Shown here: piece by piece, positions 1 to 64,000 of the stretch
Position numbering within the stretch: position 1 is the stretch's first letter
How the letters are laid out: every line of letters starts with the position of its first letter
Assembly (NCBI GenBank): GCA_022606425.2
Contig: JAHDVF020000502.1
Coordinates: 186,001-250,000 of the forward strand
Source: Lepidostoma basale
Taxonomy: Eukaryota; Arthropoda; Insecta; Trichoptera; Lepidostomatidae
Reading direction: 5' to 3'
DNA: 64,000 bases
Position numbers and translations under genes: made by a program
Notes under the pieces: model-generated
What the model saw: only the letters and a program-made list of their open reading frames with translations
The model's database searches: none
Told to the model about the DNA's origin: nothing

Positions 1-833
1 TCAGCGCTACGGATGTTAACAAAATACCTCCGATGTACCCGATAAATTCTGATTATTATAAATATTATTTTTTTAATCAATGCGTAAATATATTATGGAG
101 GAATACCTAAAATCTTAACCTTGTTATCATTATATTTATAGAGATATTGATGATTATTATAAGAAACGTGCAGAAGATACCCATCACAGGGAAGGGAGGG
201 TTAATCTGTGAAAGAGGTCCATACAATATATGTTTTCAAATTTGTAGTTGAATTTTCAACTTTACTTTGTACTTACATTATGACTGAGAAGAATCGATAT
301 TTCACTGTGGATGGAAAGTTTGAAGTCTGGTTGTTGACTTTTGCCTTCCACTTGAACGTATGTTCTTTAAAATAGAGTAATTTGATTAAAAGTTTTTCCT
401 TTCTGAACTTATATATCGGAAATGATCTATCAAGGGAGATCTCTTGGTAAGAGAACTTTACCGTGCAGACATTTTTAATTAAAAAAAGATCAATGGAATT
501 ACTTGAAGAGAGATAAGATTAATATTTTTGTGTTGGTATTAATTAATAAATATCCGAGGAGAGGTTTCTTTCTCGGATCTGCTAATCAAAGTGTCCCCAA
601 GGGAATAATTCTTCCATTCATTCTTACAATTGACAATTCTTGAGTCGTCTCACCCGAGGCGGGATAAAGGGCGGGGGTGAATGGTTCACCTTTGGGAAGG
701 ACGGTACCCCCTGATTCTCAAAGTGCGAATAAAATGCTACAAAGTACATTCTCGTACATTCTTATAGAACACTTTTTACGTATGGAAGTAAGCACGGGGA
801 TGATTAAATAAAATCAAATCAAATTCATTTGTT
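1..833. other. No gene recognised
   Basis: AT-rich DNA with a more GC-rich patch at about 585-760 that contains no open frame or repeat I can name. Nothing supports a gene. Confidence 0.5.
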
Positions 834-1290
834 TTTGAATGTATACAAATACTTGTAGACAAATACTGGATTTTAATCATTTTTAAGGATCAATTGTATC
901 TCAATAGATACGAAGAAATTTAAATTTTTTTTTTTTTTAGAAACAGGATATGGTGGCCGAGGCATTAACAGGACTTATGACCTGTCATTGGTTGGGTTAA
1001 GCGATCGCCTTATGTTAACAACATTCCCCATTCCGCCCTTCTTACGGCCACCACGTCTGACAAGTTTTTGAAAGATGTATACATGCTACTATGTTTAGAA
1101 CACTTCATATTTTTTAGGTCAATCTTCACTAGCGCCATCTATTAAGAATAAATGTAATCTATGTAATTACACTAATGACAGGTCATAAGTCCTGTAAACG
1201 CCTCAGCCACCATATTCTGTTTCTAAAAAAAAAAAAAAAACAATTCACATCTTCGTATCTATTGAGATACAATTAATCCTTACAAATCAA
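834..1290. repeat. Fold-back repeat, family M copy 1
   Basis: The left arm carries TTGTATCTCAATAGATACGA near 893 and the right arm its complement near 1249-1275. The arms also share the inner words GGACTTATGACCTGTCATTG and its complement, so the unit is an imperfect palindrome. Related copies lie at 16205, 20070, 29171, 36515 and 39415. No coding capacity was seen. It is probably a MITE-like or SINE-like non-autonomous element; the exact ends and TSD are not resolved. Confidence 0.7.
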
Positions 1291-1945
1291 ATCAGTTTAT
1301 TTACTCAAAAGATATTGCAAACAGTGTATAGTATATGTGTGTACAGCGGGTCATCGAGGGAGAGTATCGTAGCTTAAATGTGGTTTGGGTCCCCCTTGGT
1401 TGCAAATATACGTATATTATTTTATATATTTTTTCCCGCATGGACGGGGTATGGGCCTAGGAGTAGTTAGCTTCAATTAATCGATCCCATTCAAGCGGGA
1501 CTTGCGTCAATGACTTATTACTAGGGGTGTCAGTCCGTGTAGAAGTTTTCACCTGGTTAAGAACCACTGCGGGGGTAGATCCCAGCCGCCCCCGGCTGTG
1601 CCCTCCGGATCCGACCACTTGAGCCAACAACGGAGAAATTATGAAGCTGACAAACTAAACTTGGAATGTATCTTGTTTCGCGTGCATAAATTATGATGGA
1701 AACTGTAGAATTAACGAAGTTTCCGCTTCAAACACTAATTGTGTTCACGTTTATAGTAATACACCGTATAAGCGGTGTACCCGGGCTGTGCTTGATAGGG
1801 GAATGGATGTTAGGGTTAACTTGGTATTGTGGAAGTGCGAAATATCCGGAATAATTACATTTCATTAGAGGCCACGTCGAATGTTCTCTTAAACTTTGCC
1901 GTGTATTATGAACTAAATTTTCTCACTTTAATTAATTACATAATA
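1291..1945. other. No gene recognised
   Basis: It contains a GC-richer patch around 1440-1640 (AGCCGCCCCCGGCTGTGCCC) unlike its neighbours, but no long frame and no match to the repeats seen elsewhere in the window. Confidence 0.45.
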
Positions 1946-2422
1946 TAACTAACTAACCATCACGCCGTCTCTCCGAAGGGGTAGGCAGAAAGAATGGACT
2001 GCCACACTTTTCTTTCCTGACAAATTTCTCTATCTTCCTCAACATTCATACATCGTATCATGCACGCGCGTCGATTTCTCTGACTCCTCACATGGCCGAC
2101 ATTCAATATTTGATTTATTTGATCGTGCCACGTTTTCCTCGGTCTTCCTCTTTTTCTGGTTCCATTTACATCGTTAAAAAATATAATTTTTTTACCATTC
2201 TTTCTTCATTCATTCTTTCCATATGTCCAAACCATCTTAATGATCCTTTCATTATTTTGTTTATGACACCATCATTCGCACCGCATTCACTTCTTATATT
2301 TTCATTCGACACTCTATCATACACAGAGTATCCACACATTCGTCTAGGAGATCTCCTTTCTACTGCATTTATTCTACTTTCATCCTTCTTTTGCCAGTTC
2401 CGTGCTTCGCTTCCATACATAA
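1946..2422 (-). mobile_element. LINE-A 3' fragment
   Basis: Read on the minus strand this encodes the C-terminus of a non-LTR retrotransposon polyprotein: SEARNWQKKDESRINAVE followed by GSLRWFGHMERM. The 3' end carries the family tail, seen on the plus strand as taactaactaacc at 1946-1958. The 5' end is truncated near 2422, just after the word for YGSEARNW. The frame is broken downstream, so it is a dead copy. Confidence 0.85.
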
Positions 2423-2756
2423 CATAATATTTTTTTCAATAAACTCTAGCGTTAGCACTTTGGAATTCGGTATTATCGTTTTTTGTGAATTAAAACACAG
2501 TTTTTTTTAGTTATCAGAGATGTCAACTTTCTGTAGTTACTTCTATGATTGACATAGATAAAAACCCTGAAAGCGGAGGCTGCATCGGATAAAGAATAAA
2601 TTCTAGGTTCAAATTTAAATTAAATTTATATATTATATCAATAGACAATATACACAAAATTAAGGTTTGAGACATTAATCGAGAACATTATAAATGTCAT
2701 AAATATTACCAGAAACGTATGAGAGATGGTTCTACTTTAGGGAAATAAGATACTAA

Positions 2757-2880
2757 TTTATTGTTTCTTGAACAATGATATAACTCCATATTAAATAATT
2801 AATACGAATGAAAACTCCAGTTTTCTAGAACTTTTATTATATTTTATGGGAATAACATGTTTCGCCCTTCTAAGATATAA
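2757..2880 (-). repeat. Hammerhead-type family F module
   Basis: The words TTGTTTCTTGAACAATGATA and TTTATTATATTTTATGGGAA recur at 27445, 40440 and 46955, each next to a GAAACATGT-type motif on the minus strand. It is a short non-autonomous repeat. Confidence 0.55.
2841..2878 (-). ncRNA. Degenerate hammerhead-like motif F1
   Basis: On the minus strand a GGGCGAAACAUGUUAUU segment keeps the GAAAC box and the short stem III. The CUGANGA box and stem II have collapsed (UAGAAGGGC), so it is predicted inactive and is recognised only by family membership. Confidence 0.3.
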
Positions 2881-3934
2881 TAATTACTCCCTTCCCTTCC
2901 CATTATTTGCGTTCTAAATGTATTATACTTTCACTAATATAAAAGACGTTGATCTTCGAGTACCGCTGAACCCCGAGAATCATCCCCTGATAAATTTTAT
3001 AAGAAACTCATTTAAAAAAAAAAACTTGTTTCTTACGTGTTGCAGAGAGTTTGTCCCCAACATTCCCAAAAGATAGCGAGATAGAGCCACGGATAGCTAC
3101 CATATCCCTTCTTGTAGAAATACCTGAGATTCTTTTTTTGAACTCACTCCGGCAAAAAGGAATATCTTGCCTCACGGGACCTCCATATCACAGAATCACT
3201 TTCACATCTGCTCCGGACCAATTGATAACTCATTTGGACTATAGGATTCTGAGCACACTGGGATCACTCCTCCCAGTTTCTCCGGATCTCTGAAGTGATC
3301 CAACATCTACAGTGCGATGCCACAAATTCTCTCGACACGAGTACGAAAAGTCGGTCAACTTTCATAGTTGATCCCGAGATCTCCCATCTTAGATATAGAC
3401 TTATGCCAGTTGGTAATTATTCAGCATTGATCTATGATAAACAGTTCTCAATATTCTGGTAAAAGTTAACAGTGTTATTAATATTATGATAGCTGTTTTT
3501 AGGAATCATTATAGACCATCGGGAAATATCAATAATTGCGAGAAGTTTATCACCTTTGAAATATTATTTATGAAGATTAACATCATAATAGAGAAGTGGG
3601 CCAAAGTGAGATCCCTGCGGCATCTCTGAATTTACAAAAAAAAACAAGATAAACCCAAGGTTAAAACAATAATTTCGATTGTTATACAAAACTTGATGAA
3701 AAATATATGTAAATAAATTATTTACAGGAAATAAAATAGCAGAATCATATTTTGGCCATGTGTTTATGTAAGAAAAACACGAATTGCTGCAACTGATTAT
3801 AATGAGTCGACGAAGTGTTGGTAGGGGGTGACACAAGGGACTGGTATGAGTATAACCCAAACCAGTCCCTTAAGTCACCTTACAGTTAAGCGTTAAGTAG
3901 CTATTTCAAGCTGTCAGGGACAGAGAAACTTACT
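2881..3934. other. No gene recognised
   Basis: A short open stretch at 3051-3293 has no recognisable product and no start context. The rest is AT-rich and unassigned. Confidence 0.45.
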
Positions 3935-3998
3935 CTCAGGTAAATAATGGAAGTCGGGGGGATCTGATATGACACAGGAAGAAGAAGAAGATATTAAA
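3935..3998 (+). mobile_element. LINE-F 3' terminal scrap
   Basis: GATCTGATATGACACAGGAA followed by a (GAA)n run matches the 3' ends of the fragments at 12945, 43720, 52625 and 54955. Only the last ~60 bp of the family remain. Confidence 0.5.
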
Positions 3999-4491
3999 TA
4001 TTCATCTGCATATTAATTGTTATATTTGAATGCATTTAATGATAATGTTTTATTCGTATGCCTTCGTGGAATATCTGATTTAATCTTTCCGCCTTCTTCG
4101 TTCTGGTATGTTAAAAATTAAGTCAGTATGTCTATATTAATCGTAAACGATTAACTTTAATGGACGTTATGAAGACGTAAATTAATAAACAGATCCGAAA
4201 AACTTATAATCTCGGCTATGAAAGGCCAAGTAGAAAGTTTAAGCTTGGAAATTTAAAGTGTAAAGTAATGTCGGTTCTACAACAAGTCAACAAGCAATAT
4301 TGAGATAATCCGGGCTTCAACTTCGTTTTTACATTTCCTTTATGCGAGTGGAAAAACGGGAGCTGGGAAATATTAATAGATTTTCCATTAATGTTGTTTT
4401 CATGATGTAGGAACGTAGGTGGACGTTTAATGAGAAACGTTAATAAGGCGATATTGAAACATCGAATGAACGTGTATCTTATATTTAAATA
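3999..4491. other. No gene recognised
   Basis: AT-rich sequence with no repeat or frame I can support. Confidence 0.45.
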
Positions 4492-5214
4492 TACGAGAGT
4501 CATCCGTAAAGTAGTGCCCGTTTACGGCGTGCGGAGTGCTGGCGAATAGAGTAGCCGCCGGACAAGTACTAACGTTCAGTTGTATTTCAGTATACTATAT
4601 CTAGCTGGTATTGATTGTGTTGTTTCTGTGAGTGTTTATAATGTTCAAGAGAATAGAGAACACCGCCAGTTGTGAAGTTAGAGCTGTGATTAAATTTCTC
4701 AACGCAAGAAATGTGCGACCTTGCGATATTCATAGCAATTGAAGGAGGTGTATGGAGACAATAGAATGGATGAGTCGTCTGATCGACGCTGGTATCGTAA
4801 TTTCAACTTGGGAGAGAGCACCTATGATGACGAACGTTCGGGACGGTCGTCAATCATTACGAACGAACTGCTGAGTTCAATTGACGAATTCGTGCAGAAA
4901 TATCAGCGCGTTACAATTATTGATGAAACAGAAATTTGTGAACGTTTCTGTAATGTTTCATGAAGTTGTTAAACACCACCTGCATTATGCGAAAATGCTG
5001 TGACTACTTATCTCAATACGCTGGCAATGGAGGAATATAACAATAGGATACAAAAACTCGTCACACCTTACGAAAAATACCTAAACTTACTAGGTGACTA
5101 TGTAGAGAAGTAGTTTAAGGTATGTTATTTACAAATAAAACGTTCATATTTATTTATATATACTAGATTTTTTTATATTTCAAAAAAGGTAATATTTTCC
5201 GGGTGACCCTCGTA
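4492..5214 (+). mobile_element. Internally deleted mariner-like transposon
   Basis: It is bounded by imperfect inverted ends (left TACGAGAGTCATCCGTAAAG, right end on the minus strand TACGAGGGTCACCCGGAAAA) and flanked by TA at 4490-4491 and 5215-5216. From ATG 4641 the reading begins MFKRIENTASCEVRAVIKFL, a mariner N-terminus. An in-frame stop (4739) interrupts it, then a shifted frame gives VYGDNRMDESSDRRW and DDERSGRSSIITNELL. Near 4960 the sequence jumps directly to the C-terminal end (NLLGDYVEK, stop near 5115). The catalytic middle, some 500-600 bp in a full-length relative, is missing. It is a dead copy but keeps both ends. Confidence 0.85.
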
Positions 5215-5524
5215 TACGATGATCATAAAATATGTTACTTCTAAACGTGAATTAGAAATTAGAAAAAGTATGTGGTTTTGTGGTGAACACTTTAAATCTC
5301 GTGCTATTGGAGAAGTCTGAGACTCATAGTGGGTTATAGTGAGATGATGAGTTGTAGGTGTATATGGTCACAAAAGTTACAGGTCGAGTTACTATTTTAT
5401 TTTTTTCGGATACGCATGGATATAATTGTAACGTTGATAAAGTGATAGACACAGAGATGAGGAGCGCACGGTGTTTTCGGGCTGGAAGGGAGAGAGAAAA
5501 AGAGAGGTGGGAGGGTGATAGGAA
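5215..5524. other. No gene recognised
   Basis: Unassigned AT-rich spacer between two mariner remnants, with a short purine-rich run at 5485-5520. Confidence 0.4.
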
Positions 5525-5899
5525 GTTACGACGAGGCTTCTGTCTCTAACGTAGTGTATACGAGATTTTTGGCCAAAAACAATACTGTAACGATGCCCCA
5601 GCTTTCATATTCGCCAAACATGGCTCCGTGTGACTTTTTCCTATTTCCAAAAATAAAGAGAACCTTAAAGGGCCGTCGTTTTACAAGCATAGATGACATT
5701 AAAAGCCCATCGCTGAAAGAGCTACAGCCTATCAAAAAGATTGGGTTTAAGAAGTGTTTCGAGGATTGGAAGAAGCGCTAGCACAAGTGCGTAATATCTA
5801 ATGGAGACTATTTTGAAGACGACAACAGCAATGTAGACGAATAAATATTTTTTTTGTCTAAAACCGAAAATTCCCGTTATTTTCTGAACACACCTTGTA
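5525..5899 (+). pseudogene. Mariner-family transposase 3' stump
   Basis: Reading from about 5530 gives the end of a mariner transposase: YTRFLAKNNTVTMPQLSYSP, then MAPCDFFLFPKIKRTLKGRR and KCFEDWKKR. A stop replaces the next Trp at 5779, and the old frame continues HKCVISNGDYFEDDN. In mariners the SYSP(D)LAP(C/T)D block holds the third catalytic Asp; here the first D of the block is N, and the second catalytic block (HDNA in relatives) reads YDEA. The 3' inverted end is intact, ending ACACCTTGTA at 5899 next to TA. This is a different mariner family from 4492-5214. The 5' half is gone. Confidence 0.8.
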
Positions 5900-6748
5900 T
5901 AACAATACTCCTTATCGCTCCTTAGGCGTAAATTAGTAAATTGCAAATCTAGTACAAAAAATATATACGTAAGTAATGTGACCTAAGTTTTAATTTGTTC
6001 ACTGTTTTTAATTATTATATTCTATCGTTATTGAATTTTTAATGCTTAAAAAGTTACCTTCTTGAACGGGTTTCTTGGTATAATTAATAATTTGATTACG
6101 ATAGAGCGATAGAGAAATACTTTGAATATTTTGAATACTCGAAACGCATACAATGAGCATGGTCGAGAAAGATTCTGGAATATTTTTAATTTGTTCTGAT
6201 TATTGTTGTATGACATTGAAAAAACAAACAAACCATGAATCTTAATGTATTGTGGAATTTGGATTACTTCCGTGAATAGTAAGTTCATGATTTATAACTT
6301 GTAGTATATAATATAAAAGCATGTTTTAAAAAAAAAAAAATTATTTATACATATTACGTAAAAAAAAAAAATCATATTTATAATCCACGATAAATAGATT
6401 ATGTTTTTATTGCATTCGGTTAAATCAGTACGTACATACCTACTACGTATTTGGGATAATTAATTTCCATAAATATTATATCGTTTTCATCCCTTGGGTA
6501 TAGGGATCATTGCCCTTTACAACACTTTCATAAATTAGCTTCTAAGGTTTCTTCTATAGGTATATAGGACAAAAGTAATTGAATTTCAGTAATATATCCA
6601 TGAATATTGTATGAAATTAATTTTAATACGGCATTATAAATATTATTAACGTTATAAATAACGTCATAACACGAACGCAGGGCAAACAAAAGCATTAATT
6701 ACAAAATAATGAAACCTTCACATAAATGGTTTGGAATTATGGAAATAA
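5900..6748. other. No gene recognised
   Basis: Very AT-rich, with poly(A) tracts around 6330-6370. No frame, repeat family or RNA gene is supported. Confidence 0.45.
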
Positions 6749-6900
6749 TGAATCTTCTTCTTCTTCAAGTGCCCTGTTGGGTCCCCCCAACGTTGGCGAT
6801 CACCTCGGCGAACCTGTCCCTGTCTTGCGCCGCTCGGAACAGCTCCTCCACACTTCGGATGCCGGTTTACTCCCTCAATTTTCCCATCCAATATCAGTTT
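6749..6900 (-). mobile_element. LINE-F 3' fragment
   Basis: On the minus strand this matches the 3' end of a LINE whose other copies are at 12945, 43720, 52625 and 54955: words for an 'RSVEELFRAAQDRDRF' type C-terminus, then a GGGGGGACCCAACAGGGCAC block and a (GAA)n tail. 5'-truncated. Confidence 0.65.
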
Positions 6901-7155
6901 GGGAAGGTGGTACTTTTCCCCACAATTAATGAATAATGAGAAAAAATATATTCAAGACAATTAAAAATGGCACTATTAAATAAGCTACATTATATGAGCA
7001 GTGTCAAAATTCTCTGTTACGGGACACAAACTCGCAACCCTCGACACCACGAAAAATATTTTTTCTAGTAAGTTTTTTGTGAGATAACATTTGCAGAAAG
7101 CATCGTGTCTATATTTAAGGGCGTGTTTCGAAGATTCGGTCATGGTTTCTAAGAT

Positions 7156-7315
7156 CTTAGCAACAAGAAACTATTGATGGTTCAGGTATTAGTTTTGTTA
7201 AACTCCATATCAATTAATAATAGTAAACACGATTGTTAAGTGGTTTAACTTGGATTTAATTTATATTAATGGTGACAAATTTGTTTTGCCTTGCGAGGGC
7301 ATTCTCAAACTGAAG
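7156..7315 (-). repeat. Hammerhead-type family E module, copy 1
   Basis: It shares about 140 bp, inverted, with 29670-29815 (AATAGTAAACACGATTGTTA, GTGACAAATTTGTTTTGCCT). It contains a degenerate hammerhead-like motif. Non-coding. Confidence 0.6.
7270..7312 (-). ncRNA. Degenerate hammerhead-like motif E1
   Basis: Minus strand: UUGAGAA box (canonical CUGANGA), extra U, GCC/GGC stem II around CUCGCAA, AAAAC instead of GAAAC, then a palindromic ACAAAUUUGU stem III and GUC. Two core substitutions predict loss of activity. Confidence 0.4.
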
Positions 7316-7377
7316 AAACTATTTGAAGAAACTATTATAATTCGTTGATTGATAACGTCTTAAAATATTTTATGTAA

Positions 7378-7722
7378 TATTGCGTGACCGCATAAGGAAT
7401 GAAGAAATCAAACGCCACACCAGGGTTGCTGACGTCATGGACCGAGTGGCAAAATTGAAATGGCAATGGGCTGGACACTTGGCTAGACAGGGTGGCACAG
7501 ATGGGCACCCAGGATACTCAGTTGGAGACCATGGGCAAATAGACGAAGTGTCGGAAGGCCACCGATGAGATGGACCGATGATGTTGTCAAAAGGGTTGGA
7601 AAATCTTGGATACAAAGGGGGCAGGATAGAGAAGAGTGGAGGAAATTGGAAGAGGCCTATATCCAGCAGTGGAGGGAAGAAGGCTAGCAAAGAAGAAGAA
7701 GAACAGAAGAAGAAAGAAGAAT
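7378..7722 (+). mobile_element. LINE-C 3' fragment
   Basis: It encodes RDRIRNEEIKRHTRVADVMD and AKLKWQWAGHLARQG, the C-terminal signature of an RTE-like LINE also found at 18490 and 26280. The frame then breaks. It ends in a (GAA)-rich tail at 7692-7722. 5'-truncated, dead. Confidence 0.75.
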
Positions 7723-7744
7723 ATTAAATAAATGAAAACGTTCG

Positions 7745-8010
7745 ATTTATTAATTATATTATATATAGTGATATTGAAGAATCTCGACTCCGGTGGTACG
7801 GTCATGTGATGCGAAGAGACAGCGAGCACATTGTCCAAAAAGCCCTCAGCATCCCCACAAAACCAAGAAGAAGAGGTCGCCCAATGGCAACATGGTGGGC
7901 CAACATGGAAAAGGAGCTCCAACGCGAGAACCTGACAGTGGAAATGAGTGAAAATAGGAAAGTTTGGCGTTTTCGTACGAGGAGGGCCGACCCCAGATGA
8001 TGGGAAATGG
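7745..8010 (+). mobile_element. LINE-G 3' fragment
   Basis: It reads RWYGHVMRRDSEHIVQKALS, then PTKPRRRGRPMATWWANMEK, typical of LINE C-termini with a Gly-Arg-Pro box. A related, more decayed copy is at 10085. 5'-truncated. Confidence 0.65.
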
Positions 8011-8249
8011 CAAAGAGAAAGAAGAATTATAGTGATATTGACGTATGCCGCTTTACGAAGGAAGTATTAAATATGTTTTTGATGAAATGCTTATACCCTA
8101 GCAAGGCAATATTAATCACTACCTTAAAATATTACAATTATTCTAGAAAACGTGATGTTTTAATCAATCTTAAAAACTATTTAATGTTTTAATTTTGAAA
8201 CACTAATTATATGTGAATCAGTTTATTTTATTTTATTTTTTTGAAATAA

Positions 8250-8296
8250 CCGTGACAGCTGTTTTGCCAATCTATTTTGGCATCATCAGGCATTAC
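8250..8296 (-). ncRNA. Hammerhead-like motif A1 (degenerate)
   Basis: Minus strand: CUGAUGA box, extra U, stem II GCCAA/UUGGC, but AAAAC replaces GAAAC. The cleavage triplet GUC is present after the AGCU loop region. The G12-to-A change predicts inactivity. Confidence 0.55.
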
Positions 8297-8319
8297 AAAC
8301 AACAATAATTGATGCCAAC

Positions 8320-9007
8320 ATAGTTTGGCGAAAGGATCGTTAAGATGGTTTGGACACATGGAAAAAATTAATAAAGTAATAATGGTAAAAAAGTATACAT
8401 TAAGGATGTAAATGGAACTAGAAATATAGGATGACCGAAAAAAACGTTCCACGTTCATATAAGAATCAGAACCAAACATATCTTAAGAGTAGCAGAAATG
8501 AGAACATTGCGACATTGCTATTGTGGGAAGAACCCTTACAGATAGGATACCCAATGAAGAAATTCGCAAATCCTGCAAAATTGAATACATAGTGAGATGG
8601 AGTAGGCAGAGAAAACGATTCTGGAGGGAACACATCGAGAGAATGGATTAAGCAAGAATTCCTAAGATTATGATGTACGAGACTCCAGAGGGCCGTCGAC
8701 CACCAGGACAACCACCAAAGAGATGGAGAGAAGGCTGGTCGTTTTCATCACAGGAAGAATGTGGATATCCTACATAAACAGATTTCAAGATCTGCAATCA
8801 GAATAAGAATAAGAATAATAATAAGATAAAAAAATCTAATATTGAATTTCGGCCACGTGAGGAGTCGGAGAAATCGACGTGAGTGCATGACACGATGTAT
8901 GAATGTTGAGGAATCGAGAAAAGTGTGTCAGGAAAACACAGTGTGGCAGTCTATTATTTTTACTTACCCCTTCGGGAAACGGCGTTATGTTTAGTTAGTT
9001 AGTTAGC
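8320..9007 (+). mobile_element. LINE-A 3' end, split by a LINE-B insertion
   Basis: The first part (8320-8455) encodes the RWFGHMEK-type region. The second (8830-9007) carries the terminal RSQRNRRACMTRC-type region and the tail TTTAGTTAGTTAGTTAGC. The 8460-8829 segment between them is a separate LINE-B fragment, so LINE-A was here first. Confidence 0.75.
8460..8829 (+). mobile_element. LINE-B 3' fragment nested in LINE-A
   Basis: It encodes VGRTLTDRIPNEEIRKSCKI-like and WSRQRKRFWREHIERMD text with a premature stop, then GRPPGQPPKRWREGW, ending in an (AATAAG)n tail. Related to 12352, 13197 and 24699. Confidence 0.75.
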
Positions 9008-9557
9008 TCTCGCGACAATCTCGTGTAAATAAATATATTAATTGTCTAGTATAATAAGTGTTTCAAAATTTAAACGTTGTAGAATATTGAAAAATCAGAG
9101 TTTTTCGGCCAGAACAAAGGATTATCTAATATTAAATACTCTTCAAACAAAATTGTGGAAAAGTTAACATTGTTGAAAAGATTTTTATTGTTACATTTCG
9201 GTACAATAATTGATGCCTTAGGCTTGCGGCTGACACGTGCCGATAGAGGCACGAGTGAGAACATTTTTGCCAAGAAGGAATAAATTATGCGTGCGCTTTT
9301 CACGTTTTACGCTGGAAAACGCTGTCAGCGGTAACGTAAAAGAAATACCACTGAAAAGTCGGCTCAGCGAAAAGCGCTTAGAGACTTTCAGATTTTAGTT
9401 TATTTTTCGGATTGGATGGATGTTTATCATGATTGTTCATGCATATTCCATTACGCTATATGCTAGTAAAAAAAATAATTTAAAATTTCAGTCTTCTGCG
9501 TTTTAATTTTAAATATTCAAATTATTTACGATCCGCGAACGCCAACGTAGACACATA
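9008..9557. other. No gene recognised
   Basis: Unassigned. The only longer open frame (9070-9303, minus) has no recognisable features. Confidence 0.45.
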
Positions 9558-9966
9558 TGAGGGTATTATTTGCAAACCCGGCAAACTCCTTCAACAATCA
9601 AAAGTGAGATATGAATTGGGTCTTATTCATAATACATTTGCACCCAATTTTTATTGATTTTCAGTTTCAAATTCGGCTTCATTCTGAAGAATTTTGCTAT
9701 TAAAATATAGGGTTTGTTGCAAACATGGCAACCTCCACTTGAGTGTTGCAAGGCTGATGAAACTCCAAAATGTAATTCATTATTTAACATTAATTATCAT
9801 TATTATGATGATTATTTCATGGCTGATTACTTTTTAAATACTAACTGGTTGAGATGAAAAAAATAAATATCGTAAAAAAGCGCATTTTATTAGCGTATCA
9901 GTTTTTTTGCGATTTACTCAAAACATCTAATGATGGAGTTTGCCAGGTTTGCAACTAATACCCTCA
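9558..9966. mobile_element. TA-flanked 409-bp non-autonomous DNA element
   Basis: The inverted ends read TGAGGGTATTATTTGCAAAC on the left and TGAGGGTATTAGTTGCAAAC inward from the right, continuing to about 30 bp with few mismatches. They are flanked by TA at 9556-9557 and 9967-9968. An internal near-copy of the end (TTGCAAACATGGCAACCTCC) lies at about 9718. No coding frame. A Tc1/mariner-type MITE is the simplest reading. Confidence 0.7.
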
Positions 9967-10084
9967 TATGTCATACACACGACAAACACTCTCGAGATCT
10001 CTGTCGGGTATCCTGTGTGATCGAAAAATCTCAATCAAGACTTATGGCAAAGTCTACAATACTGCAATTAGATTGAACTAACAA

Positions 10085-10360
10085 AAGAGTTCACGAACGC
10101 CGTCATGTCAATGCTACCGAGATGAGATTGCTGAAGTGGGCCGGAGGCATCTTAAGGTTTGACCACGTGAGGTGTAGTTTTAATATTGCTCCATTAACGA
10201 ACAAGATGATACAATCTCGACTACGAAAATATTGTCCAAAAACCCTTCAGCATTCCCACAAAACCAAGATGTAGAGATCGCCCAATGGCAACATGGTGGA
10301 CCAACATGAATAAGGAAATGCAGCATGAGGACCTGATAGTGAAGATACGAGTAAGCCAAG
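10085..10360 (+). mobile_element. LINE-G fragment, decayed
   Basis: It shares CAACATGGTGGACCAACATG and CCAATGGCAACATGGTGG words with 7745-8010. It contains frameshifts and no intact frame. Confidence 0.55.
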
Positions 10361-11451
10361 AAATTTTTATCTTTGTAAAGGGAAAGAAAATTTACTATCG
10401 TAAAACAAATCGAATCAGTTTATTTTCTCAAAATATCGTTAAAATAACCGTCTGGAAAATAAGATGGACACCCTCCAAGATGACGTAATTCTCAAAGAAT
10501 CCCCCGTAAGTCTGAAGAAATGTGTAAGTGTGAACCCATTCCTCCTTATCTGTAGACTATAAAACTGACAATATCAATTTTAACATATCCTTTGGAGACC
10601 AAAACAATGATGTAATGACCAAACTTGATGAAACGAGTTTAGACTGCTTTGAAAGATAAATTTTGGACAGAATCTTTGGATTCACAAAATGTATACTTAT
10701 TTTAATAATTTACATTAATATTAGTTTTTTTTTATTAACGATAAATGAATAGAATCTGGTTAAATTTTTCCTTCTTAAAGTCATATATTATAAATTATCA
10801 TTAACTGTTGATACCTAATATACTATTTCGGTAAATATATTTATAAGTTACGAAAAAATTGTCTACCGTTTCAACACTTTTATTTTAAAAATTAAAAAAC
10901 GTACTTTGAAGCCTATTTATAAAAAGGCACTTCCTCCTACTTGAAGTCCTTTTTAAATCGGGTCAAGATAAAATTAATAAAAAAATAATCTCTGTTTTTC
11001 CTTGTAAATGAAATTAAGTATAAGAAAACGTGTTTTTTGGGCAAATTTGTAGGTAGTCATTATAATTTTTACCTCTTAAAGAACTATAAACATTTATTAA
11101 ATTTAAAACGAACTTATTGTTATTTTCAACTTTTTTAAGACAGTGTATTTATTATATTTCAAATATTAATGAAATATAATTAGTACAAACTTGGTGAATA
11201 TTAAAATACAAAAATATTGGTTAAGCTTATTCAATGGAATACATAATATTGAAACATTCTTTAAATTTCATTATTGAATGAAAGGTTTTTATAATTTTCA
11301 AAGCATACTTAATGTAAATTGCAATATAATTTAACATTACAATCTCTTTACAATCGGATAACTAAAAATATGGATAATTTATTAAATATTAAATAGTGTC
11401 TATAAGAGTACATTCGCTTTTCTTCTACTGGAAAAAAATGATTTTTTTACT
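10361..11451. other. No gene recognised
   Basis: About 1 kb of AT-rich DNA without a supported frame, repeat family or RNA gene. Confidence 0.5.
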
Positions 11452-12075
11452 AAACAACTAATTAATTAACCAATACGCCGTCTTCCCGAAAGGGTAGACA
11501 GAAAAGTCGACTTCTCGGTAGACTTCTCTCGTTTTCTCAACATTCATAAGTCGTGATGAAATGATGAAGGAATGAATGAGCAGACTCATTATGTAACCGA
11601 CATTAAATGTTTTTTTTGTTTGTGCCACGTTTTACTCGATCTTCCTCTTTTTCTACTTCCGTTTACATTGTTTACATATTGTTTTCTTTACCATTCTCTC
11701 TTTATTCATTATTTCCATATGTCCAAAACTTCTTAATGATCCTTATATTATTTTGTTCATAACACTTTCATTTCCATTGCATTCTCTTCTTATACTCGTA
11801 TATTCATTCGTCACTTTATCATACATAGATTTTCCTCACATTCGTCTAATGGATCTCATTTCTGCTGCATTTATTATAATTTCATTCTAATTTCATCCAC
11901 ATCCATACATAAGGCATGATACAAGAATACCCTGGTGTGTACTGCCATCTTAACTATCTTAACTTACGAATAGACTATTTTTTTCAATGACAACTTTAGT
12001 GCACCATTCACTATGTTGCCTTATCCAACCTTTCTTTCAATATCCCTCTCCACTCGCCTATCATTTGCAAAACGT
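11452..12075 (-). mobile_element. LINE-A fragment
   Basis: It starts with a decayed tail (AACTAATTAATTAACC) and continues upstream, on the minus strand, through the FGHMERM region to the NGALKVVI-type region near 12070. There are many stops and indels. It is an older copy than 1946-2422. Confidence 0.75.
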
Positions 12076-12169
12076 TGTGTGTTGTCGTCTTTATTGTAAA
12101 TATAGGCGGTTATATTAAAAATCAGGTATTTTATAAAATCATAATAATATTTGATCATAATAATGTCAA

Positions 12170-12250
12170 TCGGGTGGTAGTCTAGGGGATCGAATGCTTG
12201 GCTCCTGATTCAGGGGACTTGGGTTCAAGCCTGGATACGACCAGATTCCT
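12170..12250 (+). repeat. tRNA-derived sequence (possible SINE head)
   Basis: A GGTGGTAGTCTAGGGGAT A-box-like word and GGGTTCAAGCC B-box-like word lie about 40 bp apart, the spacing of an internal Pol III promoter. The acceptor stem does not pair, so it is not a functional tRNA. It differs from the SINE at 22945. Confidence 0.45.
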
Positions 12251-12351
12251 TCTTCATAATAATCAGCTATTTTCTGCGCATATTGAGGATTGTAAAAATA
12301 AATTCTAATATCATTGATTTAAATCCTTGGTTTTAAAAAAAAAAAAGTTGA

Positions 12352-12915
12352 AGTCAAATCAATGGGTTACACAATGGGAAGCGAAAAATAGACATAATAA
12401 GCTATGCAGATGATGCGGTACTAATAGCTAAATCCGAAGATGATCTACAAAGGCTACTGTACAAATTCCATATATCATCTCAAAGATTTAACATGAAAAT
12501 CTCCATAGGCAAGACAAAAAGCACGGTTACATCAAGACAACCAGTTCGATGCAAGCTTGTATTAGATAAATAAAAGAACAAGTGAACAGAAATGATAACA
12601 TTGCGACCAATTGTGCGGAGAACCCTTAGAGATACCCAATGAAGAAATTCGCAAATCCTGCAAAATTGAAGACATAGTGATATGGAGTAGGCGGAGGAGA
12701 CGATTCTGGAGGGACCACATCGAGAGAATGGATCCAGCAAGAATTCTTAATATCGTGATGCACGAGACTCCAGAGGGCAGTCGACAACCAGGACGACCAC
12801 CAAATACATGGAGAGAAAGCTGATTGCCTTAATCACAGAAAGAAAGTTGATATCCTGCAATAACAGATCAACAAGATCTACAATCAGAAAAAGAATAAGA
12901 AGAAAAAGAAGAAAA
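12352..12915 (+). mobile_element. LINE-B fragment with internal deletion
   Basis: It reads KIDIISYADDAVLIAKSEDD, the reverse-transcriptase catalytic block (YADD codons at 12403-12414). At about 12571 it jumps to the C-terminal PNEEIRKSCKIEDIVIWSRR and WRDHIERMD region, losing the thumb and connection. It ends in an (AAGAA)n-rich tail. Confidence 0.8.
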
Positions 12916-12944
12916 ACAAGTGATTCATTTCAAGTACTAAGGTA

Positions 12945-13140
12945 AGGGTAAAGGTAAGGGTAAGATTGAGGGTCGACGAGGTGTTGGGAGAAAGCGGGAT
13001 TCCTGGCTGAGGAACATCCGAGAGTGGACGGGGCTGAGGACCATGGGGGAGCTGTTCCCAGCTACCCAGGATGGGGAGGCCTACTCAAGGGTGATAGTCA
13101 ACGTTGGGGAGACCTGACAGGACACGGAAAGAAGACTTAG
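12945..13140 (+). mobile_element. LINE-F 3' fragment
   Basis: It carries GGGTCGACGAGGTGTTGGGA, a Trp-Leu-Arg-Asn-Ile-Arg coding word and the terminal GAGACCTGACAGGACACGGA, matching 43720 and 52625. It sits between two LINE-B fragments. Confidence 0.6.
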
Positions 13141-13196
13141 GTGTTGATGTATCAAGCAGCAGTGACCTCTATGGATAAGCAAGTGAACTAACAGAC

Positions 13197-13665
13197 AGGG
13201 CCGCCGTTGTGGCTGGCTGCTTTAAAAATGCTGTTTGGAAAAACAAAAATAAGCTAAAGGAGAGCATAATACGAATCTACAAGACATGTGTACGTTCCTT
13301 ATTGACATATGAAATCACCAACAGAACAAAAAGCCTAAGAACCACAGAAATGAAGACTCTCCGATCCGTTGTGGGAACGAAACTCCGAGACAGAGTAAGA
13401 AAGTCTGAAATAAGAAAGATCTGTAATGTGGAAGATGTCGTGCGATAGGGAAGACTGAGAAGACGCTACTAGAGGGATAATGTAGAAAGAGCATGTTCTA
13501 AAATAGTGATAAATATAGCCACAAATAAATAATCAACAGGAAATCGAACTCCAGGAAGACCACCCAAAATATGGCGAGACAGTGGGACATCTACATCCCA
13601 GGAACAGGCTCCGAGAAATAACAGGACACAGTCCTAAATAAACCACAAGAAGAATAAAAATAAGC
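13197..13665 (+). mobile_element. LINE-B C-terminal fragment
   Basis: It reads VAGCFKNAVWKNKNKLKESI, then IYKTCVRSLLTYE and TEMKTLRSVVGTKLRDRVRK, collinear with the better copy at 24750-25766. A stop follows EDVVR (13448). It ends in an AAGAAGAATAAAAATAAG tail. Confidence 0.75.
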
Positions 13666-13695
13666 AATTCATTGAGAATAAAAACAAGGGAAGTA

Positions 13696-15438
13696 GGGGA
13701 GCACGGGTAGGAGTGAACCACTTTTTTTAAAAACCGTTGTTCTGGGGAAAGGAAACAAGATAAACCAGCAGAGTAAGCTTCCTATGTTAGCTACGTTTAT
13801 TGTTTATGTGATGGTTATCAAACAAATTTGATAATATGTTTAAGTTCTTTATAATTTGAGTAAATACAGCAAGACACCTACTGGCTCACTTCTACCCGTG
13901 TACGGGTAGGATTGAACCAAGTAGTGGGTTGAGTTGAACCATTTACATGATGGTGGTATTATTAAAATAAAACCAGCTAAAAGTATAACAATGTTTAGCC
14001 TAAATATTTATTTCACTCAAGGTTATATAAAAATAATGTAATCAAAGGAAAAATGACGAGAAATAAGTATTCAAATATTATAACAAATTAATGAAGGTAA
14101 TAAAAAAAGACAAAAAATCAACGAACGTTATACGATCAAATTGAACCGGAAATTTGTAATGGCAGTGTTGTCTTTTTGTTGTGTTTGAATACCTTGGCTG
14201 GGGAAGTGTCAATCTAACATCATTTAGAGCTACCGTAGAAACATCGGGAATGTCTGGCATCATAAAAAAATACCCCTTTTACGCAGAAAACTAATGGTAA
14301 TCTCTTGTCTTACATTATCAAAACTTAATACCTTCCCAACATAGTATATATCAGACTTTTTAGCAATAGTAAATTTAACTAAGACGAAGCTCCCTTCACC
14401 AGGATCTCCATTGAAATCATTATGTAAATCGTCCTCTTGAATAATTAAGTCTTCAAATTCATAATCTGAATCTGATGAATCCTGTAATACTGGTTCTTCT
14501 TCTGATTCATCTTCGCTGATCACCAAGTCTTGATGAATATTTCTGGGTTTTTTAGCCAGCTTTTCATTACATGACCTGTCCATAATTTCCTCCTTTTCAG
14601 GAGTATCCGTAGCAATCATTGATCGACCTTTTTTCCTTCCCTTTCTTATGTCACTCCTTTTTCCTGCCGTTGTAATTCTGAGGGCTAACAAATATACCAG
14701 ATGATGACGGCTGATCAGCAATGATAACAATGTCGTTTTGTCCGACAGCTCGAGAAGACGAAATGATGTGATGAGTTGCGGAAGAGATGGACTCTTCTAT
14801 ATGCATAGCTCTGTCTGAAACAGTGCACAAGAAATCTACTTCTGTAAACTCTTTCCTGCCTTTATTAAATTCAGTGCATTTTTCATTGCATTTAGTGCAT
14901 TTCAGTTTCGGTAGTCCTTGCATTTTCTGTTTTTCTTTTATGTATTCGAGGCATTGTTGATACCTGCACACAAAGGAGAAATAATAAAATAAATATTTTA
15001 GATTAAAGTGACTGCGGGCTAGGAATGAACCATGGTTCAATCCTCCCCAATCGAAGTTGGTTCAGTCCTCCCCAGCACCCAAAATAAGTTAAATAATTTC
15101 CAAAAAAATATATATGTGTAATATGCACCACAAACAAACAGTTCTAGGTACTATATAATTTAGTACTTACTTTTGAGTCACTTTCCGTTGTTTAGAACTA
15201 AACAGCAAGGTGTCAAACCCTTCATAAAAAGTTCGTAAATTTTACTTTAGCGTCGAATAGTGCGAGCGATACTGTCAGCACGTGAACCCGTGACGAGATT
15301 CAGGCGGCAACTGGATGTGCTGGACGAGCACGAGTATGCGACACGTTGGTCAAGTTTGAACATGTTTCGAATAGTGTTTCACAGTAATATGGTAAATGGT
15401 TCACTCCTCCCCGTGGCTCACTTCTACCCGTGTTCCCC
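13696..15438 (-). mobile_element. pogo/Tigger-like DNA transposon, internally deleted
   Basis: The inverted ends read GGGGAGCACGGGTAGGAGTG (left) and GGGGAACACGGGTAGAAGTG (inward from the right), about 25 bp with three transitions. They are flanked by TA at 13694-13695 and 15439-15440. Subterminal copies of GGTTCA-TCCTCCCC and CGGGTAGGATTGAACC words occur at 13875-13950 and 15025-15077, possible transposase-binding repeats. The only coding sequence left is a broken C-terminal segment. A splice donor (GTAAGT, minus strand, near 15169) and an acceptor (TTTGTGTGCAG, ending at 14965) suggest an intron. The DNA-binding and DDE regions are absent. Confidence 0.75.
14090..14964 (-). pseudogene. C-terminal segment of a pogo/jerky-like transposase
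   Basis: After the acceptor the first frame reads YQQCLEYIKEKQKMQGLPKL with Cys pairs (KCTKCNEKC). A shift near 14690 leads to RSMIATDTPEKEEI, an acidic stretch (ISEDESEEE), then GEGSFVLVKF and SDIYYVGKVLSF. A second shift near 14265 leads to MPDIPDVSTVALNDVRLTLP. The acidic linker followed by FVLVKF...YYVGKV is the usual tail of insect pogo/CENP-B-type transposases (family knowledge). No catalytic residues remain, so it cannot act as a transposase. The family assignment is by eye. Confidence 0.65.
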
Positions 15439-15440
15439 TA

Positions 15441-16050
15441 TTTAATAAAAAAGAAAATTTAATTAAAAAAAAATCCACAATATATATTTTTACCTGACAA
15501 GCGGAATGCTAGAGTAGGCTTCATCAAAATTTTGCATTATCACTCTTATTGGTTTCCGATTACTTTACAAACATAATTTGGCACCCCGAGTTTCTGTCAA
15601 ATGTAGTTGTGTCGTGCCGCCTTCCCGCTTCGTAGATATATGGGGTGTCTTCTGCTCACCCTTGTCAACGCTTTGACTTCTGAACCGGAAACGCATGTTT
15701 CTCTGAAAATTCTTCTCCTGGAACTAAAACGGTCCCCGCTTTGTTCTGGTGTTGATGTGTGAATTATGTATTGTTTAAATGGTTTATTTATGAGACTCCT
15801 TTATACGGGATTACCTCTTATCTAGACGACATAAAAAATAAATAAAATACGTTTCTTTACCATAAACACACTCAGTAAATTAGTTTTTCTGAGGGACATT
15901 TCTGTTATTACACGTATTCATTTTTCACGAAAATAGTCCCCGATTACTGTTACTGCGTAAATTCAAACTGAACTCTGTTTGAATAATTGTTTGAATGTAT
16001 TGTATTTTAATTGTACCAAATTGGTTTATATAAATTAAAGAATGTTGATT
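15441..16050. other. No gene recognised
   Basis: Unassigned. A slightly GC-richer patch at 15590-15740 shows no frame or repeat match. Confidence 0.45.
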
Positions 16051-16054
16051 GTTT

Positions 16055-16200
16055 GTAAACCCCGATGGAGGGACGACATTATAAAGACCACCGGTACGAC
16101 ATGGATCCGTGATTCTCGAGACCGATAGACATGGAAGTGGATGGAGGAGGCCTATGTCCAGAAGTGGACGGATACAAGCCGATGATGATGATGATTGTTA
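16055..16200 (+). mobile_element. LINE-C 3' end
   Basis: It contains GACATGGAAGTGGATGGAGG and AGGCCTATGTCCAGAAGTGG, then a (GAT)n tail, as at 18490-19025 and 26280. Only the last ~140 bp of the element. Confidence 0.7.
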
Positions 16201-16204
16201 GTTT

Positions 16205-16510
16205 CTAATTATTACAGTTTGAAAAAAAGTTATTTTGATGGTATCTCAATAGAGACGAAGATGCAAACTGGAAACTGAATATGGTTAATCAAGGTGTTTA
16301 CAGGACTTATGACCTGTCATTAGTTGGGTTAAGCGCACGCTTTATGTAATTACAAAAAAAATTACCTCCAAAAATTTGTCTTACATGGTCATAAAGAAAT
16401 AGGTGGAATGTCTCTATTGAGATACAATTAAATTTCATGAATTAATCACCCACCATGGGTGAAATCCAGTATTCGTGTACAAGTATAGGTATACTCGTAC
16501 ATTCACAAAA
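16205..16510. repeat. Family M copy 2
   Basis: GGTATCTCAATAGAGACGAA at the left and TCTCTATTGAGATACAATTA at the right, with GGACTTATGACCTGTCATTA inside. It is shorter than other copies. The right flank CCACCATGGGTG recalls a word in copy 3. Confidence 0.65.
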
Positions 16511-16857
16511 AATATTTATTTTGATTTATTTTCTTCCTCGTCGTGTCAATAGAAACTCCGTCATATTTCGTTGGCCCAGAACTTCCCTAGCTGAATGGCA
16601 CGGCTCCCTATTCAGATCCTCTTCTGTTCTCTTTGCATGTCTCATAGCATCAAGGGCACTTCGTTGAGTGCATCGTATTCCTCTTTAAGATATTCCTATC
16701 TCGCCAGTTTGTTCCAGGATCTACCAATACGTGTAGCAAACCCATAAATAATAGGATCTACAGCTTACTTTCCATTCGTCCTACCTTTAGACTTCAAGAG
16801 ATCGGTGGATTAGGGAAGAATGGTTCAAAATTATTAAAAACATCATGGAAACATTAC
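16511..16857. other. No gene recognised
   Basis: Unassigned spacer. A short open stretch at 16455-16667 has no support. Confidence 0.4.
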
Positions 16858-17165
16858 ATTACTTCCTATAGCCGGACAACTCTTGAAGAGTTTTAGCATG
16901 CTTGAAGATTTTATTCTTAGCTCCTCGATCCTGCGTCTTTTGCTCCTAGCAGTCTGTTTTGCCCAACCTAGCCAGATCAGCTAGATCATCATCCATTAAG
17001 CGCCGTCTAGGTCTTTTCAGACGTCCTTCTCAGCTAGCCTTGACGCGTACAAGGTTTTTGTTTTCTCCGGTCTCTCCGGCTCGGCAAATGCGCCCAATCC
17101 ATGCTAGGCCATTGACTATCATTGTCTGCTGGGCCATTGTACAGTTCTCTTGAGTGCTCCTATGT
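16858..17165 (-). mobile_element. LINE-E fragment
   Basis: It is collinear, on the minus strand, with the 3' part of the LINE-E copy at 57065-57669: words for the RPLGRSRQRLMDDL-like and CWEQKTQDRGA-like C-terminus. It is frameshifted and 5'-truncated. Confidence 0.65.
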
Positions 17166-18480
17166 CTTTAAGTTCCCGCTGTTAACATATCTTGGAAAGT
17201 AGTAGGAATAAAACGTCTGGGATGGCGAAAAAATCAAGCATAACAAAACGAATTAATTATAAAAGTTGTCCGTATATTTTACGTGAAATGATAATTAAAT
17301 AATAATAAACTTTATGAAATATATAGTGAAGATTTGTTGAATAGTGAGTACCTTGAAATGATTATAAACCATACCCTGGGAACTATTTAACATTAGCGGT
17401 TTTTCCTGCTAACTAACTACACGTAATCTTTGAAAGTTTGTAGAAGTAAAGGAAGTTTCTTGGATAATGAAGACGGTTAATGAAATAACAATATTAACAT
17501 AGTTTAGATTTGTTATTTAATGTTGTAGAATAATTAAATTTTTTTTTTATGCATTAAATTACTATTTTTTACCCTTTTGAGTTTATTTTTCTTGACAGCT
17601 TTCTTAGGTTTTATACCTCCATCACCTAGAGAGTGATTTAAACTCGTTTAATTACTCTTCCGACGATGAATGTGTAAAACCTTTGAAACATCTAGAAAAA
17701 TATAAACTAAAAAGTGATGAAAAAAAACAGTGTTCAATTTATAAAAAAATCAACATTATGTTTAAGTTTTAAGTTGCTCAAAAATTAACTAAGGTTAGTA
17801 AAATAGAAAGCTTCTTTTTACACAAAAAAGTAGCTTTATTTCAATCTAACTATTTGTAAAATTTTGTTTCATTTATTTATTTGAATATGGTTGAAAACTC
17901 AACTTAATAAAATGATTTCAATCATTCAGAATATCTACATGGAATTGTTGTTTATTTTATAATAAGAAGTATCTTGTACAATTGTCATGTTATTTCATTT
18001 ATTACATTTTTGAAAAATATCAAAGCAACTTAATATGTTGTAATGAAACTACATGTATATAAAAACACAGATAAAAATGTTTCTATTTATTTTTTAGATT
18101 ACGTTTCGCGAAGAAAATGTTCATATTATGTAAGCAAATTCAAAATAAGAACACTGTGGGAGCGTTAAAAGAAATACCAAATATACATATTTTTTTTTTT
18201 TTTCATTTTTTATTGAGTTATTATATTTATTTATTCATTTGGAGAAACAAACAGTAATGACAGTACATAAAAAAAACAAAGAAACAATAGAATAAGGCCA
18301 ATTACAAGCTACCACACGTATACATGATAATATGAGTTAACAATACGTACTAGTGAGTCGAATTTGAAGTTAAACTATAATAGATTCAAGCGAAAGTAAG
18401 TAATATTTAAGAGAGTTGCATAAAACATACACACATATACATAGGAGATACACACATATTCACGAATAATATAATACATA
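17166..18480. other. No gene recognised apart from one hammerhead-like relic
   Basis: AT-rich. Within it, 17590-17760 resembles the family B hammerhead element (see 17654-17700). The stretch at 18195-18400 looks like the poly(T)-bounded 3' UTR of a decayed retroelement but cannot be placed. Confidence 0.4.
17654..17700 (+). ncRNA. Hammerhead-like motif B4 (degenerate)
   Basis: CCGACGA box, extra U, a weak GAAUG/CCUUU stem II, GAAAC, then AUCUA in place of the cleavage triplet. It is followed by AAAAAGTGATGAAAAAAAAC, the family downstream module. Predicted inactive. Confidence 0.4.
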
Positions 18481-18489
18481 CACATAAAT

Positions 18490-19025
18490 ATACACACGAA
18501 ACAATTTCGAGAAAGAAGCCGACCGAAGAATTCAGTTGGGTTGGGCGGCTTTTGGAAAATTGCGTAATGTTCTCACTTCCAAAATACCACAATGCCTCAA
18601 GACTAAAGTCTTCAACCAGTGCGTCTTGCCAGTCATGACGTACGGAGCCGAGACGTGGACACTTACAAAAGGTCTAGTCTACAGGTTCAATGTCGCCTAG
18701 CGTGCCATGAAAAGAGCCATGCTTGGAATAACCTTGAGGGAATAAGGTGACTGAGGTGGCTTTGCGGATAGGCGAGCTGAAGTAGCGGTGGGCTGGCCAT
18801 ATCTGTCGGAGAACCGACAACCGATGGGGAAGACGGGTTCTGGAGTGGAGACCGCGTACAGGATTCTACAGAGTTGGACGTCCCCCTGCCTGCTGGACCG
18901 ACGATCTGAAGAGGATTGCTGGACATGGATGGATGGGAGCGGCAATGGATAGGGGGCGTGGCGTGCTTTGGGAGAGGCCTACGTTCAGCAGTGGATGACA
19001 GACGGCTGATGATGATGATGATGAC
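18490..19025 (+). mobile_element. LINE-C 3' fragment
   Basis: It reads KTKVFNQCVLPVMTYGAETW and RAMKRAMLGITLRE with in-frame stops, then frameshifted PGRPPARWTDDL-like text. It ends with AGTGGATGACAGACGG and a (GAT)n tail at 19006-19022. The VLPVMTYGAETW block is the typical post-RT C-terminus of RTE-like LINEs. Dead copy. Confidence 0.8.
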
Positions 19026-19079
19026 ATACAAATACATACATCTATACATTATTTGATATATTAAAGAAAATATAGGCCC

Positions 19080-19475
19080 CGGCATTCTCTAGAATCATTT
19101 GCTACTTTCCCCGGTCCATCGCCCGCTTTCTCCAGTTTGTAACACTAATTGCCCTAAGGTCACCTTCCACACCATCCATCCACCTTAGTTTTGGTCTTCC
19201 CATATTTCGTTTTCATCTGGTCGCGTATTGATAATATTTCTTGTAATTCGGTCTTCTTCCATTCGTTGGAGATATCCGAACTATCTTAGGCGATGTATTT
19301 TTTATAAATTTCACTATATTGGGTTCATTGTAAAGACTTTCTAGCTCCTGGTTATACCTAACTCTTCACACTCCACTTCCACAGAGAGGCCCAAAGATTT
19401 TCCTCAACACCTTCCTTTCGGAGACCAGCGACGCATTTTTGTCCCCTTTACCCAACACTCCGCACCATATTATTA
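19080..19475 (-). mobile_element. LINE fragment (family H)
   Basis: The minus-strand translation gives RKVLRKIFGPLCGSG, then RISPTNGRRP-like and MGRPKLRWMDGVEGDLRAIS. This GRPxLRWxDGVEDDL box is common in R1/CR1-like LINE C-termini (family knowledge). It contains stops and is 5'-truncated. Confidence 0.65.
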
Positions 19476-19611
19476 TTGTATTAGCCTCAGTAAGGTTTTA
19501 TGCAGTAATAATTTGATGTTTCTTGTCAGATTTGTCAGATTTTTGATGTCCGTTGTCTAAAATAACATTTATTTGCCACGTTTGTTCTCATTTTGATATT
19601 AATACTAACTA

Positions 19612-19770
19612 AACAGTCCATTGTTTTGGCCGAAACACTATGATACTTCAACATTATTACTGTTAACATTTATAACACTGTTATAATATCACAATTTATT
19701 TTTATTCACTGAGAATGTCACGACAGGTGTTTCGCCAACCGATGTTGGCATCATCAGGTGATACAAAAAA
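19612..19770 (-). repeat. Hammerhead-type family A element
   Basis: The module CAGTCCATTGTTTTGGCCGA to CACTATGATACTTCAACATT lies about 100 bp from the ribozyme motif. The same arrangement occurs at 38797 and 47935, and the module alone at 40286. Non-coding. Confidence 0.65.
19715..19764 (-). ncRNA. Hammerhead ribozyme-like motif A2 (complete core)
   Basis: Minus strand, 19764 to 19715: stem I strand GUAUCAC; CUGAUGA box (19757-19751); one extra U (19750); stem II GCCAAC/GUUGGC, 6 perfect pairs with an AUCG loop; GAAA (19733-19730); stem III of 3 pairs with a 2-nt loop; cleavage triplet ending at C19722; stem I strand GUGACAU. Stem I gives four pairs, one mismatch and two more. Hammerheads with stem III this short occur in Penelope-like elements and retrozymes. 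The only departure from the consensus core is the extra U. Activity is inferred, not shown. Confidence 0.75.
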
Positions 19771-20069
19771 CTGTTTTTTTGACATTATGATAAATTTTAA
19801 CAGTACTATATTAACAATATTGCTGCTAGTTTACCACTGAGTCCAAATATTAGAACGATTCAACTCTTTTTATCTTGTAGGTACCTGCGGTGAATGATTA
19901 CTGGACGATTTCTGATGTTAACTGGGCCTTTTGGATGCGATAATATATTTTGTCTTGTGGGTATTTCATTAAAGTCCCATTCTATTAGCAGCATTTTTAA
20001 TGTCTCTAAACCCTTTTTTGACATCATTGGACGTTGTTTTAATAAATAAAGTTACTCTCTTTTTTGTTT

Positions 20070-20385
20070 TGAATGTATACAGATACTTGTAGACACATAC
20101 TGGATTTTACCCATTATGGGTTAATCATTTAAGGATTAATTGTATCTCAATAGAGACGAAGATGTAAATTATTTTGGAAACAGAATATGGTGGTCGAGGC
20201 GTTTACAGAACTTATGACCTGTCATTGGTTGTCCCTTTATGTAATACAACATTCCCCATTACGCCCTTCTTACGCTTAACCCAACCAATGACAGGTTTTA
20301 AGTCCTATAAAAGCCTCGACCACCATATTCTGTTTCCAAAATAATTTACATATTCGTCTCTATTGAGATACAATTAATCTTTAAA
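20070..20385. repeat. Family M copy 3, near-perfect palindrome
   Basis: Arms of about 110 bp: AATTGTATCTCAATAGAGAC at 20137 and its complement ending near 20373, sharing GGAAACAGAATATGGTGGTC and CTTATGACCTGTCATTGGTT. The centre is CATTCCCCATTACGCCCTTC. Flanked by TTAATCATTTAAGGATTAAT-type sequence. Confidence 0.75.
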
Positions 20386-20843
20386 ATTACAATCATATCA
20401 CATTCTATAAGCAAATATTCCTAACATAATTTTGTAAATCATCAGTTTACAATATTTTACAATATCTTATTTTGTTATCAAATTCGTGGCTTAAGATATA
20501 TAAATTCAATTTAATTTGCCTACATTGAATCTATACGCATTGTGCCGCGTATTCTGTAATATTTGTATTCTTTTGAGCAGGCACTTTTTTCAAATAAATA
20601 TGGGACCGTGTACCTTAGGAGAATATGTTTTATCTGTGTCAAAAGGTGGGCGTGCAGTATATACTCGTATATAATGTAATATATTTTTGGTATGTAAACA
20701 AAAGATTTACCTTCAAATATATAACAAGGCGAAAACAAGGCTAAGGATAACCAAAGCTCATAAGATAAAAATCTAAATCGAAATATCTCGTTTCGTGTTT
20801 TTGATGTCTCAATATAAATTGAACTGTATTTTTTTTATTTCAG
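20386..20843. other. No gene recognised; ends at a splice acceptor
   Basis: AT-rich. It ends in a polypyrimidine tract with ATTTCAG at 20837-20843, a good 3' splice-site match just upstream of the coding exon. Confidence 0.4.
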
Positions 20844-21188
20844 GAATTCTGGATTTTCTGCAAATTGACTTTGCTGATCAGAAGCTGTTTGGAATAAGTG
20901 AAGCGATTTTTTATTTCTATTTTACACTTGGCGGAAAACGAATGTGAACAGTGAATATAAAAATGTTTCGTTTTAGTGGATGGTGTATTTAGTAGTGATC
21001 ACTAAAATATTTAATAAAACACAATGGTTTTCATTCTGATGAACGGCAGAAACAAAAATAAACATTTTCTACAAGTGGTGTGCTAAAATGACTCAAATTC
21101 TTTTATTTCTAATTCCTTCTTTTAGTTTTTCTACTTCTTCTTTCTTCTGTGAAATTTCTTGGAGATTCTATCTCTTTCGTTTTCAAAA
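20844..21188 (+). other. Probable 5' untranslated part of the host exon
   Basis: It lies between the TTTCAG acceptor (20843) and the first ATG of the coding exon. The frame of that ATG meets a stop upstream, so this part cannot be its coding extension. Another frame is open for 34 codons from the acceptor, so an alternative terminal exon is possible. A promoter within this segment is equally possible. Confidence 0.4.
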
Positions 21189-21746
21189 ATGATGGCTACA
21201 TCTTCTCTACGCCAACCGCCTCGTTACGATCCTAGATCAGGGATATCGTGTCCGACGTCTTTTCCGGAATCCTTTAAGGAATTTTTCACGACGTTGAATG
21301 AAGATGAAGACGGGGCAGATTTACTAGCTACGATGCTGGAAGACAAGTTAATACCCCGTTGCTCCGATACGAGCAGCGAATCTGGACAGAGCAGAGACTA
21401 CGAAGCAATGAGGAAAACATCTTGTAGAAGAGTCATGTCTGCTAGAACGTTCCAGAGGAGAGCTTCAGAGATCCACTGCAGATCCAGGCACAGGATAAGC
21501 TGTTCGCAGGCCTTCCAAGCAGGTGAGCGTGATGTCAAAGACAGGAACCAGAGGAACACCTCCCCTGGCGGGTCTCCCGAGAGAGTCAGGAGGAGATCTT
21601 CCTCTCTGGCTGTGAATAGAGCACCCCCGGACATAAAGAGGTTTCTCCAGGCTGAGCCTCCTCGCACAGAGGCTAGAAGTCCAGCCCATTCGCCAGCGAG
21701 ATCACCGAAGCCAAGAGCGAGAACTGCTTCCATGCCACTTCAAAGG
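21189..21746 (+). CDS. Host gene coding exon, N-terminal, product unknown
   Basis: From ATG 21189 (AAAAATGATGG context; a second ATG follows directly) the frame runs 186 codons to 21746, where CAAAGG|GTGAGT is a strong splice donor, phase 0. The start of the predicted protein is MMATSSLRQPPRYDPRSG. It has an acidic segment (TTLNEDEDGADLLATMLEDK, about residues 41-60), then a basic Ser/Arg/Pro-rich tail with SPxR/SPxH repeats (SPAHSPARSPKP), typical of disordered, phosphorylated regions. There is no signal peptide, membrane segment or enzyme motif. GC content is clearly above the flanks and codon use is balanced, unlike the nearby relics. I do not recognise the gene. The next exon is not identified in the window. 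Confidence 0.65.
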
Positions 21747-22205
21747 GTGAGTCAGAATAAAGATTTTCATACATTCTTATATTATAAAGTTTTAGTAAGA
21801 ATATGGTATAGATTTTTATACGTACTTTGATTACAAAGGGTGAGTCAGAATTAAGATTTTTATACATTTCCTTATTATAAAGTTTGAGTAGGTATATGGC
21901 ATAGATTTTTATACATACTTTGATTACAAAGGGAGAGTGAGAATAAAGATTTTTATAGGTACATTCTTATATTATAAAGTTTGAGTAAGAATATGGTACA
22001 GATTTTTATACTTTCTTTGATTACAAAGAGTGAGTCAGAATAAAGATTTTTATACATTCTTATATTATAAAGTTTAAGTAAGAATATGCCATAGATTTTA
22101 ATGCATATTTTCATTACAAAGGGTGAGTCAGAATAAAGATTTATATACATTCTTTCATTACAAAGGGTGATTCAGAATAAAGATTTTTATGCGTTCATAT
22201 ATTTT
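21741..22205 (+). repeat. ~93-bp tandem repeat spanning the splice donor
   Basis: The word CAAAGGGTGAGTCAGAATAA recurs, with small changes, at 21741, 21834, 21927, 22024, 22117 and 22161. The spacings are 93, 93, 97, 93 and 44 bp. The intervening unit contains ATTTTTATACATTCTTATAT. The first copy is the exon end plus its 5' splice site. Copies at 21834, 22024 and 22117 keep GTGAGT, while those at 21927 and 22161 are altered. Confidence 0.85.
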
Positions 22206-22400
22206 TTAGATAAACTTAACGCTGTGAAATTCCTTAATGAATTTTTTTTATGAATTAAAACGCTGTTATTCCACTTTTTTGAAACGTTTATATCATTCTC
22301 CCGATGGTGAAGGTGTAATGTTAACGAAACATGTCGAGAAAAAAAATTCAAAAGTGGTAAAATCAGTGTTTTATTTCATAAGAAATTCGCCATTCATGTA
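22206..22400 (+). repeat. Hammerhead-type family B element, copy 1
   Basis: It shares TTTTTTATGAATTAAAACGC, CCACTTTTTTGAAACG and the downstream AAAAGTGGTAAAATCAGTG module with 37095-37870. Non-coding. Confidence 0.65.
22296..22340 (+). ncRNA. Hammerhead-like motif B1
   Basis: Stem I UUCUC/GAGAA, 5 perfect pairs across the motif; CCGAUGG box (canonical CUGANGA); GAAAC box; AU loop; GUC triplet. Stem II is eroded (GAAGG faces GUUAAC). Predicted inactive, but the conserved stem I supports the assignment. Confidence 0.55.
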
Positions 22401-22944
22401 TTACATGGAATAAATCAGATTAAAGTATCAGTAATCGTGTGTTATTATAAATTGGAGTATTCTTGAGTAAAGTTAACTATGAATACCGGAACGAGTAGTT
22501 CTTAATAATCAACGTAGTAGTATGTATAATCAAATATAGATTTTTTAAACTACTGTTAATCCAGAATATTTAATTTTACCATATTATAGTGTAAAAAATA
22601 TATTTAGAAAATAAAGTTACCTAAATAATTAAACGGAATTTTTTATTCTATAATACTATTTAATGTAACTTTAATAAGGTTTATTGCTCTTAGTAAGCTG
22701 TGTAATAATCAAAACTGGTTGGCATTTAAATAAAATAATTATCTATAGAAGTATACCATAAATAATTACCTATAGATATATCCTAGATGTTTCTAATGAG
22801 GTGTCCCATGGTTTCATCAGATTTATTGCAAAACTATATGAACATATAAATATAGCACATGAACCCCAGAGCTTGACTGAGTCAGCTCTGCTGCTGAAGG
22901 TTATCACAAAAATATAGAAATTAAATTTTAAAATATAAATATTA
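22401..22944. other. No gene recognised
   Basis: AT-rich, unassigned. Confidence 0.45.
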
Positions 22945-23162
22945 ATTTTTTTTTGTATACAACAGGTCGTTTGAACCCAATTACTGTATACAATTTATTT
23001 TTCAGCTATTATACTGATTCTCGACATGTGACAGGTAGCCAATCTATCGCCATTTTATTGTCACGTGAATTCTACACCAGACTGCCATCACCGGGAATCG
23101 GGCCCGGGACCTTCTGTATGGATGTCAGATATCTTACCCCTCTGCCACGAAGGTCGTCTTGA
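22945..23162 (-). repeat. tRNA-derived SINE, copy 1
   Basis: Read on the minus strand it starts GACGACCTTCGTGGCAGAGG, where TGGCAGAGGGG is a Pol III A-box. The B-box region reads GGGCCCGATTCCC. The body continues with GAATTCACGTGACAATAAAA and ends with ACGACCTGTTGTATAC plus poly(A). Related copies: 42326, 62785, 24668 (split) and 54811. Non-autonomous; mobilised by some LINE. Confidence 0.8.
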
Positions 23163-23700
23163 AATATCTTTGAGATATCAGGGATAATAAATACGTATTT
23201 CGAAACCAATAAAAAAAAAAAAAACGTTTTAAATTATAGCTTCTAAAAGCTTCAGATAGCGTCAAAATCGTTGCGAATAATAAAATAACAACCTGTCACA
23301 AAATTGTAGCTTTCAGTCAAAATGTTACGTTTAGAAACATTTCACCGAAGACACATTTTAATTATTTTCTGAAATTCCCAGCTCAGTTTCCCTCTCCCTC
23401 TTTGTTATACAATTACGAGCCTTCCCTACAAAGCAGATACGTTTTGAGAGTTATTGAATTTTCCGTTCCTACGTTGCCCCTTACAAACAGTGATTTAATA
23501 AATCTGCTCAATCTTCTTCTATTTATAGTTGCAAACCTTGTTTGATAAACCTTTCTTCTGAAATAGTAGAGACGTGACTCTTCTATGTCACTTTACAAAT
23601 ATATTTAGTCAATTACAATTCAAGTTCTGCATCAGAAGTTTCCTACCTTTTTCTTTGGCTACATATAAAATACCATTCTCACGAATTTTAGGAAAACTCA
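23163..23700. other. No gene recognised
   Basis: AT-rich, unassigned. Confidence 0.4.
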
Positions 23701-23703
23701 GGC

Positions 23704-23790
23704 GTTTACACCGTGGAATTCCATAAAAACGATTTTTTTATGAATTAAAACACTGTTTTTCGATATAAACTTTAAGTTTATATCGTTCTC
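23704..23790. repeat. Family B terminal module fragment
   Basis: GCGTTTACACCGTGGAATTC and TTTTTTATGAATTAAAACAC match the outer part of the family B element at 37831-37870 and 22206. The ribozyme part is missing here. Confidence 0.5.
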
Positions 23791-23861
23791 TGCTATTTTC
23801 TTTGATCGAAAACAGTTTATCTTCTGTTTTGTGTGATTTGGGTAAAACCGTGTAATTTCTC

Positions 23862-23912
23862 CTTCTCGACCGACGTTTCGGAGATCGTTGCAGTCTCCAT
23901 CTTCAGGGTAAT
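23862..23912 (-). ncRNA. Hammerhead ribozyme-like motif I1 (complete core)
   Basis: Minus strand: CUGAAGA box (23906-23900); extra U; stem II GGAGA/UCUCC, 5 perfect pairs with a 9-nt loop; GAAA (23879-23876); then CGUC, so stem III is only AC/GU with no loop and would need a dimer. Stem I has three pairs (ACC/GGU). It forms a divergent pair with I2 at 23950. Confidence 0.65.
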
Positions 23913-23949
23913 GCGATGGTGGTAAATTTATTACTTATCATTACCACCA

Positions 23950-24003
23950 CCACATTACCCTGAAGATGGAGACTGCAATGATCTCCGAAACCTTGGTTGA
24001 GAA
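23950..24003 (+). ncRNA. Hammerhead-like motif I2
   Basis: CUGAAGA box (23960-23966), extra U, stem II GGAGA/UCUCC intact, GAAAC present. The cleavage triplet is changed (CUUG instead of GUC). It is an inverted partner of I1; the arms extend outward to GAGAAGGAGAAAT and its complement. Confidence 0.6.
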
Positions 24004-24078
24004 GGAGAAATCGCACGGTTTTACCCAAAATCACACAAAACATATTGCTGCCAACCGTGAAAATCTACGCAATTAGTT

Positions 24079-24295
24079 TATCTTCTTTTTCTTCTACTTT
24101 TAATTTTATAATAGATCTTGAGATATATGTGACACATTATCAAGTCTCTTGTGATGACAAGGTCCAGCTGTCCCCCCACCTCTTAGGCGGTCTTCCAGGT
24201 AGACGGTTTTCGAAGGGGATTTCGTAGGCGGCTGTATATGTGAGTCTGTCACCATCCATTCTGGCTACATGGACCTTCCAGTATCTTCTTTGAAA
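24079..24295 (-). mobile_element. LINE-B 3' fragment
   Basis: It is collinear with the last ~200 bp of the 24699-25767 copy (TCTTAGGCGGTCTTCCAGGT, TGTGAGTCTGTCACCATCCA) with several differences and a decayed (GAA)n tail. An older insertion of the same family. Confidence 0.75.
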
Positions 24296-24667
24296 AAATA
24301 TTATTTAATCATGTGTCATATTTGGTTTCCCGAAGTTGAATTTCCAATCTTGAGCAGGGTGATTTTTCGTACCCTCTGCACATTGAAGGGCTGCACGGGA
24401 CTTAGGGCCGTGGCATTTCAGATACTTCCACGGATTCTCATTCGTTTTTCCATATAGTGATTTCCGAGAAAAATATAAAAAATCAGAACATTTTTCGTTT
24501 TCTTTTCTGATAGATTTTTATCACAATCCGACATGACACTTATGGTAATGTCAGTGATCACATTGAATGAATTTTGCGAGGAATAATATCACTCGTTAAA
24601 GCAAGTGAAAACAACTTGTTGTTATGGTAATTGCTGCCGATGGTACACTGTTTCGCTTTTCATGATT
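24296..24667. other. No gene recognised
   Basis: The stretch 24340-24450 is somewhat GC-richer but matches nothing in the window. Confidence 0.4.
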
Positions 24668-24698
24668 TTTTTTTGTATACAACAGGTCGTTTGAACAC

Positions 24699-25767
24699 TT
24701 CTTCTTCTTCTTCTTCTTTTGATAGATCTGACGATCTGTGACACAGAAATCATATCTCGTCGGATGATGAGATCCAGCTGTCCCTCCATCTCTTAGGCGG
24801 TCTTCCAGGTGGGCGGTGTCCGGAAGGGATTTCATAGTCGGCTGTATATGCGAGTCTGTCACCATCCATTCGGGCTACATGGTCCCTCCAGTATCTTCTT
24901 TTGGATCTACTCCACTGAACGATATCCTCTATTTCGCAGGTTTTTCTTATGTCTGCGTTGCGGACACGATCTCGGAGGGTTTTTCCAGTAATTGATCTTA
25001 GGACCTTCATCTCCGATGTTCTTAGTAGTCCCTTGGTTCGCACAGTGTCAGCCCGCGTCTCTACAGCGTACGTCATGATGGGTCGCACGCATGTTTTGTA
25101 GATTCTGATCTTGCTGTCGATACGCATGTTCTTGTTTTTCCAGACCAGATTCTTCAGGCATCCTGACACGGCAGAGGCTTTACTGACTTGTTCACGTACT
25201 TCGGTATAAAGGTCACTTTGGCTGCAGATCTCCACTCCCAAATACCTGAAACTCATCACCTGCTCCACAGGTATATCATCAACAGTCAGTTTACATCTTG
25301 CAGGTTGCCTAGATATAGTGAGACTTTTTGTTTTGTTGACTGATATAGCCATATTTAGCCTTTGGGATACTGTGTGAAATTTGTACAACATTCTTTGCAG
25401 GTCATCTTCAGACTCTGCTATTAATGCGGCATCGTCCGCATAGCAAATGACATTCACAGTTTTACTGCCCATTTTATAACCTAGTCCCAGGCCAGCTACC
25501 TCTTCTATAATTTCGTCCATAATAAGATTGAACAGAAAGGGGCTCAAACTATCTCCCTGTCTTATACCATTGCTTGTAGGAATTTCCCTAGACAGTTCAT
25601 TGTCAACCTTAATTTTCGTTTTGCAATTGGTATATAGATCTTGGACAGTCTTTATCAATGTATTGGATATTCCTCCTTCCTGTAATTTTCTTACAATATC
25701 TCTTAACAACACCCTGTCAAATGCCTTAGTCAGATCGACAAAACATATATAGGCTCCTTTATTACTA
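24699..25767 (-). mobile_element. LINE-B, 5'-truncated, youngest copy
   Basis: Minus-strand insertion of 1069 bp with a (GAA)n tail (24699-24716 on the plus strand reads as TTC repeats) and a perfect 11-bp TSD, landed in a SINE. 5' truncation is the usual outcome of target-primed reverse transcription. The endonuclease and the first part of the reverse transcriptase are missing. Confidence 0.85.
24750..25766 (-). CDS. LINE-B reverse transcriptase, C-terminal part, open frame
   Basis: An uninterrupted frame of about 338 codons that enters from the 5' truncation point, so there is no true start. It begins SNKGAYICFVDLTKAFDRVL (the catalytic Asp block), continues GIRQGDSLSPFLFNLIMDEI (B motif) and CYADDAALIAES (YADD catalytic block, codons 25442-25431). 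Then come the thumb (MSFRYLGVEICSQSDLYTEV) and the post-RT region (IYKTCVRPIMTYAVETRA, YWRDHVARMDGDR, GRPPKRWRDSW), and a stop. This matches the endonuclease/reverse-transcriptase ORF of RTE-like LINEs (family knowledge). The intact frame points to a fairly recent insertion. It cannot retrotranspose by itself. Confidence 0.9.
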   Translation of the reverse strand, partial: SNKGAYICFVDLTKAFDRVLLRDIVRKLQEGGISNTLIKTVQDLYTNCKTKIKVDNELSREIPTSNGIRQGDSLSPFLFNLIMDEIIEEVAGLGLGYKMGSKTVNVICYADDAALIAESEDDLQRMLYKFHTVSQRLNMAISVNKTKSLTISRQPARCKLTVDDIPVEQVMSFRYLGVEICSQSDLYTEVREQVSKASAVSGCLKNLVWKNKNMRIDSKIRIYKTCVRPIMTYAVETRADTVRTKGLLRTSEMKVLRSITGKTLRDRVRNADIRKTCEIEDIVQWSRSKRRYWRDHVARMDGDRLAYTADYEIPSGHRPPGRPPKRWRDSWISSSDEI

Positions 25768-25879
25768 CGTTTGAACACAATTACTGCAAACAATTTGTTA
25801 TTTTTTATTATATTTTGATTCTCGTGACATGTGATAGGTAGCTAATCTATCGCCATTTTAATGTCTTGTAATTTTTATT

Positions 25880-26190
25880 ATTAACAAACGAAAAACATTA
25901 AGACGACTAATTTGGATACAAAACGGTGTAACAAAGACAAAACAAAGATAAAACAACGACATGAAACCAAAAAATCATACATATCAGAAGAAACCTAAAT
26001 ATGTCGACTTCAGTGAGGCAGTATTCTTTCCAGAATTTGTAATATATTTTTTTATGAACACTGCCTCACTGACACTGAGAATTTCCATATCCGAGACGAT
26101 TAGATTCAACATCCGAATTGCTCTTCCTACTGGTATCACAAAAGACAGATTGGTTCTGCGTGACGGATCAAAGAACAATTGATGTCGGCG
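25880..26190 (+). repeat. Snap-back repeat H, copy 1
   Basis: The core 26010-26073 is a short hairpin with arms TCAGTGAGGCAGT and its complement. The flanks (GAAACCAAAAAATCATACAT, CCAGAATTTGT) recur inverted at 29985-30200. Non-coding, ends not resolved. Confidence 0.6.
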
Positions 26191-26279
26191 CTATCGCAGG
26201 TAACTATAAGGAACAGAAAGACCTAAAGAGAATCAATGGCTAAAATGTTTACACAATTGAGTTCAAATAACATAATTGT

Positions 26280-27032
26280 ATACAAAAATCATCCCCCATC
26301 AAACTTAAATGGAAGGTGTTCGACTGCTGCGTCCTACCGGTGTAATTTTATGGGTTTGGAACCATAACATTGTCTCAGAGAAGCGCAAATAAATTAATAA
26401 TTGCACAAAGAGCTATGGAAAGAGCGATGTTGAGAATCAATATAGCAGACAGGGTGAAAACCCTACTATTAGAACCAGAACAGGAGTCTCAGACATCATC
26501 AGAAGAGTGGCAGCACTAAAATGGCGCTGGGCAGGCCATGTCGCACGCAGCTCTGACGATAGATGGACAAAACGCCTCCTTTGCTGGTGTCCTAGAACTG
26601 CATCCCGAAACCCAGGACGCCCTCAACTTTGATGGAGTGACGACATTAAAGAAATCGCTGATACAACGTGGATGCGTGTTGCCCAGGATCGACAGACATG
26701 GAAGCAGATGGAGGGGACCTACGTCTAGGAGTGGATGGATATGGGCTGATGATGATGATGATCTTCTTCTTCTTCTTCTTCATTGTTGTAGACCTATGTG
26801 GTCTGTTCTCCAGAGTGTTGCTCCTCCTGTGAGGTAGATTCCCACCTTTTAGGAAGTTTTCCACGGGGCCGAGTCCCATGAGGCTGATTATGCAATGCAA
26901 TATAGGGGAGTCGGGTGGTGTCCATTCTTTGAACATGATCGTACCAGTCCCTTTTTCGCTGTCTTCTCCATCTTACAATATCCTCAACCTCACGTATACT
27001 TGTCAGTTGATGATGATGATGATGATAATACA
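26280..27032 (+). mobile_element. LINE-C 3' fragment with LINE-B in its (GAT)n tail
   Basis: It reads LIIAQRAMERAMLRI and, after shifts, KWRWAGHVARSSDDRWT-like and GRPQL-like text. It ends in (GAT)n at 26742-26761, and a second (GAT)n block appears at 27009-27026 beyond a LINE-B insertion. Dead copy. Confidence 0.75.
26762..27008 (-). mobile_element. LINE-B variant inserted in a (GAT)n microsatellite
   Basis: On the minus strand: SIREVEDIVRWRRQRKRDWY, DHVQRMDTTRLPYIALHNQP, RPRGKLPKRWES, ending in (GAA)n (plus-strand TTC repeats from 26762). It is close to the variant at 58210. It is flanked on both sides by GATGATGATGAT, consistent with a TSD inside the tail of LINE-C. Confidence 0.75.
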
Positions 27033-27440
27033 AAAAAAAAAAATAACAATGGCAAACTACTACATCAAAGGCCTTAATGGTATCCCAAGAACCGCAAATA
27101 TGTTAGATTTGTTGCAAACTAATTCCTAGGATTGAAACATAGAAATAAAATAAAACTTAATACAAATGGTAGTTCCTCTACGATTTGATTGTTGGACCGT
27201 ATTCAAATCTGTCCCGGGCCGCGAGTTGGGCAAACCTGTCCTTTACAATTTCCTTTACAAAATTAAATTTTCTAAGATCATGAAGGTAGAATGATCATCC
27301 CACTTCTCTTAAATGGTTTAATTTCCGTTTTGCTTAGTTCTGTCTTGTCGTCTTTTATAACCTGTATTTAAGAAAGAGTTTCACAAAGACAGCATTCCTT
27401 GTTTTAAGAATATTCATACAACAAACACTTTTCACAATTG
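27033..27440. other. No gene recognised
   Basis: Unassigned AT-rich sequence. Confidence 0.4.
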
Positions 27441-27444
27441 AGAG

Positions 27445-27566
27445 ATAAATGAGGTGTCTAACCCCAATCAAATATAATTAATACAAATGAAAACTTTTGC
27501 CTTATTAAAGGCTCACTTTATTTTGTGGAAATGATATGTTTTGCCTTACAAAGACATTATAAAATG
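27445..27566 (-). repeat. Family F module with degenerate hammerhead-like motif F2
   Basis: It matches 2757-2880 and 46955-47090 (TTAATACAAATGAAAAC, TTTTGTGGAAATGATATG). The motif at about 27529-27566 (minus) keeps a GCC/GGC-like hairpin, but the CUGANGA box and G of GAAA are lost. Confidence 0.45.
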
Positions 27567-27767
27567 TTTAAAAAATTTGTTAATATAAATCATTCCCATA
27601 AAACGTTCTAAAACTAGAAAACATACATTTTCATATACATTAGACTTAAAAAAACAATACTTTTTATTTTCCAAATAAATATTTAATATCACGACAGTGT
27701 TAATGCCTTAACTTCCAAAAGATATTTTAGTCAATATAAAATATTTAATATGTAATTTTTAACTAAT

Positions 27768-28740
27768 TTACTTACTTATTAAAATGCCGTTTTGCACAGA
27801 AGGGTGGGCAGAGATGATGGACCGCCAAACTTCTCTGTTTCGATGTACCACTCGAGTTTCCTCTTCATTCACACATCGTAAAACGCAAGCTCGTCGAATA
27901 GGGCCGCCTTCTAGTAATATATTAATTTGGTCGTTCTAGGCTTCTTTTTCCATTCACACTGCTTGTATGCAATTTTTAACCATTATTCACTCATCTTTTA
28001 TTTTTTATATGTCTAAACCACACACCATTCATAACATTGGTGTTCTTCTACCGACCCTTATGTATGGAAGCGAAGCATGGAACTGGCAAAATAAAGATAA
28101 AAGTAGAATAAATGCAGTAGAAATGAGATCTCTTAGACTAATGTGTGGATACTCTGTGTATGATAGAGTGTCGAATGAAAATATAAGAAGTGTATGCGGT
28201 GCGAATGATGGTGTCATGAACAAATAATGAAAGGATCATTAAGATGGTTTGGACATATGGAAAGAATGAATGAATAAAGAATGGAAAAAAATATATATGT
28301 AAATGATGTAAATGGAATCAGAAATAGAAGAAGACCGAGGAAAACGTGGCACGATCAAATTAATCAAATATTGAATGTCGGCCATGTGAGGAGTCAGAGA
28401 AATCGACGAGCGTGCATGACACGATGTATGATTGTTGAGGAAGCGAGAGAAATATGTCAGGAAAGAAAAGTGTGGCAGTCCATTATTTCTGCCTACCCCT
28501 TCGGGGTATTCCCGATGGTTAGTTAGTTAGTTAAACCACACATGTGACAATTTTCAAATTTTATGTATGATGCAATCATCTGTTTTACATTTCTTCATTA
28601 TTTCGTTCGTTGTACTATCATACATCGTTTTCTTGCACATTATTTATACTAATCTGATTTTTCCAGCTTCCAAGCTTCACTTCCATAAATAAGGGTTGGC
28701 ACTAGAACTCCATTATACACTGCTAGCTTTGCTTTAGTGC
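27768..28740 (-). mobile_element. LINE-A, old copy split by a younger LINE-A
   Basis: Part 1 is 27768-28013 (degenerate tail AACTAATTTACTTACTTATT, then GCCGTTTTGCACAGAAGGGT). Part 2 is 28543-28740, which reaches the YGSEAWKLEKSD-like region (plus TTCCAAGCTTCACTTCCATA). Between them lies the plus-strand copy 28025-28531. Confidence 0.8.
28025..28531 (+). mobile_element. LINE-A, young 3' fragment with 11-bp TSD
   Basis: It reads LLPTLMYGSEAWNWQNKDKS, RINAVEMRSLRLMCGYSVYD, then GSLRWFGHMERM after one shift, IRNRRRPRKTWHDQINQILN, VRSQRNRRACMTRC and the tail GGTTAGTTAGTTAGTT. TSD taaaccacaca at 28014-28024 and 28532-28542. This is a clear reference copy for the LINE-A 3' end. Confidence 0.9.
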
Positions 28741-29165
28741 AAATAATTATTTTTAAAACGGAGTTTTATATCATTAAATCTGTTTTTCATTTTTATTTAA
28801 ACATGTCGATAAAATAATCAACCAGTAGATAATATTCCAAATTTATTTTAATCTAAAAATATGCTTACAATTGTATTATTAAACTAAGTACGATACAAGC
28901 TCATTAAATCATCATATTTGTTGAATAAATAGCATTCTCTATTCAAATTAAAAAAATGGAATTCCATTCTGCATTAAACAGTTTCATTTTTGATGCAAGT
29001 CTGAAGTTTACCGTTAGATATTGGTTTACCATAACAAGGTTAGGATAAACCATTTCAGTTCGTGTTACCAATTTTATTCTCGATATCAATTCTTTCATGT
29101 CCAATTTATTCCTGACGAATATTATGGCTATCTCTAAACGTTCCTTGTATATGGAAATTTATTAT
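28741..29165. other. No gene recognised
   Basis: Unassigned AT-rich sequence. Confidence 0.4.
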
Positions 29166-29170
29166 TTAAC

Positions 29171-29530
29171 ATTTTGAATGTATACAAATACTTGTCATCT
29201 CCAGGCGTTACCTAGCAATCCGTTAATGGCGGTAGCCTTTCACATTGCGTTAATAAAGATCTTCTGCTTAGTGCTTAATCCATGCTTAATATATGGCGCT
29301 AGTGTAGATTGAACTAAAAAATGTGAAGTGTGGTGTTACATTGTAGCATATATACATCTTCCAAAAAATGTCAGACACGGTGGTCGTAAGAAGGGCGGAA
29401 TGGGAAATGTTGTATTACATAAAGCGTGCGCTTAAGCCAACCAATGACAGGTCATAAGTCCTGTAAACGCCTCGACCACCATATTCTGTTTCCAATTTGC
29501 ATCTTCGTCTCTATTGAGATACAATTAATT
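29171..29530. repeat. Family M copy 4, full-length type
   Basis: It runs from TGAATGTATACAAATACTTG through GGCGGTAGCCTTTCACATTG and GGTCATAAGTCCTGTAAACG to CTCTATTGAGATACAATTAA. Unlike copies 1 and 3 it is not a palindrome, so it shows the unfolded form of the family. Confidence 0.7.
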
Positions 29531-29544
29531 ATTATTTCAATTAA

Positions 29545-29648
29545 TGTACCAACCATCATCCCGTTTCTTCGACGGGGTGGGCAGAAACACTGTACTGCCA
29601 CATCGTTCCTTACTGACATACTTCACTCGATTCCTCAACATTCATACA
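29545..29648 (-). mobile_element. LINE-A 3' terminal fragment
   Basis: Only the last ~100 bp: ACCAACCATCATCCCGTTTC, GGCAGAAACACTGTACTGCC, ending at CTCAACATTCATAC. Confidence 0.7.
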
Positions 29649-29669
29649 ATATTTAATTTAAAATAGTTA

Positions 29670-29815
29670 ACACGACTGTTAAGTCAGTTTGTGAATGCCC
29701 TCGCAAGGCAAAATAAATTTGTCACAATTTATATAAATTAAATCCAAGTAAAACCACTAAACAATCGTGTTTACTATTATAAGTTTTACAAAATTAATAC
29801 CTCAACCATCAATCA
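29670..29815 (+). repeat. Hammerhead-type family E module, copy 2
   Basis: Inverted match to 7156-7315 (ATGCCCTCGCAAGGCAAAAT, AATCCAAGTAAAACCACTAA). It carries motif E2. Confidence 0.6.
29683..29727 (+). ncRNA. Degenerate hammerhead-like motif E2
   Basis: UUGUGAA in place of CUGANGA, extra U, GCC/GGC stem II around CUCGCAA, AAAAU in place of GAAAC, GUC retained. Predicted inactive. Confidence 0.35.
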
Positions 29816-29897
29816 ATTCATACAATGTGTATTATTTGTATTAAAAATGAAAAAAAAACACTGTACATTATTTTTCACCACTTTGCGGTTATTTTAA

Positions 29898-29938
29898 TTG
29901 CCGATTAGTTTCGCTTGTACCAAGGTTCCTCAGGGCTT
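29898..29938 (-). ncRNA. Hammerhead-like motif G
   Basis: Minus strand: CUGAGGA box (29933-29927), extra A, CUUG/CAAG stem II with a C-C mismatch at its base, GAAAC intact, then UAAUC as the cleavage region. Stem I gives three G/C pairs. The family downstream module (AAAGTGGTGAAAAATAATGT, minus strand) follows. Nearly complete core. Confidence 0.55.
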
Positions 29939-29984
29939 CTTAATAACAGAACAACAAACATGTATATATACTAGATAGAAAGAG

Positions 29985-30200
29985 AATTCTTCCCCTCCCT
30001 CGGATTTGGACATTTTTAGTGTCAGTGAGGCGGTGTTCATAAAAAAATATAGGACAAATTCTGGAAAGATTACTGCCTCACTGACGTTGACATATTTGGG
30101 ATTCTTCTGATATATTTAGTTTCATATTGTTATTTTATTTCCGTTACACTATTTTGTGTCCAAATGAGTCATCTAAATATTTTTCGCTTGTCTCATTTGT
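29985..30200 (-). repeat. Snap-back repeat H, copy 2
   Basis: Inverted copy of 25880-26190. The hairpin arms GTCAGTGAGGC and complement lie at 30019-30086. Confidence 0.6.
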
Positions 30201-30227
30201 GCATAATATAAATAAAAAAATAAAATT

Positions 30228-30530
30228 TAAAAAGGATCCCTGAGATGGTTTAGACACTTGGAACGAATGTTAAAATGTTGTATACAAGCAGTGTGGGTGG
30301 AAAGAGAAACCGCACTTAAAATACAAGTCATCAGAATAATAATGACATGACCAAATTAATCAAATATTAAAAGGCGGCCACATCCGAAGCCGGAAAAATC
30401 GACGAGCGTGCATGTTACGATGTATAAATGTGGAGGAACCACAAGCATGTCATGCTATACCAATATGGTGGTGTATCATCTCTGTCCACCCTTCTGGAGA
30501 AACGGTGTGATGGTTTGTTCGTTGGTTAAA
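30228..30530 (+). mobile_element. LINE-A 3' fragment, decayed
   Basis: GGATCCCTGAGATGGTTTAG (GSLRWF) to GGTGTGATGGTTTGTTCGTT. Many indels; a subfamily with TSSVGGKR-like text, as at 44368. Confidence 0.7.
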
Positions 30531-31165
30531 AAGAGATAAAACGTTAATAATAATTTGGATCAGGATTGTTCCTATGAACGGTCTTGAGAAAATTAAGTAA
30601 TGAAACGTCTTTTAAAAAGAATGTTTAAAATACATGAAAATAACATAGACATAGAGAGCAAAGAAGATTCCATGTAGTATTATAATGCTTATAAGATGTG
30701 GCATACTTAACGTTGTACTGAGGTGTCTAAATATTTATTGAACCCACTTTTAAAATAGTTAAATAATAAAAATAAGGATGTCGTTCAGACACTTGAAGTC
30801 AAACGACCTTCATAAATGGACCGCCATGAAAAATAGCGGAAGAATTGTTATGCTTGTCTGAAGTTGAGAAAACTTTTCTGACATCGAAAGAAGAAATAAT
30901 ACCAAAAATTAACCTCTTCGAAACCTATATCAAATTTTGAATAACATACACAATTTATGACCGCAAATAATTACGTAACTCGACCTTTATTCGCGTATTC
31001 GTTTATCAAGTCGGTTTGGATACATTTCCCTAAGGGTAAGGTTTGTTTGGGTACTTATTTACTCCACCAGCTATTCGTGGTTTCATATTTAATTACTTTG
31101 TTCAAGTACTAAAGTTATTTACACGATTTTGGCTAATACTCATATATTACAATAATCATTACTAC
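30531..31165. other. No gene recognised
   Basis: Unassigned AT-rich sequence. Confidence 0.45.
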
Positions 31166-31169
31166 GTAG

Positions 31170-31310
31170 TTCATACAATAGCCAGCTTACTGACACTCCA
31201 CTCATTTTGGCATCTACATCCAATCCTTTCAGCTCTCACACTTGTCCATATATAGATTAAATAACCACTGAGGTATAACGTAACCATGTTTGACACATTT
31301 ATTGATATTA
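31170..31310 (-). mobile_element. LINE-A reverse-transcriptase scrap
   Basis: CACACTTGTCCATATATAGA matches the RT region at 62060-62100 (minus; FNLYMDKCMKEL). No intact frame. Confidence 0.55.
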
Positions 31311-31349
31311 AACCAGGCTGTAAGATTCCCATTTACCCTGACATTTAGA

Positions 31350-31568
31350 AGGTTTTGACACATAGAAAGAATGAAAGAAGAAAGAATGTTAAAAAAATGT
31401 ATTTTAATGATTAAATATAACTAAAATAGAGAAAAACCAAGGTAAACGTGGCACGAACAAATAAATCTAATATTTTGCATGACACGATCTAGAAAAGTGT
31501 GGCTGTCCATTCTTTCTGCCTACTCCTTCGGAGCGATAGCGTGATGGTTTGTTAATTAGTTAGTTTAT
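31350..31568 (+). mobile_element. LINE-A 3' fragment with internal deletion
   Basis: It runs from the RRFWHIERM-like region to GTGATGGTTTGTTAATTAGT. Part of the ACMTRC region is missing. Confidence 0.65.
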
Positions 31569-31835
31569 TAGGTTCTGTGCCCCGTAAAGAACTTGAATAT
31601 GTCTCGGTATTTTTTCAGCTTGTAATATTTGACGATTTCAACTGGGATGTACGCTTGTGCGTGTACATTTTTCACCGTATCCACTATGTTCCCAAACAAG
31701 TGACAGCCAAACTTGTTGAAATTTTTACTTGAAGTTTTTTCTAAGTAAACTATTTAATATGAGAAATAGTTCCTTGAACAGTGTTTCTCAACCTTTTAAA
31801 CGTTGTGACTCCTGAAAAATTCAAAATAATTTATT

Positions 31836-31996
31836 TTCTTCATGTGCCGAATCAGGTCTCTCCGACGTTAACAATTATTTCTGTGAAGGCTTTTCTGTCT
31901 TGCGCCGACCGGAACAACTCCTCCTCGTTTCCTATTCCTGTCCAATCTTTGATACTGCGCAGCCAAGACGTTTGTCCCTTAATTTTGCCTATTTAG
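31836..31996 (-). mobile_element. LINE-F 3' fragment
   Basis: Minus-strand match to 6749-6900 (TTGCGCCGACCGGAACAACT). Confidence 0.55.
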
Positions 31997-32283
31997 ACCT
32001 TCATCCTAATTTTTACTGTATTGTGCATAAATATTGGAATACATTTACTTAATTTAAGTAGATAGAATAGTCTTTCTTCTTTATTCACCAATACTTTGTG
32101 TTATTTTTCAATTATAAATATGAATAGTCTCGAAATCGTCTCCACGCATGATAGGATCCAAATAAGAAAAATTATGGACTTTAATACATTTAAATAATTA
32201 TCTGTTGCAGTGAGCTCTCCAGAGAAAATACCAATCAAATTGTAACATCTGTAAAAACTGATCAACAACAACAACAACAAACT

Positions 32284-32690
32284 ATCAGGCAGAGATAATG
32301 GACCGCCCCACTACTCTATCCTGACATACTACCTCTCTAGCTTCCTCCACATTCATACAGCGAGTCATACACGCACGCCGATTCTTCCGGCTTCTGACAT
32401 GACCAACGCTTAAAAAATTATTAATTTGGTCAGGCCATGTTTTCCTCGGTCTACCTCGACTCCGTACTCCATTTACATCGTTAACGTATACTGTCTTAAC
32501 CAATCTTTCTCCATCCAAGCGTTTCATATGTCCGAACCAACGCAGCGATATTTTCATAATTTTGGTCATAATACCGTCTTCCGTTCTATATTCCTTTCTT
32601 ATATTTCAGCATTTGAGATTCTGTCATACACTGTTCTACTACACTAAGGGTTGGGACTAGAAATCCATCGTGAACGGTAATTGAAAAGGA
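32284..32690 (-). mobile_element. LINE-A subfamily fragment, long open frame
   Basis: The minus strand reads ISLRWFGHMKRLDGERLVKT, VYVNDVNGVRSRGRPRKTWP, VRSRKNRRACMTRCMNVEEA in one frame (32285-32569). There is no (GTTA)n tail; it is replaced by (CAA)n at 32265-32280. A distinct subfamily or a different 3' end. Confidence 0.75.
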
Positions 32691-33040
32691 AAGTGTTTTA
32701 ATAAAACGAAATTCCTGAATTTTAGAGGTATTTATGCTTTAGATTTATTTTAAAAACAGATTTAATATTTCTTCTTATTCGAACTATATGTAATAAAACA
32801 TACGAAAAACATGTTTTTTTCGTTCACTGGGAAATGTATTCACAGAAGTCAAAAACTTTCAAAGCTCTCTAGACAAATTCACAAGAGGACATTTTAATTT
32901 GACAGAAGAAGGGAGAGAATTTTGTTGTAGTCCTCTACTCGTTATTGCTTTTAGATTTTACAGTAAATGTGACCTTTGAATTTAAATACAGTATATTACA
33001 AAGGTTTATCTTTAAAAAGCTTAAATTGAAATTCAAAAAA
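32691..33040. other. No gene recognised
   Basis: Unassigned AT-rich sequence. Confidence 0.4.
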
Positions 33041-33044
33041 ATCT

Positions 33045-33129
33045 ACTCACTTACCATTACGTCGTCTCTCTAAAGGAGACGGCAAAAATGGACTACCAAA
33101 ATGGTATTTCCTACACATTTCTCTCGATC
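33045..33129 (-). mobile_element. LINE-A terminal fragment, insertion target
   Basis: CTTACCATTACGTCGTCTCT to CACATTTCTCTCGATC. It is interrupted by the next LINE-A copy. The TSD cctcattata lies at 33130-33139. Confidence 0.7.
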
Positions 33130-33139
33130 CCTCATTATA

Positions 33140-33665
33140 ACGGACTAACTAACTAACCATCACCCCGTCTCCCCGAAGGGGTAGGCAGAAATAATGGACT
33201 GCCGCACTTTTCTTTCCTGACATATTTCACTCGATTCCTCAACATTCATACATCGTGTCGTGCATGCGCGTCGATTTCTCTGACTCCTCACATGGCCGAC
33301 ATTCAATATTTGATTTATTTGATCGTGCCACGTTTTTCTCGGTCTTCCTCTCTTTCGAGTTCCATTTACATAGTATACTTTTTTACCATTCTTTCTTCAT
33401 TCATTCTTTCCATATGTCCAAACCATCTTAATGATCCTTTCATTATTTGTTCATAACACAATCATTCGCACCGCATTCACTTCTTATATTTTCATTCGAC
33501 ACTCTACCATACATAGAGTATCCACACATTCTTCTTAGAGATCTCATTTCTATTGCATTTATTCTACTTTCTTTTGACAGTTCCATGCTTCGCTTCCATA
33601 CATAAGGGTTGGTAGAATAACACCATCGTGCACTTCCATTCTAGCTTTTTTGGATAGGTTTTTTT
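33140..33665 (-). mobile_element. LINE-A 3' fragment with 10-bp TSD
   Basis: From the tail ACTAACTAACTAACCATCAC to the RT-downstream region (plus TAACACCATCGTGCACTTCC) near 33650. TSD cctcattata at 33130-33139 and 33666-33675. It sits inside an older LINE-A fragment. Confidence 0.85.
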
Positions 33666-33675
33666 CCTCATTATA

Positions 33676-34160
33676 TTACCATTGTATAAATTATATTTTA
33701 TCTGTACTCAATATAAGCCTCAAATATTAATATTGTTTTTAATGTCTGTTGAGATTTAGTGTTACCTTATGTTAATGAACTTTACCGATATTAAAATACA
33801 TTTATATAAAGGGGTCAACTATATATAAAGGGGTCAACCATAGACGCAGAAGATGTTTTTTTTCTTAAAGATTAAGAAGAGATTTCCTGATTATCCTAGT
33901 ATGTAAAATTATTATCACAACCTTCCTAGCATCAATTTTAATTATATCATCATGTTGCGATAAGTTTCTCACCAATGTAAGCATAAGATTACTAACAAAT
34001 ACTAACAAACCGCCATGTTACTAAGAATTCCACTAACATGCTATTTTATGTAGTTGTCACGATACAAGCCACGCCTAGTGTGACAACTACAGTCCATACT
34101 TTTTGTATCGAAATATTTTTTTTTATAATGAGTTTAAACGATATTAATATTTCATTAATT
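33676..34160. other. No gene recognised
   Basis: Unassigned AT-rich sequence with a small direct repeat TATAAAGGGGTCAAC at 33806 and 33824. Confidence 0.4.
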
Positions 34161-34167
34161 GTTTATT

Positions 34168-34212
34168 AATTCACTGGAGAAGGGAAGTCTGTATTCCGAA
34201 ACATGTTTGTGA
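34168..34212 (+). ncRNA. Hammerhead-like motif D1
   Basis: CUGGAGA box (A6 to G), extra A, GGAA/UUCC stem II, GAAAC, AU loop, GUU triplet, with two to three stem I pairs. The downstream CACAACACAAAGTGATGGCG module follows at about 34275. Confidence 0.5.
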
Positions 34213-34423
34213 AAAGTGCAAAAAAAGTGTTGTGAAAATACAACGTTTTCAAAAAGTAATTCAAATGTGAATCCACAACACAAAGTGATGGCGAATTCAT
34301 AAAAATAAATTATCTACTCATGGAAATGCAATATTAATATATTTTTCTTTGATTGAACAATAGTTTTCACTTTGTACAATAACTCTTAATTTAAAATACA
34401 AATTAAATTAAAAATTGAATATG

Positions 34424-34466
34424 ACCACGAACATGTTTCGGGATTCAGAAGCCCTTCATCAATATT
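34424..34466 (-). ncRNA. Hammerhead-like motif D2
   Basis: Minus strand: UUGAUGA box (C3 to U), extra A, GGG/CCC stem II, GAAAC, AU, GUU. Divergent partner of D3. Confidence 0.55.
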
Positions 34467-34530
34467 TAAACAAAATTTTCATAAAAGTTTTAACAGATGT
34501 TTAAATATTTATTTTGTACATACAAAATTT

Positions 34531-34579
34531 AACTACACTGATAAAGGGCATCTGTGTCCCGAAACATGTTTGTGTTTAA
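34531..34579 (+). ncRNA. Hammerhead-like motif D3
   Basis: Stem I AACUACA/UGUGUUU pairs at six of seven positions. CUGAUAA box (G8 to A), extra A, GGG/CCC stem II, GAAAC, AU, GUU. One core change predicts weak or no activity. Confidence 0.6.
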
Positions 34580-35214
34580 ACTTAATTTTTACTTAAAATT
34601 ATATTTTTAATGAAGTGTTATTTCACAAAACAAAAAATATTTTTTAATTACGAATTGGCAACGCAATTATAGTCGAAAAACGCTTATATGGTTATGAATA
34701 AATAAATGAATACCTTTATAAATAGGTTTAATATAATAGTGTGATTTAATAACAGATTCTTGTGATGGTTCTGCAATACGTCATTCAATATAGAGTTTTC
34801 AATTTCTATGTTTTGAAAGCTAAAATTACTATGAAAATTTCAATTTTACCCTCCAGTGATTTTTTAAACGGTTTTATTACTCATACATAAATATTTTACT
34901 CGTGGTAATAAGAGATTATTCAATTCCGATTTCAGATTAAAATTCAGGGCCACTAGCTACCCTTCAGAGCGAGTATTCCCCCATGTACTTTTACCCTATC
35001 TCGTCACATTCCCCGTATACTTCTAATACACACCCCGCTCTAATGCTATTTACATATCCTTCAGAAAATTGCCCTATGACCCTCGCGTAACCTCTGAAGG
35101 AAAGATATGTGAATAAACTCGAATCCAGGATTTCGCCGTGGTCAGAAGTTAAGGGGATAAATCCTTTGACAATGTGTTGTTGAAGAATGAATGGACGTCT
35201 ATTTTACTCAAAGA
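34580..35214. other. No gene recognised
   Basis: Unassigned AT-rich sequence. 34950-35110 is somewhat GC-richer without a frame. Confidence 0.45.
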
Positions 35215-36010
35215 TACTCAAAGGGGTACTCAGAGGGGTTGGCAGAAATAATGGACTGCTCTTCTTTCCTGACATATTTTTCTCGATCCCACAATATTCA
35301 TACATCGTGTCATGCACGCGCGTCGATTTCTCTGACTCCTCACGTAGCCGACATTCAATATTTCATTTATTTGATCGTGTTTACTCGGTCTTCCTCTATT
35401 TCTAGTTCCATTTTCATATTTAAACATATAATTTTTTTACCACTCTTTCTTCATTCATTTTTTCTATGTGTCCAAACCATCTTAATGATCCTATTATTAC
35501 TTTGTTCATAACACCATCATTTGGACTTGGACTTGGATCTTCTGGCTTACAGAGGTTCAGCTCATGTGGCTATTCCTCTTACGTCTGATGGGAACATTGT
35601 TGGAAGGTGATTTGGTGGGTTCTTAGTTTTGCGGGGGCATGATTTGTGTGGCCCGGAGTGTTCTTCTGAAGGAGGATCGATTTTGGGTGCTTGTGGCGGC
35701 TGGAGGTGTTTGGGTCGTAATTTGAGAGGTTTTTTATTGTGGGGTTAGGATGTGAAGGGAGTCCTTTGTAAAAACGTTCGGCAAGTTTCAGAATGAATTC
35801 ATCTATCATCGGGATTCCCGATTCTAGGTGCAGTTGTATGATTCTGGTCCATGAAAGCGCACCAAGCGATAAACGGATAGCCTTATTTTGCAAGATTTGG
35901 AGTTTTCGTATGTGACTCGAAGCTGCATAGCCCCAGATTGGGGCTGCATAAGTGAAGATCGGCCTTATAACCTTCGCAACGCATTCACTTCTAAAATTTT
36001 AATTTTCTTA
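35215..36010 (-). mobile_element. LINE-A 3' fragment split by a jockey-like insertion
   Basis: 35215-35522 covers the terminal region. The matching continuation (AACGCATTCACTTCTAAAAT) resumes at about 35975. The inserted block is 35525-35974. Confidence 0.75.
35525..35974 (-). mobile_element. jockey-like LINE C-terminal fragment
   Basis: The minus strand reads IFTYAAPIWGYAASSHIRKL, QILQNKAIRLSLGALSWTRI and IQLHLESGIPMIDEFILKLA, then AERFYKGLPSHPN, with a stop near 35579. The YAAPIWG...QNKxxR block is the conserved C-terminus after the RT of jockey-clade elements (family knowledge). It is nearly uninterrupted but 5'-truncated. No clear TSD. Confidence 0.85.
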
Positions 36011-36510
36011 AAAAACTATTGATATCAAATTCCACAAATAAATATATAAAGTAATGTAACTTCTTGAAATAACTGTTATTTGAAGTCATTAAGTAATAGT
36101 CCTTTAAAAACCAATTACTTAAAGGTCAGACATGTTCTTTTGTTCTCAGCTTTAACAAGCAATCTTGGTAAAATTTTCAGTTAATAAATTACAAACATGT
36201 CATCACGTTATTATGAAACAGCATGTTGGGATGGTTAAACATGTACGAACAAAGCAATTTTAACAAATATTTTCATTAATAAATATCAAATTTTCCTGTA
36301 ACAATTTTAATTGAATGTAGGTTAAGCAAATGTTTTCTCTTCAACTTATTGTTTCCTTTTATGCAAAAAAATATTTATTTTATAATTTATTTTATAATGT
36401 TATAAAAGATTAAAAAAATATTTTACAACTTATAATACAACCATAGATTAACAATAAATTAATAATACAAACGTACAAATGAGTACAACAAAAACATTAT
36501 ATATTGGTTT
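36011..36510. other. No gene recognised
   Basis: Unassigned AT-rich sequence. Confidence 0.45.
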
Positions 36511-36514
36511 TCAC

Positions 36515-36925
36515 AATATTTGGAATGTATGTAAAACAAAAACTGGTCCAAGCTATAGCATATAAATTGGAGTGACATGTCCAGGCATTATCTAGCAATT
36601 CGATAATGGCGGTAGCCTTTCACATTGCGTTAATAAAAAGATCTTCTGCTTAATGCTTAAATCTAATCTTCATAGATGGCGCTGGTCTGTAAATTGAAAC
36701 TGACATGTGAATTGTGGTGTTGGATATTAACATACGAGTATATACAACTTCCAAAAATTTGTCAGACATGGTGGTCATAAGAAATGTGGAATGGGGAATG
36801 ATGTATTACATAAAGCGTGCGCTTAACTCAACCAATGACAGGTTATAAGTCTTGTAAACACCTCGATCACCATATTCTGTTTCCAATTTCCATCTTCGTC
36901 TCTATTGAGATACAATTAATCCTTT
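36515..36925. repeat. Family M copy 5
   Basis: Same orientation and extent as 29171-29530 (CAGGCATTATCTAGCAATTC, CTCTATTGAGATACAATTAA). Confidence 0.7.
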
Positions 36926-37186
36926 ATATATTGGTATTTACAGCACATTTAAAGCATTTTCGACGAATGATCGCAATACAACGGGTATCTCTTACCTCAT
37001 ATGGCAATTCATTACATAATTTAAATCTTCTATAGAAAACACATTTCTTAGTTAAATTTCTTTATATAATGTGTTTTTATTAAATTAGAAATATATAATA
37101 CATCTACAACACAAAGTAGGGCGAACACAGAAGAAACTTTTTTAAAAATTAAAACACTGTTTTTTTCTACTTTAGAGTTTTTTTTT

Positions 37187-37229
37187 TTCTCGAGATGTTT
37201 CGAAGGCTTACACTTTCATCATCGAAAGA
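37187..37229 (-). ncRNA. Hammerhead-like motif B2
   Basis: Minus strand: UCGAUGA box, extra U, GAAAG/CCUUC stem II with one mismatch, GAAAC, AU, CUC in place of GUC. Degenerate. Confidence 0.5.
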
Positions 37230-37250
37230 ACGATATAAACTATATTTATC

Positions 37251-37297
37251 GTTTTCCCGATGATGATGGTGTAAGCCTTCGAAACATGTCGAGAAAA
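37251..37297 (+). ncRNA. Hammerhead-like motif B3
   Basis: Stem I UUUUC/GAGAA, 5 pairs including a G-U; CCGAUGA box (U4 to C, 37257-37263); extra U; stem II GAUGG/CCUUC with a U-U mismatch; GAAAC; AU; GUC ending at 37290. One core change. Divergent partner of B2. Confidence 0.6.
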
Positions 37298-37332
37298 ATA
37301 AACTCAAAAGTGGAAAAAAAACAGTGTTTTAA

Positions 37333-37826
37333 CCCCTAACCGCATACTGGCTCATATATGATCCAAAATAATCTTTCGCCATAAAATACAACAAAATAAT
37401 AAAATATGTCTTGCTTCTAGCAATAATACTAAAGTTTTATCTATGATCCGCGTTACTAGTTGTCAAACTTCTTGTTAGATGTCTCTGGTTGGACTAGATG
37501 TGCGTTCGACTGTTTCTAACTGTCGGTTTATGATTTTCTGTACAAACGTGATATTCAAAAGTGTTATTTTTTGTTTGTAATACGCTATAAATAATTATAT
37601 TACACTGGTTTACTAGGTTAGTAATAAAATTATCACTTTTATATAAAATTATGGATAATATTGTGTAAAATCTAGTGATAAAAAGGGGAAGACCTAGAAA
37701 TATTTTTTTGTATTTTATATAGGAAAAAATAATTTATTTGAAAAATAAAAAAATAGGTCCCTTTTTTTCATCTTTTACACACCATATTTTTTTTTACAAA
37801 TTAAAAAAAAATCATGCAATAAGGGG
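37333..37826. mobile_element. piggyBac-type MITE (TTAA target)
   Basis: Ends CCCCTAACCGCAT (left) and CCCCTTATTGCAT (inward from the right), flanked by TTAA at 37329-37332 and 37827-37830. TTAA duplication with ends starting CCC is the piggyBac signature (family knowledge). No coding frame in 494 bp. It interrupts a hammerhead family B element. Confidence 0.75.
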
Positions 37827-37870
37827 TTAATTCATAAAAAAAATCGTCATTATGGAATTCCACAGTGTTA

Positions 37871-38505
37871 ACGCCTTAAGTTTATCTTAAATAAAATAAA
37901 AATAAAAACTTGCTTATCAGCCTAAACACCGATGCCTGAAATGTTCCTTTGTGACTCTTATTCGTATTACTACACAAAATAAGTGAATAATCAAAAAAAT
38001 ACGTTCCTCCCTCAAAGCAGTATACTATAACTCCTTTTAGATTAAAAAATAACTTTTGTAATCCTGCTTTACGTTTTGTATAGAAGTCACCAAAATTTTT
38101 CTCCCCTTGCGACGAAGTCGAATCCCCACAAATTCCACGAATTTTATATCCAAACAATATCCGATCTCCCCTTTATTCTTTCTTGCTTTCTTTTCCGATT
38201 CTTTCTAGAACTTATTTTTTTATTTAAGGATGTGTACATTACTCATTCTTATATACGCATACAAAATATATACCTTCTTATACTGAAACTTAAAACTGAT
38301 GTATTTTTTTTTGTTTTATAATAGATCTCGCCGCTTTGCCACCAATTTTATGTTTTATCCTTCGAGTGAGGATATTGAATTTTAAAAAGAAAACTTTATT
38401 GACGTGTTATACAAAAAGACGTGTTACAAGTAAGAGTTTGCAATTGATTCTGGTCTTCTTTCGAGTCGTTTCTGTATTGTGCAGTTACAATATTTCTTTG
38501 ATTGA
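37871..38505. other. No gene recognised
   Basis: Unassigned AT-rich sequence. Confidence 0.45.
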
Positions 38506-38509
38506 CACT

Positions 38510-38760
38510 ATGCGAGTTGGCAGAGGAAGGATGAAAGCAGAATAAATGTGGTAGAGATGAGGTCCCTAAGACGTATGTGTGATAGAACGATATATGACAG
38601 AATCTCAAATGCTGATATAATAAAGAAATGTAGAGCGGAAGAAGGTACTATGAACAAAATTATGAAGGGATCGCTGCGATGGTTCGGACATATGGAACGC
38701 ATGGATGGAGAAAGAATGGTTAGGAAATTATACGTTAATGATGTAAATTTGTTTGATACT
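38510..38760 (+). mobile_element. LINE-A fragment
   Basis: Reads NVVEMRSLRRMCDRTIYDRI, then GSLRWFGHMERMDGERMVRK and LYVNDVN in one frame (38548 on). It closely resembles the 32284 subfamily and ends abruptly at 38757. Confidence 0.8.
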
Positions 38761-38893
38761 ATGCGAGAAATAAAATAAATAAATATGTTAAAATAAAAAC
38801 AGTCCGTTGTTTTGGCCGAAACACTATGAAACCTTAACATTTTAAACTGTTTAATTAAATTACTTTGTTTTATGTATCACAATTATATTTTAT

Positions 38894-38943
38894 TCTACGC
38901 GACAGCTGTTTCGTCAACCTATGTTGACATCATCAGGTGTTAC
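38894..38943 (-). ncRNA. Hammerhead ribozyme-like motif A3 (complete core)
   Basis: Minus strand: CUGAUGA (38936-38930), extra U (38929), stem II GUCAAC/GUUGAC 6 pairs with an AUAG loop, GAAA (38912-38909), 3-pair stem III, GUC ending at 38901. Compared with A2, stem II shows compensatory changes (GCC/GGC to GUC/GAC), good evidence that the helix was selected. Stem I pairs only partly. Confidence 0.7.
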
Positions 38944-38955
38944 AATAATATTATT

Positions 38956-39003
38956 GTAACACCTGATGGTGTCAACATAGGTTGACGAAACAGTTGTCGC
39001 GTA
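38956..39003 (+). ncRNA. Hammerhead-like motif A4
   Basis: CUGAUGG box (A9 to G), extra U, stem II GUCAAC/GUUGAC intact, GAAAC, GUC ending at 38998. One core change. Divergent partner of A3. Confidence 0.6.
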
Positions 39004-39414
39004 AAATAAAATACAATTGTGATACACAAAACAAAGTTATTTAATTTAAAAGTTTAAAATACAACTGTAATTGCGCCTTGGAATAATTGATTCAACAAAA
39101 TAGGGGCACAGTAGATGGGTACGTAACATATGAACGAAGGATTTAGTGATTCAAAATATCACTGGATGAAATGCAAGAAAAAATGCGGGAATACGTAGTA
39201 CTTTGGTTGCACTTTAGAGTAATTGAATTTATCAAACAGGGCACATAAATTATTAATTATTGCATGTATTAATGTACTTAGTTGGGCCCACAAAACGACG
39301 AAAATAAATTATAATTATATTTGAGTAAGAATGCGCTTTGTTTACGCAATAGTTGAACAAAGCTTCAGAAATGGGAATAGGTATATAACATACATACGAA
39401 TAAGAATTAATACC

Positions 39415-39790
39415 AATTTTTAATTGTATCTCAATAGAGACGAAGACGTAAACTGGAAACTGAACATGGATGATCAAGGTGTTTACAGGACTTATGACCT
39501 GTCATTGGTTGGGTTAAGCGCACGCTTTATGTAATTACAACATTCCCCATTCCACCTTTGTTATTTGTGATCATGCATGACAAATTTTTGGAAGATGTAT
39601 ATATACTTCAAAATCCATATTTATCTTCACGTGGCAGTTTCAGTCAGCCATCTATGTAGATTTGGTTGCACTAGTGAATTTTTTCAAGAATTAACCTATA
39701 CAACCGACCCACTAACGCCATCTATGGAGAATGATTTTCGGCATTTAGCAAACTACCTTATTAACACAATGTGAAGGCTGTCGACCAACA
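39415..39790. repeat. Family M copy 6
   Basis: Opposite orientation to copies 4 and 5: TTGTATCTCAATAGAGACGA, GGACTTATGACCTGTCATTG, ending near TTAACACAATGTGAAGGCTG. Confidence 0.7.
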
Positions 39791-39835
39791 TATTGTTAGA
39801 AGCCGCTAGGAGTATTATTCCATTCTATATGCCAA

Positions 39836-40010
39836 AGAATTTTGACCAAATATTTAATACAATATTTAAATACAAGAATTTTGACCGAATTTGAATACAA
39901 GAATTTTGACCAGAGATTCAATACAATACAATTTGACCAGAGATTTAATTAATACAATACAATACAATACAATACAATAAGACCAAGAATTAATACAATA
40001 AAACATTTTT
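39836..40010 (+). repeat. Degenerate tandem repeat with (AATAC)n core
   Basis: GAATTTTGACCAGAGATT-type units recur at 39837, 39888, 39910 and 39940, then a run of AATAC pentamers at about 39950-39980. Slippage-type satellite, no coding. Confidence 0.7.
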
Positions 40011-40285
40011 AAACTTGTATATTCTTCTTCTTTGTATCAAGTAAGAAAGCTTAAGATATCGCAGATGTAGCTCGTAAAAGGTTATATTTCTCTTATTTTT
40101 ATTGCCATTATGGTGGAAGGTTTGGCTGAGTTTATGACGTTTCCAAAGGAGTCAGTTGTTAAAAATACCACACGTGGAGGTACCTTCTTTGCCCTCTTCA
40201 CGTGTAGTTTATGAGCTCAATGTTTGCATTTGAGCATTATTCTGTAAATCTTAGTATTGTTGACTTGATTCTGATAGTATAATAA

Positions 40286-40500
40286 TAGAAGTCCATTGAT
40301 TTGGCCAAAATACTGTGATATTTCAACATTATAAACTGTTATGTATCATATTTTTTTAATTAAAAATTGAATAAAATAATAATAAACGAAACATGTCATT
40401 CCCATATAATATATTATAATTTCTGGAAAACTGATGTTTTCATTCATATTAATTATTTGTTATGGAGTTTTACATCATTGTTCAAGAATCAATAAATAAA
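40286..40500. repeat. Scrambled family A and family F modules
   Basis: AGTCCATTGATTTGGCCAAA (family A upstream module) is followed at about 40391 by CGAAACATGTCATTCCCAT (3' half of family F) and the F outer module near 40455. No complete ribozyme motif; a mosaic of two families. Confidence 0.5.
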
Positions 40501-40548
40501 CAAAACTATGTTTTTTTTATATAACTACATCCAAATTTGTCTTTATTT

Positions 40549-40596
40549 CGACAGCGACCGTTTTTGCCAGGCTCGCTGGCATCGACAGACTGGTGA
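40549..40596 (-). ncRNA. Hammerhead-like motif K
   Basis: Minus strand: stem I CAGU/GCUG 4 pairs (one G-U); CUGUCGA box (A6 to U); extra U; stem II GCCAG/CUGGC 5 pairs with a CGAGC loop; AAAA instead of GAAA; GUC-like triplet. A single-copy family here. Confidence 0.5.
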
Positions 40597-40885
40597 CACT
40601 GCCATTCACTCTCTTCCTTATATACACATAGATCAGGGGGTGGCAAACATGATAACTATACAAGAATAATATTTTAATACTTATGTAAAATTTACTGAAT
40701 TTAAATATTTATATTCACGTTATTTGAGTAGATTTATTTTACAGAGCAATAGAATTTAATTTGATTACGGCTGATATATCTATGAAAATGTTTGAAAAAT
40801 TAATACATTTATTTTTAATCCTACTGAATTTAAGTATCTTGATACTCTGGTTGGTCTCCCCATTGGTTTTTCCATCCATAGTCCA

Positions 40886-41035
40886 TCCTATTTTTTATTT
40901 TTCGCGACAGCTGTTTCTTCAACCTATGTTGACATCATTAGGTGATAAAATAATCTATCAACTGTTAAATTGAATTTTCGAGATTTATTTCATATCATAA
41001 TATTCGTATAAACAGCTGTCGCGAAAAATAATAAT
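40886..41035. repeat. Hammerhead-type family A palindrome, decayed (motif A5)
   Basis: The minus motif at 40903-40948 has CUAAUGA (G5 to A), stem II GUCAAC/GUUGAA, GAAAC and GUC. The plus arm keeps only AAACAGCTGTCGCGAAAAAT at 41010. Same divergent arrangement as 38797. Confidence 0.6.
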
Positions 41036-41636
41036 AATATATAAATTGTGAAACAAAAACAAAGTTTTTTTACTTAACGGTTTATTCTTACATAATATAC
41101 TAAGAACATTACACAATTTGTTCTCAAGGATTTAAGTGTGGCAATAACTACTTATTTCATTTGAAAGGTTTGCATAATACTCGTATATAATATAATAATT
41201 TAAACTTTTGTGCTACTTGTTACGAGTAAAAGAGAAGAGAAGCGAAGAAAGCTAAAACAAAGCATCGAGAAAATGTTATTGTTAATACATTAATAAATTA
41301 AAAGTTATTCAAATTACTAGATGAAAAAAAAACAGAAATAATACCATATAATATAACGTAAATATGAAATATATTAAAACATTAAAAGAAAACTTATGCA
41401 TAGTCACAATGTCGTCGTACACATATAATATAAAAAGCCAAAAACCAGGATGTCATCAAAAAAGAGCAAGAGAATATTTTGGATACAAGTGAGCGAGAGA
41501 GAAATACTTCGATGCTTTCTGAAAGTAATTCGAAATGCACACTATGCGCATGCCCGAGAACGTTTCTGGATTATTTTTAATTTTGTTCTGATTATAGAAA
41601 AGAAAATGAGAACAATTTGGTATCATTAATTGAAAT
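41036..41636. other. No gene recognised
   Basis: Unassigned AT-rich sequence. Confidence 0.45.
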
Positions 41637-41855
41637 TTTTTAATTTAAGTCGCGCAAGCAGCCAGCCACGGCTGTCGTTTTGATGGTTTGTGCTCGCACT
41701 TCGTCACATAGGTCACTGTAGCTACAGATCTCTGCACTAAGGTAAGCGAATCGCATGATTTGCTCAATGGGTGTGTTATCGATGATCAGTTTACATCTGA
41801 GCGGCTCTTTTGATATCGTTAAGCTCTTCGTTTTGCCAGTAGAAATCTTCATGTT
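41637..41855 (-). mobile_element. LINE-B fragment (RT thumb region)
   Basis: The minus strand reads MKISTGKTKSLTISKEPLRC, KLIIDNTPIEQIMRFAYLSA and EICSYSDLCDEV in one frame, collinear with the middle of 24750-25766. Both ends truncated. Confidence 0.8.
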
Positions 41856-42325
41856 ATATTTTTAAGATGTAAGGTGGAATTAACCTCGATAAAGTAATTA
41901 AATTCCTCGTTGGTACCTACTTCTCTAAAATACAGGGAATACGTAAAGTTGAATAATTATGAAGTTAAAATGGCTACGGGGTGTTAAATTTATAAAGTAA
42001 ATATGGTTCTGGTTAGATTAAGTATTCAGTCTTAAAGCAAACCATCTATAAACCAATATCTCATCTCTAAGCTCGTGAGTTCGCTTTTCCAATACACCCG
42101 ATCGCGTTAGAGATTTCTTAAATTAAATTATGGGCGCTCCGCGGTACAATTCAATTTCTACCCCTAGGTTGTTATTCATGAGTAAAGTAACCTCCTGGTA
42201 CTGGATTATATTCAAATATTAGGTTGTGGTAAAATCTGAAATCTTAGATTACTTAGTCAGCATATTTACATTGTTAATTATTAAATAGTTTTAATTAAGA
42301 ACTCAGAAAGCAAGTTTCATACAAG
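41856..42325. other. No gene recognised
   Basis: Unassigned sequence. Confidence 0.4.
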
Positions 42326-42570
42326 TTTTTTTTTTTTTTTTACGTATACAACAGGTTGCTTGAACCCAATTACAGTATACATTTTTTTTAAGCTGATATA
42401 TTGATTCTCGTGACATGTGACAGGTAGCCAATCTATCGCCATTTTATTGTCACGTGAATACTACGCCAGACCAAAGACAATGTGACAATCACACTGCCAT
42501 CGCCGGGAATCGAACCCAGAACCTTCGGAATGGGAATCAGAGCTCTTACCACTCTGCCACGAAGGTCGTC
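42326..42570 (-). repeat. tRNA-derived SINE, copy 2 (best)
   Basis: Minus strand: GACGACCTTCGTGGCAGAGT (A-box TGGCAGAGTGG), then GGGTTCGATTCCCGG (B-box), a body with GTGACAATAAAATGGCGATA, and a poly(A) tail (plus-strand T-run 42327-42340). Both Pol III promoter boxes match the consensus. Confidence 0.85.
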
Positions 42571-43326
42571 AAGTTATATCTTCTTCTTATGTTGAACCTT
42601 TTCCCATATGTTTGGGGTCGTTTCTTCTTGTATGGCGTCTTCAGGACTGTCTGTCTCGTGTTGCATCTGGTAGGATTGTATTTCTTTTGAGAGTCCTTTA
42701 ACCCATTCGCATTGGTATCCGACATATCACGTGTAAGAATTCTTAACCGTTAACATCGGTAGCCGTTATATATCGTTTTGCGATTTTGCTGTACTCGTAG
42801 TGACATTTATTGTAAGAATTTGGAACCACAAATTACTACAATATTTACCTACATCTATCCTTCACAATAATCTCTAAAAATAATTTATTAAATGTGTTTT
42901 ACTTTGCCATAATTACGGATTATATGCGCGCTGTCGGTAAATCACATCCGTGAAGTATCCCATCGGCCGCCATTATACTACGAATATATTCGTTTGTCCT
43001 GCGTCGCGCGCGCATTTAATTTACGTCATTTAGTTGTATTTTTATCTGTTATTTATTATAAATTGTGAAAAATTCCACTCTGAACATTTTTTATTATTTT
43101 TGTGTGGTACAGAAAACAAACAGTGAATTATGAATTGTGTTAATATATAAAGTACTTTTTTATTCATCATCTTATAGCTATAGGATAACTGAACAAATAT
43201 AATGCGAAAATAGCACAGGTAAGTACATTTATCATTCAGATATAAGTTTTCAACAAAAAAAAATCTTTAGAAATATTCGCGCCGTATTTGACGGTACGAT
43301 TCGTATTTGACCGAGCCGTAATGAAA
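42571..43326 (+). promoter_or_regulatory. Gene-free stretch with a possible non-coding first exon
   Basis: A short GC-rich, CpG-bearing patch (GCGTCGCGCGCGCATTTAAT, about 43001-43020, next to ACGTCATT) lies upstream of a strong splice donor CAG|GTAAGT with the exon ending at 43218. The intervening sequence has no long frame, so it would be 5' UTR. This is inference only. Confidence 0.25.
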
Positions 43327-43480
43327 GGGTAAAATAAGTCCCATCCATGTCAGCTTAGGCCTACCACGTCCCCTGGGTCGCTGGTCCGCTGCCATTACTC
43401 CCCTGTAGCATGGTCAGGTAGGCACCGAATGACGTGGCCGTACCATCTCAGACGGTTCTCCTCGAGTTTATCCGAGATTG
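43327..43480 (-). mobile_element. LINE fragment, unassigned family
   Basis: The minus strand gives a GRGRPKLTWMGLI-type Gly-Arg-Pro/Trp box, common in LINE C-termini. Frameshifted, short. Confidence 0.45.
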
Positions 43481-43719
43481 GCCTAAATCTAAAACTGCGT
43501 GGATGTACGAGTATATGTTCTTGATGTGGTCGAGCAACGTAAGCATCCTCTTTTGAGCGCTTTGCAATTTATCCTCGTGTTGTTTTTTGAGTGGCCAACA
43601 CTCCGAATAGTTCATAACCGCCTTTTATACCCTTCCCTTTACGTGGATCGGCTTGTCGAAAGAAATATTAACTTTCAATTTCAAATCTAAAACCTTAGTA
43701 AACTAAGTGATATTAAAGA

Positions 43720-43970
43720 AGAAAGGTCTCATATTTGGGTCATGTGCTAAGGGGAGAAAAATATCACCTCCTTCGACTGATATTAATGGGTAAAATGGAG
43801 GGACGTTGAGGAGTTGGAAGAAGGCAGCTGTCCTGGCTGCGGAACATCAAAGAGTGGACATGAATAATAAGAGTTCAGAACCTGTTCCAAGTGGCGCAGT
43901 GCATTTGCTGCAGTGATCGCCAACGTTGGGGGAATCTAACATGGCACCGAAAGAAGAAAGAGAAATTATC
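43720..43970 (+). mobile_element. LINE-F 3' fragment
   Basis: GGGTCATGTGCTAAGGGGAG, then a CPGCGTSKSG-like shifted frame, GATCGCCAACGTTGGGGGAA and GACGGAC-type end with GAAAGAAGAAAGA tail. Collinear with 54955-55225. Confidence 0.65.
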
Positions 43971-44100
43971 TAGGTAGACCTCGCCTTTGCACAATAAACA
44001 TTTGTCATAAAGAGAGTAAGAAAAACGAAAATGAAAATAAAACTCGTATTTGTTGGCATGAATTTTAATAAAAATTGTTTGTTTACGATTAACATACAAT

Positions 44101-44285
44101 AATAAACTAACTAACTTACCATCGCGCCGTCTTCCCGGATGGATAGGCAGAAAGAATGGACTGCCACACTTTAACCGATGCGGCACCCCATCCCCCTTTT
44201 TTCACCCCCGCGGGAGACGCGGTGTGATGGGTTGCGAACCTCATCGCCACCAAAAAGCATCTCCCGCGCACATTTCGATCGTCCA
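44101..44285 (-). repeat. SINE-like family S2 with LINE-A tail, copy 1
   Basis: The last ~70 bp (plus ACTAACTAACTTACCATCGC to GACTGCCACACTTTAACC) is the LINE-A 3' end. The remaining body (GGTTGCGAACCTCATCGCCA, ATCTCCCGCGCACATTTCGA) is not LINE-A and recurs at 51096 and partly at 48818. A body of independent origin joined to a LINE tail is how many SINEs are built. Confidence 0.7.
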
Positions 44286-44367
44286 ACTTATTTTAATTAA
44301 TTAAATAAAAATTATGAATTTCTATGAATTTTAACATTGTACTCGTATAGTATTATAATAATAATAC

Positions 44368-44838
44368 GAAACAAATACTGAGCTGGCAAAAGAAGGATGA
44401 AAGCAAGATGAACGCCGTAGAAATGAGATCACTAAGAATAATGTGCGGGAAAACGTTGTATGATAACGAACGATGAAATAAGAAAGAAATGTAAGGCATT
44501 TGACTGCATCATGGATAAAATTAAAAAAGGATCCCTAAGATGGTTTGGACATATGGAACGAATGGATGAGAGTAGAATGGTTAAAAAGTTGTACACAAGC
44601 AGCGTGAGTGAAAAAAGAAGCCGAGATCGACCGAGAAAACATGACATGACCAAATTAATAAATTCTTAAAAAGGCAGTCACATTCGAAGACGGAATAATT
44701 TACGTGCGTGCATGGTACGATATATGAATGTAGAGAAAGCCCGAGAGATATGCCAGGACAGAGCATTGTGGCGATCCATCCTCTCTACCTACCCCTCCGG
44801 AGAAATGGCGTGATGGTTAGTTAGATAGTTAGTTTTAA
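44368..44838 (+). mobile_element. LINE-A 3' fragment
   Basis: Reads KMNAVEMRSLRIMCGKTLY-like, then GSLRWFGHMERMDESRMVKK and LYTSSVSEKRSRDRPRKHDM, with the tail GTTAGTTAGATAGTTAGTTT. It contains shifts. TSSV subfamily. Confidence 0.8.
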
Positions 44839-44875
44839 CATATACTGACGTTTTTGCAATTGAACGAAAAAATAA

Positions 44876-45158
44876 GAAAAAAAAACGCTAGGCGCAAATG
44901 GCAGTGAATCGGTCACACTCTGAGACGGAACCCAGCCTGCATCGCTCAGGGCGCACTAGACTGGTCCCCTATGGGGGGAAAGAGAAAGCGAGGCAGACCT
45001 AGAGCCACCTGGAGAAAAACCCTGCAGGGCGAGGTTAAGGCAGCAGGTCTCACTTGGGACGATGTTAAGCATCAGGCATGCGATAGAGTCGGGTGGAGAA
45101 GATTCCTTGAGGCCCTATGCACCACGGAGGTGTGACAGGACAAAAAGAAGAAGAAGAA
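44876..45158 (+). mobile_element. LINE-D, 5'-truncated, 29-bp TSD
   Basis: Encodes IGHTLRRNPACIAQG, KRKRGRPRATWRKTLQGEVK, AAGLTWDDVKHQACDRVGWR, then a stop and a (GAA)n tail. Exact 29-bp direct repeats (starting gacgtttttgcaattgaacg) lie at 44847-44875 and 45159-45187. The long, perfect TSD marks a recent insertion. Confidence 0.9.
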
Positions 45159-45187
45159 GACGTTTTTGCAATTGAACGAAAAAATAA

Positions 45188-46954
45188 TAATTAAAAAAAT
45201 CTTTATAATATATGGTATATTAAGTTTAATTCCACTCGGTTTTATGGCTTAGACCAGTTTCCGAAGCTCGCTGTCGTCTTCTGGTTCCAACACTATTCCA
45301 TTCCTGTACTGTCTCATATTGTCATGGCATTAAAGAATAGAAGTAGAAATACGAGTACTCGTATATCAAAATGTAGTATTTTTCACGATATAATCTCTTA
45401 ACGGATCTGTGTTATTCATCTCATGTGATCATGTTACAAAGTCGATTTAATCTGAACATATAAGTGACATTATATGCCATGGGATCAGAGAACAATGTAT
45501 TATGCTTCCATTGAAGCAGTTAGATAGATAAAAGGAGATATGCCGGTAGAAGTATCGATATCTGGAGCGTAAAACACCGCGGAGATTTATTCATACTTAC
45601 GGATGCACTCGGCGCCATTTTAAGATATTTCGTTTTTCACACCGTTCTATTTGAGAGTGCTCTTTACAGCTTAAAGATTTTCCCATTTTCATCTCACGTC
45701 AAAACTCTAAGAATCACTTTGGAATCAGACTAAGAAAACGGGTTTCCAAAAGCTCTCGGAAACAGGATACGAATAAGTGGAATAAAATCCAATCTACTTT
45801 TTATAGTTAAATTTTTTTTTTTTACATACTGTTTACAATTACACTTTATTCTACTTTTCTAATCATCACCATCAACGCTTTTGTTTTTAGGTGTCGCCCA
45901 AGATTAATGCCTATTTGTTTATGTATTTGTTTTGTCAGTTTCCAGAGAGAACGTATCACAATTCCTCGTAGTTCTCAAATTATTTTGAAACAATTTTCTA
46001 TGTTTAGAAACATTTGGTTTTCTTTTATGTCATCAGTTAGTTCATTAGTTAGTTAGTGATACATATTGCCTTTTTGGTGATATTTTTATAAACCTTATCC
46101 AAGATACTCCGGTCTATCAACTTCCAATAGGTTTATTCACTCCAGAACTATTTTCATTAATTTAGTAGATTGCGGATCGAACTTCCTCTAACTACTTTTC
46201 CTTTGATCATTTGATAAAACAGCGCCCGAATCCTGGAGAAATCCGAACAATCGCGGGCGTTGTGTGCCTTACAATCCTACAACAAGAGTCAAAAAGGCAA
46301 CTAACAAAGAAGCATTGTATCCGCGTACGGGGGCCTGTATTATTCCGTTTTGTTGAAATGGTCTCATATTTTTTTGGTATTTTTTCTCGAGCCCAACAGA
46401 AGGCACGTTTTCTGTCAACATACTCTTTGTGAACGAAATGATTTTCTTTGATAATAAGTACACGTGTAAAAGTTATGATATATTCTGTATGGGCCTGTAT
46501 TATTTGGAACAATATAATATTAAAGTATTTTTGGAAGTTTTCTTAAAAACATGTACAATATATTGACAAATAGTTTGTAAACTTTTTATGATAAAAAAAT
46601 CGTCGCACCTGCAAGATATTTATGGCTTAAATTCAATAGAACTTTCGATTAACTTTGAGCGTTAACACAGTGGAAATCCGTAGTGACAATGTTATATGAA
46701 TTAAAAAAACATTCATATCTTTCAATTTTCAGTTTTTCATAAGTAGAAAAAACAATTTATTGAAAAATATCGACATTTCATATTAATTTTTTTTTACAAT
46801 TTTCCAAACAAAACTATAAAAATTTAATAAGGAACGATACACAACAACGAAAAAAAAACATATTTTTTAAATATAAAAAATTAAAAAGTAATTTTTTTGA
46901 ATTTCAAAATGCTTATTTTAGATTTAGTTAATGTAGGTTCCTAGATTGTTTAGT
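45188..46954. other. No gene recognised
   Basis: Almost 1.8 kb without an identified element. Small open stretches at 46207-46512 on either strand overlap each other and have no recognisable content. A GTTAG run at 46033 may be a lone LINE-A tail. Confidence 0.5.
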
Positions 46955-47090
46955 GTTTCTTGAACAATAATGTAATACTCCATACAAAATAATTATAACA
47001 CATGAAAATTTTATTGAAGTGCAAATATATTTTATGGGAATTACATATTTCCCCTTGGTTAAGCATTATCAAGTGTCCACTGTTTTTTTT
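46955..47090 (-). repeat. Family F module with degenerate motif F3
   Basis: GTTTCTTGAACAATAATGTA and ATATTTTATGGGAATTACAT match 2757-2880. The minus-strand motif at about 47035-47085 retains GAUAAUGC and GGGGAAAUAUGU only. Confidence 0.45.
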
Positions 47091-47410
47091 TTCATCAAGT
47101 GTTCACAATTTGTTTTTCGAATAATTTTAAAATAATTAAAAATATATATAAATATAGGTATATCTTGCGATGCTGGTAGATTCAATTAAAACATATTATA
47201 TGTAGTAAATATACATGATAACTGATATATCGTTAAGTTTACGCGAATCTCTTTTGAGAATATCTTAGCAATGCGAAAAACGTCATTCACATGAAATATA
47301 ATAGAACTTTCTTCTATATACGCCATACTTTGTATTGTTATGATGATTTATTTCTCTTTTTCTATTTTATATACTTTGTATGTGCAACACTTATATTAAA
47401 AAAATAAAAT

Positions 47411-47456
47411 TACAAAGACATGTTTCGGACAAACAGTCCTTCTTCAGTAAAGATAC
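47411..47456 (-). ncRNA. Hammerhead ribozyme-like motif C1 (complete core)
   Basis: Minus strand: CUGAAGA (47447-47441), extra A, stem II GGAC/GUCC with a UGUUU loop, GAAA (47426-47423), C, AU, GUC ending at 47417. Stem I pairs poorly in this copy. The outer module (ATACTTTGTATGTGCAACAC) lies at about 47370. Confidence 0.65.
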
Positions 47457-47518
47457 ATTTTTTTAAATATTATAAAATTGTTTATATGATCTGACAGATG
47501 TTATAAAGATTTATTTTG

Positions 47519-47775
47519 AAACGTTCCTTCTCCACCCGACTCTATCGCATGCCTGATGCCTAACATCATCCCAAGTGAGGCCTGCTGCTTTAACCTCCAG
47601 CTGCAGGGCTCTTCTCCAGTCTAGTTCGCTTTGAGCTATGCAGGCTGGGTTCCGTCTCAAAGTGTGACCGATCCACAGCCATATGTGTCCAGCGACTTGT
47701 TCTCTAATTAGTTTTTCGCCTGCTATGGCCCAGAGAACGGCATTTGACACTGTTTGGGGCCAATAGATCTTGAAT
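47519..47775 (-). mobile_element. LINE-D fragment
   Basis: The minus strand reads WIGHTLRRNPACIAQSELDW, RRALQLEVKAAGLTWDDVRH and QACDRVGWRRN in one frame, collinear with 44876-45158 and extending ~60 bp further 5'. Confidence 0.8.
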
Positions 47776-48024
47776 ATTTAGCGAAGGCACCTATGCCTGG
47801 AGTTTTCCAATAACTATTCTTCAATTAACCTAATGAAGCTTTTGAAAAACAATGTGGTTTCAAATATAACAACTATACCTACTGTTATGCGGTGAGAACA
47901 GAGTATTTTTATTTTCATAAATTAAGTCCATTGTTTTGGCCGAAACACTATGATACTTCAACATTATTACTGTTAAAATTGAAAACACTGTTATAATATC
48001 ACAATTTCTTTTTATTCAATGAGA

Positions 48025-48074
48025 GTGTCGCGACAGCTGTTTCGCCAATTGATATTGGCATTATCAGGTGTTAC
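48025..48074 (-). ncRNA. Hammerhead-like motif A6
   Basis: Minus strand: CUGAUAA (G8 to A), extra U, stem II GCCAAU/AUUGGC 6 pairs (compensatory relative to A2), GAAAC, AGCU, GUC. One core change. Confidence 0.6.
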
Positions 48075-48172
48075 AATAAACTACCGCATCATCAGGTGTT
48101 ACAATAAACTACCGCATCATCAGGTGTTACAATAAACTACCGCATCATCAGGTGTTACAATAAACTAACAGT
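48061..48172 (-). repeat. 28-bp tandem repeat of the hammerhead 5' strand
   Basis: Four units start at 48061, 48089, 48117 and 48145, unit TCATCAGGTGTTACAATAAA plus CTACCGCA. Each unit contains the complement of the CUGAUGA box and its stem I strand. The first unit has TTATCAG. Confidence 0.9.
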
Positions 48173-48177
48173 TTATT

Positions 48178-48229
48178 ATAACACCTGATGATGCCAACAT
48201 CGGTTGGCAAAACAGCTGTCGCGACACTC
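48178..48229 (+). ncRNA. Hammerhead-like motif A7
   Basis: CUGAUGA (48185-48191), extra U, stem II GCCAAC/GUUGGC with an AUCG loop, AAAAC (G12 to A), AGCU, GUC ending at 48220. One core change. Divergent partner of A6. Confidence 0.6.
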
Positions 48230-48300
48230 TCAGTGAATAAAAATAAATTGTGATATTATAACAGTGTTTTAAATTTTAACGGTAATTCGTGAATTTATAA

Positions 48301-48817
48301 TTAAAATTACATGGTGTAGATTTAGTAAACTCACGTTAAAGTGTAAAGGGTAAATGTAAGTAATAATTAAATCAAACCCATTATGTCACCTGATGTCGCT
48401 GCGGTTCAACCACAAAACTCCCAACCCACCATAATGGTCTATTATTCTCTATCGTATTTCCGTGAAATAATGGTCTCCTGCAGCTCTGTGAAATATTCAG
48501 CCATCAGTCAAGGCCCGCACATTGGCTTCTGATTAATAAATTAATCACAGCTTCCGATTATGTGTCCCGCCAGGCCTATACATACACGTGCGCTCGGTTA
48601 GTCAGTTCCGGTGTGTAAACCCTTGTCAACCATCACTCATTCTGAAAGTAAGCATTGGTGGAGTTAATTAAACACATATTTACTGATTTTTGATTACGTA
48701 AAAATAAAATAGATTATTGATGGTTGTGGTTTTTATTTTGTAAAACTCCTTTATTAATGATATGGTAAACGGGATTTTTTTTATCGGTTTTACAGAGATT
48801 TATCATATTTTTATTAA
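48301..48817 (+). promoter_or_regulatory. Gene-free stretch with a possible promoter and first exon
   Basis: A TATA-like CTATACAT (48576-48583) lies about 27 bp upstream of an arthropod-type initiator TCAGTT (A at 48604), and a donor-like GTAAGC follows at 48648. It sits in a GC-richer patch with no repeat match (48370-48660). No coding sequence. Inference only. Confidence 0.25.
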
Positions 48818-48932
48818 CTAACTAACTAACTAATTATCACGCCGTCTCCCCGAAAGGGTAGGCAGAAAGAATGGACTGCCACACTTTAACTAATGCGGCA
48901 CTCCAACCCTCTCTTTTCGCCCAGTTAAATTG
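48818..48932 (-). repeat. SINE-like family S2 with LINE-A tail, copy 2 (truncated)
   Basis: ACTAACTAACTAACTAATTA, CCGTCTCCCCGAAAGGGTAG, then TAATGCGGCACTCCAACCCT, which belongs to the S2 body and not to LINE-A. Confidence 0.6.
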
Positions 48933-49021
48933 ACCAAAACAATTCACTTATACGCGAAATATCTCCAAATTTACAGGAGCACCACATGAACCAAAACAAA
49001 TTTTCAAAATCAGAATTTATA

Positions 49022-49590
49022 TGTTGAGGTAGGCTAAAAATAGAAAGAATGGACTGCCTTACTTTTCTTTCCTGAGATATTTCTCTCATTTCCTTAATAT
49101 TCATACATCGTGTCATGCACGCGCGTTGATTTCTCTGACTCCTCACATGGCCGATATTCAATATTTGATTTATTTGATCATGCCACGTTTTCCTCGGTCT
49201 TTTTCTATTTCTAGTTCAATCTACATCGTTAGAATATACTTTTTTACCATTCTTTCTGCATTCATTTATTCCGTATGTCCAAACCATCTTAGAGAACATG
49301 TCTTAATTTTATTTCGGACACATTCCTTAACCTTCAATTCCTTTCGAAATTCATCATTTGGTTTTCTATCATAATTTTTTCGTGCATTCTTCTTAGTGAC
49401 TTACGGTTCTTCGGTAATTATCCTACTTTCATCCTTCTTCTGCCAACTCCGAGCTTCAATTCCATACATAAATGTCGGCATTAGAATACCATTGTGCACT
49501 ATTGTGCACATCGTTGACTTTGAGCGCACCATTTATTTTGTTTCCAGCTCCAACCTTTCATTCGATATCCATTCTATACGAGTATATTGT
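49022..49590 (-). mobile_element. LINE-A fragment
   Basis: From GAAAGAATGGACTGCCTTAC through the VRSQRNQRACMTRC region to an NGAFEV-like region near 49560. The (GTTA)n tail is missing. Numerous stops. Confidence 0.75.
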
Positions 49591-50080
49591 AGTATTAAAA
49601 CAAAAAAGGGACGCCTATGCAAACATCAAACATAATAATGTCAACTCGAGTTTCATGATGGATTTTGTCAGAAGGGTCAATATCGGGAATCAATTGTATC
49701 AGATTTGACATTATAACCAAAGTTAATTACAAATTTTGTGGCCCGGAAATTCGAGCTTTCAAACGGTAATCTATTTTAATTGGGTACCGTGAGGAAATAT
49801 GACATTGTAAAAGGATTAATGTAATTTCTTAACACGTTTCAATAAAATTAAGGATGGTTATTTGGTACGTAATAGGGGTTTTCATCTAATATACCGATCA
49901 AAGGCATCACAACGCCTACATAAAACAAATATTTCCGGATGTAATTCGTTTTTCATATCAAGTCAAAGTACAGGGTGGCGCGTGGCAGATACATGGATTT
50001 GAAAATAAAAAATACAGATTGTTAAAAAAAATGAATTTTTTTGTTGTTTTCTGATTAATTAACAAGGGAAATTTGATTTG
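49591..50080. other. No gene recognised
   Basis: Unassigned AT-rich sequence. Confidence 0.4.
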
Positions 50081-50127
50081 TTTTTTTCCTTTTTTATATA
50101 CTTTGTATATACAACACAATTAAAATT

Positions 50128-50174
50128 ACATATCAGACATGTTTCAGACAACCAGTCCTTCTTCAGTGATACAT
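50128..50174 (-). ncRNA. Hammerhead ribozyme-like motif C2 (complete core, best stem I)
   Basis: Minus strand: stem I AUGUAUCA/UGAUAUGU, 8 pairs including two G-U; CUGAAGA (50166-50160); extra A (50159); stem II GGAC/GUCU closing with a G-U, UGGUU loop; GAAA (50145-50142); AC/GU stem III with an AU loop; GUC ending at C50136. All elements of a type I hammerhead are present except for the extra A. Confidence 0.75.
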
Positions 50175-50463
50175 ATTATAAAGATACATATTTAAAATAT
50201 TATGAATTTTTTTACAAATAAATTTTGACAGATGTTACAAATATTTATAATTGTTATTTATTGTTTCGGCATTCACTTTGTGGTAGGACATGATTAAATT
50301 ATAAATAAAACACTTGTTTTTTACCACTTGAGTTGCTTTCCATGTTCCCGTTATCTCGAACCCCTACCCCCTCACTTACCCCCGCCACCAATAACTCATA
50401 ATCCCCCTTACCTCTATCAGTACAGATAATTGTTATATGTAATATTAATGCTTTAGTTTATAT

Positions 50464-50511
50464 TGAAACCTATAGATGGAAGCATCTTTAGCTTCCGAAA
50501 CTAGTCGTTTA
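50464..50511 (+). ncRNA. Hammerhead-like motif J
   Basis: Stem I AAAC/GUUU 4 pairs; CUAUAGA box (two changes from CUGANGA); extra U; stem II GGAAGC/GCUUCC 6 perfect pairs; GAAAC; UA; GUC ending at 50506. The downstream AAGTGGTAAAAAACAAG module follows. Confidence 0.55.
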
Positions 50512-50668
50512 AAATATAATATTCAAGTGGTAAAAAACAAGTATTTTATTTATAATTTAAGATTTATAAATCTTAATAAACAGATGTTATAAATCTTTAT
50601 AACATCTGTCAAAACTGATCATATTTGTAAACAATTTTATAATATTTATAAAATGTATTTTTATATTA

Positions 50669-50711
50669 TGTATCACTGAAGAAAGACTGCTCCGAAACTT
50701 GTCTGATATGT
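50669..50711 (+). ncRNA. Hammerhead-like motif C3
   Basis: Stem I GUAUCA/UGAUAU 6 pairs; CUGAAGA (50676-50682); GAAAC; GUC ending at 50703. Stem II is shortened (AGAC-UGC-UCC) and probably does not close. Divergent partner of C2. Confidence 0.55.
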
Positions 50712-50795
50712 AATTTTAATAGTGGTGTATATACAAAGTATATAAAAAAAGAAAAAGACAAATAAAACATCCACAACACAAAGTATGGCGAATTT

Positions 50796-51095
50796 GAGTT
50801 TACGTTTTGAACAAAGTATCGCTGAAATAGGGCCCTTCACACTATAAACATTGAGTAAGCCCTTTTCTGGCGTTTTCGGGTACTTTTTGAAACATTGCCA
50901 CAGAAATTTTGGCGATTTGGGTTTGAATGTTGTTTTTATAGACTTGTAGAAAATTATTGCATACGCTTACTAACTAATTAATTATAACGCATCTGGAGTA
51001 GTAGGAAAGGTAAAAGGATTTTTAATTTAATATAATTTTTATTTACAAGTACATTAATTTAATATTCGAATGATTTTATTTTACAAAAACATTTT
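50796..51095. other. No gene recognised
   Basis: Unassigned AT-rich sequence. Confidence 0.4.
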
Positions 51096-51280
51096 ATAAA
51101 CTAACCATCACGCCGTCTCCCCGAAAGGGTAGACAGAAAGAATGAACTGTCACACTTTTACTGATGCGGCACTCCATCCTTCTCTTTTCGCCCCGCGGGA
51201 GACGCGGTGTGATGATGGGTTGCGAACCTCATCGCCACCAATAGGCATCTCCCGCGAACACTTCGATCGTCCAACACCCA
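51096..51280 (-). repeat. SINE-like family S2 with LINE-A tail, copy 3
   Basis: TAACCATCACGCCGTCTCCC (LINE-A end), then TGATGCGGCACTCCATCCTT and GGTTGCGAACCTCATCGCCA. Collinear with 44101-44285. Confidence 0.7.
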
Positions 51281-52379
51281 CAAAATAAATCTAAAACAAA
51301 TAATATAAAATACAATGATATAAAATAAAATAACAAAATAAAAATAATTTAACGCAAAATGTTCTTTTTAGATGGTGCACATATTGTCTATTTAATTTAT
51401 TTTCCACGAATCCACCGTTTATTTAATTTAGCACATAATGTAATAACACATAATGTTTTATCGATGTTGCACATGTTGACATGGACGATCCGGACTTTTG
51501 TGTTTATTTAATTTATGTTACACGTATCCACCGTTTTTTTAAATTAGCTGTAATTAGGCACTTAACCAGCAAGAACTTAAAAATAATATTTAAGAAATTA
51601 TTCAAATTGTCATTGAAACAAATGAAAAAATTATTTTTACACCTCTCAAAATTCTTTATAAAAACGATTAAACATTTTATATCTTTCCATAAAAAAAAAT
51701 CCAGATGTGTAAAAGTGTATTTATTATTATATCAATATCTGGAAAAATCGATTTTGTATATTTACTCACATTAAAAACATCATCAAAAATCTGTCGATTT
51801 TTTAACGTTACATTACCGACATCAAATAGTTTCAAAATATTCAATGATTAATTAAATGAGTTTATACTTTTAGGACTTAAAATAATTTGAGTTCGACCGA
51901 AATGTTTCGGCATATTAAAATGCGAAGCCCACGCTCAGTGAAGACTGCGAAAGAATTCATGAGAAGGTTTTTATAATATCAAAGGCGCTCCGACCAACCC
52001 GCCATTCGAAAGCAATGTTTTGATAACAAAAAATAGAGCTGATTTTCGATTACCGTGGGCTCCACAGCTCTCCTCCAGCTCTCCTCCAGCTCTCCTCCAT
52101 CCCTGTGGAGAGTTTGTTTCAATTTTAATTTATTGAATAATTTCTCTCATAATTCAAAAAGCGTGCTCTATAAATTGTTGTAATAAAATTAGCGACTTTT
52201 ACTAACTAATATTTTATAAAAGCTTAAAAGCGTTCGAAACCTCATCGTTAAAAGTTTATTATACTAACGACATAAATTTTATATTATGATATATACAAAT
52301 TGAATATTTAATATTACTCTTCTACTCTAAATGCCGTCTATTCTGCTAAGGTTGACAATCATCAGGGTTATTTTCACAT
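51281..52379. other. No gene recognised
   Basis: AT-rich. A Lys/Phe-rich open frame at 51481-51774 reflects base composition. Three 11-bp units CAGCTCTCCTC start at 52065, between arms CTCCACAG and CTGTGGAG. Confidence 0.5.
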
Positions 52380-52580
52380 TTGATTAAATACAAAAATTCA
52401 CTCACTTGCTCAAAGTTCTCTCCGTTCACACTTATGTTACAAACTGTTTTTGCTTTTCCCTTTTTAAAACCCTCACCTTTGACTTTCCGACATTCATTAT
52501 TAAATCATTTGACTTGCTTACCTCATACATGCTCGACACCAAGACTTGTAATTCGTCTGCACTATCCGCAACGAGAACGT
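52380..52580 (-). mobile_element. LINE-A reverse-transcriptase fragment
   Basis: Matches 61790-61990 (TTTGACTTTCCGACATTCAT, CTCGACACCAAGACTTGTAA). Frameshifted, both ends truncated. Confidence 0.75.
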
Positions 52581-52624
52581 ATTATATATTATAATAAATT
52601 ATCATTTATTTTATTATGGTTATT

Positions 52625-52812
52625 GTAAATGAAATATTGAGGGACGCCGAGGGCCCGGAAGGAGACAAATGTCCTGGCTGCGAAATGTGAGGGAGTGAAC
52701 CGGCATCCGAAGTGTGGAGGAGCTGTTTCGAGCGGCGCAGGACAGGGACAAGTTCGCCGAGGTGATCACCAACTTTGGGGGGACCCGACAGGGCACTTGA
52801 AGAAGAAGAATA
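52625..52812 (+). mobile_element. LINE-F 3' fragment
   Basis: GGGACGCCGAGGGCCCGGAA, SVEELFRAAQDRDKFAEVIT-type frame, GACCCGACAGGGCACTTGAA and (GAA)n. It is the clearest LINE-F end in the window. Confidence 0.75.
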
Positions 52813-52814
52813 AT

Positions 52815-52898
52815 GTAAATGACACATTTCGCCTTTCCAATGCATTATCAAATGCGCATTCGATAATGCTTTTGACAGGCGAAACATGACACGGACAA
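52815..52898. ncRNA. Family F hammerhead-like pair (F4 minus, F5 plus), degenerate
   Basis: F4 (52815-52850, minus): UUGAUAA box, extra U, GGCGAAA and GUC. F5 (52858-52898, plus): UCGAUAA box, GGCGAAAC, AUGAC. The two are divergent arms of a short palindrome around ATCAAATGCGCATTCGAT. Core changes predict inactivity. Confidence 0.45.
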
Positions 52899-53009
52899 CA
52901 GACCTTTTCATTCTACTATTTATTAAACTGATTGTATCATATATTACAGTGACACTAAATTTACAAAGTCATTTAAATATTTTTTAATAACAATTAAATA
53001 AAACTATGA

Positions 53010-53122
53010 ATGAACTTTGAAGAAGCGAGAGAAGTATATCAGGAAAGAAAAGTGTGTCAGTCCATTATTTCTGCCTACCCCTTCGGAAAGAAAGCATATG
53101 GTTAGTTAGTTAGTTAGTTTAT
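53010..53122 (+). mobile_element. LINE-A terminal fragment
   Basis: GAAGAAGCGAGAGAAGTATA, CTGCCTACCCCTTCGGAAAG and the tail GTTAGTTAGTTAGTTAGTTT. Confidence 0.8.
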
Positions 53123-53749
53123 AAATATTTGTATTGTTTTTCGGCCCGCTACTGACTGGCCAAAATGCAGATCAGTGGGAAAATTTAATTTCTCCTAAGA
53201 GTCTATAATTTGCGTTAACTGAATAGAATGTAAGTTATAATTAGGTTCGAGGAATTAATTGAATTAATTTAGTATTTTTTTTAACTTCGCTATTAATTAA
53301 ACCGCCCACCGTTTTTCTATAGATATTTTATCGTGAAATTTTGACGGCATCAGTGCAATATAAGAAGGTATCATAAATGTATATCGCTATTTTTTTCATA
53401 CAAAACATACTTGTTCACAGCGGATGGTCGAACGTACAGTGACTTCGAAAGAAGGGTTATTGCGGGCAACAAATTGAATGGAGCCTTTGAAACTGTAATT
53501 GGAAATAAAAAAATATTAATGAAGGCAAAATCGGTTGTTCACAATGGAGTTCTAGTTCCAACCCTTAAGTATGGAAGCGAAGCACGGAACTGGCAGAAGA
53601 TTCTTTCACCTCGCCCCTTCCCGTTACTCGCGGTCGGCTTTTCTTATCATTTGGCGCCAGGTATTTCTTTCATAGGCAGCTTCCTTCTAAAGGGCCTTCA
53701 TATCGCTTTGCACATTCATCAGCCAGGTAGTTTGAGGTCTTCCTCTAGA

Positions 53750-53938
53750 TTCATTCTCTCGATTTGGTACCTCCAGAATCGTCTTTTTTGCCTATTCCAT
53801 CTCTCTATGTCTTCAATTTTGCAGGATTTGCAATTTTTTTATTGGGTATCCTATCTATAAGGGTTCTCCCCACAATAGGTTGCAATGTTCTCATTTCTGC
53901 TACTCTCAAGAGATGTTTGGTTCTGAACCTTGAAACCT
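53750..53938 (-). mobile_element. LINE-B fragment inside LINE-A
   Basis: Minus-strand counterpart of 8466-8720 (GGTTCTCCCCACAATAGGTT, CTTCAATTTTGCAGGATTTG). Nested. Confidence 0.65.
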
Positions 53939-53999
53939 TGAAATGTGACTCCTCCCGATCACCGCAGCATGCGCATTTCTGTTGTACAGAGGTTTTGTT

Positions 54000-54140
54000 T
54001 ATGAATCTTTTTGGCTAGCGATACTTGTTATTTCGTATAGTATTGACGGCTGGATAGCTGTTTTAAATAAATCTTGCTTTTTGTTCTTATTGGCATTTTC
54101 GGATCACACAGAATTCCAGTCAGCGTTCGCCATTTATTGG
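54000..54140 (-). mobile_element. LINE C-terminal scrap, separate family
   Basis: The minus strand reads KWRTLTGILCDPKMPIRTKS, a form of the WRxxTGVLCDxxMPxxLKSK block found after the RT in several LINEs (family knowledge). Confidence 0.6.
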
Positions 54141-54810
54141 TACAAGTAGATATGAGATCTCTTAGACGAATGTGTGGAAAATCTGTGTATATTAGAGCAT
54201 CGAATAAAAATATAAGATGTGAATGCAGTGCGAATAAAAGTGTTATAAACAAAATAAATAATTATCATTTAGATGATATGGATTCATGGAAAGAATGAAC
54301 GAAGAAAAAATGGTAAAACAAGTATATGACAACAATGTAAATGGAAGTAGAAATAGCGGATACGTGGTACGATCAAATATATCAAATATTGAATGTCGGC
54401 TACATGACGAGTCGGAGAAATCGACGTGCGTGCTTGACAAGTTGTATGAATGTTGAAGACGCGAGAGAAGTGTGTCAAGAAAGAACAGTGTGGCGGTTAA
54501 TTATTTTTGACTACCCCTTCGGGGAGACGGCGTGATGTTATTTAGTAAGTTGGTTAGTAACGAGTAATATCAAAGTAGATGATGAAAATATGCTTTTGAA
54601 TTTCGAATAGTTTACGCTGTAACATGCAATGTTCGGTTTAAAGGTAGCGTGATATTCCATAAATTTAGTACAGAAATGGCATTAGCTGTATTTTCGCACC
54701 ACAGATGGCTTCACATTGACTTGTGTAGTAAGGTATTAGAATATTGCTTGTTACAAAGTTGGAAGCAATTCCCATATTAATAAAATTATTCGGAATAATA
54801 TATTAAATAC

Positions 54811-54929
54811 GAAACGCTCTTTGTGGAAGGTGGTGGTCGTTTTGACTGCAACATCGAAAGTGTCGGGTTCGATTCCCGGTGATGAAAAATTCCCACGCTG
54901 TCTTTGATCTGGTAGAATTCACTTGACAG
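54811..54929 (+). repeat. tRNA-derived SINE, copy on plus strand
   Basis: GGTGGTGGTCGTTTTGACTG, B-box GGGTTCGATTCCCGG, TCTGGTAGAATTCACTTGAC. The A-box is damaged. Truncated 3'. Confidence 0.65.
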
Positions 54930-54954
54930 AAATAGAAAATTAAGTCCTGAGGCG

Positions 54955-55225
54955 AGCTAGAGTTGACAGGGAGCTGTTGTCAACTATCAAGGTTCGGAAG
55001 ATTTTACATCTGGGTCATGTGCTGCGTGGGGAGAAATACCACATTCTCCAATTTATATTGGAGGGAAAAAATAGAGGACGCCGAGAGCCCGTTTGGAGAC
55101 AGATGTCCTGGCTACGAAACATAAGGAACTGAACCGGCATCCGAAGTGTGGAGGAGCTGTTCCAAGCGGTGCAGGATAGGGACAGAAGGGGACCCAACAG
55201 GGCACATGAAGAAGAAGAAGACTAG
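54955..55225 (+). mobile_element. LINE-F 3' fragment
   Basis: LGHVLRGEKYHILQFILEGK-type frame, then GRREPVWRQMSWLRNIRN and the CACATGAAGAAGAAGAAG end. Contains one 24-bp deletion relative to 52625. Confidence 0.7.
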
Positions 55226-55374
55226 ATACTTATCACATGTCATGGAAATCAATAGCTGAAAAGTTAATTCTAGTATTATAATAACTTGTTGTATGCAAAA
55301 TGTGGACAGCAACGGGAAACTATCACATTAAAAGGGCCAAGTGGCATTTCAAACCAATCCCTAGGATTTAAACT

Positions 55375-55480
55375 TAAAAAAATGGGTATGATTGGGAGAA
55401 GGGCTTAGATAGGGAAGAGACCGAGAGGGATGGCGTGGGGTTGGAGAGGCTTATTTTCAGCAGTGGATGGAGACAATCTG
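55375..55480 (+). mobile_element. LINE-C 3' scrap
   Basis: GGGTTGGAGAGGCTTATTTT and CAGCAGTGGATGGAGACAAT match the LINE-C end. No tail. Confidence 0.5.
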
Positions 55481-55554
55481 ACGAAGTTTGCCGGTTATTG
55501 AAATTTAAAAAAATAAAGCAGAATGTGGCAACATAGAATCCACTGAAGCAAAGA

Positions 55555-55802
55555 TGACAGTACATAATGGAATTGTAGTGTCAATACTTATTTATGGAAG
55601 TGAAGCTTGAGCTGTCAAAAGAATGTGTAAAGTAAAATAAATGCGGTAGAAATGAGAGCGCTGGTAATACTGTGCGGGAAATCGATATGATAGAATAAAG
55701 GAAACTTGAAAGATAAGTCAGGACAGAGCAGTATGGTGGTTATTCCTCTTTGCCTTCGTGAAACGGCGTGATGGTAGTTGGTTAGTTGGTTAGTTTGTTG
55801 AT
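55555..55802 (+). mobile_element. LINE-A fragment with internal deletion
   Basis: TVHNGIVVSILIYGSEA (stop), then a jump to DRAVWWLFL-like text and the tail GGTAGTTGGTTAGTTGGTTA. Confidence 0.7.
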
Positions 55803-55977
55803 AGATGTTTCTTATTAAATACATGTTTCTTATGTTTCTGTTTCTTATTAAATTCTTATTAAATACTATTATTTTATATTTGTGGTAGCATGTAATTGGC
55901 CTTATTTTAATTATTCTAAAATGTTTCTTTTATATATATGTTATTGATAATAACTAATATAATGACATAATAAATAT

Positions 55978-56402
55978 GTATGTATGGAAGTGAAGCTTGG
56001 AGTTGGCAGATGAAGAATTAAAGTAGGATAAATGCCGTAGAAATTAAGTCACTAAGAAGAAATGTGCGGAAAAACAATGTATGCTAGAATATTTAATGAT
56101 GAAACAAGAAAGGAATGCAAGGCGGATGTACTCGTATGCGTGATAAAAACAATTAAGAAAGGGTCACTAAAATGGTTTGGACTTATGGAGCGAATGGATG
56201 AGGGAAGAATGGTTAAAAAGATATATACGAGTAGTGTGAATGGAAAACAAGTCGAAGAAAACCAAGGAAGACACGGTATAACCAAATTTATCATTAAACT
56301 GAAAGCGTGCATGTTTTGTCAGGATAGAACAATGTGGCAATCCATCCTCTCTGCCTACCCCTCTGGTGAAACGGCGTGATGGTTAGTTAGTTAGTTAGTT
56401 AG
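55978..56402 (+). mobile_element. LINE-A 3' fragment
   Basis: GSEAWSWQMKN-like, MCGKTMYARIFNDETRKECK, GSLKWFGLMERMDEGRMVKK, IYTSSVNGKQ, tail GGTTAGTTAGTTAGTTAGTT. TSSV subfamily, one deletion in the RRACMTRC region. Confidence 0.8.
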
Positions 56403-57019
56403 GTTCCTTATTTATATTGAAATTGAAAACATGTGGTGTTCTCTACGTATTTATCAATGCACGATGGACGACAAAAGGAAGATAATATTTACACGTGTAT
56501 TTCGCTGTATACGAGTACACACTTAATTCAAGTCGACTTGCAACAGTTTTAGTGGCGTGGGCACTTGTCATAAACGCGTGTCAACTGATAGCGGACGTTG
56601 ACACATTGAAAGAAGCTTGCGAAAATTGTCTAGCATGTGAATGCGTCGTTTTACGCTTCAATGAATAATGATAAGGAAGTGGCATTATGCGGCAACACAG
56701 AATCATTCTACCCTACAAAATTTGTCTCTTGCTATTACGCGAGATGGAAGGTTTGCGCTATCCTCATTTGATGTTTCACGTATGTGATATATTTACATAC
56801 AATCTCCCTTTCCAGGGAGGAGTCACCCACGCAATACTCCGTAGAGGGAATGACTGACAGTTTTATCGGGGATTTAATCTTTTGTAAATAGGTGTACCGT
56901 AACTGGCGGTATTTCCGAAAGCTCTCCAAAATCAATTGCGTAATACTTGGAAACAAAATATTATGCCAAAACATACGTTAGTATGTCAGTCACAAACTTA
57001 TAAGTATACCATAATTTAC
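56403..57019. other. No gene recognised
   Basis: Unassigned. Mildly GC-richer at 56510-56660 and 56810-56900 but with no supported frame. Confidence 0.45.
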
Positions 57020-57775
57020 AATATTAACGCCGTCTCCCCGAAGGGATAGTCAGAAATAATGGACATATTTACTTCCTATGGCCATACAACTCTTGAAGAG
57101 TTTTAGCCTCCTTGATGATTTTTCGCCAAGCTCCTCGATTCTGCGGTTTTTGCTCCCAGCAGTCCGATTCGCTCAACCTAGCCAGATCAATATTGTCCAT
57201 TAGGCGCTGTCTAGACCTTCCTAAAGGTCTTACTCCAGTCGGTCTAGACGCGAACAGGGTCTTGATTGCTCTGGTCTCTTCGGTCTCTTCAATCCATGCT
57301 AGGCGACCGGCTCTCATGGTGGTCGTTATAAGGGGCTGCTGGGTCATCGTATGGATCTCTTTGTGGGTCCTATGCCTCCAAGTTCCCGTTGTAACACCGG
57401 GTCTGGCTCCCAGGATCATTCTAAGTATCCTATTCTCAAACCAGCAGATTCTTTGTTGTTCTTTTAGAGTCATTTTCCATGACTCAGAACCATATGTCAC
57501 CCCTGGCTTGATGATGGTGTTATAAATACACAGCTTGGTGTTTCTGGATAGAAGCTTGGACTTTAGGAACGTTCGCAAGAAAGCTGCAGCTCGTAGGCCT
57601 TTTTGAACTTTGTGTTCCAGCTTCCATCATCACCGTACCGAGATAAGTGAACTCTCAGACTAGCTCAATTCAGAAATAATGGACTGCCAACTTTAAATTC
57701 CTGACAAACTTTTCTTGATTCCTCAACATTCATACATCGTGTCATGCACGTCGATTTCTCTGACTTCCATAGGAT
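57020..57775 (-). mobile_element. LINE-A terminal fragment split by LINE-E
   Basis: ATTAACGCCGTCTCCCCGAA at 57024 continues after the insertion at 57685 (TGCCAACTTTAAATTCCTGA to TGCACGTCGATTTCTCTGAC). Confidence 0.8.
57065..57669 (-). mobile_element. LINE-E, 5'-truncated, 15-bp TSD
   Basis: The minus-strand frame from 57578 to 57069 reads AAFLRTFLKSKLLSRNTKLC-type text, IYNTIIKPGVTYGSESWKMT, QRICWFENRILRMILGARPG and RPLGRSRQRLMDNIDLARLS, with a stop near 57069. This is a post-RT C-terminus (KPGVTYGSESW block). TSD tcagaaataatggac at 57050-57064 and 57670-57684. The frame is open for about 170 codons. Confidence 0.85.
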
Positions 57776-58209
57776 CGGGGCCCACAATGTAAACCTGACG
57801 ATATTATTTTATAAATAATGAAAAGATATCTGAAGTAAATTGTTTTAATTGATCGTGTAAACGACATCACAAAGCACTTAAAGAAGTTGAAGAACAATTT
57901 ATTTTGTTAAATTCATTGCATGATACTTTGTAAACATGTCTGACTGAAGATTCAAGCAATCAGTTGCTTTCATATTTGCAAACAATGCCTTCAGTACAGC
58001 AAGTCTGTCTCCTTTAAAAACTGTGCCATTACTTCTAGAGTTCAGAAATATGTGACATCAAGAAATCTATTTAAAATTTCCCAGCTAAAAATAATTTATT
58101 CTACAAGGAGTGCTTTTGCGATGTGAATCTCTTTCCAAAATGGCGGGAAAAATCTACATAAAAACCAACAGCCGTCCAAGATAATTACTTAAAATTACTT
58201 TATTTCATA
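57776..58209. other. No gene recognised
   Basis: Unassigned AT-rich sequence. Confidence 0.4.
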
Positions 58210-59085
58210 CGATAGCAGGCAAGACACCGAATGATCGCGTGAGAAACACCAGAATTAAAGAGATATGTGAGGCTGAGGATATTATAAGATGGAGTAGACA
58301 GCGAATGAAGGGCTGGTTCGATGATGTTCAAAGAATGGGGACCACCATACTCGCCTATATTGCACTACATAATTAGCCTCACGGGACTCGTCCTCGTGAA
58401 AGACCTCCTAAAAGATGAAAGGACAGCTGGGAACCCATCTTACAGGAGGAGCAAACCTCTAGAGCAGTGATTCTTAACGGGGGCGCCAGCGCCCCCTTGT
58501 GTGCGTTTTAGAGGTCTGGGGGGCGTTTATATTTTTTTAGAATTCAGGGGGCGCTGCAGGAGTTCCAGTGGGCGTTATGTTGAAATACAAAAATAAGATT
58601 ACGAAAATCGAAATCGATTACAAATAAGCCAAAGAGGCGATTTGAGATTGTATTTAAGTAAATTTGAACCTAATATTACGAAATTGACGCTATCACATGA
58701 GGCTCAAGGATCTCATTAAATTATTTTATTCAAACTTTCATATTTCGTATTGAATCAAGTACGTTTTTTAATTGTAATAATATAATATTATAATGTTTTG
58801 TGTAATGTTAATATGACGAAAAAGGCAATAAATACATAATGTTTACAAAAATAATCACGTGTTTTATTTTAATTTCTCCTATTTTTTTTATTTATAGTAG
58901 GAAATCGATTGCATGAAATACATACGTGGAGAAAAGTGTACATTTAGAATTTCGCATTTTGTGGGTGGGGGGGCGCTGGATAATTTTACCGTGGTAAAGG
59001 GGGCGATTCTTTCAATACGGTTAAGAAAAACTGCTCTAGAGAACATACCACATAGGTCTTAAACAAGAAAAAAAAACGAAAAAAA
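58210..59085 (+). mobile_element. LINE-B variant split by an hAT element
   Basis: NDRVRNTRIKEICEAEDIIR, WSRQRMKGWFDDVQRMGTTI, LAYIALHN (stop), then EEQTS up to 58464. The reading resumes at 59042 (AACATACCACATAGGTCTTA) and ends in an A-rich tail. Close to 26762-27008. Confidence 0.8.
58465..59033. mobile_element. hAT-type non-autonomous element, 8-bp TSD
   Basis: Ends CAGTGATTCTTAAC (left) and CAGTTTTTCTTAAC (inward from the right), with perfect 8-bp direct repeats ctctagag at 58457-58464 and 59034-59041. hAT elements make 8-bp duplications and often start CAGTG (family knowledge). G-rich subterminal runs (GGGGGCGC) occur at both ends. No transposase in 569 bp. Confidence 0.9.
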
Positions 59086-60077
59086 CTTCCATTCATAAGT
59101 AGCATGTTTTTCAAACCATCCAATTACTAATATTTTGTACACAAATACTTGTTTTACACAGTAATATAGTTTTGGATAAATATGATGCGTGTTTAATGTA
59201 ATATCTTAGATCTTAGATCGTACCAAGCCCCGGGCAACATTCCCGATCTCAAATTTCCCATAATCGCATTTGGAAAGTTTATATAACACGTTTCGATAAT
59301 TAATATTATAACTAAAATAACCTTTCCTTTCCTTTCCTTAAAACAAGTATGTTTTTGGTGATTAAGCCAGATCTAAACCGTTTTAGTACCAAGATTATTT
59401 GACTAATAATGTAACATAGCATGATTTTCGTTAGCCCTTATATAAATAATTGATTGCGTATACAGCCCACAATCCTAACATAAATGAGATGAGATACATG
59501 CTTGAGATAAATGTCTTAACACAATTCCTATATCCACGGCATTGAAATAGTTAATTAGAATTAAAAAATTAATTACTTAATGGTAATACTTAGTAATGGA
59601 TATTTATATTTAATGTGTATTATTGATGAATTAGGTATATAATACTTTCAAGTACATCTAGAAAATCAGTATCATTTTTATTAGTAAAGATATTACAGAT
59701 ATTTAAATACACGTAAAGAACAATGAAATAATAAAGTTAAATTAATAGACGACGAATAAGAAACGAAATTGAAGTTAAACAAAATATTTAAAAGATACTT
59801 AAAAAATTTGAAAAGTTGGTTTAATCCACTATTTATTAAAAAATATTTTTAAAAAACACGACATTTTTCGGAGGATACATCTCTATTTTCAGGTGTAAAA
59901 ATATAATAAAAACTGAACAAAGAAAGACCAATAAAAAACGCATTTAGAATTCGATACTTTAATTCAAATATAAAAATTAACCTGGGTTTTTGTTATAAGT
60001 AGGTACTAACAATTATTATTTTACAGTTATAACTAATTAAAAATAATATTAATTAATAATAATGAATGATGATAATA
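59086..60077. other. No gene recognised apart from one hammerhead-like motif
   Basis: AT-rich, unassigned; includes motif L at 59855-59897. Confidence 0.45.
59855..59897 (-). ncRNA. Hammerhead-like motif L
   Basis: Minus strand: stem I ACAC/GUGU 4 pairs; CUGAAAA box (G8 to A, 59892-59886); extra U; stem II GAG/CUC with an A-C mismatch at its base; GAAA; AAU; GUC ending at C59860. One core change. Confidence 0.5.
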
Positions 60078-60108
60078 TTAGGTCCTTACATATGAAATTG
60101 GCGTTTTG
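60078..60108 (+). repeat. Mariner left inverted repeat
   Basis: 31 bp, exact inverted match to 61335-61365. TA target duplication immediately outside. Confidence 0.95.
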
Positions 60109-60267
60109 CCGTACTGGCAACTTTGATCTTAAATATCTTCTCTTTGGTTGGGAATCCCAAATTCAAATTTATACAGCTATTTACTCAAGTATTTGTGTTT
60201 CGAAAATTATAATTAATTTGTTTTTTCCTCAATTGTTTTTTTTTCTTTGCGTCACTCAGTTTACAAA

Positions 60268-61287
60268 ATGGAATACTTGAAATATCGCGTTATTTACGAG
60301 TACGAGTTCCACCGTGGCACCAGTGCTGCAGAAACGGCTCAAAGGATTAATGATGTGTATGGCGACGGTGCCGCAAAAGAAAACACAGTGCGTTTTTGGT
60401 TCCAACGTTTTCGTTCTGGAAATTTCGACCTGCAGAACAAGCCCCGTGGACGGCCGGAGACCAAAGTTGATAATGAAGAATTGAAGGCTATTGTGGAAGC
60501 GGATCCATCGCAAACCACGTTCGAGTTAGCTGCAGGCTGCGGTGTTAGTGATAAAACTGTTTTAATCCACTTGAAGCATATTGGGAAGGTGAAAAAGCAT
60601 GAAAGGTGGGTACCTTACGAATTGAGTGAAGCAAATCAACAAAAGCGCGTTGACTGCTGCGTTGCATTACTCAACCGGCACAATAATGAAGGGATTTTGA
60701 ATCGAATCATTACGTGTGATGAAAAGTGGATCCTGTATGATAATCGGAAGCGCTCATCGCAATGGCTGAACCCTGCCGAACCAGCCAAACCATGCCCCAA
60801 GCGAAAATTGACTCCAAAAAAGTTACTTGTGAGCGTTTGGTGGACTAATGCTGGTGTCGTTCACTACAGCTTTCTTAAATCTGGCCAGACGATTACGGCA
60901 GATGTCTTTTGTCAGCAACTGCAAACCATGATGGAAAAGCTAGCTGCTAAACAACCGAGACTGGTTAATCGCTCTAGGCCACTGCTGCTTCATGATAACG
61001 CTAGACCACACACTGCACAACAGACGGCTACCAAATTAGAAGAACTTCAATTGGAATGTCTAAGACATCCACCGTACTCTCCGGACCTTGCCCCAACAGA
61101 TTACTATTTTTTTCGAAATTTGAATAACTTCTTGCAAGGGAAAAAATTCAACTCCGATGGGGCAGTCCAAACCGACTTCAAAGATTTTATTGATTCCCGT
61201 CCGAATGGTTTTTTTAGTAAAGGGATCGATGAACTACCTATGAGATGGCAAAAGTGCATAGATAGCAATGGTACATACTTTGATTAA
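60268..61287 (+). CDS. Mariner transposase (DD34D)
   Basis: 339 residues from ATG 60268 (ACAAAATGG context); upstream in-frame codons lack another ATG. It cuts and pastes the element at TA sites in the nucleus. Residues 1-110 form the paired helix-turn-helix region that binds the inverted ends (AAETAQRINDVYG; VRFWFQRFRSGNFDL; GRP hook at 61-63). The WVPYEL linker is at 114-119, a variant of the mariner WVPHEL motif. The catalytic triad is D151 (TCDEKW), D243 (LLHDNARPH) and D278 (YSPDLAPTD), with exactly 34 residues between the last two. The C-terminus WQKCIDSNGTYFD is typical. No stop or frameshift; length is near the family's ~345. Confidence 0.95.
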   Translation: MEYLKYRVIYEYEFHRGTSAAETAQRINDVYGDGAAKENTVRFWFQRFRSGNFDLQNKPRGRPETKVDNEELKAIVEADPSQTTFELAAGCGVSDKTVLIHLKHIGKVKKHERWVPYELSEANQQKRVDCCVALLNRHNNEGILNRIITCDEKWILYDNRKRSSQWLNPAEPAKPCPKRKLTPKKLLVSVWWTNAGVVHYSFLKSGQTITADVFCQQLQTMMEKLAAKQPRLVNRSRPLLLHDNARPHTAQQTATKLEELQLECLRHPPYSPDLAPTDYYFFRNLNNFLQGKKFNSDGAVQTDFKDFIDSRPNGFFSKGIDELPMRWQKCIDSNGTYFD

Positions 61288-61334
61288 ATAATTATATTAT
61301 ATTTAAAAAAAATCAACTTTATGTTCCTCCCGTA

Positions 61335-61365
61335 CAAAACGCCAATTTCATATGTAAGGACCTAA
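61335..61365 (-). repeat. Mariner right inverted repeat
   Basis: Exact inverted copy of 60078-60108, followed by TA (61366-61367). Confidence 0.95.
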
Positions 61366-61544
61366 TATAAAAAATATAAAAAAAAAAAATTTAAAAATAT
61401 AAAAAATTGTAATTTAGAAAAAACGAACATTTGAAAAGACATAATTTATATAGAAATTAATAAATGATTAATTTGCATTTGATTGGGAATGGGACCTTGG
61501 GAGATTAAATGTAGACAGAGTATTTAAGGAGAAAGGATTAAAAG

Positions 61545-61640
61545 GAGGACGTGAATGGTGCACTTAAAGTTGTCATCGCAAACAAAAACCTATCCAAAAA
61601 AGCTAGAATGGCAGTGCACAATGGTGTTCTTCTACCGACT
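61545..61640 (+). mobile_element. LINE-A fragment, head-to-head with the next
   Basis: NGALKVVIANKNLSKKARMA and VHNGVLLPTP on the plus strand, ending where the minus-strand copy begins. The two share the same segment with several differences, so they are different source copies or a diverged inversion. Confidence 0.7.
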
Positions 61641-62105
61641 CCTAGAACTCCATTGTGAACGGCCGTTTTCGCTTTCATTGATAAATTCTTGTTTCCAATA
61701 ACTATTTTTAAAGCTCCATTCACTTTGTTACCCGCACCAACCCTTCTTTCGACGTCACTATCCGTTCGGGCATCTGTTGTGAACATGCTACCTAAATACA
61801 CAAATTCCCTCACCTGTTCCAATATCTCTTCGTTCACACTTATATTACAAACTGTCATTTGCTCTTCCCTTTCGAAAACCATCACCTTTGACTTTCCGAC
61901 ATTCATCATTAAATCATTTGACTTGCATACCTCATACATTCTCGACACCAAGACTTGTAATTCGTTCGCACTATCCGCAACGAGAACGGCATCGTCTGCG
62001 TAAAGCAGACAGTTTACAGACAGATCAATCATCTTAGCACCAGCATTTATACATTTAAGTTCTTTCATACACTTGTCCATATACAGATTGAACAACCATG
62101 GAGAA
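61641..62105 (-). mobile_element. LINE-A reverse-transcriptase fragment, open frame
   Basis: The minus strand reads FNLYMDKCMKELKCINAGAK, NCLLYADDAVLVADSANELQ (YADD codons 62002-61991), YEVCKSNDLMMNVGKSKVMV and REFVYLGSMFTTDARTDSDV, then GAGNKVNGALKIVIGNKN. This is the RT palm and thumb of LINE-A, which the terminal fragments elsewhere lack. Open through 62095-61640. Both ends truncated. Confidence 0.85.
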
Positions 62106-62239
62106 AATTTATAACATTTTTAACAAGTTTGTTGTTAATTAAAATAAAAAAATCTTATAAGTATATCTTTACATTAACGGTAACAGTAATATAAATATTT
62201 AGTTTGTAGTTAGACTCGAATAATTCAAGTAAAGTAGAA

Positions 62240-62530
62240 CTAGTAACAATAATCAATAATACTAATAAATTTAGTTAGTTTCTTTATGTTAGTATTGTCT
62301 CGCTTGAAAAGTGGGCACTCTACGTGACATGTCTGCTCTCCTGCCAGTTTGACAAATTCCGAAATTGCGAGCGAACTTTTAAAGGGTTTCTCGAACTTGT
62401 TGCTCGAGGCCACAGAGCCGTGTCCTGCTGAAAGCACTGAAAGCACACAAGAGTCTGTTTTTGTGAGAACTTCGGATGACAAAGGACATAATGTATAAAA
62501 AGTACAAAGAATCCCAAATACATAAGTCAT
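62240..62530 (-). other. Cys-containing open stretch, gene uncertain
   Basis: On the minus strand two overlapping frames are open. One begins MYLGFFVLFIHYVLC (signal-peptide-like) and continues LVCFQCFQQDTAL. The other contains KLAGEQTCHVECPLFKRDN. CFQC-type spacing recalls secreted Ly6-like proteins, but no single frame holds all cysteines and a splice acceptor-like CTTTCAG lies between. GC is above the flanks. It may be a decayed exon or chance. Confidence 0.25.
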
Positions 62531-62784
62531 GTTGGGTAAATAAATATTTGCTTTTTTATATATCCCATTGACTATGTGCCAACTCGAGGAAGTTCTTACA
62601 TTATAAAAGAAAATTAAATTCAGGATGTATTACATACAGGTATATTCAACGATGGGTGTAAATTTATAGTAATTATTTTTTTACAAAAGCAATAGAAGAT
62701 TTGTAGCAACGAGTAACATTTTCAAAATACGAATGAAATTGTCTGTTTTCTAGAAGTTTTTTTACATTTTTTATACAACTTTCA

Positions 62785-62912
62785 GATATTGATTCTCATT
62801 ACATGTGATAGGTCTATCACCATTCTATTGTCATGTGAATTCTACACCAGACGAAATATAGTGTGTGGTGTCGCCAGCAATCGAACCCAGGACCTTTGCC
62901 CAAAGGTCGTCA
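62785..62912 (-). repeat. tRNA-derived SINE, copy 3 (truncated)
   Basis: Minus: CTGGGTTCGATTGCTGGC (B-box) and GAATTCACATGACAATAGAA. The A-box and 3' tail are lost. Confidence 0.65.
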
Positions 62913-63465
62913 ATATTACAACAAATAATTTATCAATCGTATTTTTATTCTCACATTTTACAACAAAATTTTACTAAGTACTAATTTCAGAACAAATATC
63001 ACACCTGTGATTTGCAAACCACTTTGAAATACATACATCGAACATAAAATTGTCATTTAAAATCTGTGTTTTTTTATAAAAACTAAGTAATCTTCAGTCT
63101 CTTCAACTTCCCATTCAATTTTATCCCTATTTCCCACCCCTCGAGTCTACTTATTAATCGTAATAAACAGGGGTGCTTAAATGTTTTAACAAAAACTAAA
63201 TCTTCACAATAATATTTAATAGATTGCATGCTTTCCAAAACACGTTCATAAAATTAAACTCCTTTCCTAAATGCAAAAAAAATTTAACAGTACCTCAAAG
63301 TAATAAGTGTGTCTGATATATGTGGTATTATTACTTTCATATTCGCCAAAACTTTGTGATGCGGATTCATTGGACAATTTTTTTTTAAACTTTGTAAAAA
63401 CTTCATTAAACAATTAAGAAACTAGCATGTTGGGGAAACAGAATAAAAAAAATTGTTAAAATATT
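62913..63465. other. No gene recognised; family D outer module at its end
   Basis: Unassigned AT-rich sequence. CATATTCGCCAAAACTTTGTG at about 63340 is the inverted outer module seen beside families B, C and D. Confidence 0.45.
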
Positions 63466-63510
63466 TGTAACACTGATGATGGGCTTCTGTGTCCGAAACA
63501 TGCTTTTTAA
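63466..63510 (+). ncRNA. Hammerhead-like motif D4
   Basis: CUGAUGA (63473-63479), extra U, stem II GGGC/GUCC 4 pairs with one G-U and a UUCUGU loop, GAAAC (63495-63499), AUGCU in place of AUGUU, so the cleavage triplet is damaged. Core boxes otherwise canonical. Confidence 0.6.
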
Positions 63511-63582
63511 AATATTTTTAATTAGGTTCGTGTTGTGTACAATGTTTAAAAAAACATTGTTATGTGGTATTAATTTATTTTT

Positions 63583-64000
63583 AACTAACTAACTAACCAT
63601 CACGTATTAACCCCAAAAGGGTAGGCAGAAATAATGGACTACCACACATAATTTTCCTGACATATGTCTCTTGCTTCCTCAACATTCATACATCGTGTCA
63701 ATCACGCGCGTCGATTTCTCTGACTCCCCGCGTGGCCGACATTGAATATTTGATTTATTTGAGCATGCCACGTTTTCCATGGTCTTCCTCTATTTCTAGT
63801 TCCATTTATGTCGTTAACATATGTACTTTTTTTACCATTCTTTCTTCATTCATTTTTTTCATGTATCCAAACCATCTTAATGATCCTTTCACTATTTTGT
63901 TCATAACACCATCATTCGCATCGCATTCACTTTTTATATTTTCATTCGATACTCTATCATACACAGAGTATCCTACATTAGTCTAAGTCTAAGAGATAAT
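63583..64000 (-). mobile_element. LINE-A 3' fragment, runs off the window end
   Basis: Tail ACTAACTAACTAACCATCAC, then the terminal region through GHMERM (plus CCAAACCATCTTAATGATCC) to the RMCGYSVYD region at the edge. Close to 1946-2422 and 33140-33665. Confidence 0.8.

Follow-up and report, generated by a model that had tools for sequence, protein, structure and literature searches.

The hammerhead-like motifs scattered over the 64-kb window (the whole stretch of DNA analysed) are very probably minimal type I hammerheads of Penelope-like elements (PLEs), left as solo pseudo-LTR (pLTR) insertions, many of them head-to-head pairs. The motif itself is real, exceeds chance and is of a kind already known for PLEs. 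It displays the type I order of parts, i.e. a CUGANGA...GAAA core with stem II between, a helix III hairpin, UH and an open stem I, and its helix III is limited to 1–3 bp or less.

The motif sought in the window was CTGANGA, one extra base, stem II, GAAA and C..GTH. The strict search, which demanded a complete core, a single inserted base, four or more base pairs in stem II (at least two of them G-C), and C..GTH after GAAA, gave six matches vs none in 30 dinucleotide shuffles; with one mismatch allowed, there were 11 matches vs a single one in 12 shuffles (mean 0.08). The inserted base serves as an internal control: counted irrespective of GTH, complete-core matches number seven with one base, none without, one with two and none with three. 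In all seven complete cores an extra base precedes stem II, and the canonical hammerhead spacing is therefore not exactly respected.

Homology, partly judged by eye, groups 26 stretches or fragments in families A-E and eight degenerate ones in family Z, five families being resolved in all (A, B, C/D, E and Z):

38801..39060, family A head-to-head pair: motifs 38936 (-) and 38963 (+); tail on the left arm only, ending at 38801; self-inverted score 364; tail score 66 left and 18 right (control 99% point 30).
47925..48286, family A head-to-head pair: motifs 48067 (-) and 48185 (+); left-arm tail ending at 47925, right arm without; central 28-nt tandem array at 48058-48167; self-inverted score 305; the left arm is the source of the family A tail probe, with which the right arm scores 22.
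19615..19780 (-), family A single copy: complete core CTGATGA-T-GCCAAC/GTTGGC-GAAA-CACCTG-TC; tail end 19615.
40889..41039, degenerate family A pair, head to head: motif 40941 (-) and 5'-shortened partner at about 40986-41028 (+); self-inverted score 58, which lies between the 95% point (41) and the maximum (76) of the control; no tail seen.
8169..8349, family A degenerate copy: motif 8289 (-) and partial partner 8304-8344 (+); self-inverted score 33, inside the control range; no tail seen.
40290..40588 (-), family A degenerate copy: stem II GCCAG/CTGGC; tail end 40290, tail score 64 in a wider stretch; a family Z repeat (40387-40497) sits between motif and tail.
9005..9135 (+), family A fragment limited to the 3' part beyond the core; its tail is diverged.
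23825..24042, family B head-to-head pair: motifs 23906 (-) and 23960 (+); stem II GGAGA/TCTCC; left copy with minimal GAAACGTC; self-inverted score 301; both arms share the same end base, without A- or C-type tail.
50072..50792, family C head-to-head pair: motifs 50166 (-), with a stem I of 8 bp, and 50676 (+), whose stem II is damaged; dissimilar central part of about 190 nt; right-arm tail ending at about 50792, left arm without; self-inverted score 375; the right arm is the source of the family C tail probe, with which the left arm scores 18.
47319..47514 (-), family C single copy: motif 47447, complete core; resembles the 37107 copy for about 45 nt beyond the tail site, its own end not being fixed.
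63342..63560, family C/D pair: 63473 (+, complete core, triplet lost) and degenerate left partner (-) with tail end 63342; self-inverted score 80; tail score 32 left and 12 right (control 99% point 26).
34135..34295 (+), family C/D copy with a single mismatch in the core of motif 34174; tail end 34295, tail score 44.
34352..34648, family C/D head-to-head pair: motifs at about 34463 (-) and 34538 (+); self-inverted score 164; no tail seen.
37149..37332, family E head-to-head pair: motifs at about 37222 (-) and 37260 (+); degenerate core C-CGATGA; self-inverted score 218; match to covariance model R1 at 37249-37298 (19.8 bits, E 0.0019).
17542..17749, family E degenerate head-to-head pair, near the start of the interval covered by the earlier note; self-inverted score 104.
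22286..22373 (+), family E copy with truncated left arm; R1 match of 16.5 bits (E 0.02).
2721..2880 (-), degenerate repeat of family Z: GAAACATGT..., the 5' core being worn.
40387-40497, 46949-47056, 27459-27557, 8091-8185, 47260-47309, 62726-62770 and the 7270 motif, other family Z copies; the positions of the 7270 copy and of the 5' core were set by eye.

The earlier note on this DNA had listed about 31 motifs, a figure close to the counts obtained by homology. The motifs do lie at the positions that it named, those at 19715-19764 and 50128-50174 being on the minus strand, and its predicted cleavage positions, C19722 and C50136, agree with a count along the sequence. Its estimate of at least 11 families shrinks to the five resolved here, and its five complete cores become seven with CTGANGA and GAAA, six of which also carry GTH.

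The same note had argued from covariation of the stems, which holds for stem II and is weak for stem I in family A. Among the first four pairs of stem II, 49/52 are kept across distinct stems, vs a mean of 30.8 when the 3' strands are dealt out anew to other partners, and none of 20,000 such re-dealings scored as high, the strands having been segmented by hand in a manner favouring pairing. Furthermore, stem II pairing survives double changes both in the family A alignment and in the cross-family exchange test. In family A, 67.9% of the stem I cells are paired and stem III is invariant, and therefore uninformative on covariation; these pair counts come from seven family A rows, the nine other rows of a 16-motif alignment, including the degenerate family A copy 40588, being left out, as GAAA was misaligned between families. 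A search of the 64-kb window with Rfam gave no hammerhead match at gathering score, and none listed up to E = 10. In two 101-base stretches, Hammerhead_1 (at 19716-19763) reached 10.6 bits vs a gathering score of 34 (E 9.2) and RAGATH-1 12.6 bits vs 56.3 (E 6.3), both at chance level. Minimal hammerhead forms are thus missed by the Rfam hammerhead models at gathering thresholds in this window. The covariance model R1 was built from the repeats themselves, so that its own seven seeds match by construction and only the family E and partial hits are new. Minimum free energy did not give the three-way hammerhead junction in any of the four single motifs folded, as monomers devoid of tertiary contacts and protein; a monomer may therefore fail to cleave even if it is a true PLE hammerhead. 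According to the literature, cleavage of PLE hammerheads occurs as dimers or with the protein of the element. For the PLE of Anolis, RNA 5' ends at the cleavage site were not detected (PMC11167929).

The arrangement of the copies is absent from the earlier note: the motifs occupy a constant position in solo repeats of PLE-type pseudo-LTR aspect, which are often inverted head to head. Eight loci are clear head-to-head inverted repeats of about 180–720 bp, two more are weaker, and both motifs point outwards in all ten candidate pairs. Self-inverted scores lie between 80 and 375 in eight of these ten, vs a maximum of 76 and a 95% point of 41 in 169 control regions (200 drawn, those overlapping pairs dropped), all of 301 bp, the tested stretches measuring 251–801 bp. 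The inverted arms, about 100–260 nt long, end abruptly 82–112 nt beyond the motif start, and a paired locus is predicted to fold into one long hairpin (for 38839-39060, folding z = -29). Target-site duplications were seen in none of the five pairs tested, unlike in some Adineta vaga copies (8–10 bp); as PMC3846280 also describes copies without them, such duplications can be considered an optional PLE trait.

In four of the ten pairs, one arm continues through a tail of 25–41 nt, and neither arm of the six others has a tail of A or C type. Over the 20 arms searched, the tail probes exceed the 99% point of the control (600 random stretches, which may include true tails) in exactly one arm of the pairs starting at 38801, 47925, 50072 and 63342. 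The tail end points were anchored on patterns picked by eye. The family A tail (38–41 nt) has a common end, ..GGACT, in all four tailed copies; their identity is 0.92 in the last 20 bases and 0.44 in the next 20, a value still above that of random 20-mers on average (mean 0.27, 95% point 0.45). The family C tail spans 25–32 nt in two pairs and three copies diverge at GGCGAA; copies 47447 and 37107 remain alike beyond the tail site, so that the family C end is not fixed for all copies.

The extra base forms an ATG at the place expected for an ORF start in nine of the ten family A and B copies. The predicted cut falls 29–30 nt after this ATG and the arms end 76–137 nt after it (the copy with the Z insert left out). 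The frame opened by the ATG reaches a stop after three codons in four of eight family A copies and after 20–21 in the other four, and remains open for 27 and 36 codons in family B. PLEs encode a telomerase-like reverse transcriptase and usually a GIY-YIG endonuclease. The window has 22 ORFs of at least 110 aa; neither the 20 of them searched with Pfam nor a motif scan gave a PLE reverse transcriptase or GIY-YIG domain, and the two RVT_1 matches among the scanned ORFs look like non-LTR elements; the repeats therefore look like solo pLTR remnants. Three scans of viral contigs yielded no relatives from other genomes. The link to PLEs made in the earlier note stands as the best reading of a hammerhead-type motif in dispersed retroelement repeats, without its picture of free-standing copies in many unrelated families.

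Hammerheads are also found in non-LTR retrozymes, small retroelements that are not autonomous: they carry type I hammerheads, spread in the form of circular RNAs and are mobilised by PLE proteins. The type I order of parts and the small size of the repeats would suit such elements, and retrozyme-like repeats are known from insects and other invertebrates, as reported in PMC7229834. This origin is nevertheless unlikely: according to PMC7229834 and PMC7761336, metazoan retrozymes are tandem repeats of about 170–400 nt, most invertebrate ones having a stable helix III, whereas here helix III is minimal, inverted pairs predominate and no motif-carrying tandem array has a unit of 170–400 nt. Only one of 21 tandem-repeat rows, the 28-nt array, lies in a motif locus, and tandem retrozymes were rejected for want of an array of retrozyme size at the motif loci. 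A 93/190-nt tandem array occurs at 21741-22179, outside any motif locus.

The inverted arms also recall MITEs or foldback DNA transposons, the terminal inverted repeats of which would happen to hold a hammerhead-like hairpin; the elements are short, six of the ten pairs have arms that no tail tells apart, and both family B arms end at the same base. Such an origin appears very improbable, as the plan of CTGANGA, one nucleotide, stem II and GAAA is shared by families with no match between their arms, and the sole transposase that the ORF scan revealed, a mariner-type one at 60217-61287 (Transposase_1), does not adjoin a pair; it was rejected on the unequal arm ends of four pairs and the lack of target duplications. 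That the motifs are chance or microRNA-like hairpins is scarcely credible. Rfam miRNA families do match four inverted loci (E 6e-15 to 0.02), all under gathering scores; these matches arise from the long palindromes, and microRNA precursors were rejected for this reason; chance hairpins are opposed by the stem II exchange test and were rejected on the shuffle controls.

Under the PLE explanation, the hammerhead of a living element would overlap the ORF start and reverse transcription would begin at either of two sites some 100 nt further downstream, from where the cDNA would extend back across the hammerhead into the pseudo-LTR. If both strands of the cut target served for priming, or if self-priming took place, and cDNA synthesis stopped early, the product could be a short inverted repeat with outward hammerheads, in which the tail would mark the side where the distal start site was used. 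The motifs may once have been catalytically active; most copies are probably inactive today, because many cores are damaged and paired arms form one long hairpin. It is also conceivable, if rather doubtful, that the palindromic doublets constitute a separate mobile form: PLE RNAs of very short length would be primed on both strands of a break, with the tail or no-tail start chosen independently for each arm, so that one insertion would record two reverse-transcription starts, and several PLE families in one genome would have converged on an ORF-less palindrome. The transposition mechanism of PLEs is still poorly known, and a genome dense in short, sharp-ended head-to-head pLTR pairs would be a natural record of reverse-transcription starts on each strand, in which counts of tail combinations would separate two-sided priming from self-priming.

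The extra core nucleotide has a counterpart in the hammerhead of CChMVd, which reportedly carries one between A9 and stem II; unlike the present repeats, CChMVd is a viroid, and its sequence is unrelated. Among small non-autonomous elements, type I hammerheads are shared with metazoan non-LTR retrozymes, from which the motifs of the window differ in the two traits given in PMC7229834, tandem organisation and, in most, a stable helix III. The nearest known systems are PLEs. According to PMC3846280, Penelope pLTRs can have an adjacent inverted copy, mostly head to head with palindromes at the junction, one inverted pLTR can bear an optional 31-bp tail, and the pLTRs contain the first 12 codons. 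Head-to-head inverted pLTRs with palindromic junctions are likewise described for Pen2a_Av of A. vaga (PMC3846280) and PAc of Anolis (PMC11167929), and the optional tail of known elements (30–40 bp) compares with the 25–41 nt found on one arm here. Unlike Penelope/Poseidon-type PLEs, the window holds only solo pLTR pairs and singles, with no RT/EN ORF among the ORFs scanned. As in these PLEs (PMC3846280, PMC11167929), the insertions end about 100 nt downstream of the hammerhead, and as in PAc (PMC11167929) the hammerhead lies over the ORF start. Finally, the type I order, a nearly absent helix III (1–3 bp) and dispersed copies in an animal-like genome are also the features of published PLE hammerheads, as described in PMC7761336 and PMC6155905.

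The hammerhead-like motif was searched on both strands as CTGANGA, a fixed number of inserted bases, a stem II no shorter than 4 bp that includes at least two G-C pairs, and GAAA. Complete cores number seven with one inserted base, zero with none, one with two and zero with three. These seven one-insert copies, named by motif position and strand, are 19757 (-), 23906 (-), 23960 (+), 38936 (-), 47447 (-), 50166 (-) and 63473 (+). C..GTH follows GAAA in six of the seven and the cleavage triplet is lost in 63473; stem I measures 8 bp in 50166 and 4 bp in 19757. Among 30 dinucleotide shuffles, no complete-core one-insert match with GTH was obtained and only one without it; with one mismatch allowed, the window holds 11 one-insert GTH matches versus one in 12 shuffles (mean 0.08). 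Rfam does not recognise the motif: the whole window yields no hammerhead at gathering score and none among matches up to E = 10. In two 101-base stretches examined, Hammerhead_1 reaches 10.6 bits against a gathering score of 34 (E 9.2) and RAGATH-1 reaches 12.6 bits against 56.3 (E 6.3), both at chance level. A scan of viral contigs for the motif gave no matches.

The total of about 34 stretches is close to the 31 or so first reported, but the majority of copies are damaged. Self-comparison of the window and reading of the sequences resolve five families instead of the at least 11 claimed:

Family A, GCCAAC type: 11 stretches, some of them fragments
Family B, GGAGA type: 2 copies
Family C/D, GGAC and GGGC types, joined through 63473: 8, with an additional orphan tail at 37107 (+)
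Family E, degenerate core: 5
Family Z, worn: 8, including 2841 and 7270

Families A and E are weakly linked, a model built from A matching family E at 19.8 bits (E 0.0019) and 16.5 bits (E 0.02). A Z-family repeat (40387-40497) sits between the motif and the tail of the family A copy 40290-40588, an arrangement that reads as one hammerhead-type repeat nested inside another.

Sixteen motifs segmented by hand provide 13 distinct stem II sequences, in which 49/52 of the first four pairs are kept; when the 3' strands are redealt, the mean is 30.8 pairs and 49 is never reached in 20,000 trials. Family A alone keeps 33/36 stem II pairs (permutation mean 29.7; 4/720 permutations as high). In an alignment of seven family A sequences, pairing reaches 95.2% in stem II, where both partners have changed at two pairs, and 67.9% in stem I; stem III is invariant. 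Over the three stems of this alignment, percentage paired and covariation score exceed 500/500 shuffles, pairs with both-side changes show no excess (107/500 shuffles have as many) and further pair types fall below most shuffles (491/500 reach the observed count). Because of these pairing, permutation and shuffle tests, the proposal that pairing is kept by covariation is well supported for stem II and only partly for stem I, invariant stem III arguing neither way. Minimum-energy folds of four single motifs lack the three-way junction.

The motifs face outward in all 10 two-copy loci, a paired architecture that the earlier note had missed. Self-inverted alignment scores of these head-to-head pairs (tested stretches of 251-801 bp) are as follows, 169 control regions of 301 bp reaching at most 76 (95% point 41):

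38801..39060 (A38): 364
47925..48286 (A48): 305
23825..24042 (B23): 301
50072..50792 (C50): 375
34352..34648 (D34): 164
37149..37332 (E37): 218
17542..17749 (E17): 104
63342..63560 (C63): 80
40889..41039 and 8169..8349, two decayed family A pairs: 58 and 33

Arm matching ends 82-112 nt past the core start in the five pairs examined. Upstream of the core it extends just 10-19 nt in four of them (A38, A48, B23, D34); in C50 it covers about 150-165 nt, beyond which the centre is unlike. The centre of A48 contains a 28-nt unit repeated 3.9 times (48058-48167, 98%) that includes the first bases of the motif and perhaps arose by slippage, in cDNA synthesis or later. Non-outward neighbours are more widely spaced (34174 (+)/34463 (-), 289 bp; 40588 (-)/40941 (-), 353 bp) and, since every copy has an end of its own, are read as separate insertions.

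Tails, extensions of 25-41 nt beyond the arm, were searched on 20 arms with probes cut from two of the four tailed pairs (A48 and C50). Exactly one arm is tailed in A38, A48, C50 and C63, and both arms in no pair; the remaining 6/10 pairs carry no A- or C-type tail on either arm, and family-specific tails in B, D and E may escape these probes. The tailed family A copies 19757, 48067, 38936 and 40588 share the end ..GGACT, 136-143 nt past the core start (299 nt in the Z-repeat-bearing copy). Their identity is 0.92 across the final 20 bases and 0.44 across the following 20; as the latter still exceeds the mean of random 20-mers (0.27, 95% point 0.45), this end is blurred in its last bases. In family C, 50676, 34174 and the left arm of 63473 part at GGCGAA, 117 nt (50676) and 122 nt (34174) past the core start. 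Copies 47447 (-) and 37107 (+) keep their likeness for about 45 nt beyond the tail site, perhaps a run-on into the element body, possibly the ORF start.

The best account is the insertion of short cDNAs driven by a Penelope-like element (PLE). These would be initiated a short way downstream of the hammerhead, at either of two sites, end soon after traversing it and be placed at both sides of a target cut, from which outward motifs and outward tails would follow by geometry. In the four tailed pairs, one-sided tails fit independent starts on two strands, and snap-back copying of a single cDNA, stopping short, would look much the same; PMC3846280, the relevant paper for palindromic and solo pseudo-LTR forms, explains the palindromes by self-priming with an antisense template. 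Paired copies are probably unable to form the ribozyme, since a transcript across A38 is predicted to fold into one hairpin (z = -29.4).

Of the 22 ORFs reaching 110 aa, 20 were scanned and showed no PLE domain. Searching stop-free stretches for motifs yielded zero GIY-YIG matches, three YADD matches and one YLDD match (30179 (-)). Other elements of the window include:

24750-25841 (-), 61538-62119 (-) and 12403 (+): remnants of reverse transcriptase ORFs carrying YADD, the first two matching RVT_1; judged by eye, probably non-LTR
60217-61287 (+): long ORF of a mariner-type transposase, 356 aa between stop codons (Transposase_1, HTH_48, DDE_3)
1946-2245, 33146-33445, 49001-49300 and 63586-63885: dispersed repeat CCGTCT..CCGAAGGGGTAGGCAGAAA, copies 67-95% alike, one starting near the right end of the 63473 motif element
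28285-28507 and 54362-54537: inverted copies of this repeat
21741-22179: satellite-like array, 93-nt unit repeated 4.7 times
42495-42566 (-): tRNA-Gly(CCC)-like gene, 32.4 bits, slightly over the gathering score of 29

According to the reviews PMC7761336 and PMC6155905, PLE hammerheads are minimal type I ribozymes without helix III, dispersed by thousands across animal genomes. Literature searches on hammerheads in insects and Lepidoptera, within a coverage that mostly excludes subscription papers, brought up no title on this element in an insect. Target-site duplications, absent in 5/5 pairs tested here, are 8-10 bp long or absent in the Penelope copies described by PMC3846280. In the Anolis PLE, the hammerhead overlaps the ORF start (PMC11167929), and an ATG that includes the extra base stands at the corresponding place in 7/8 family A copies, both B copies and 63473, the other C/D copies carrying AAG, AAA or GAA. 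As counted from the sequences, the predicted cut lies 30 nt (A) or 29 nt (B) after this ATG and the ends 76-137 nt after it; in family A the reading frame meets a stop after 3 or 20-21 codons, and in B it stays open beyond the arm end.
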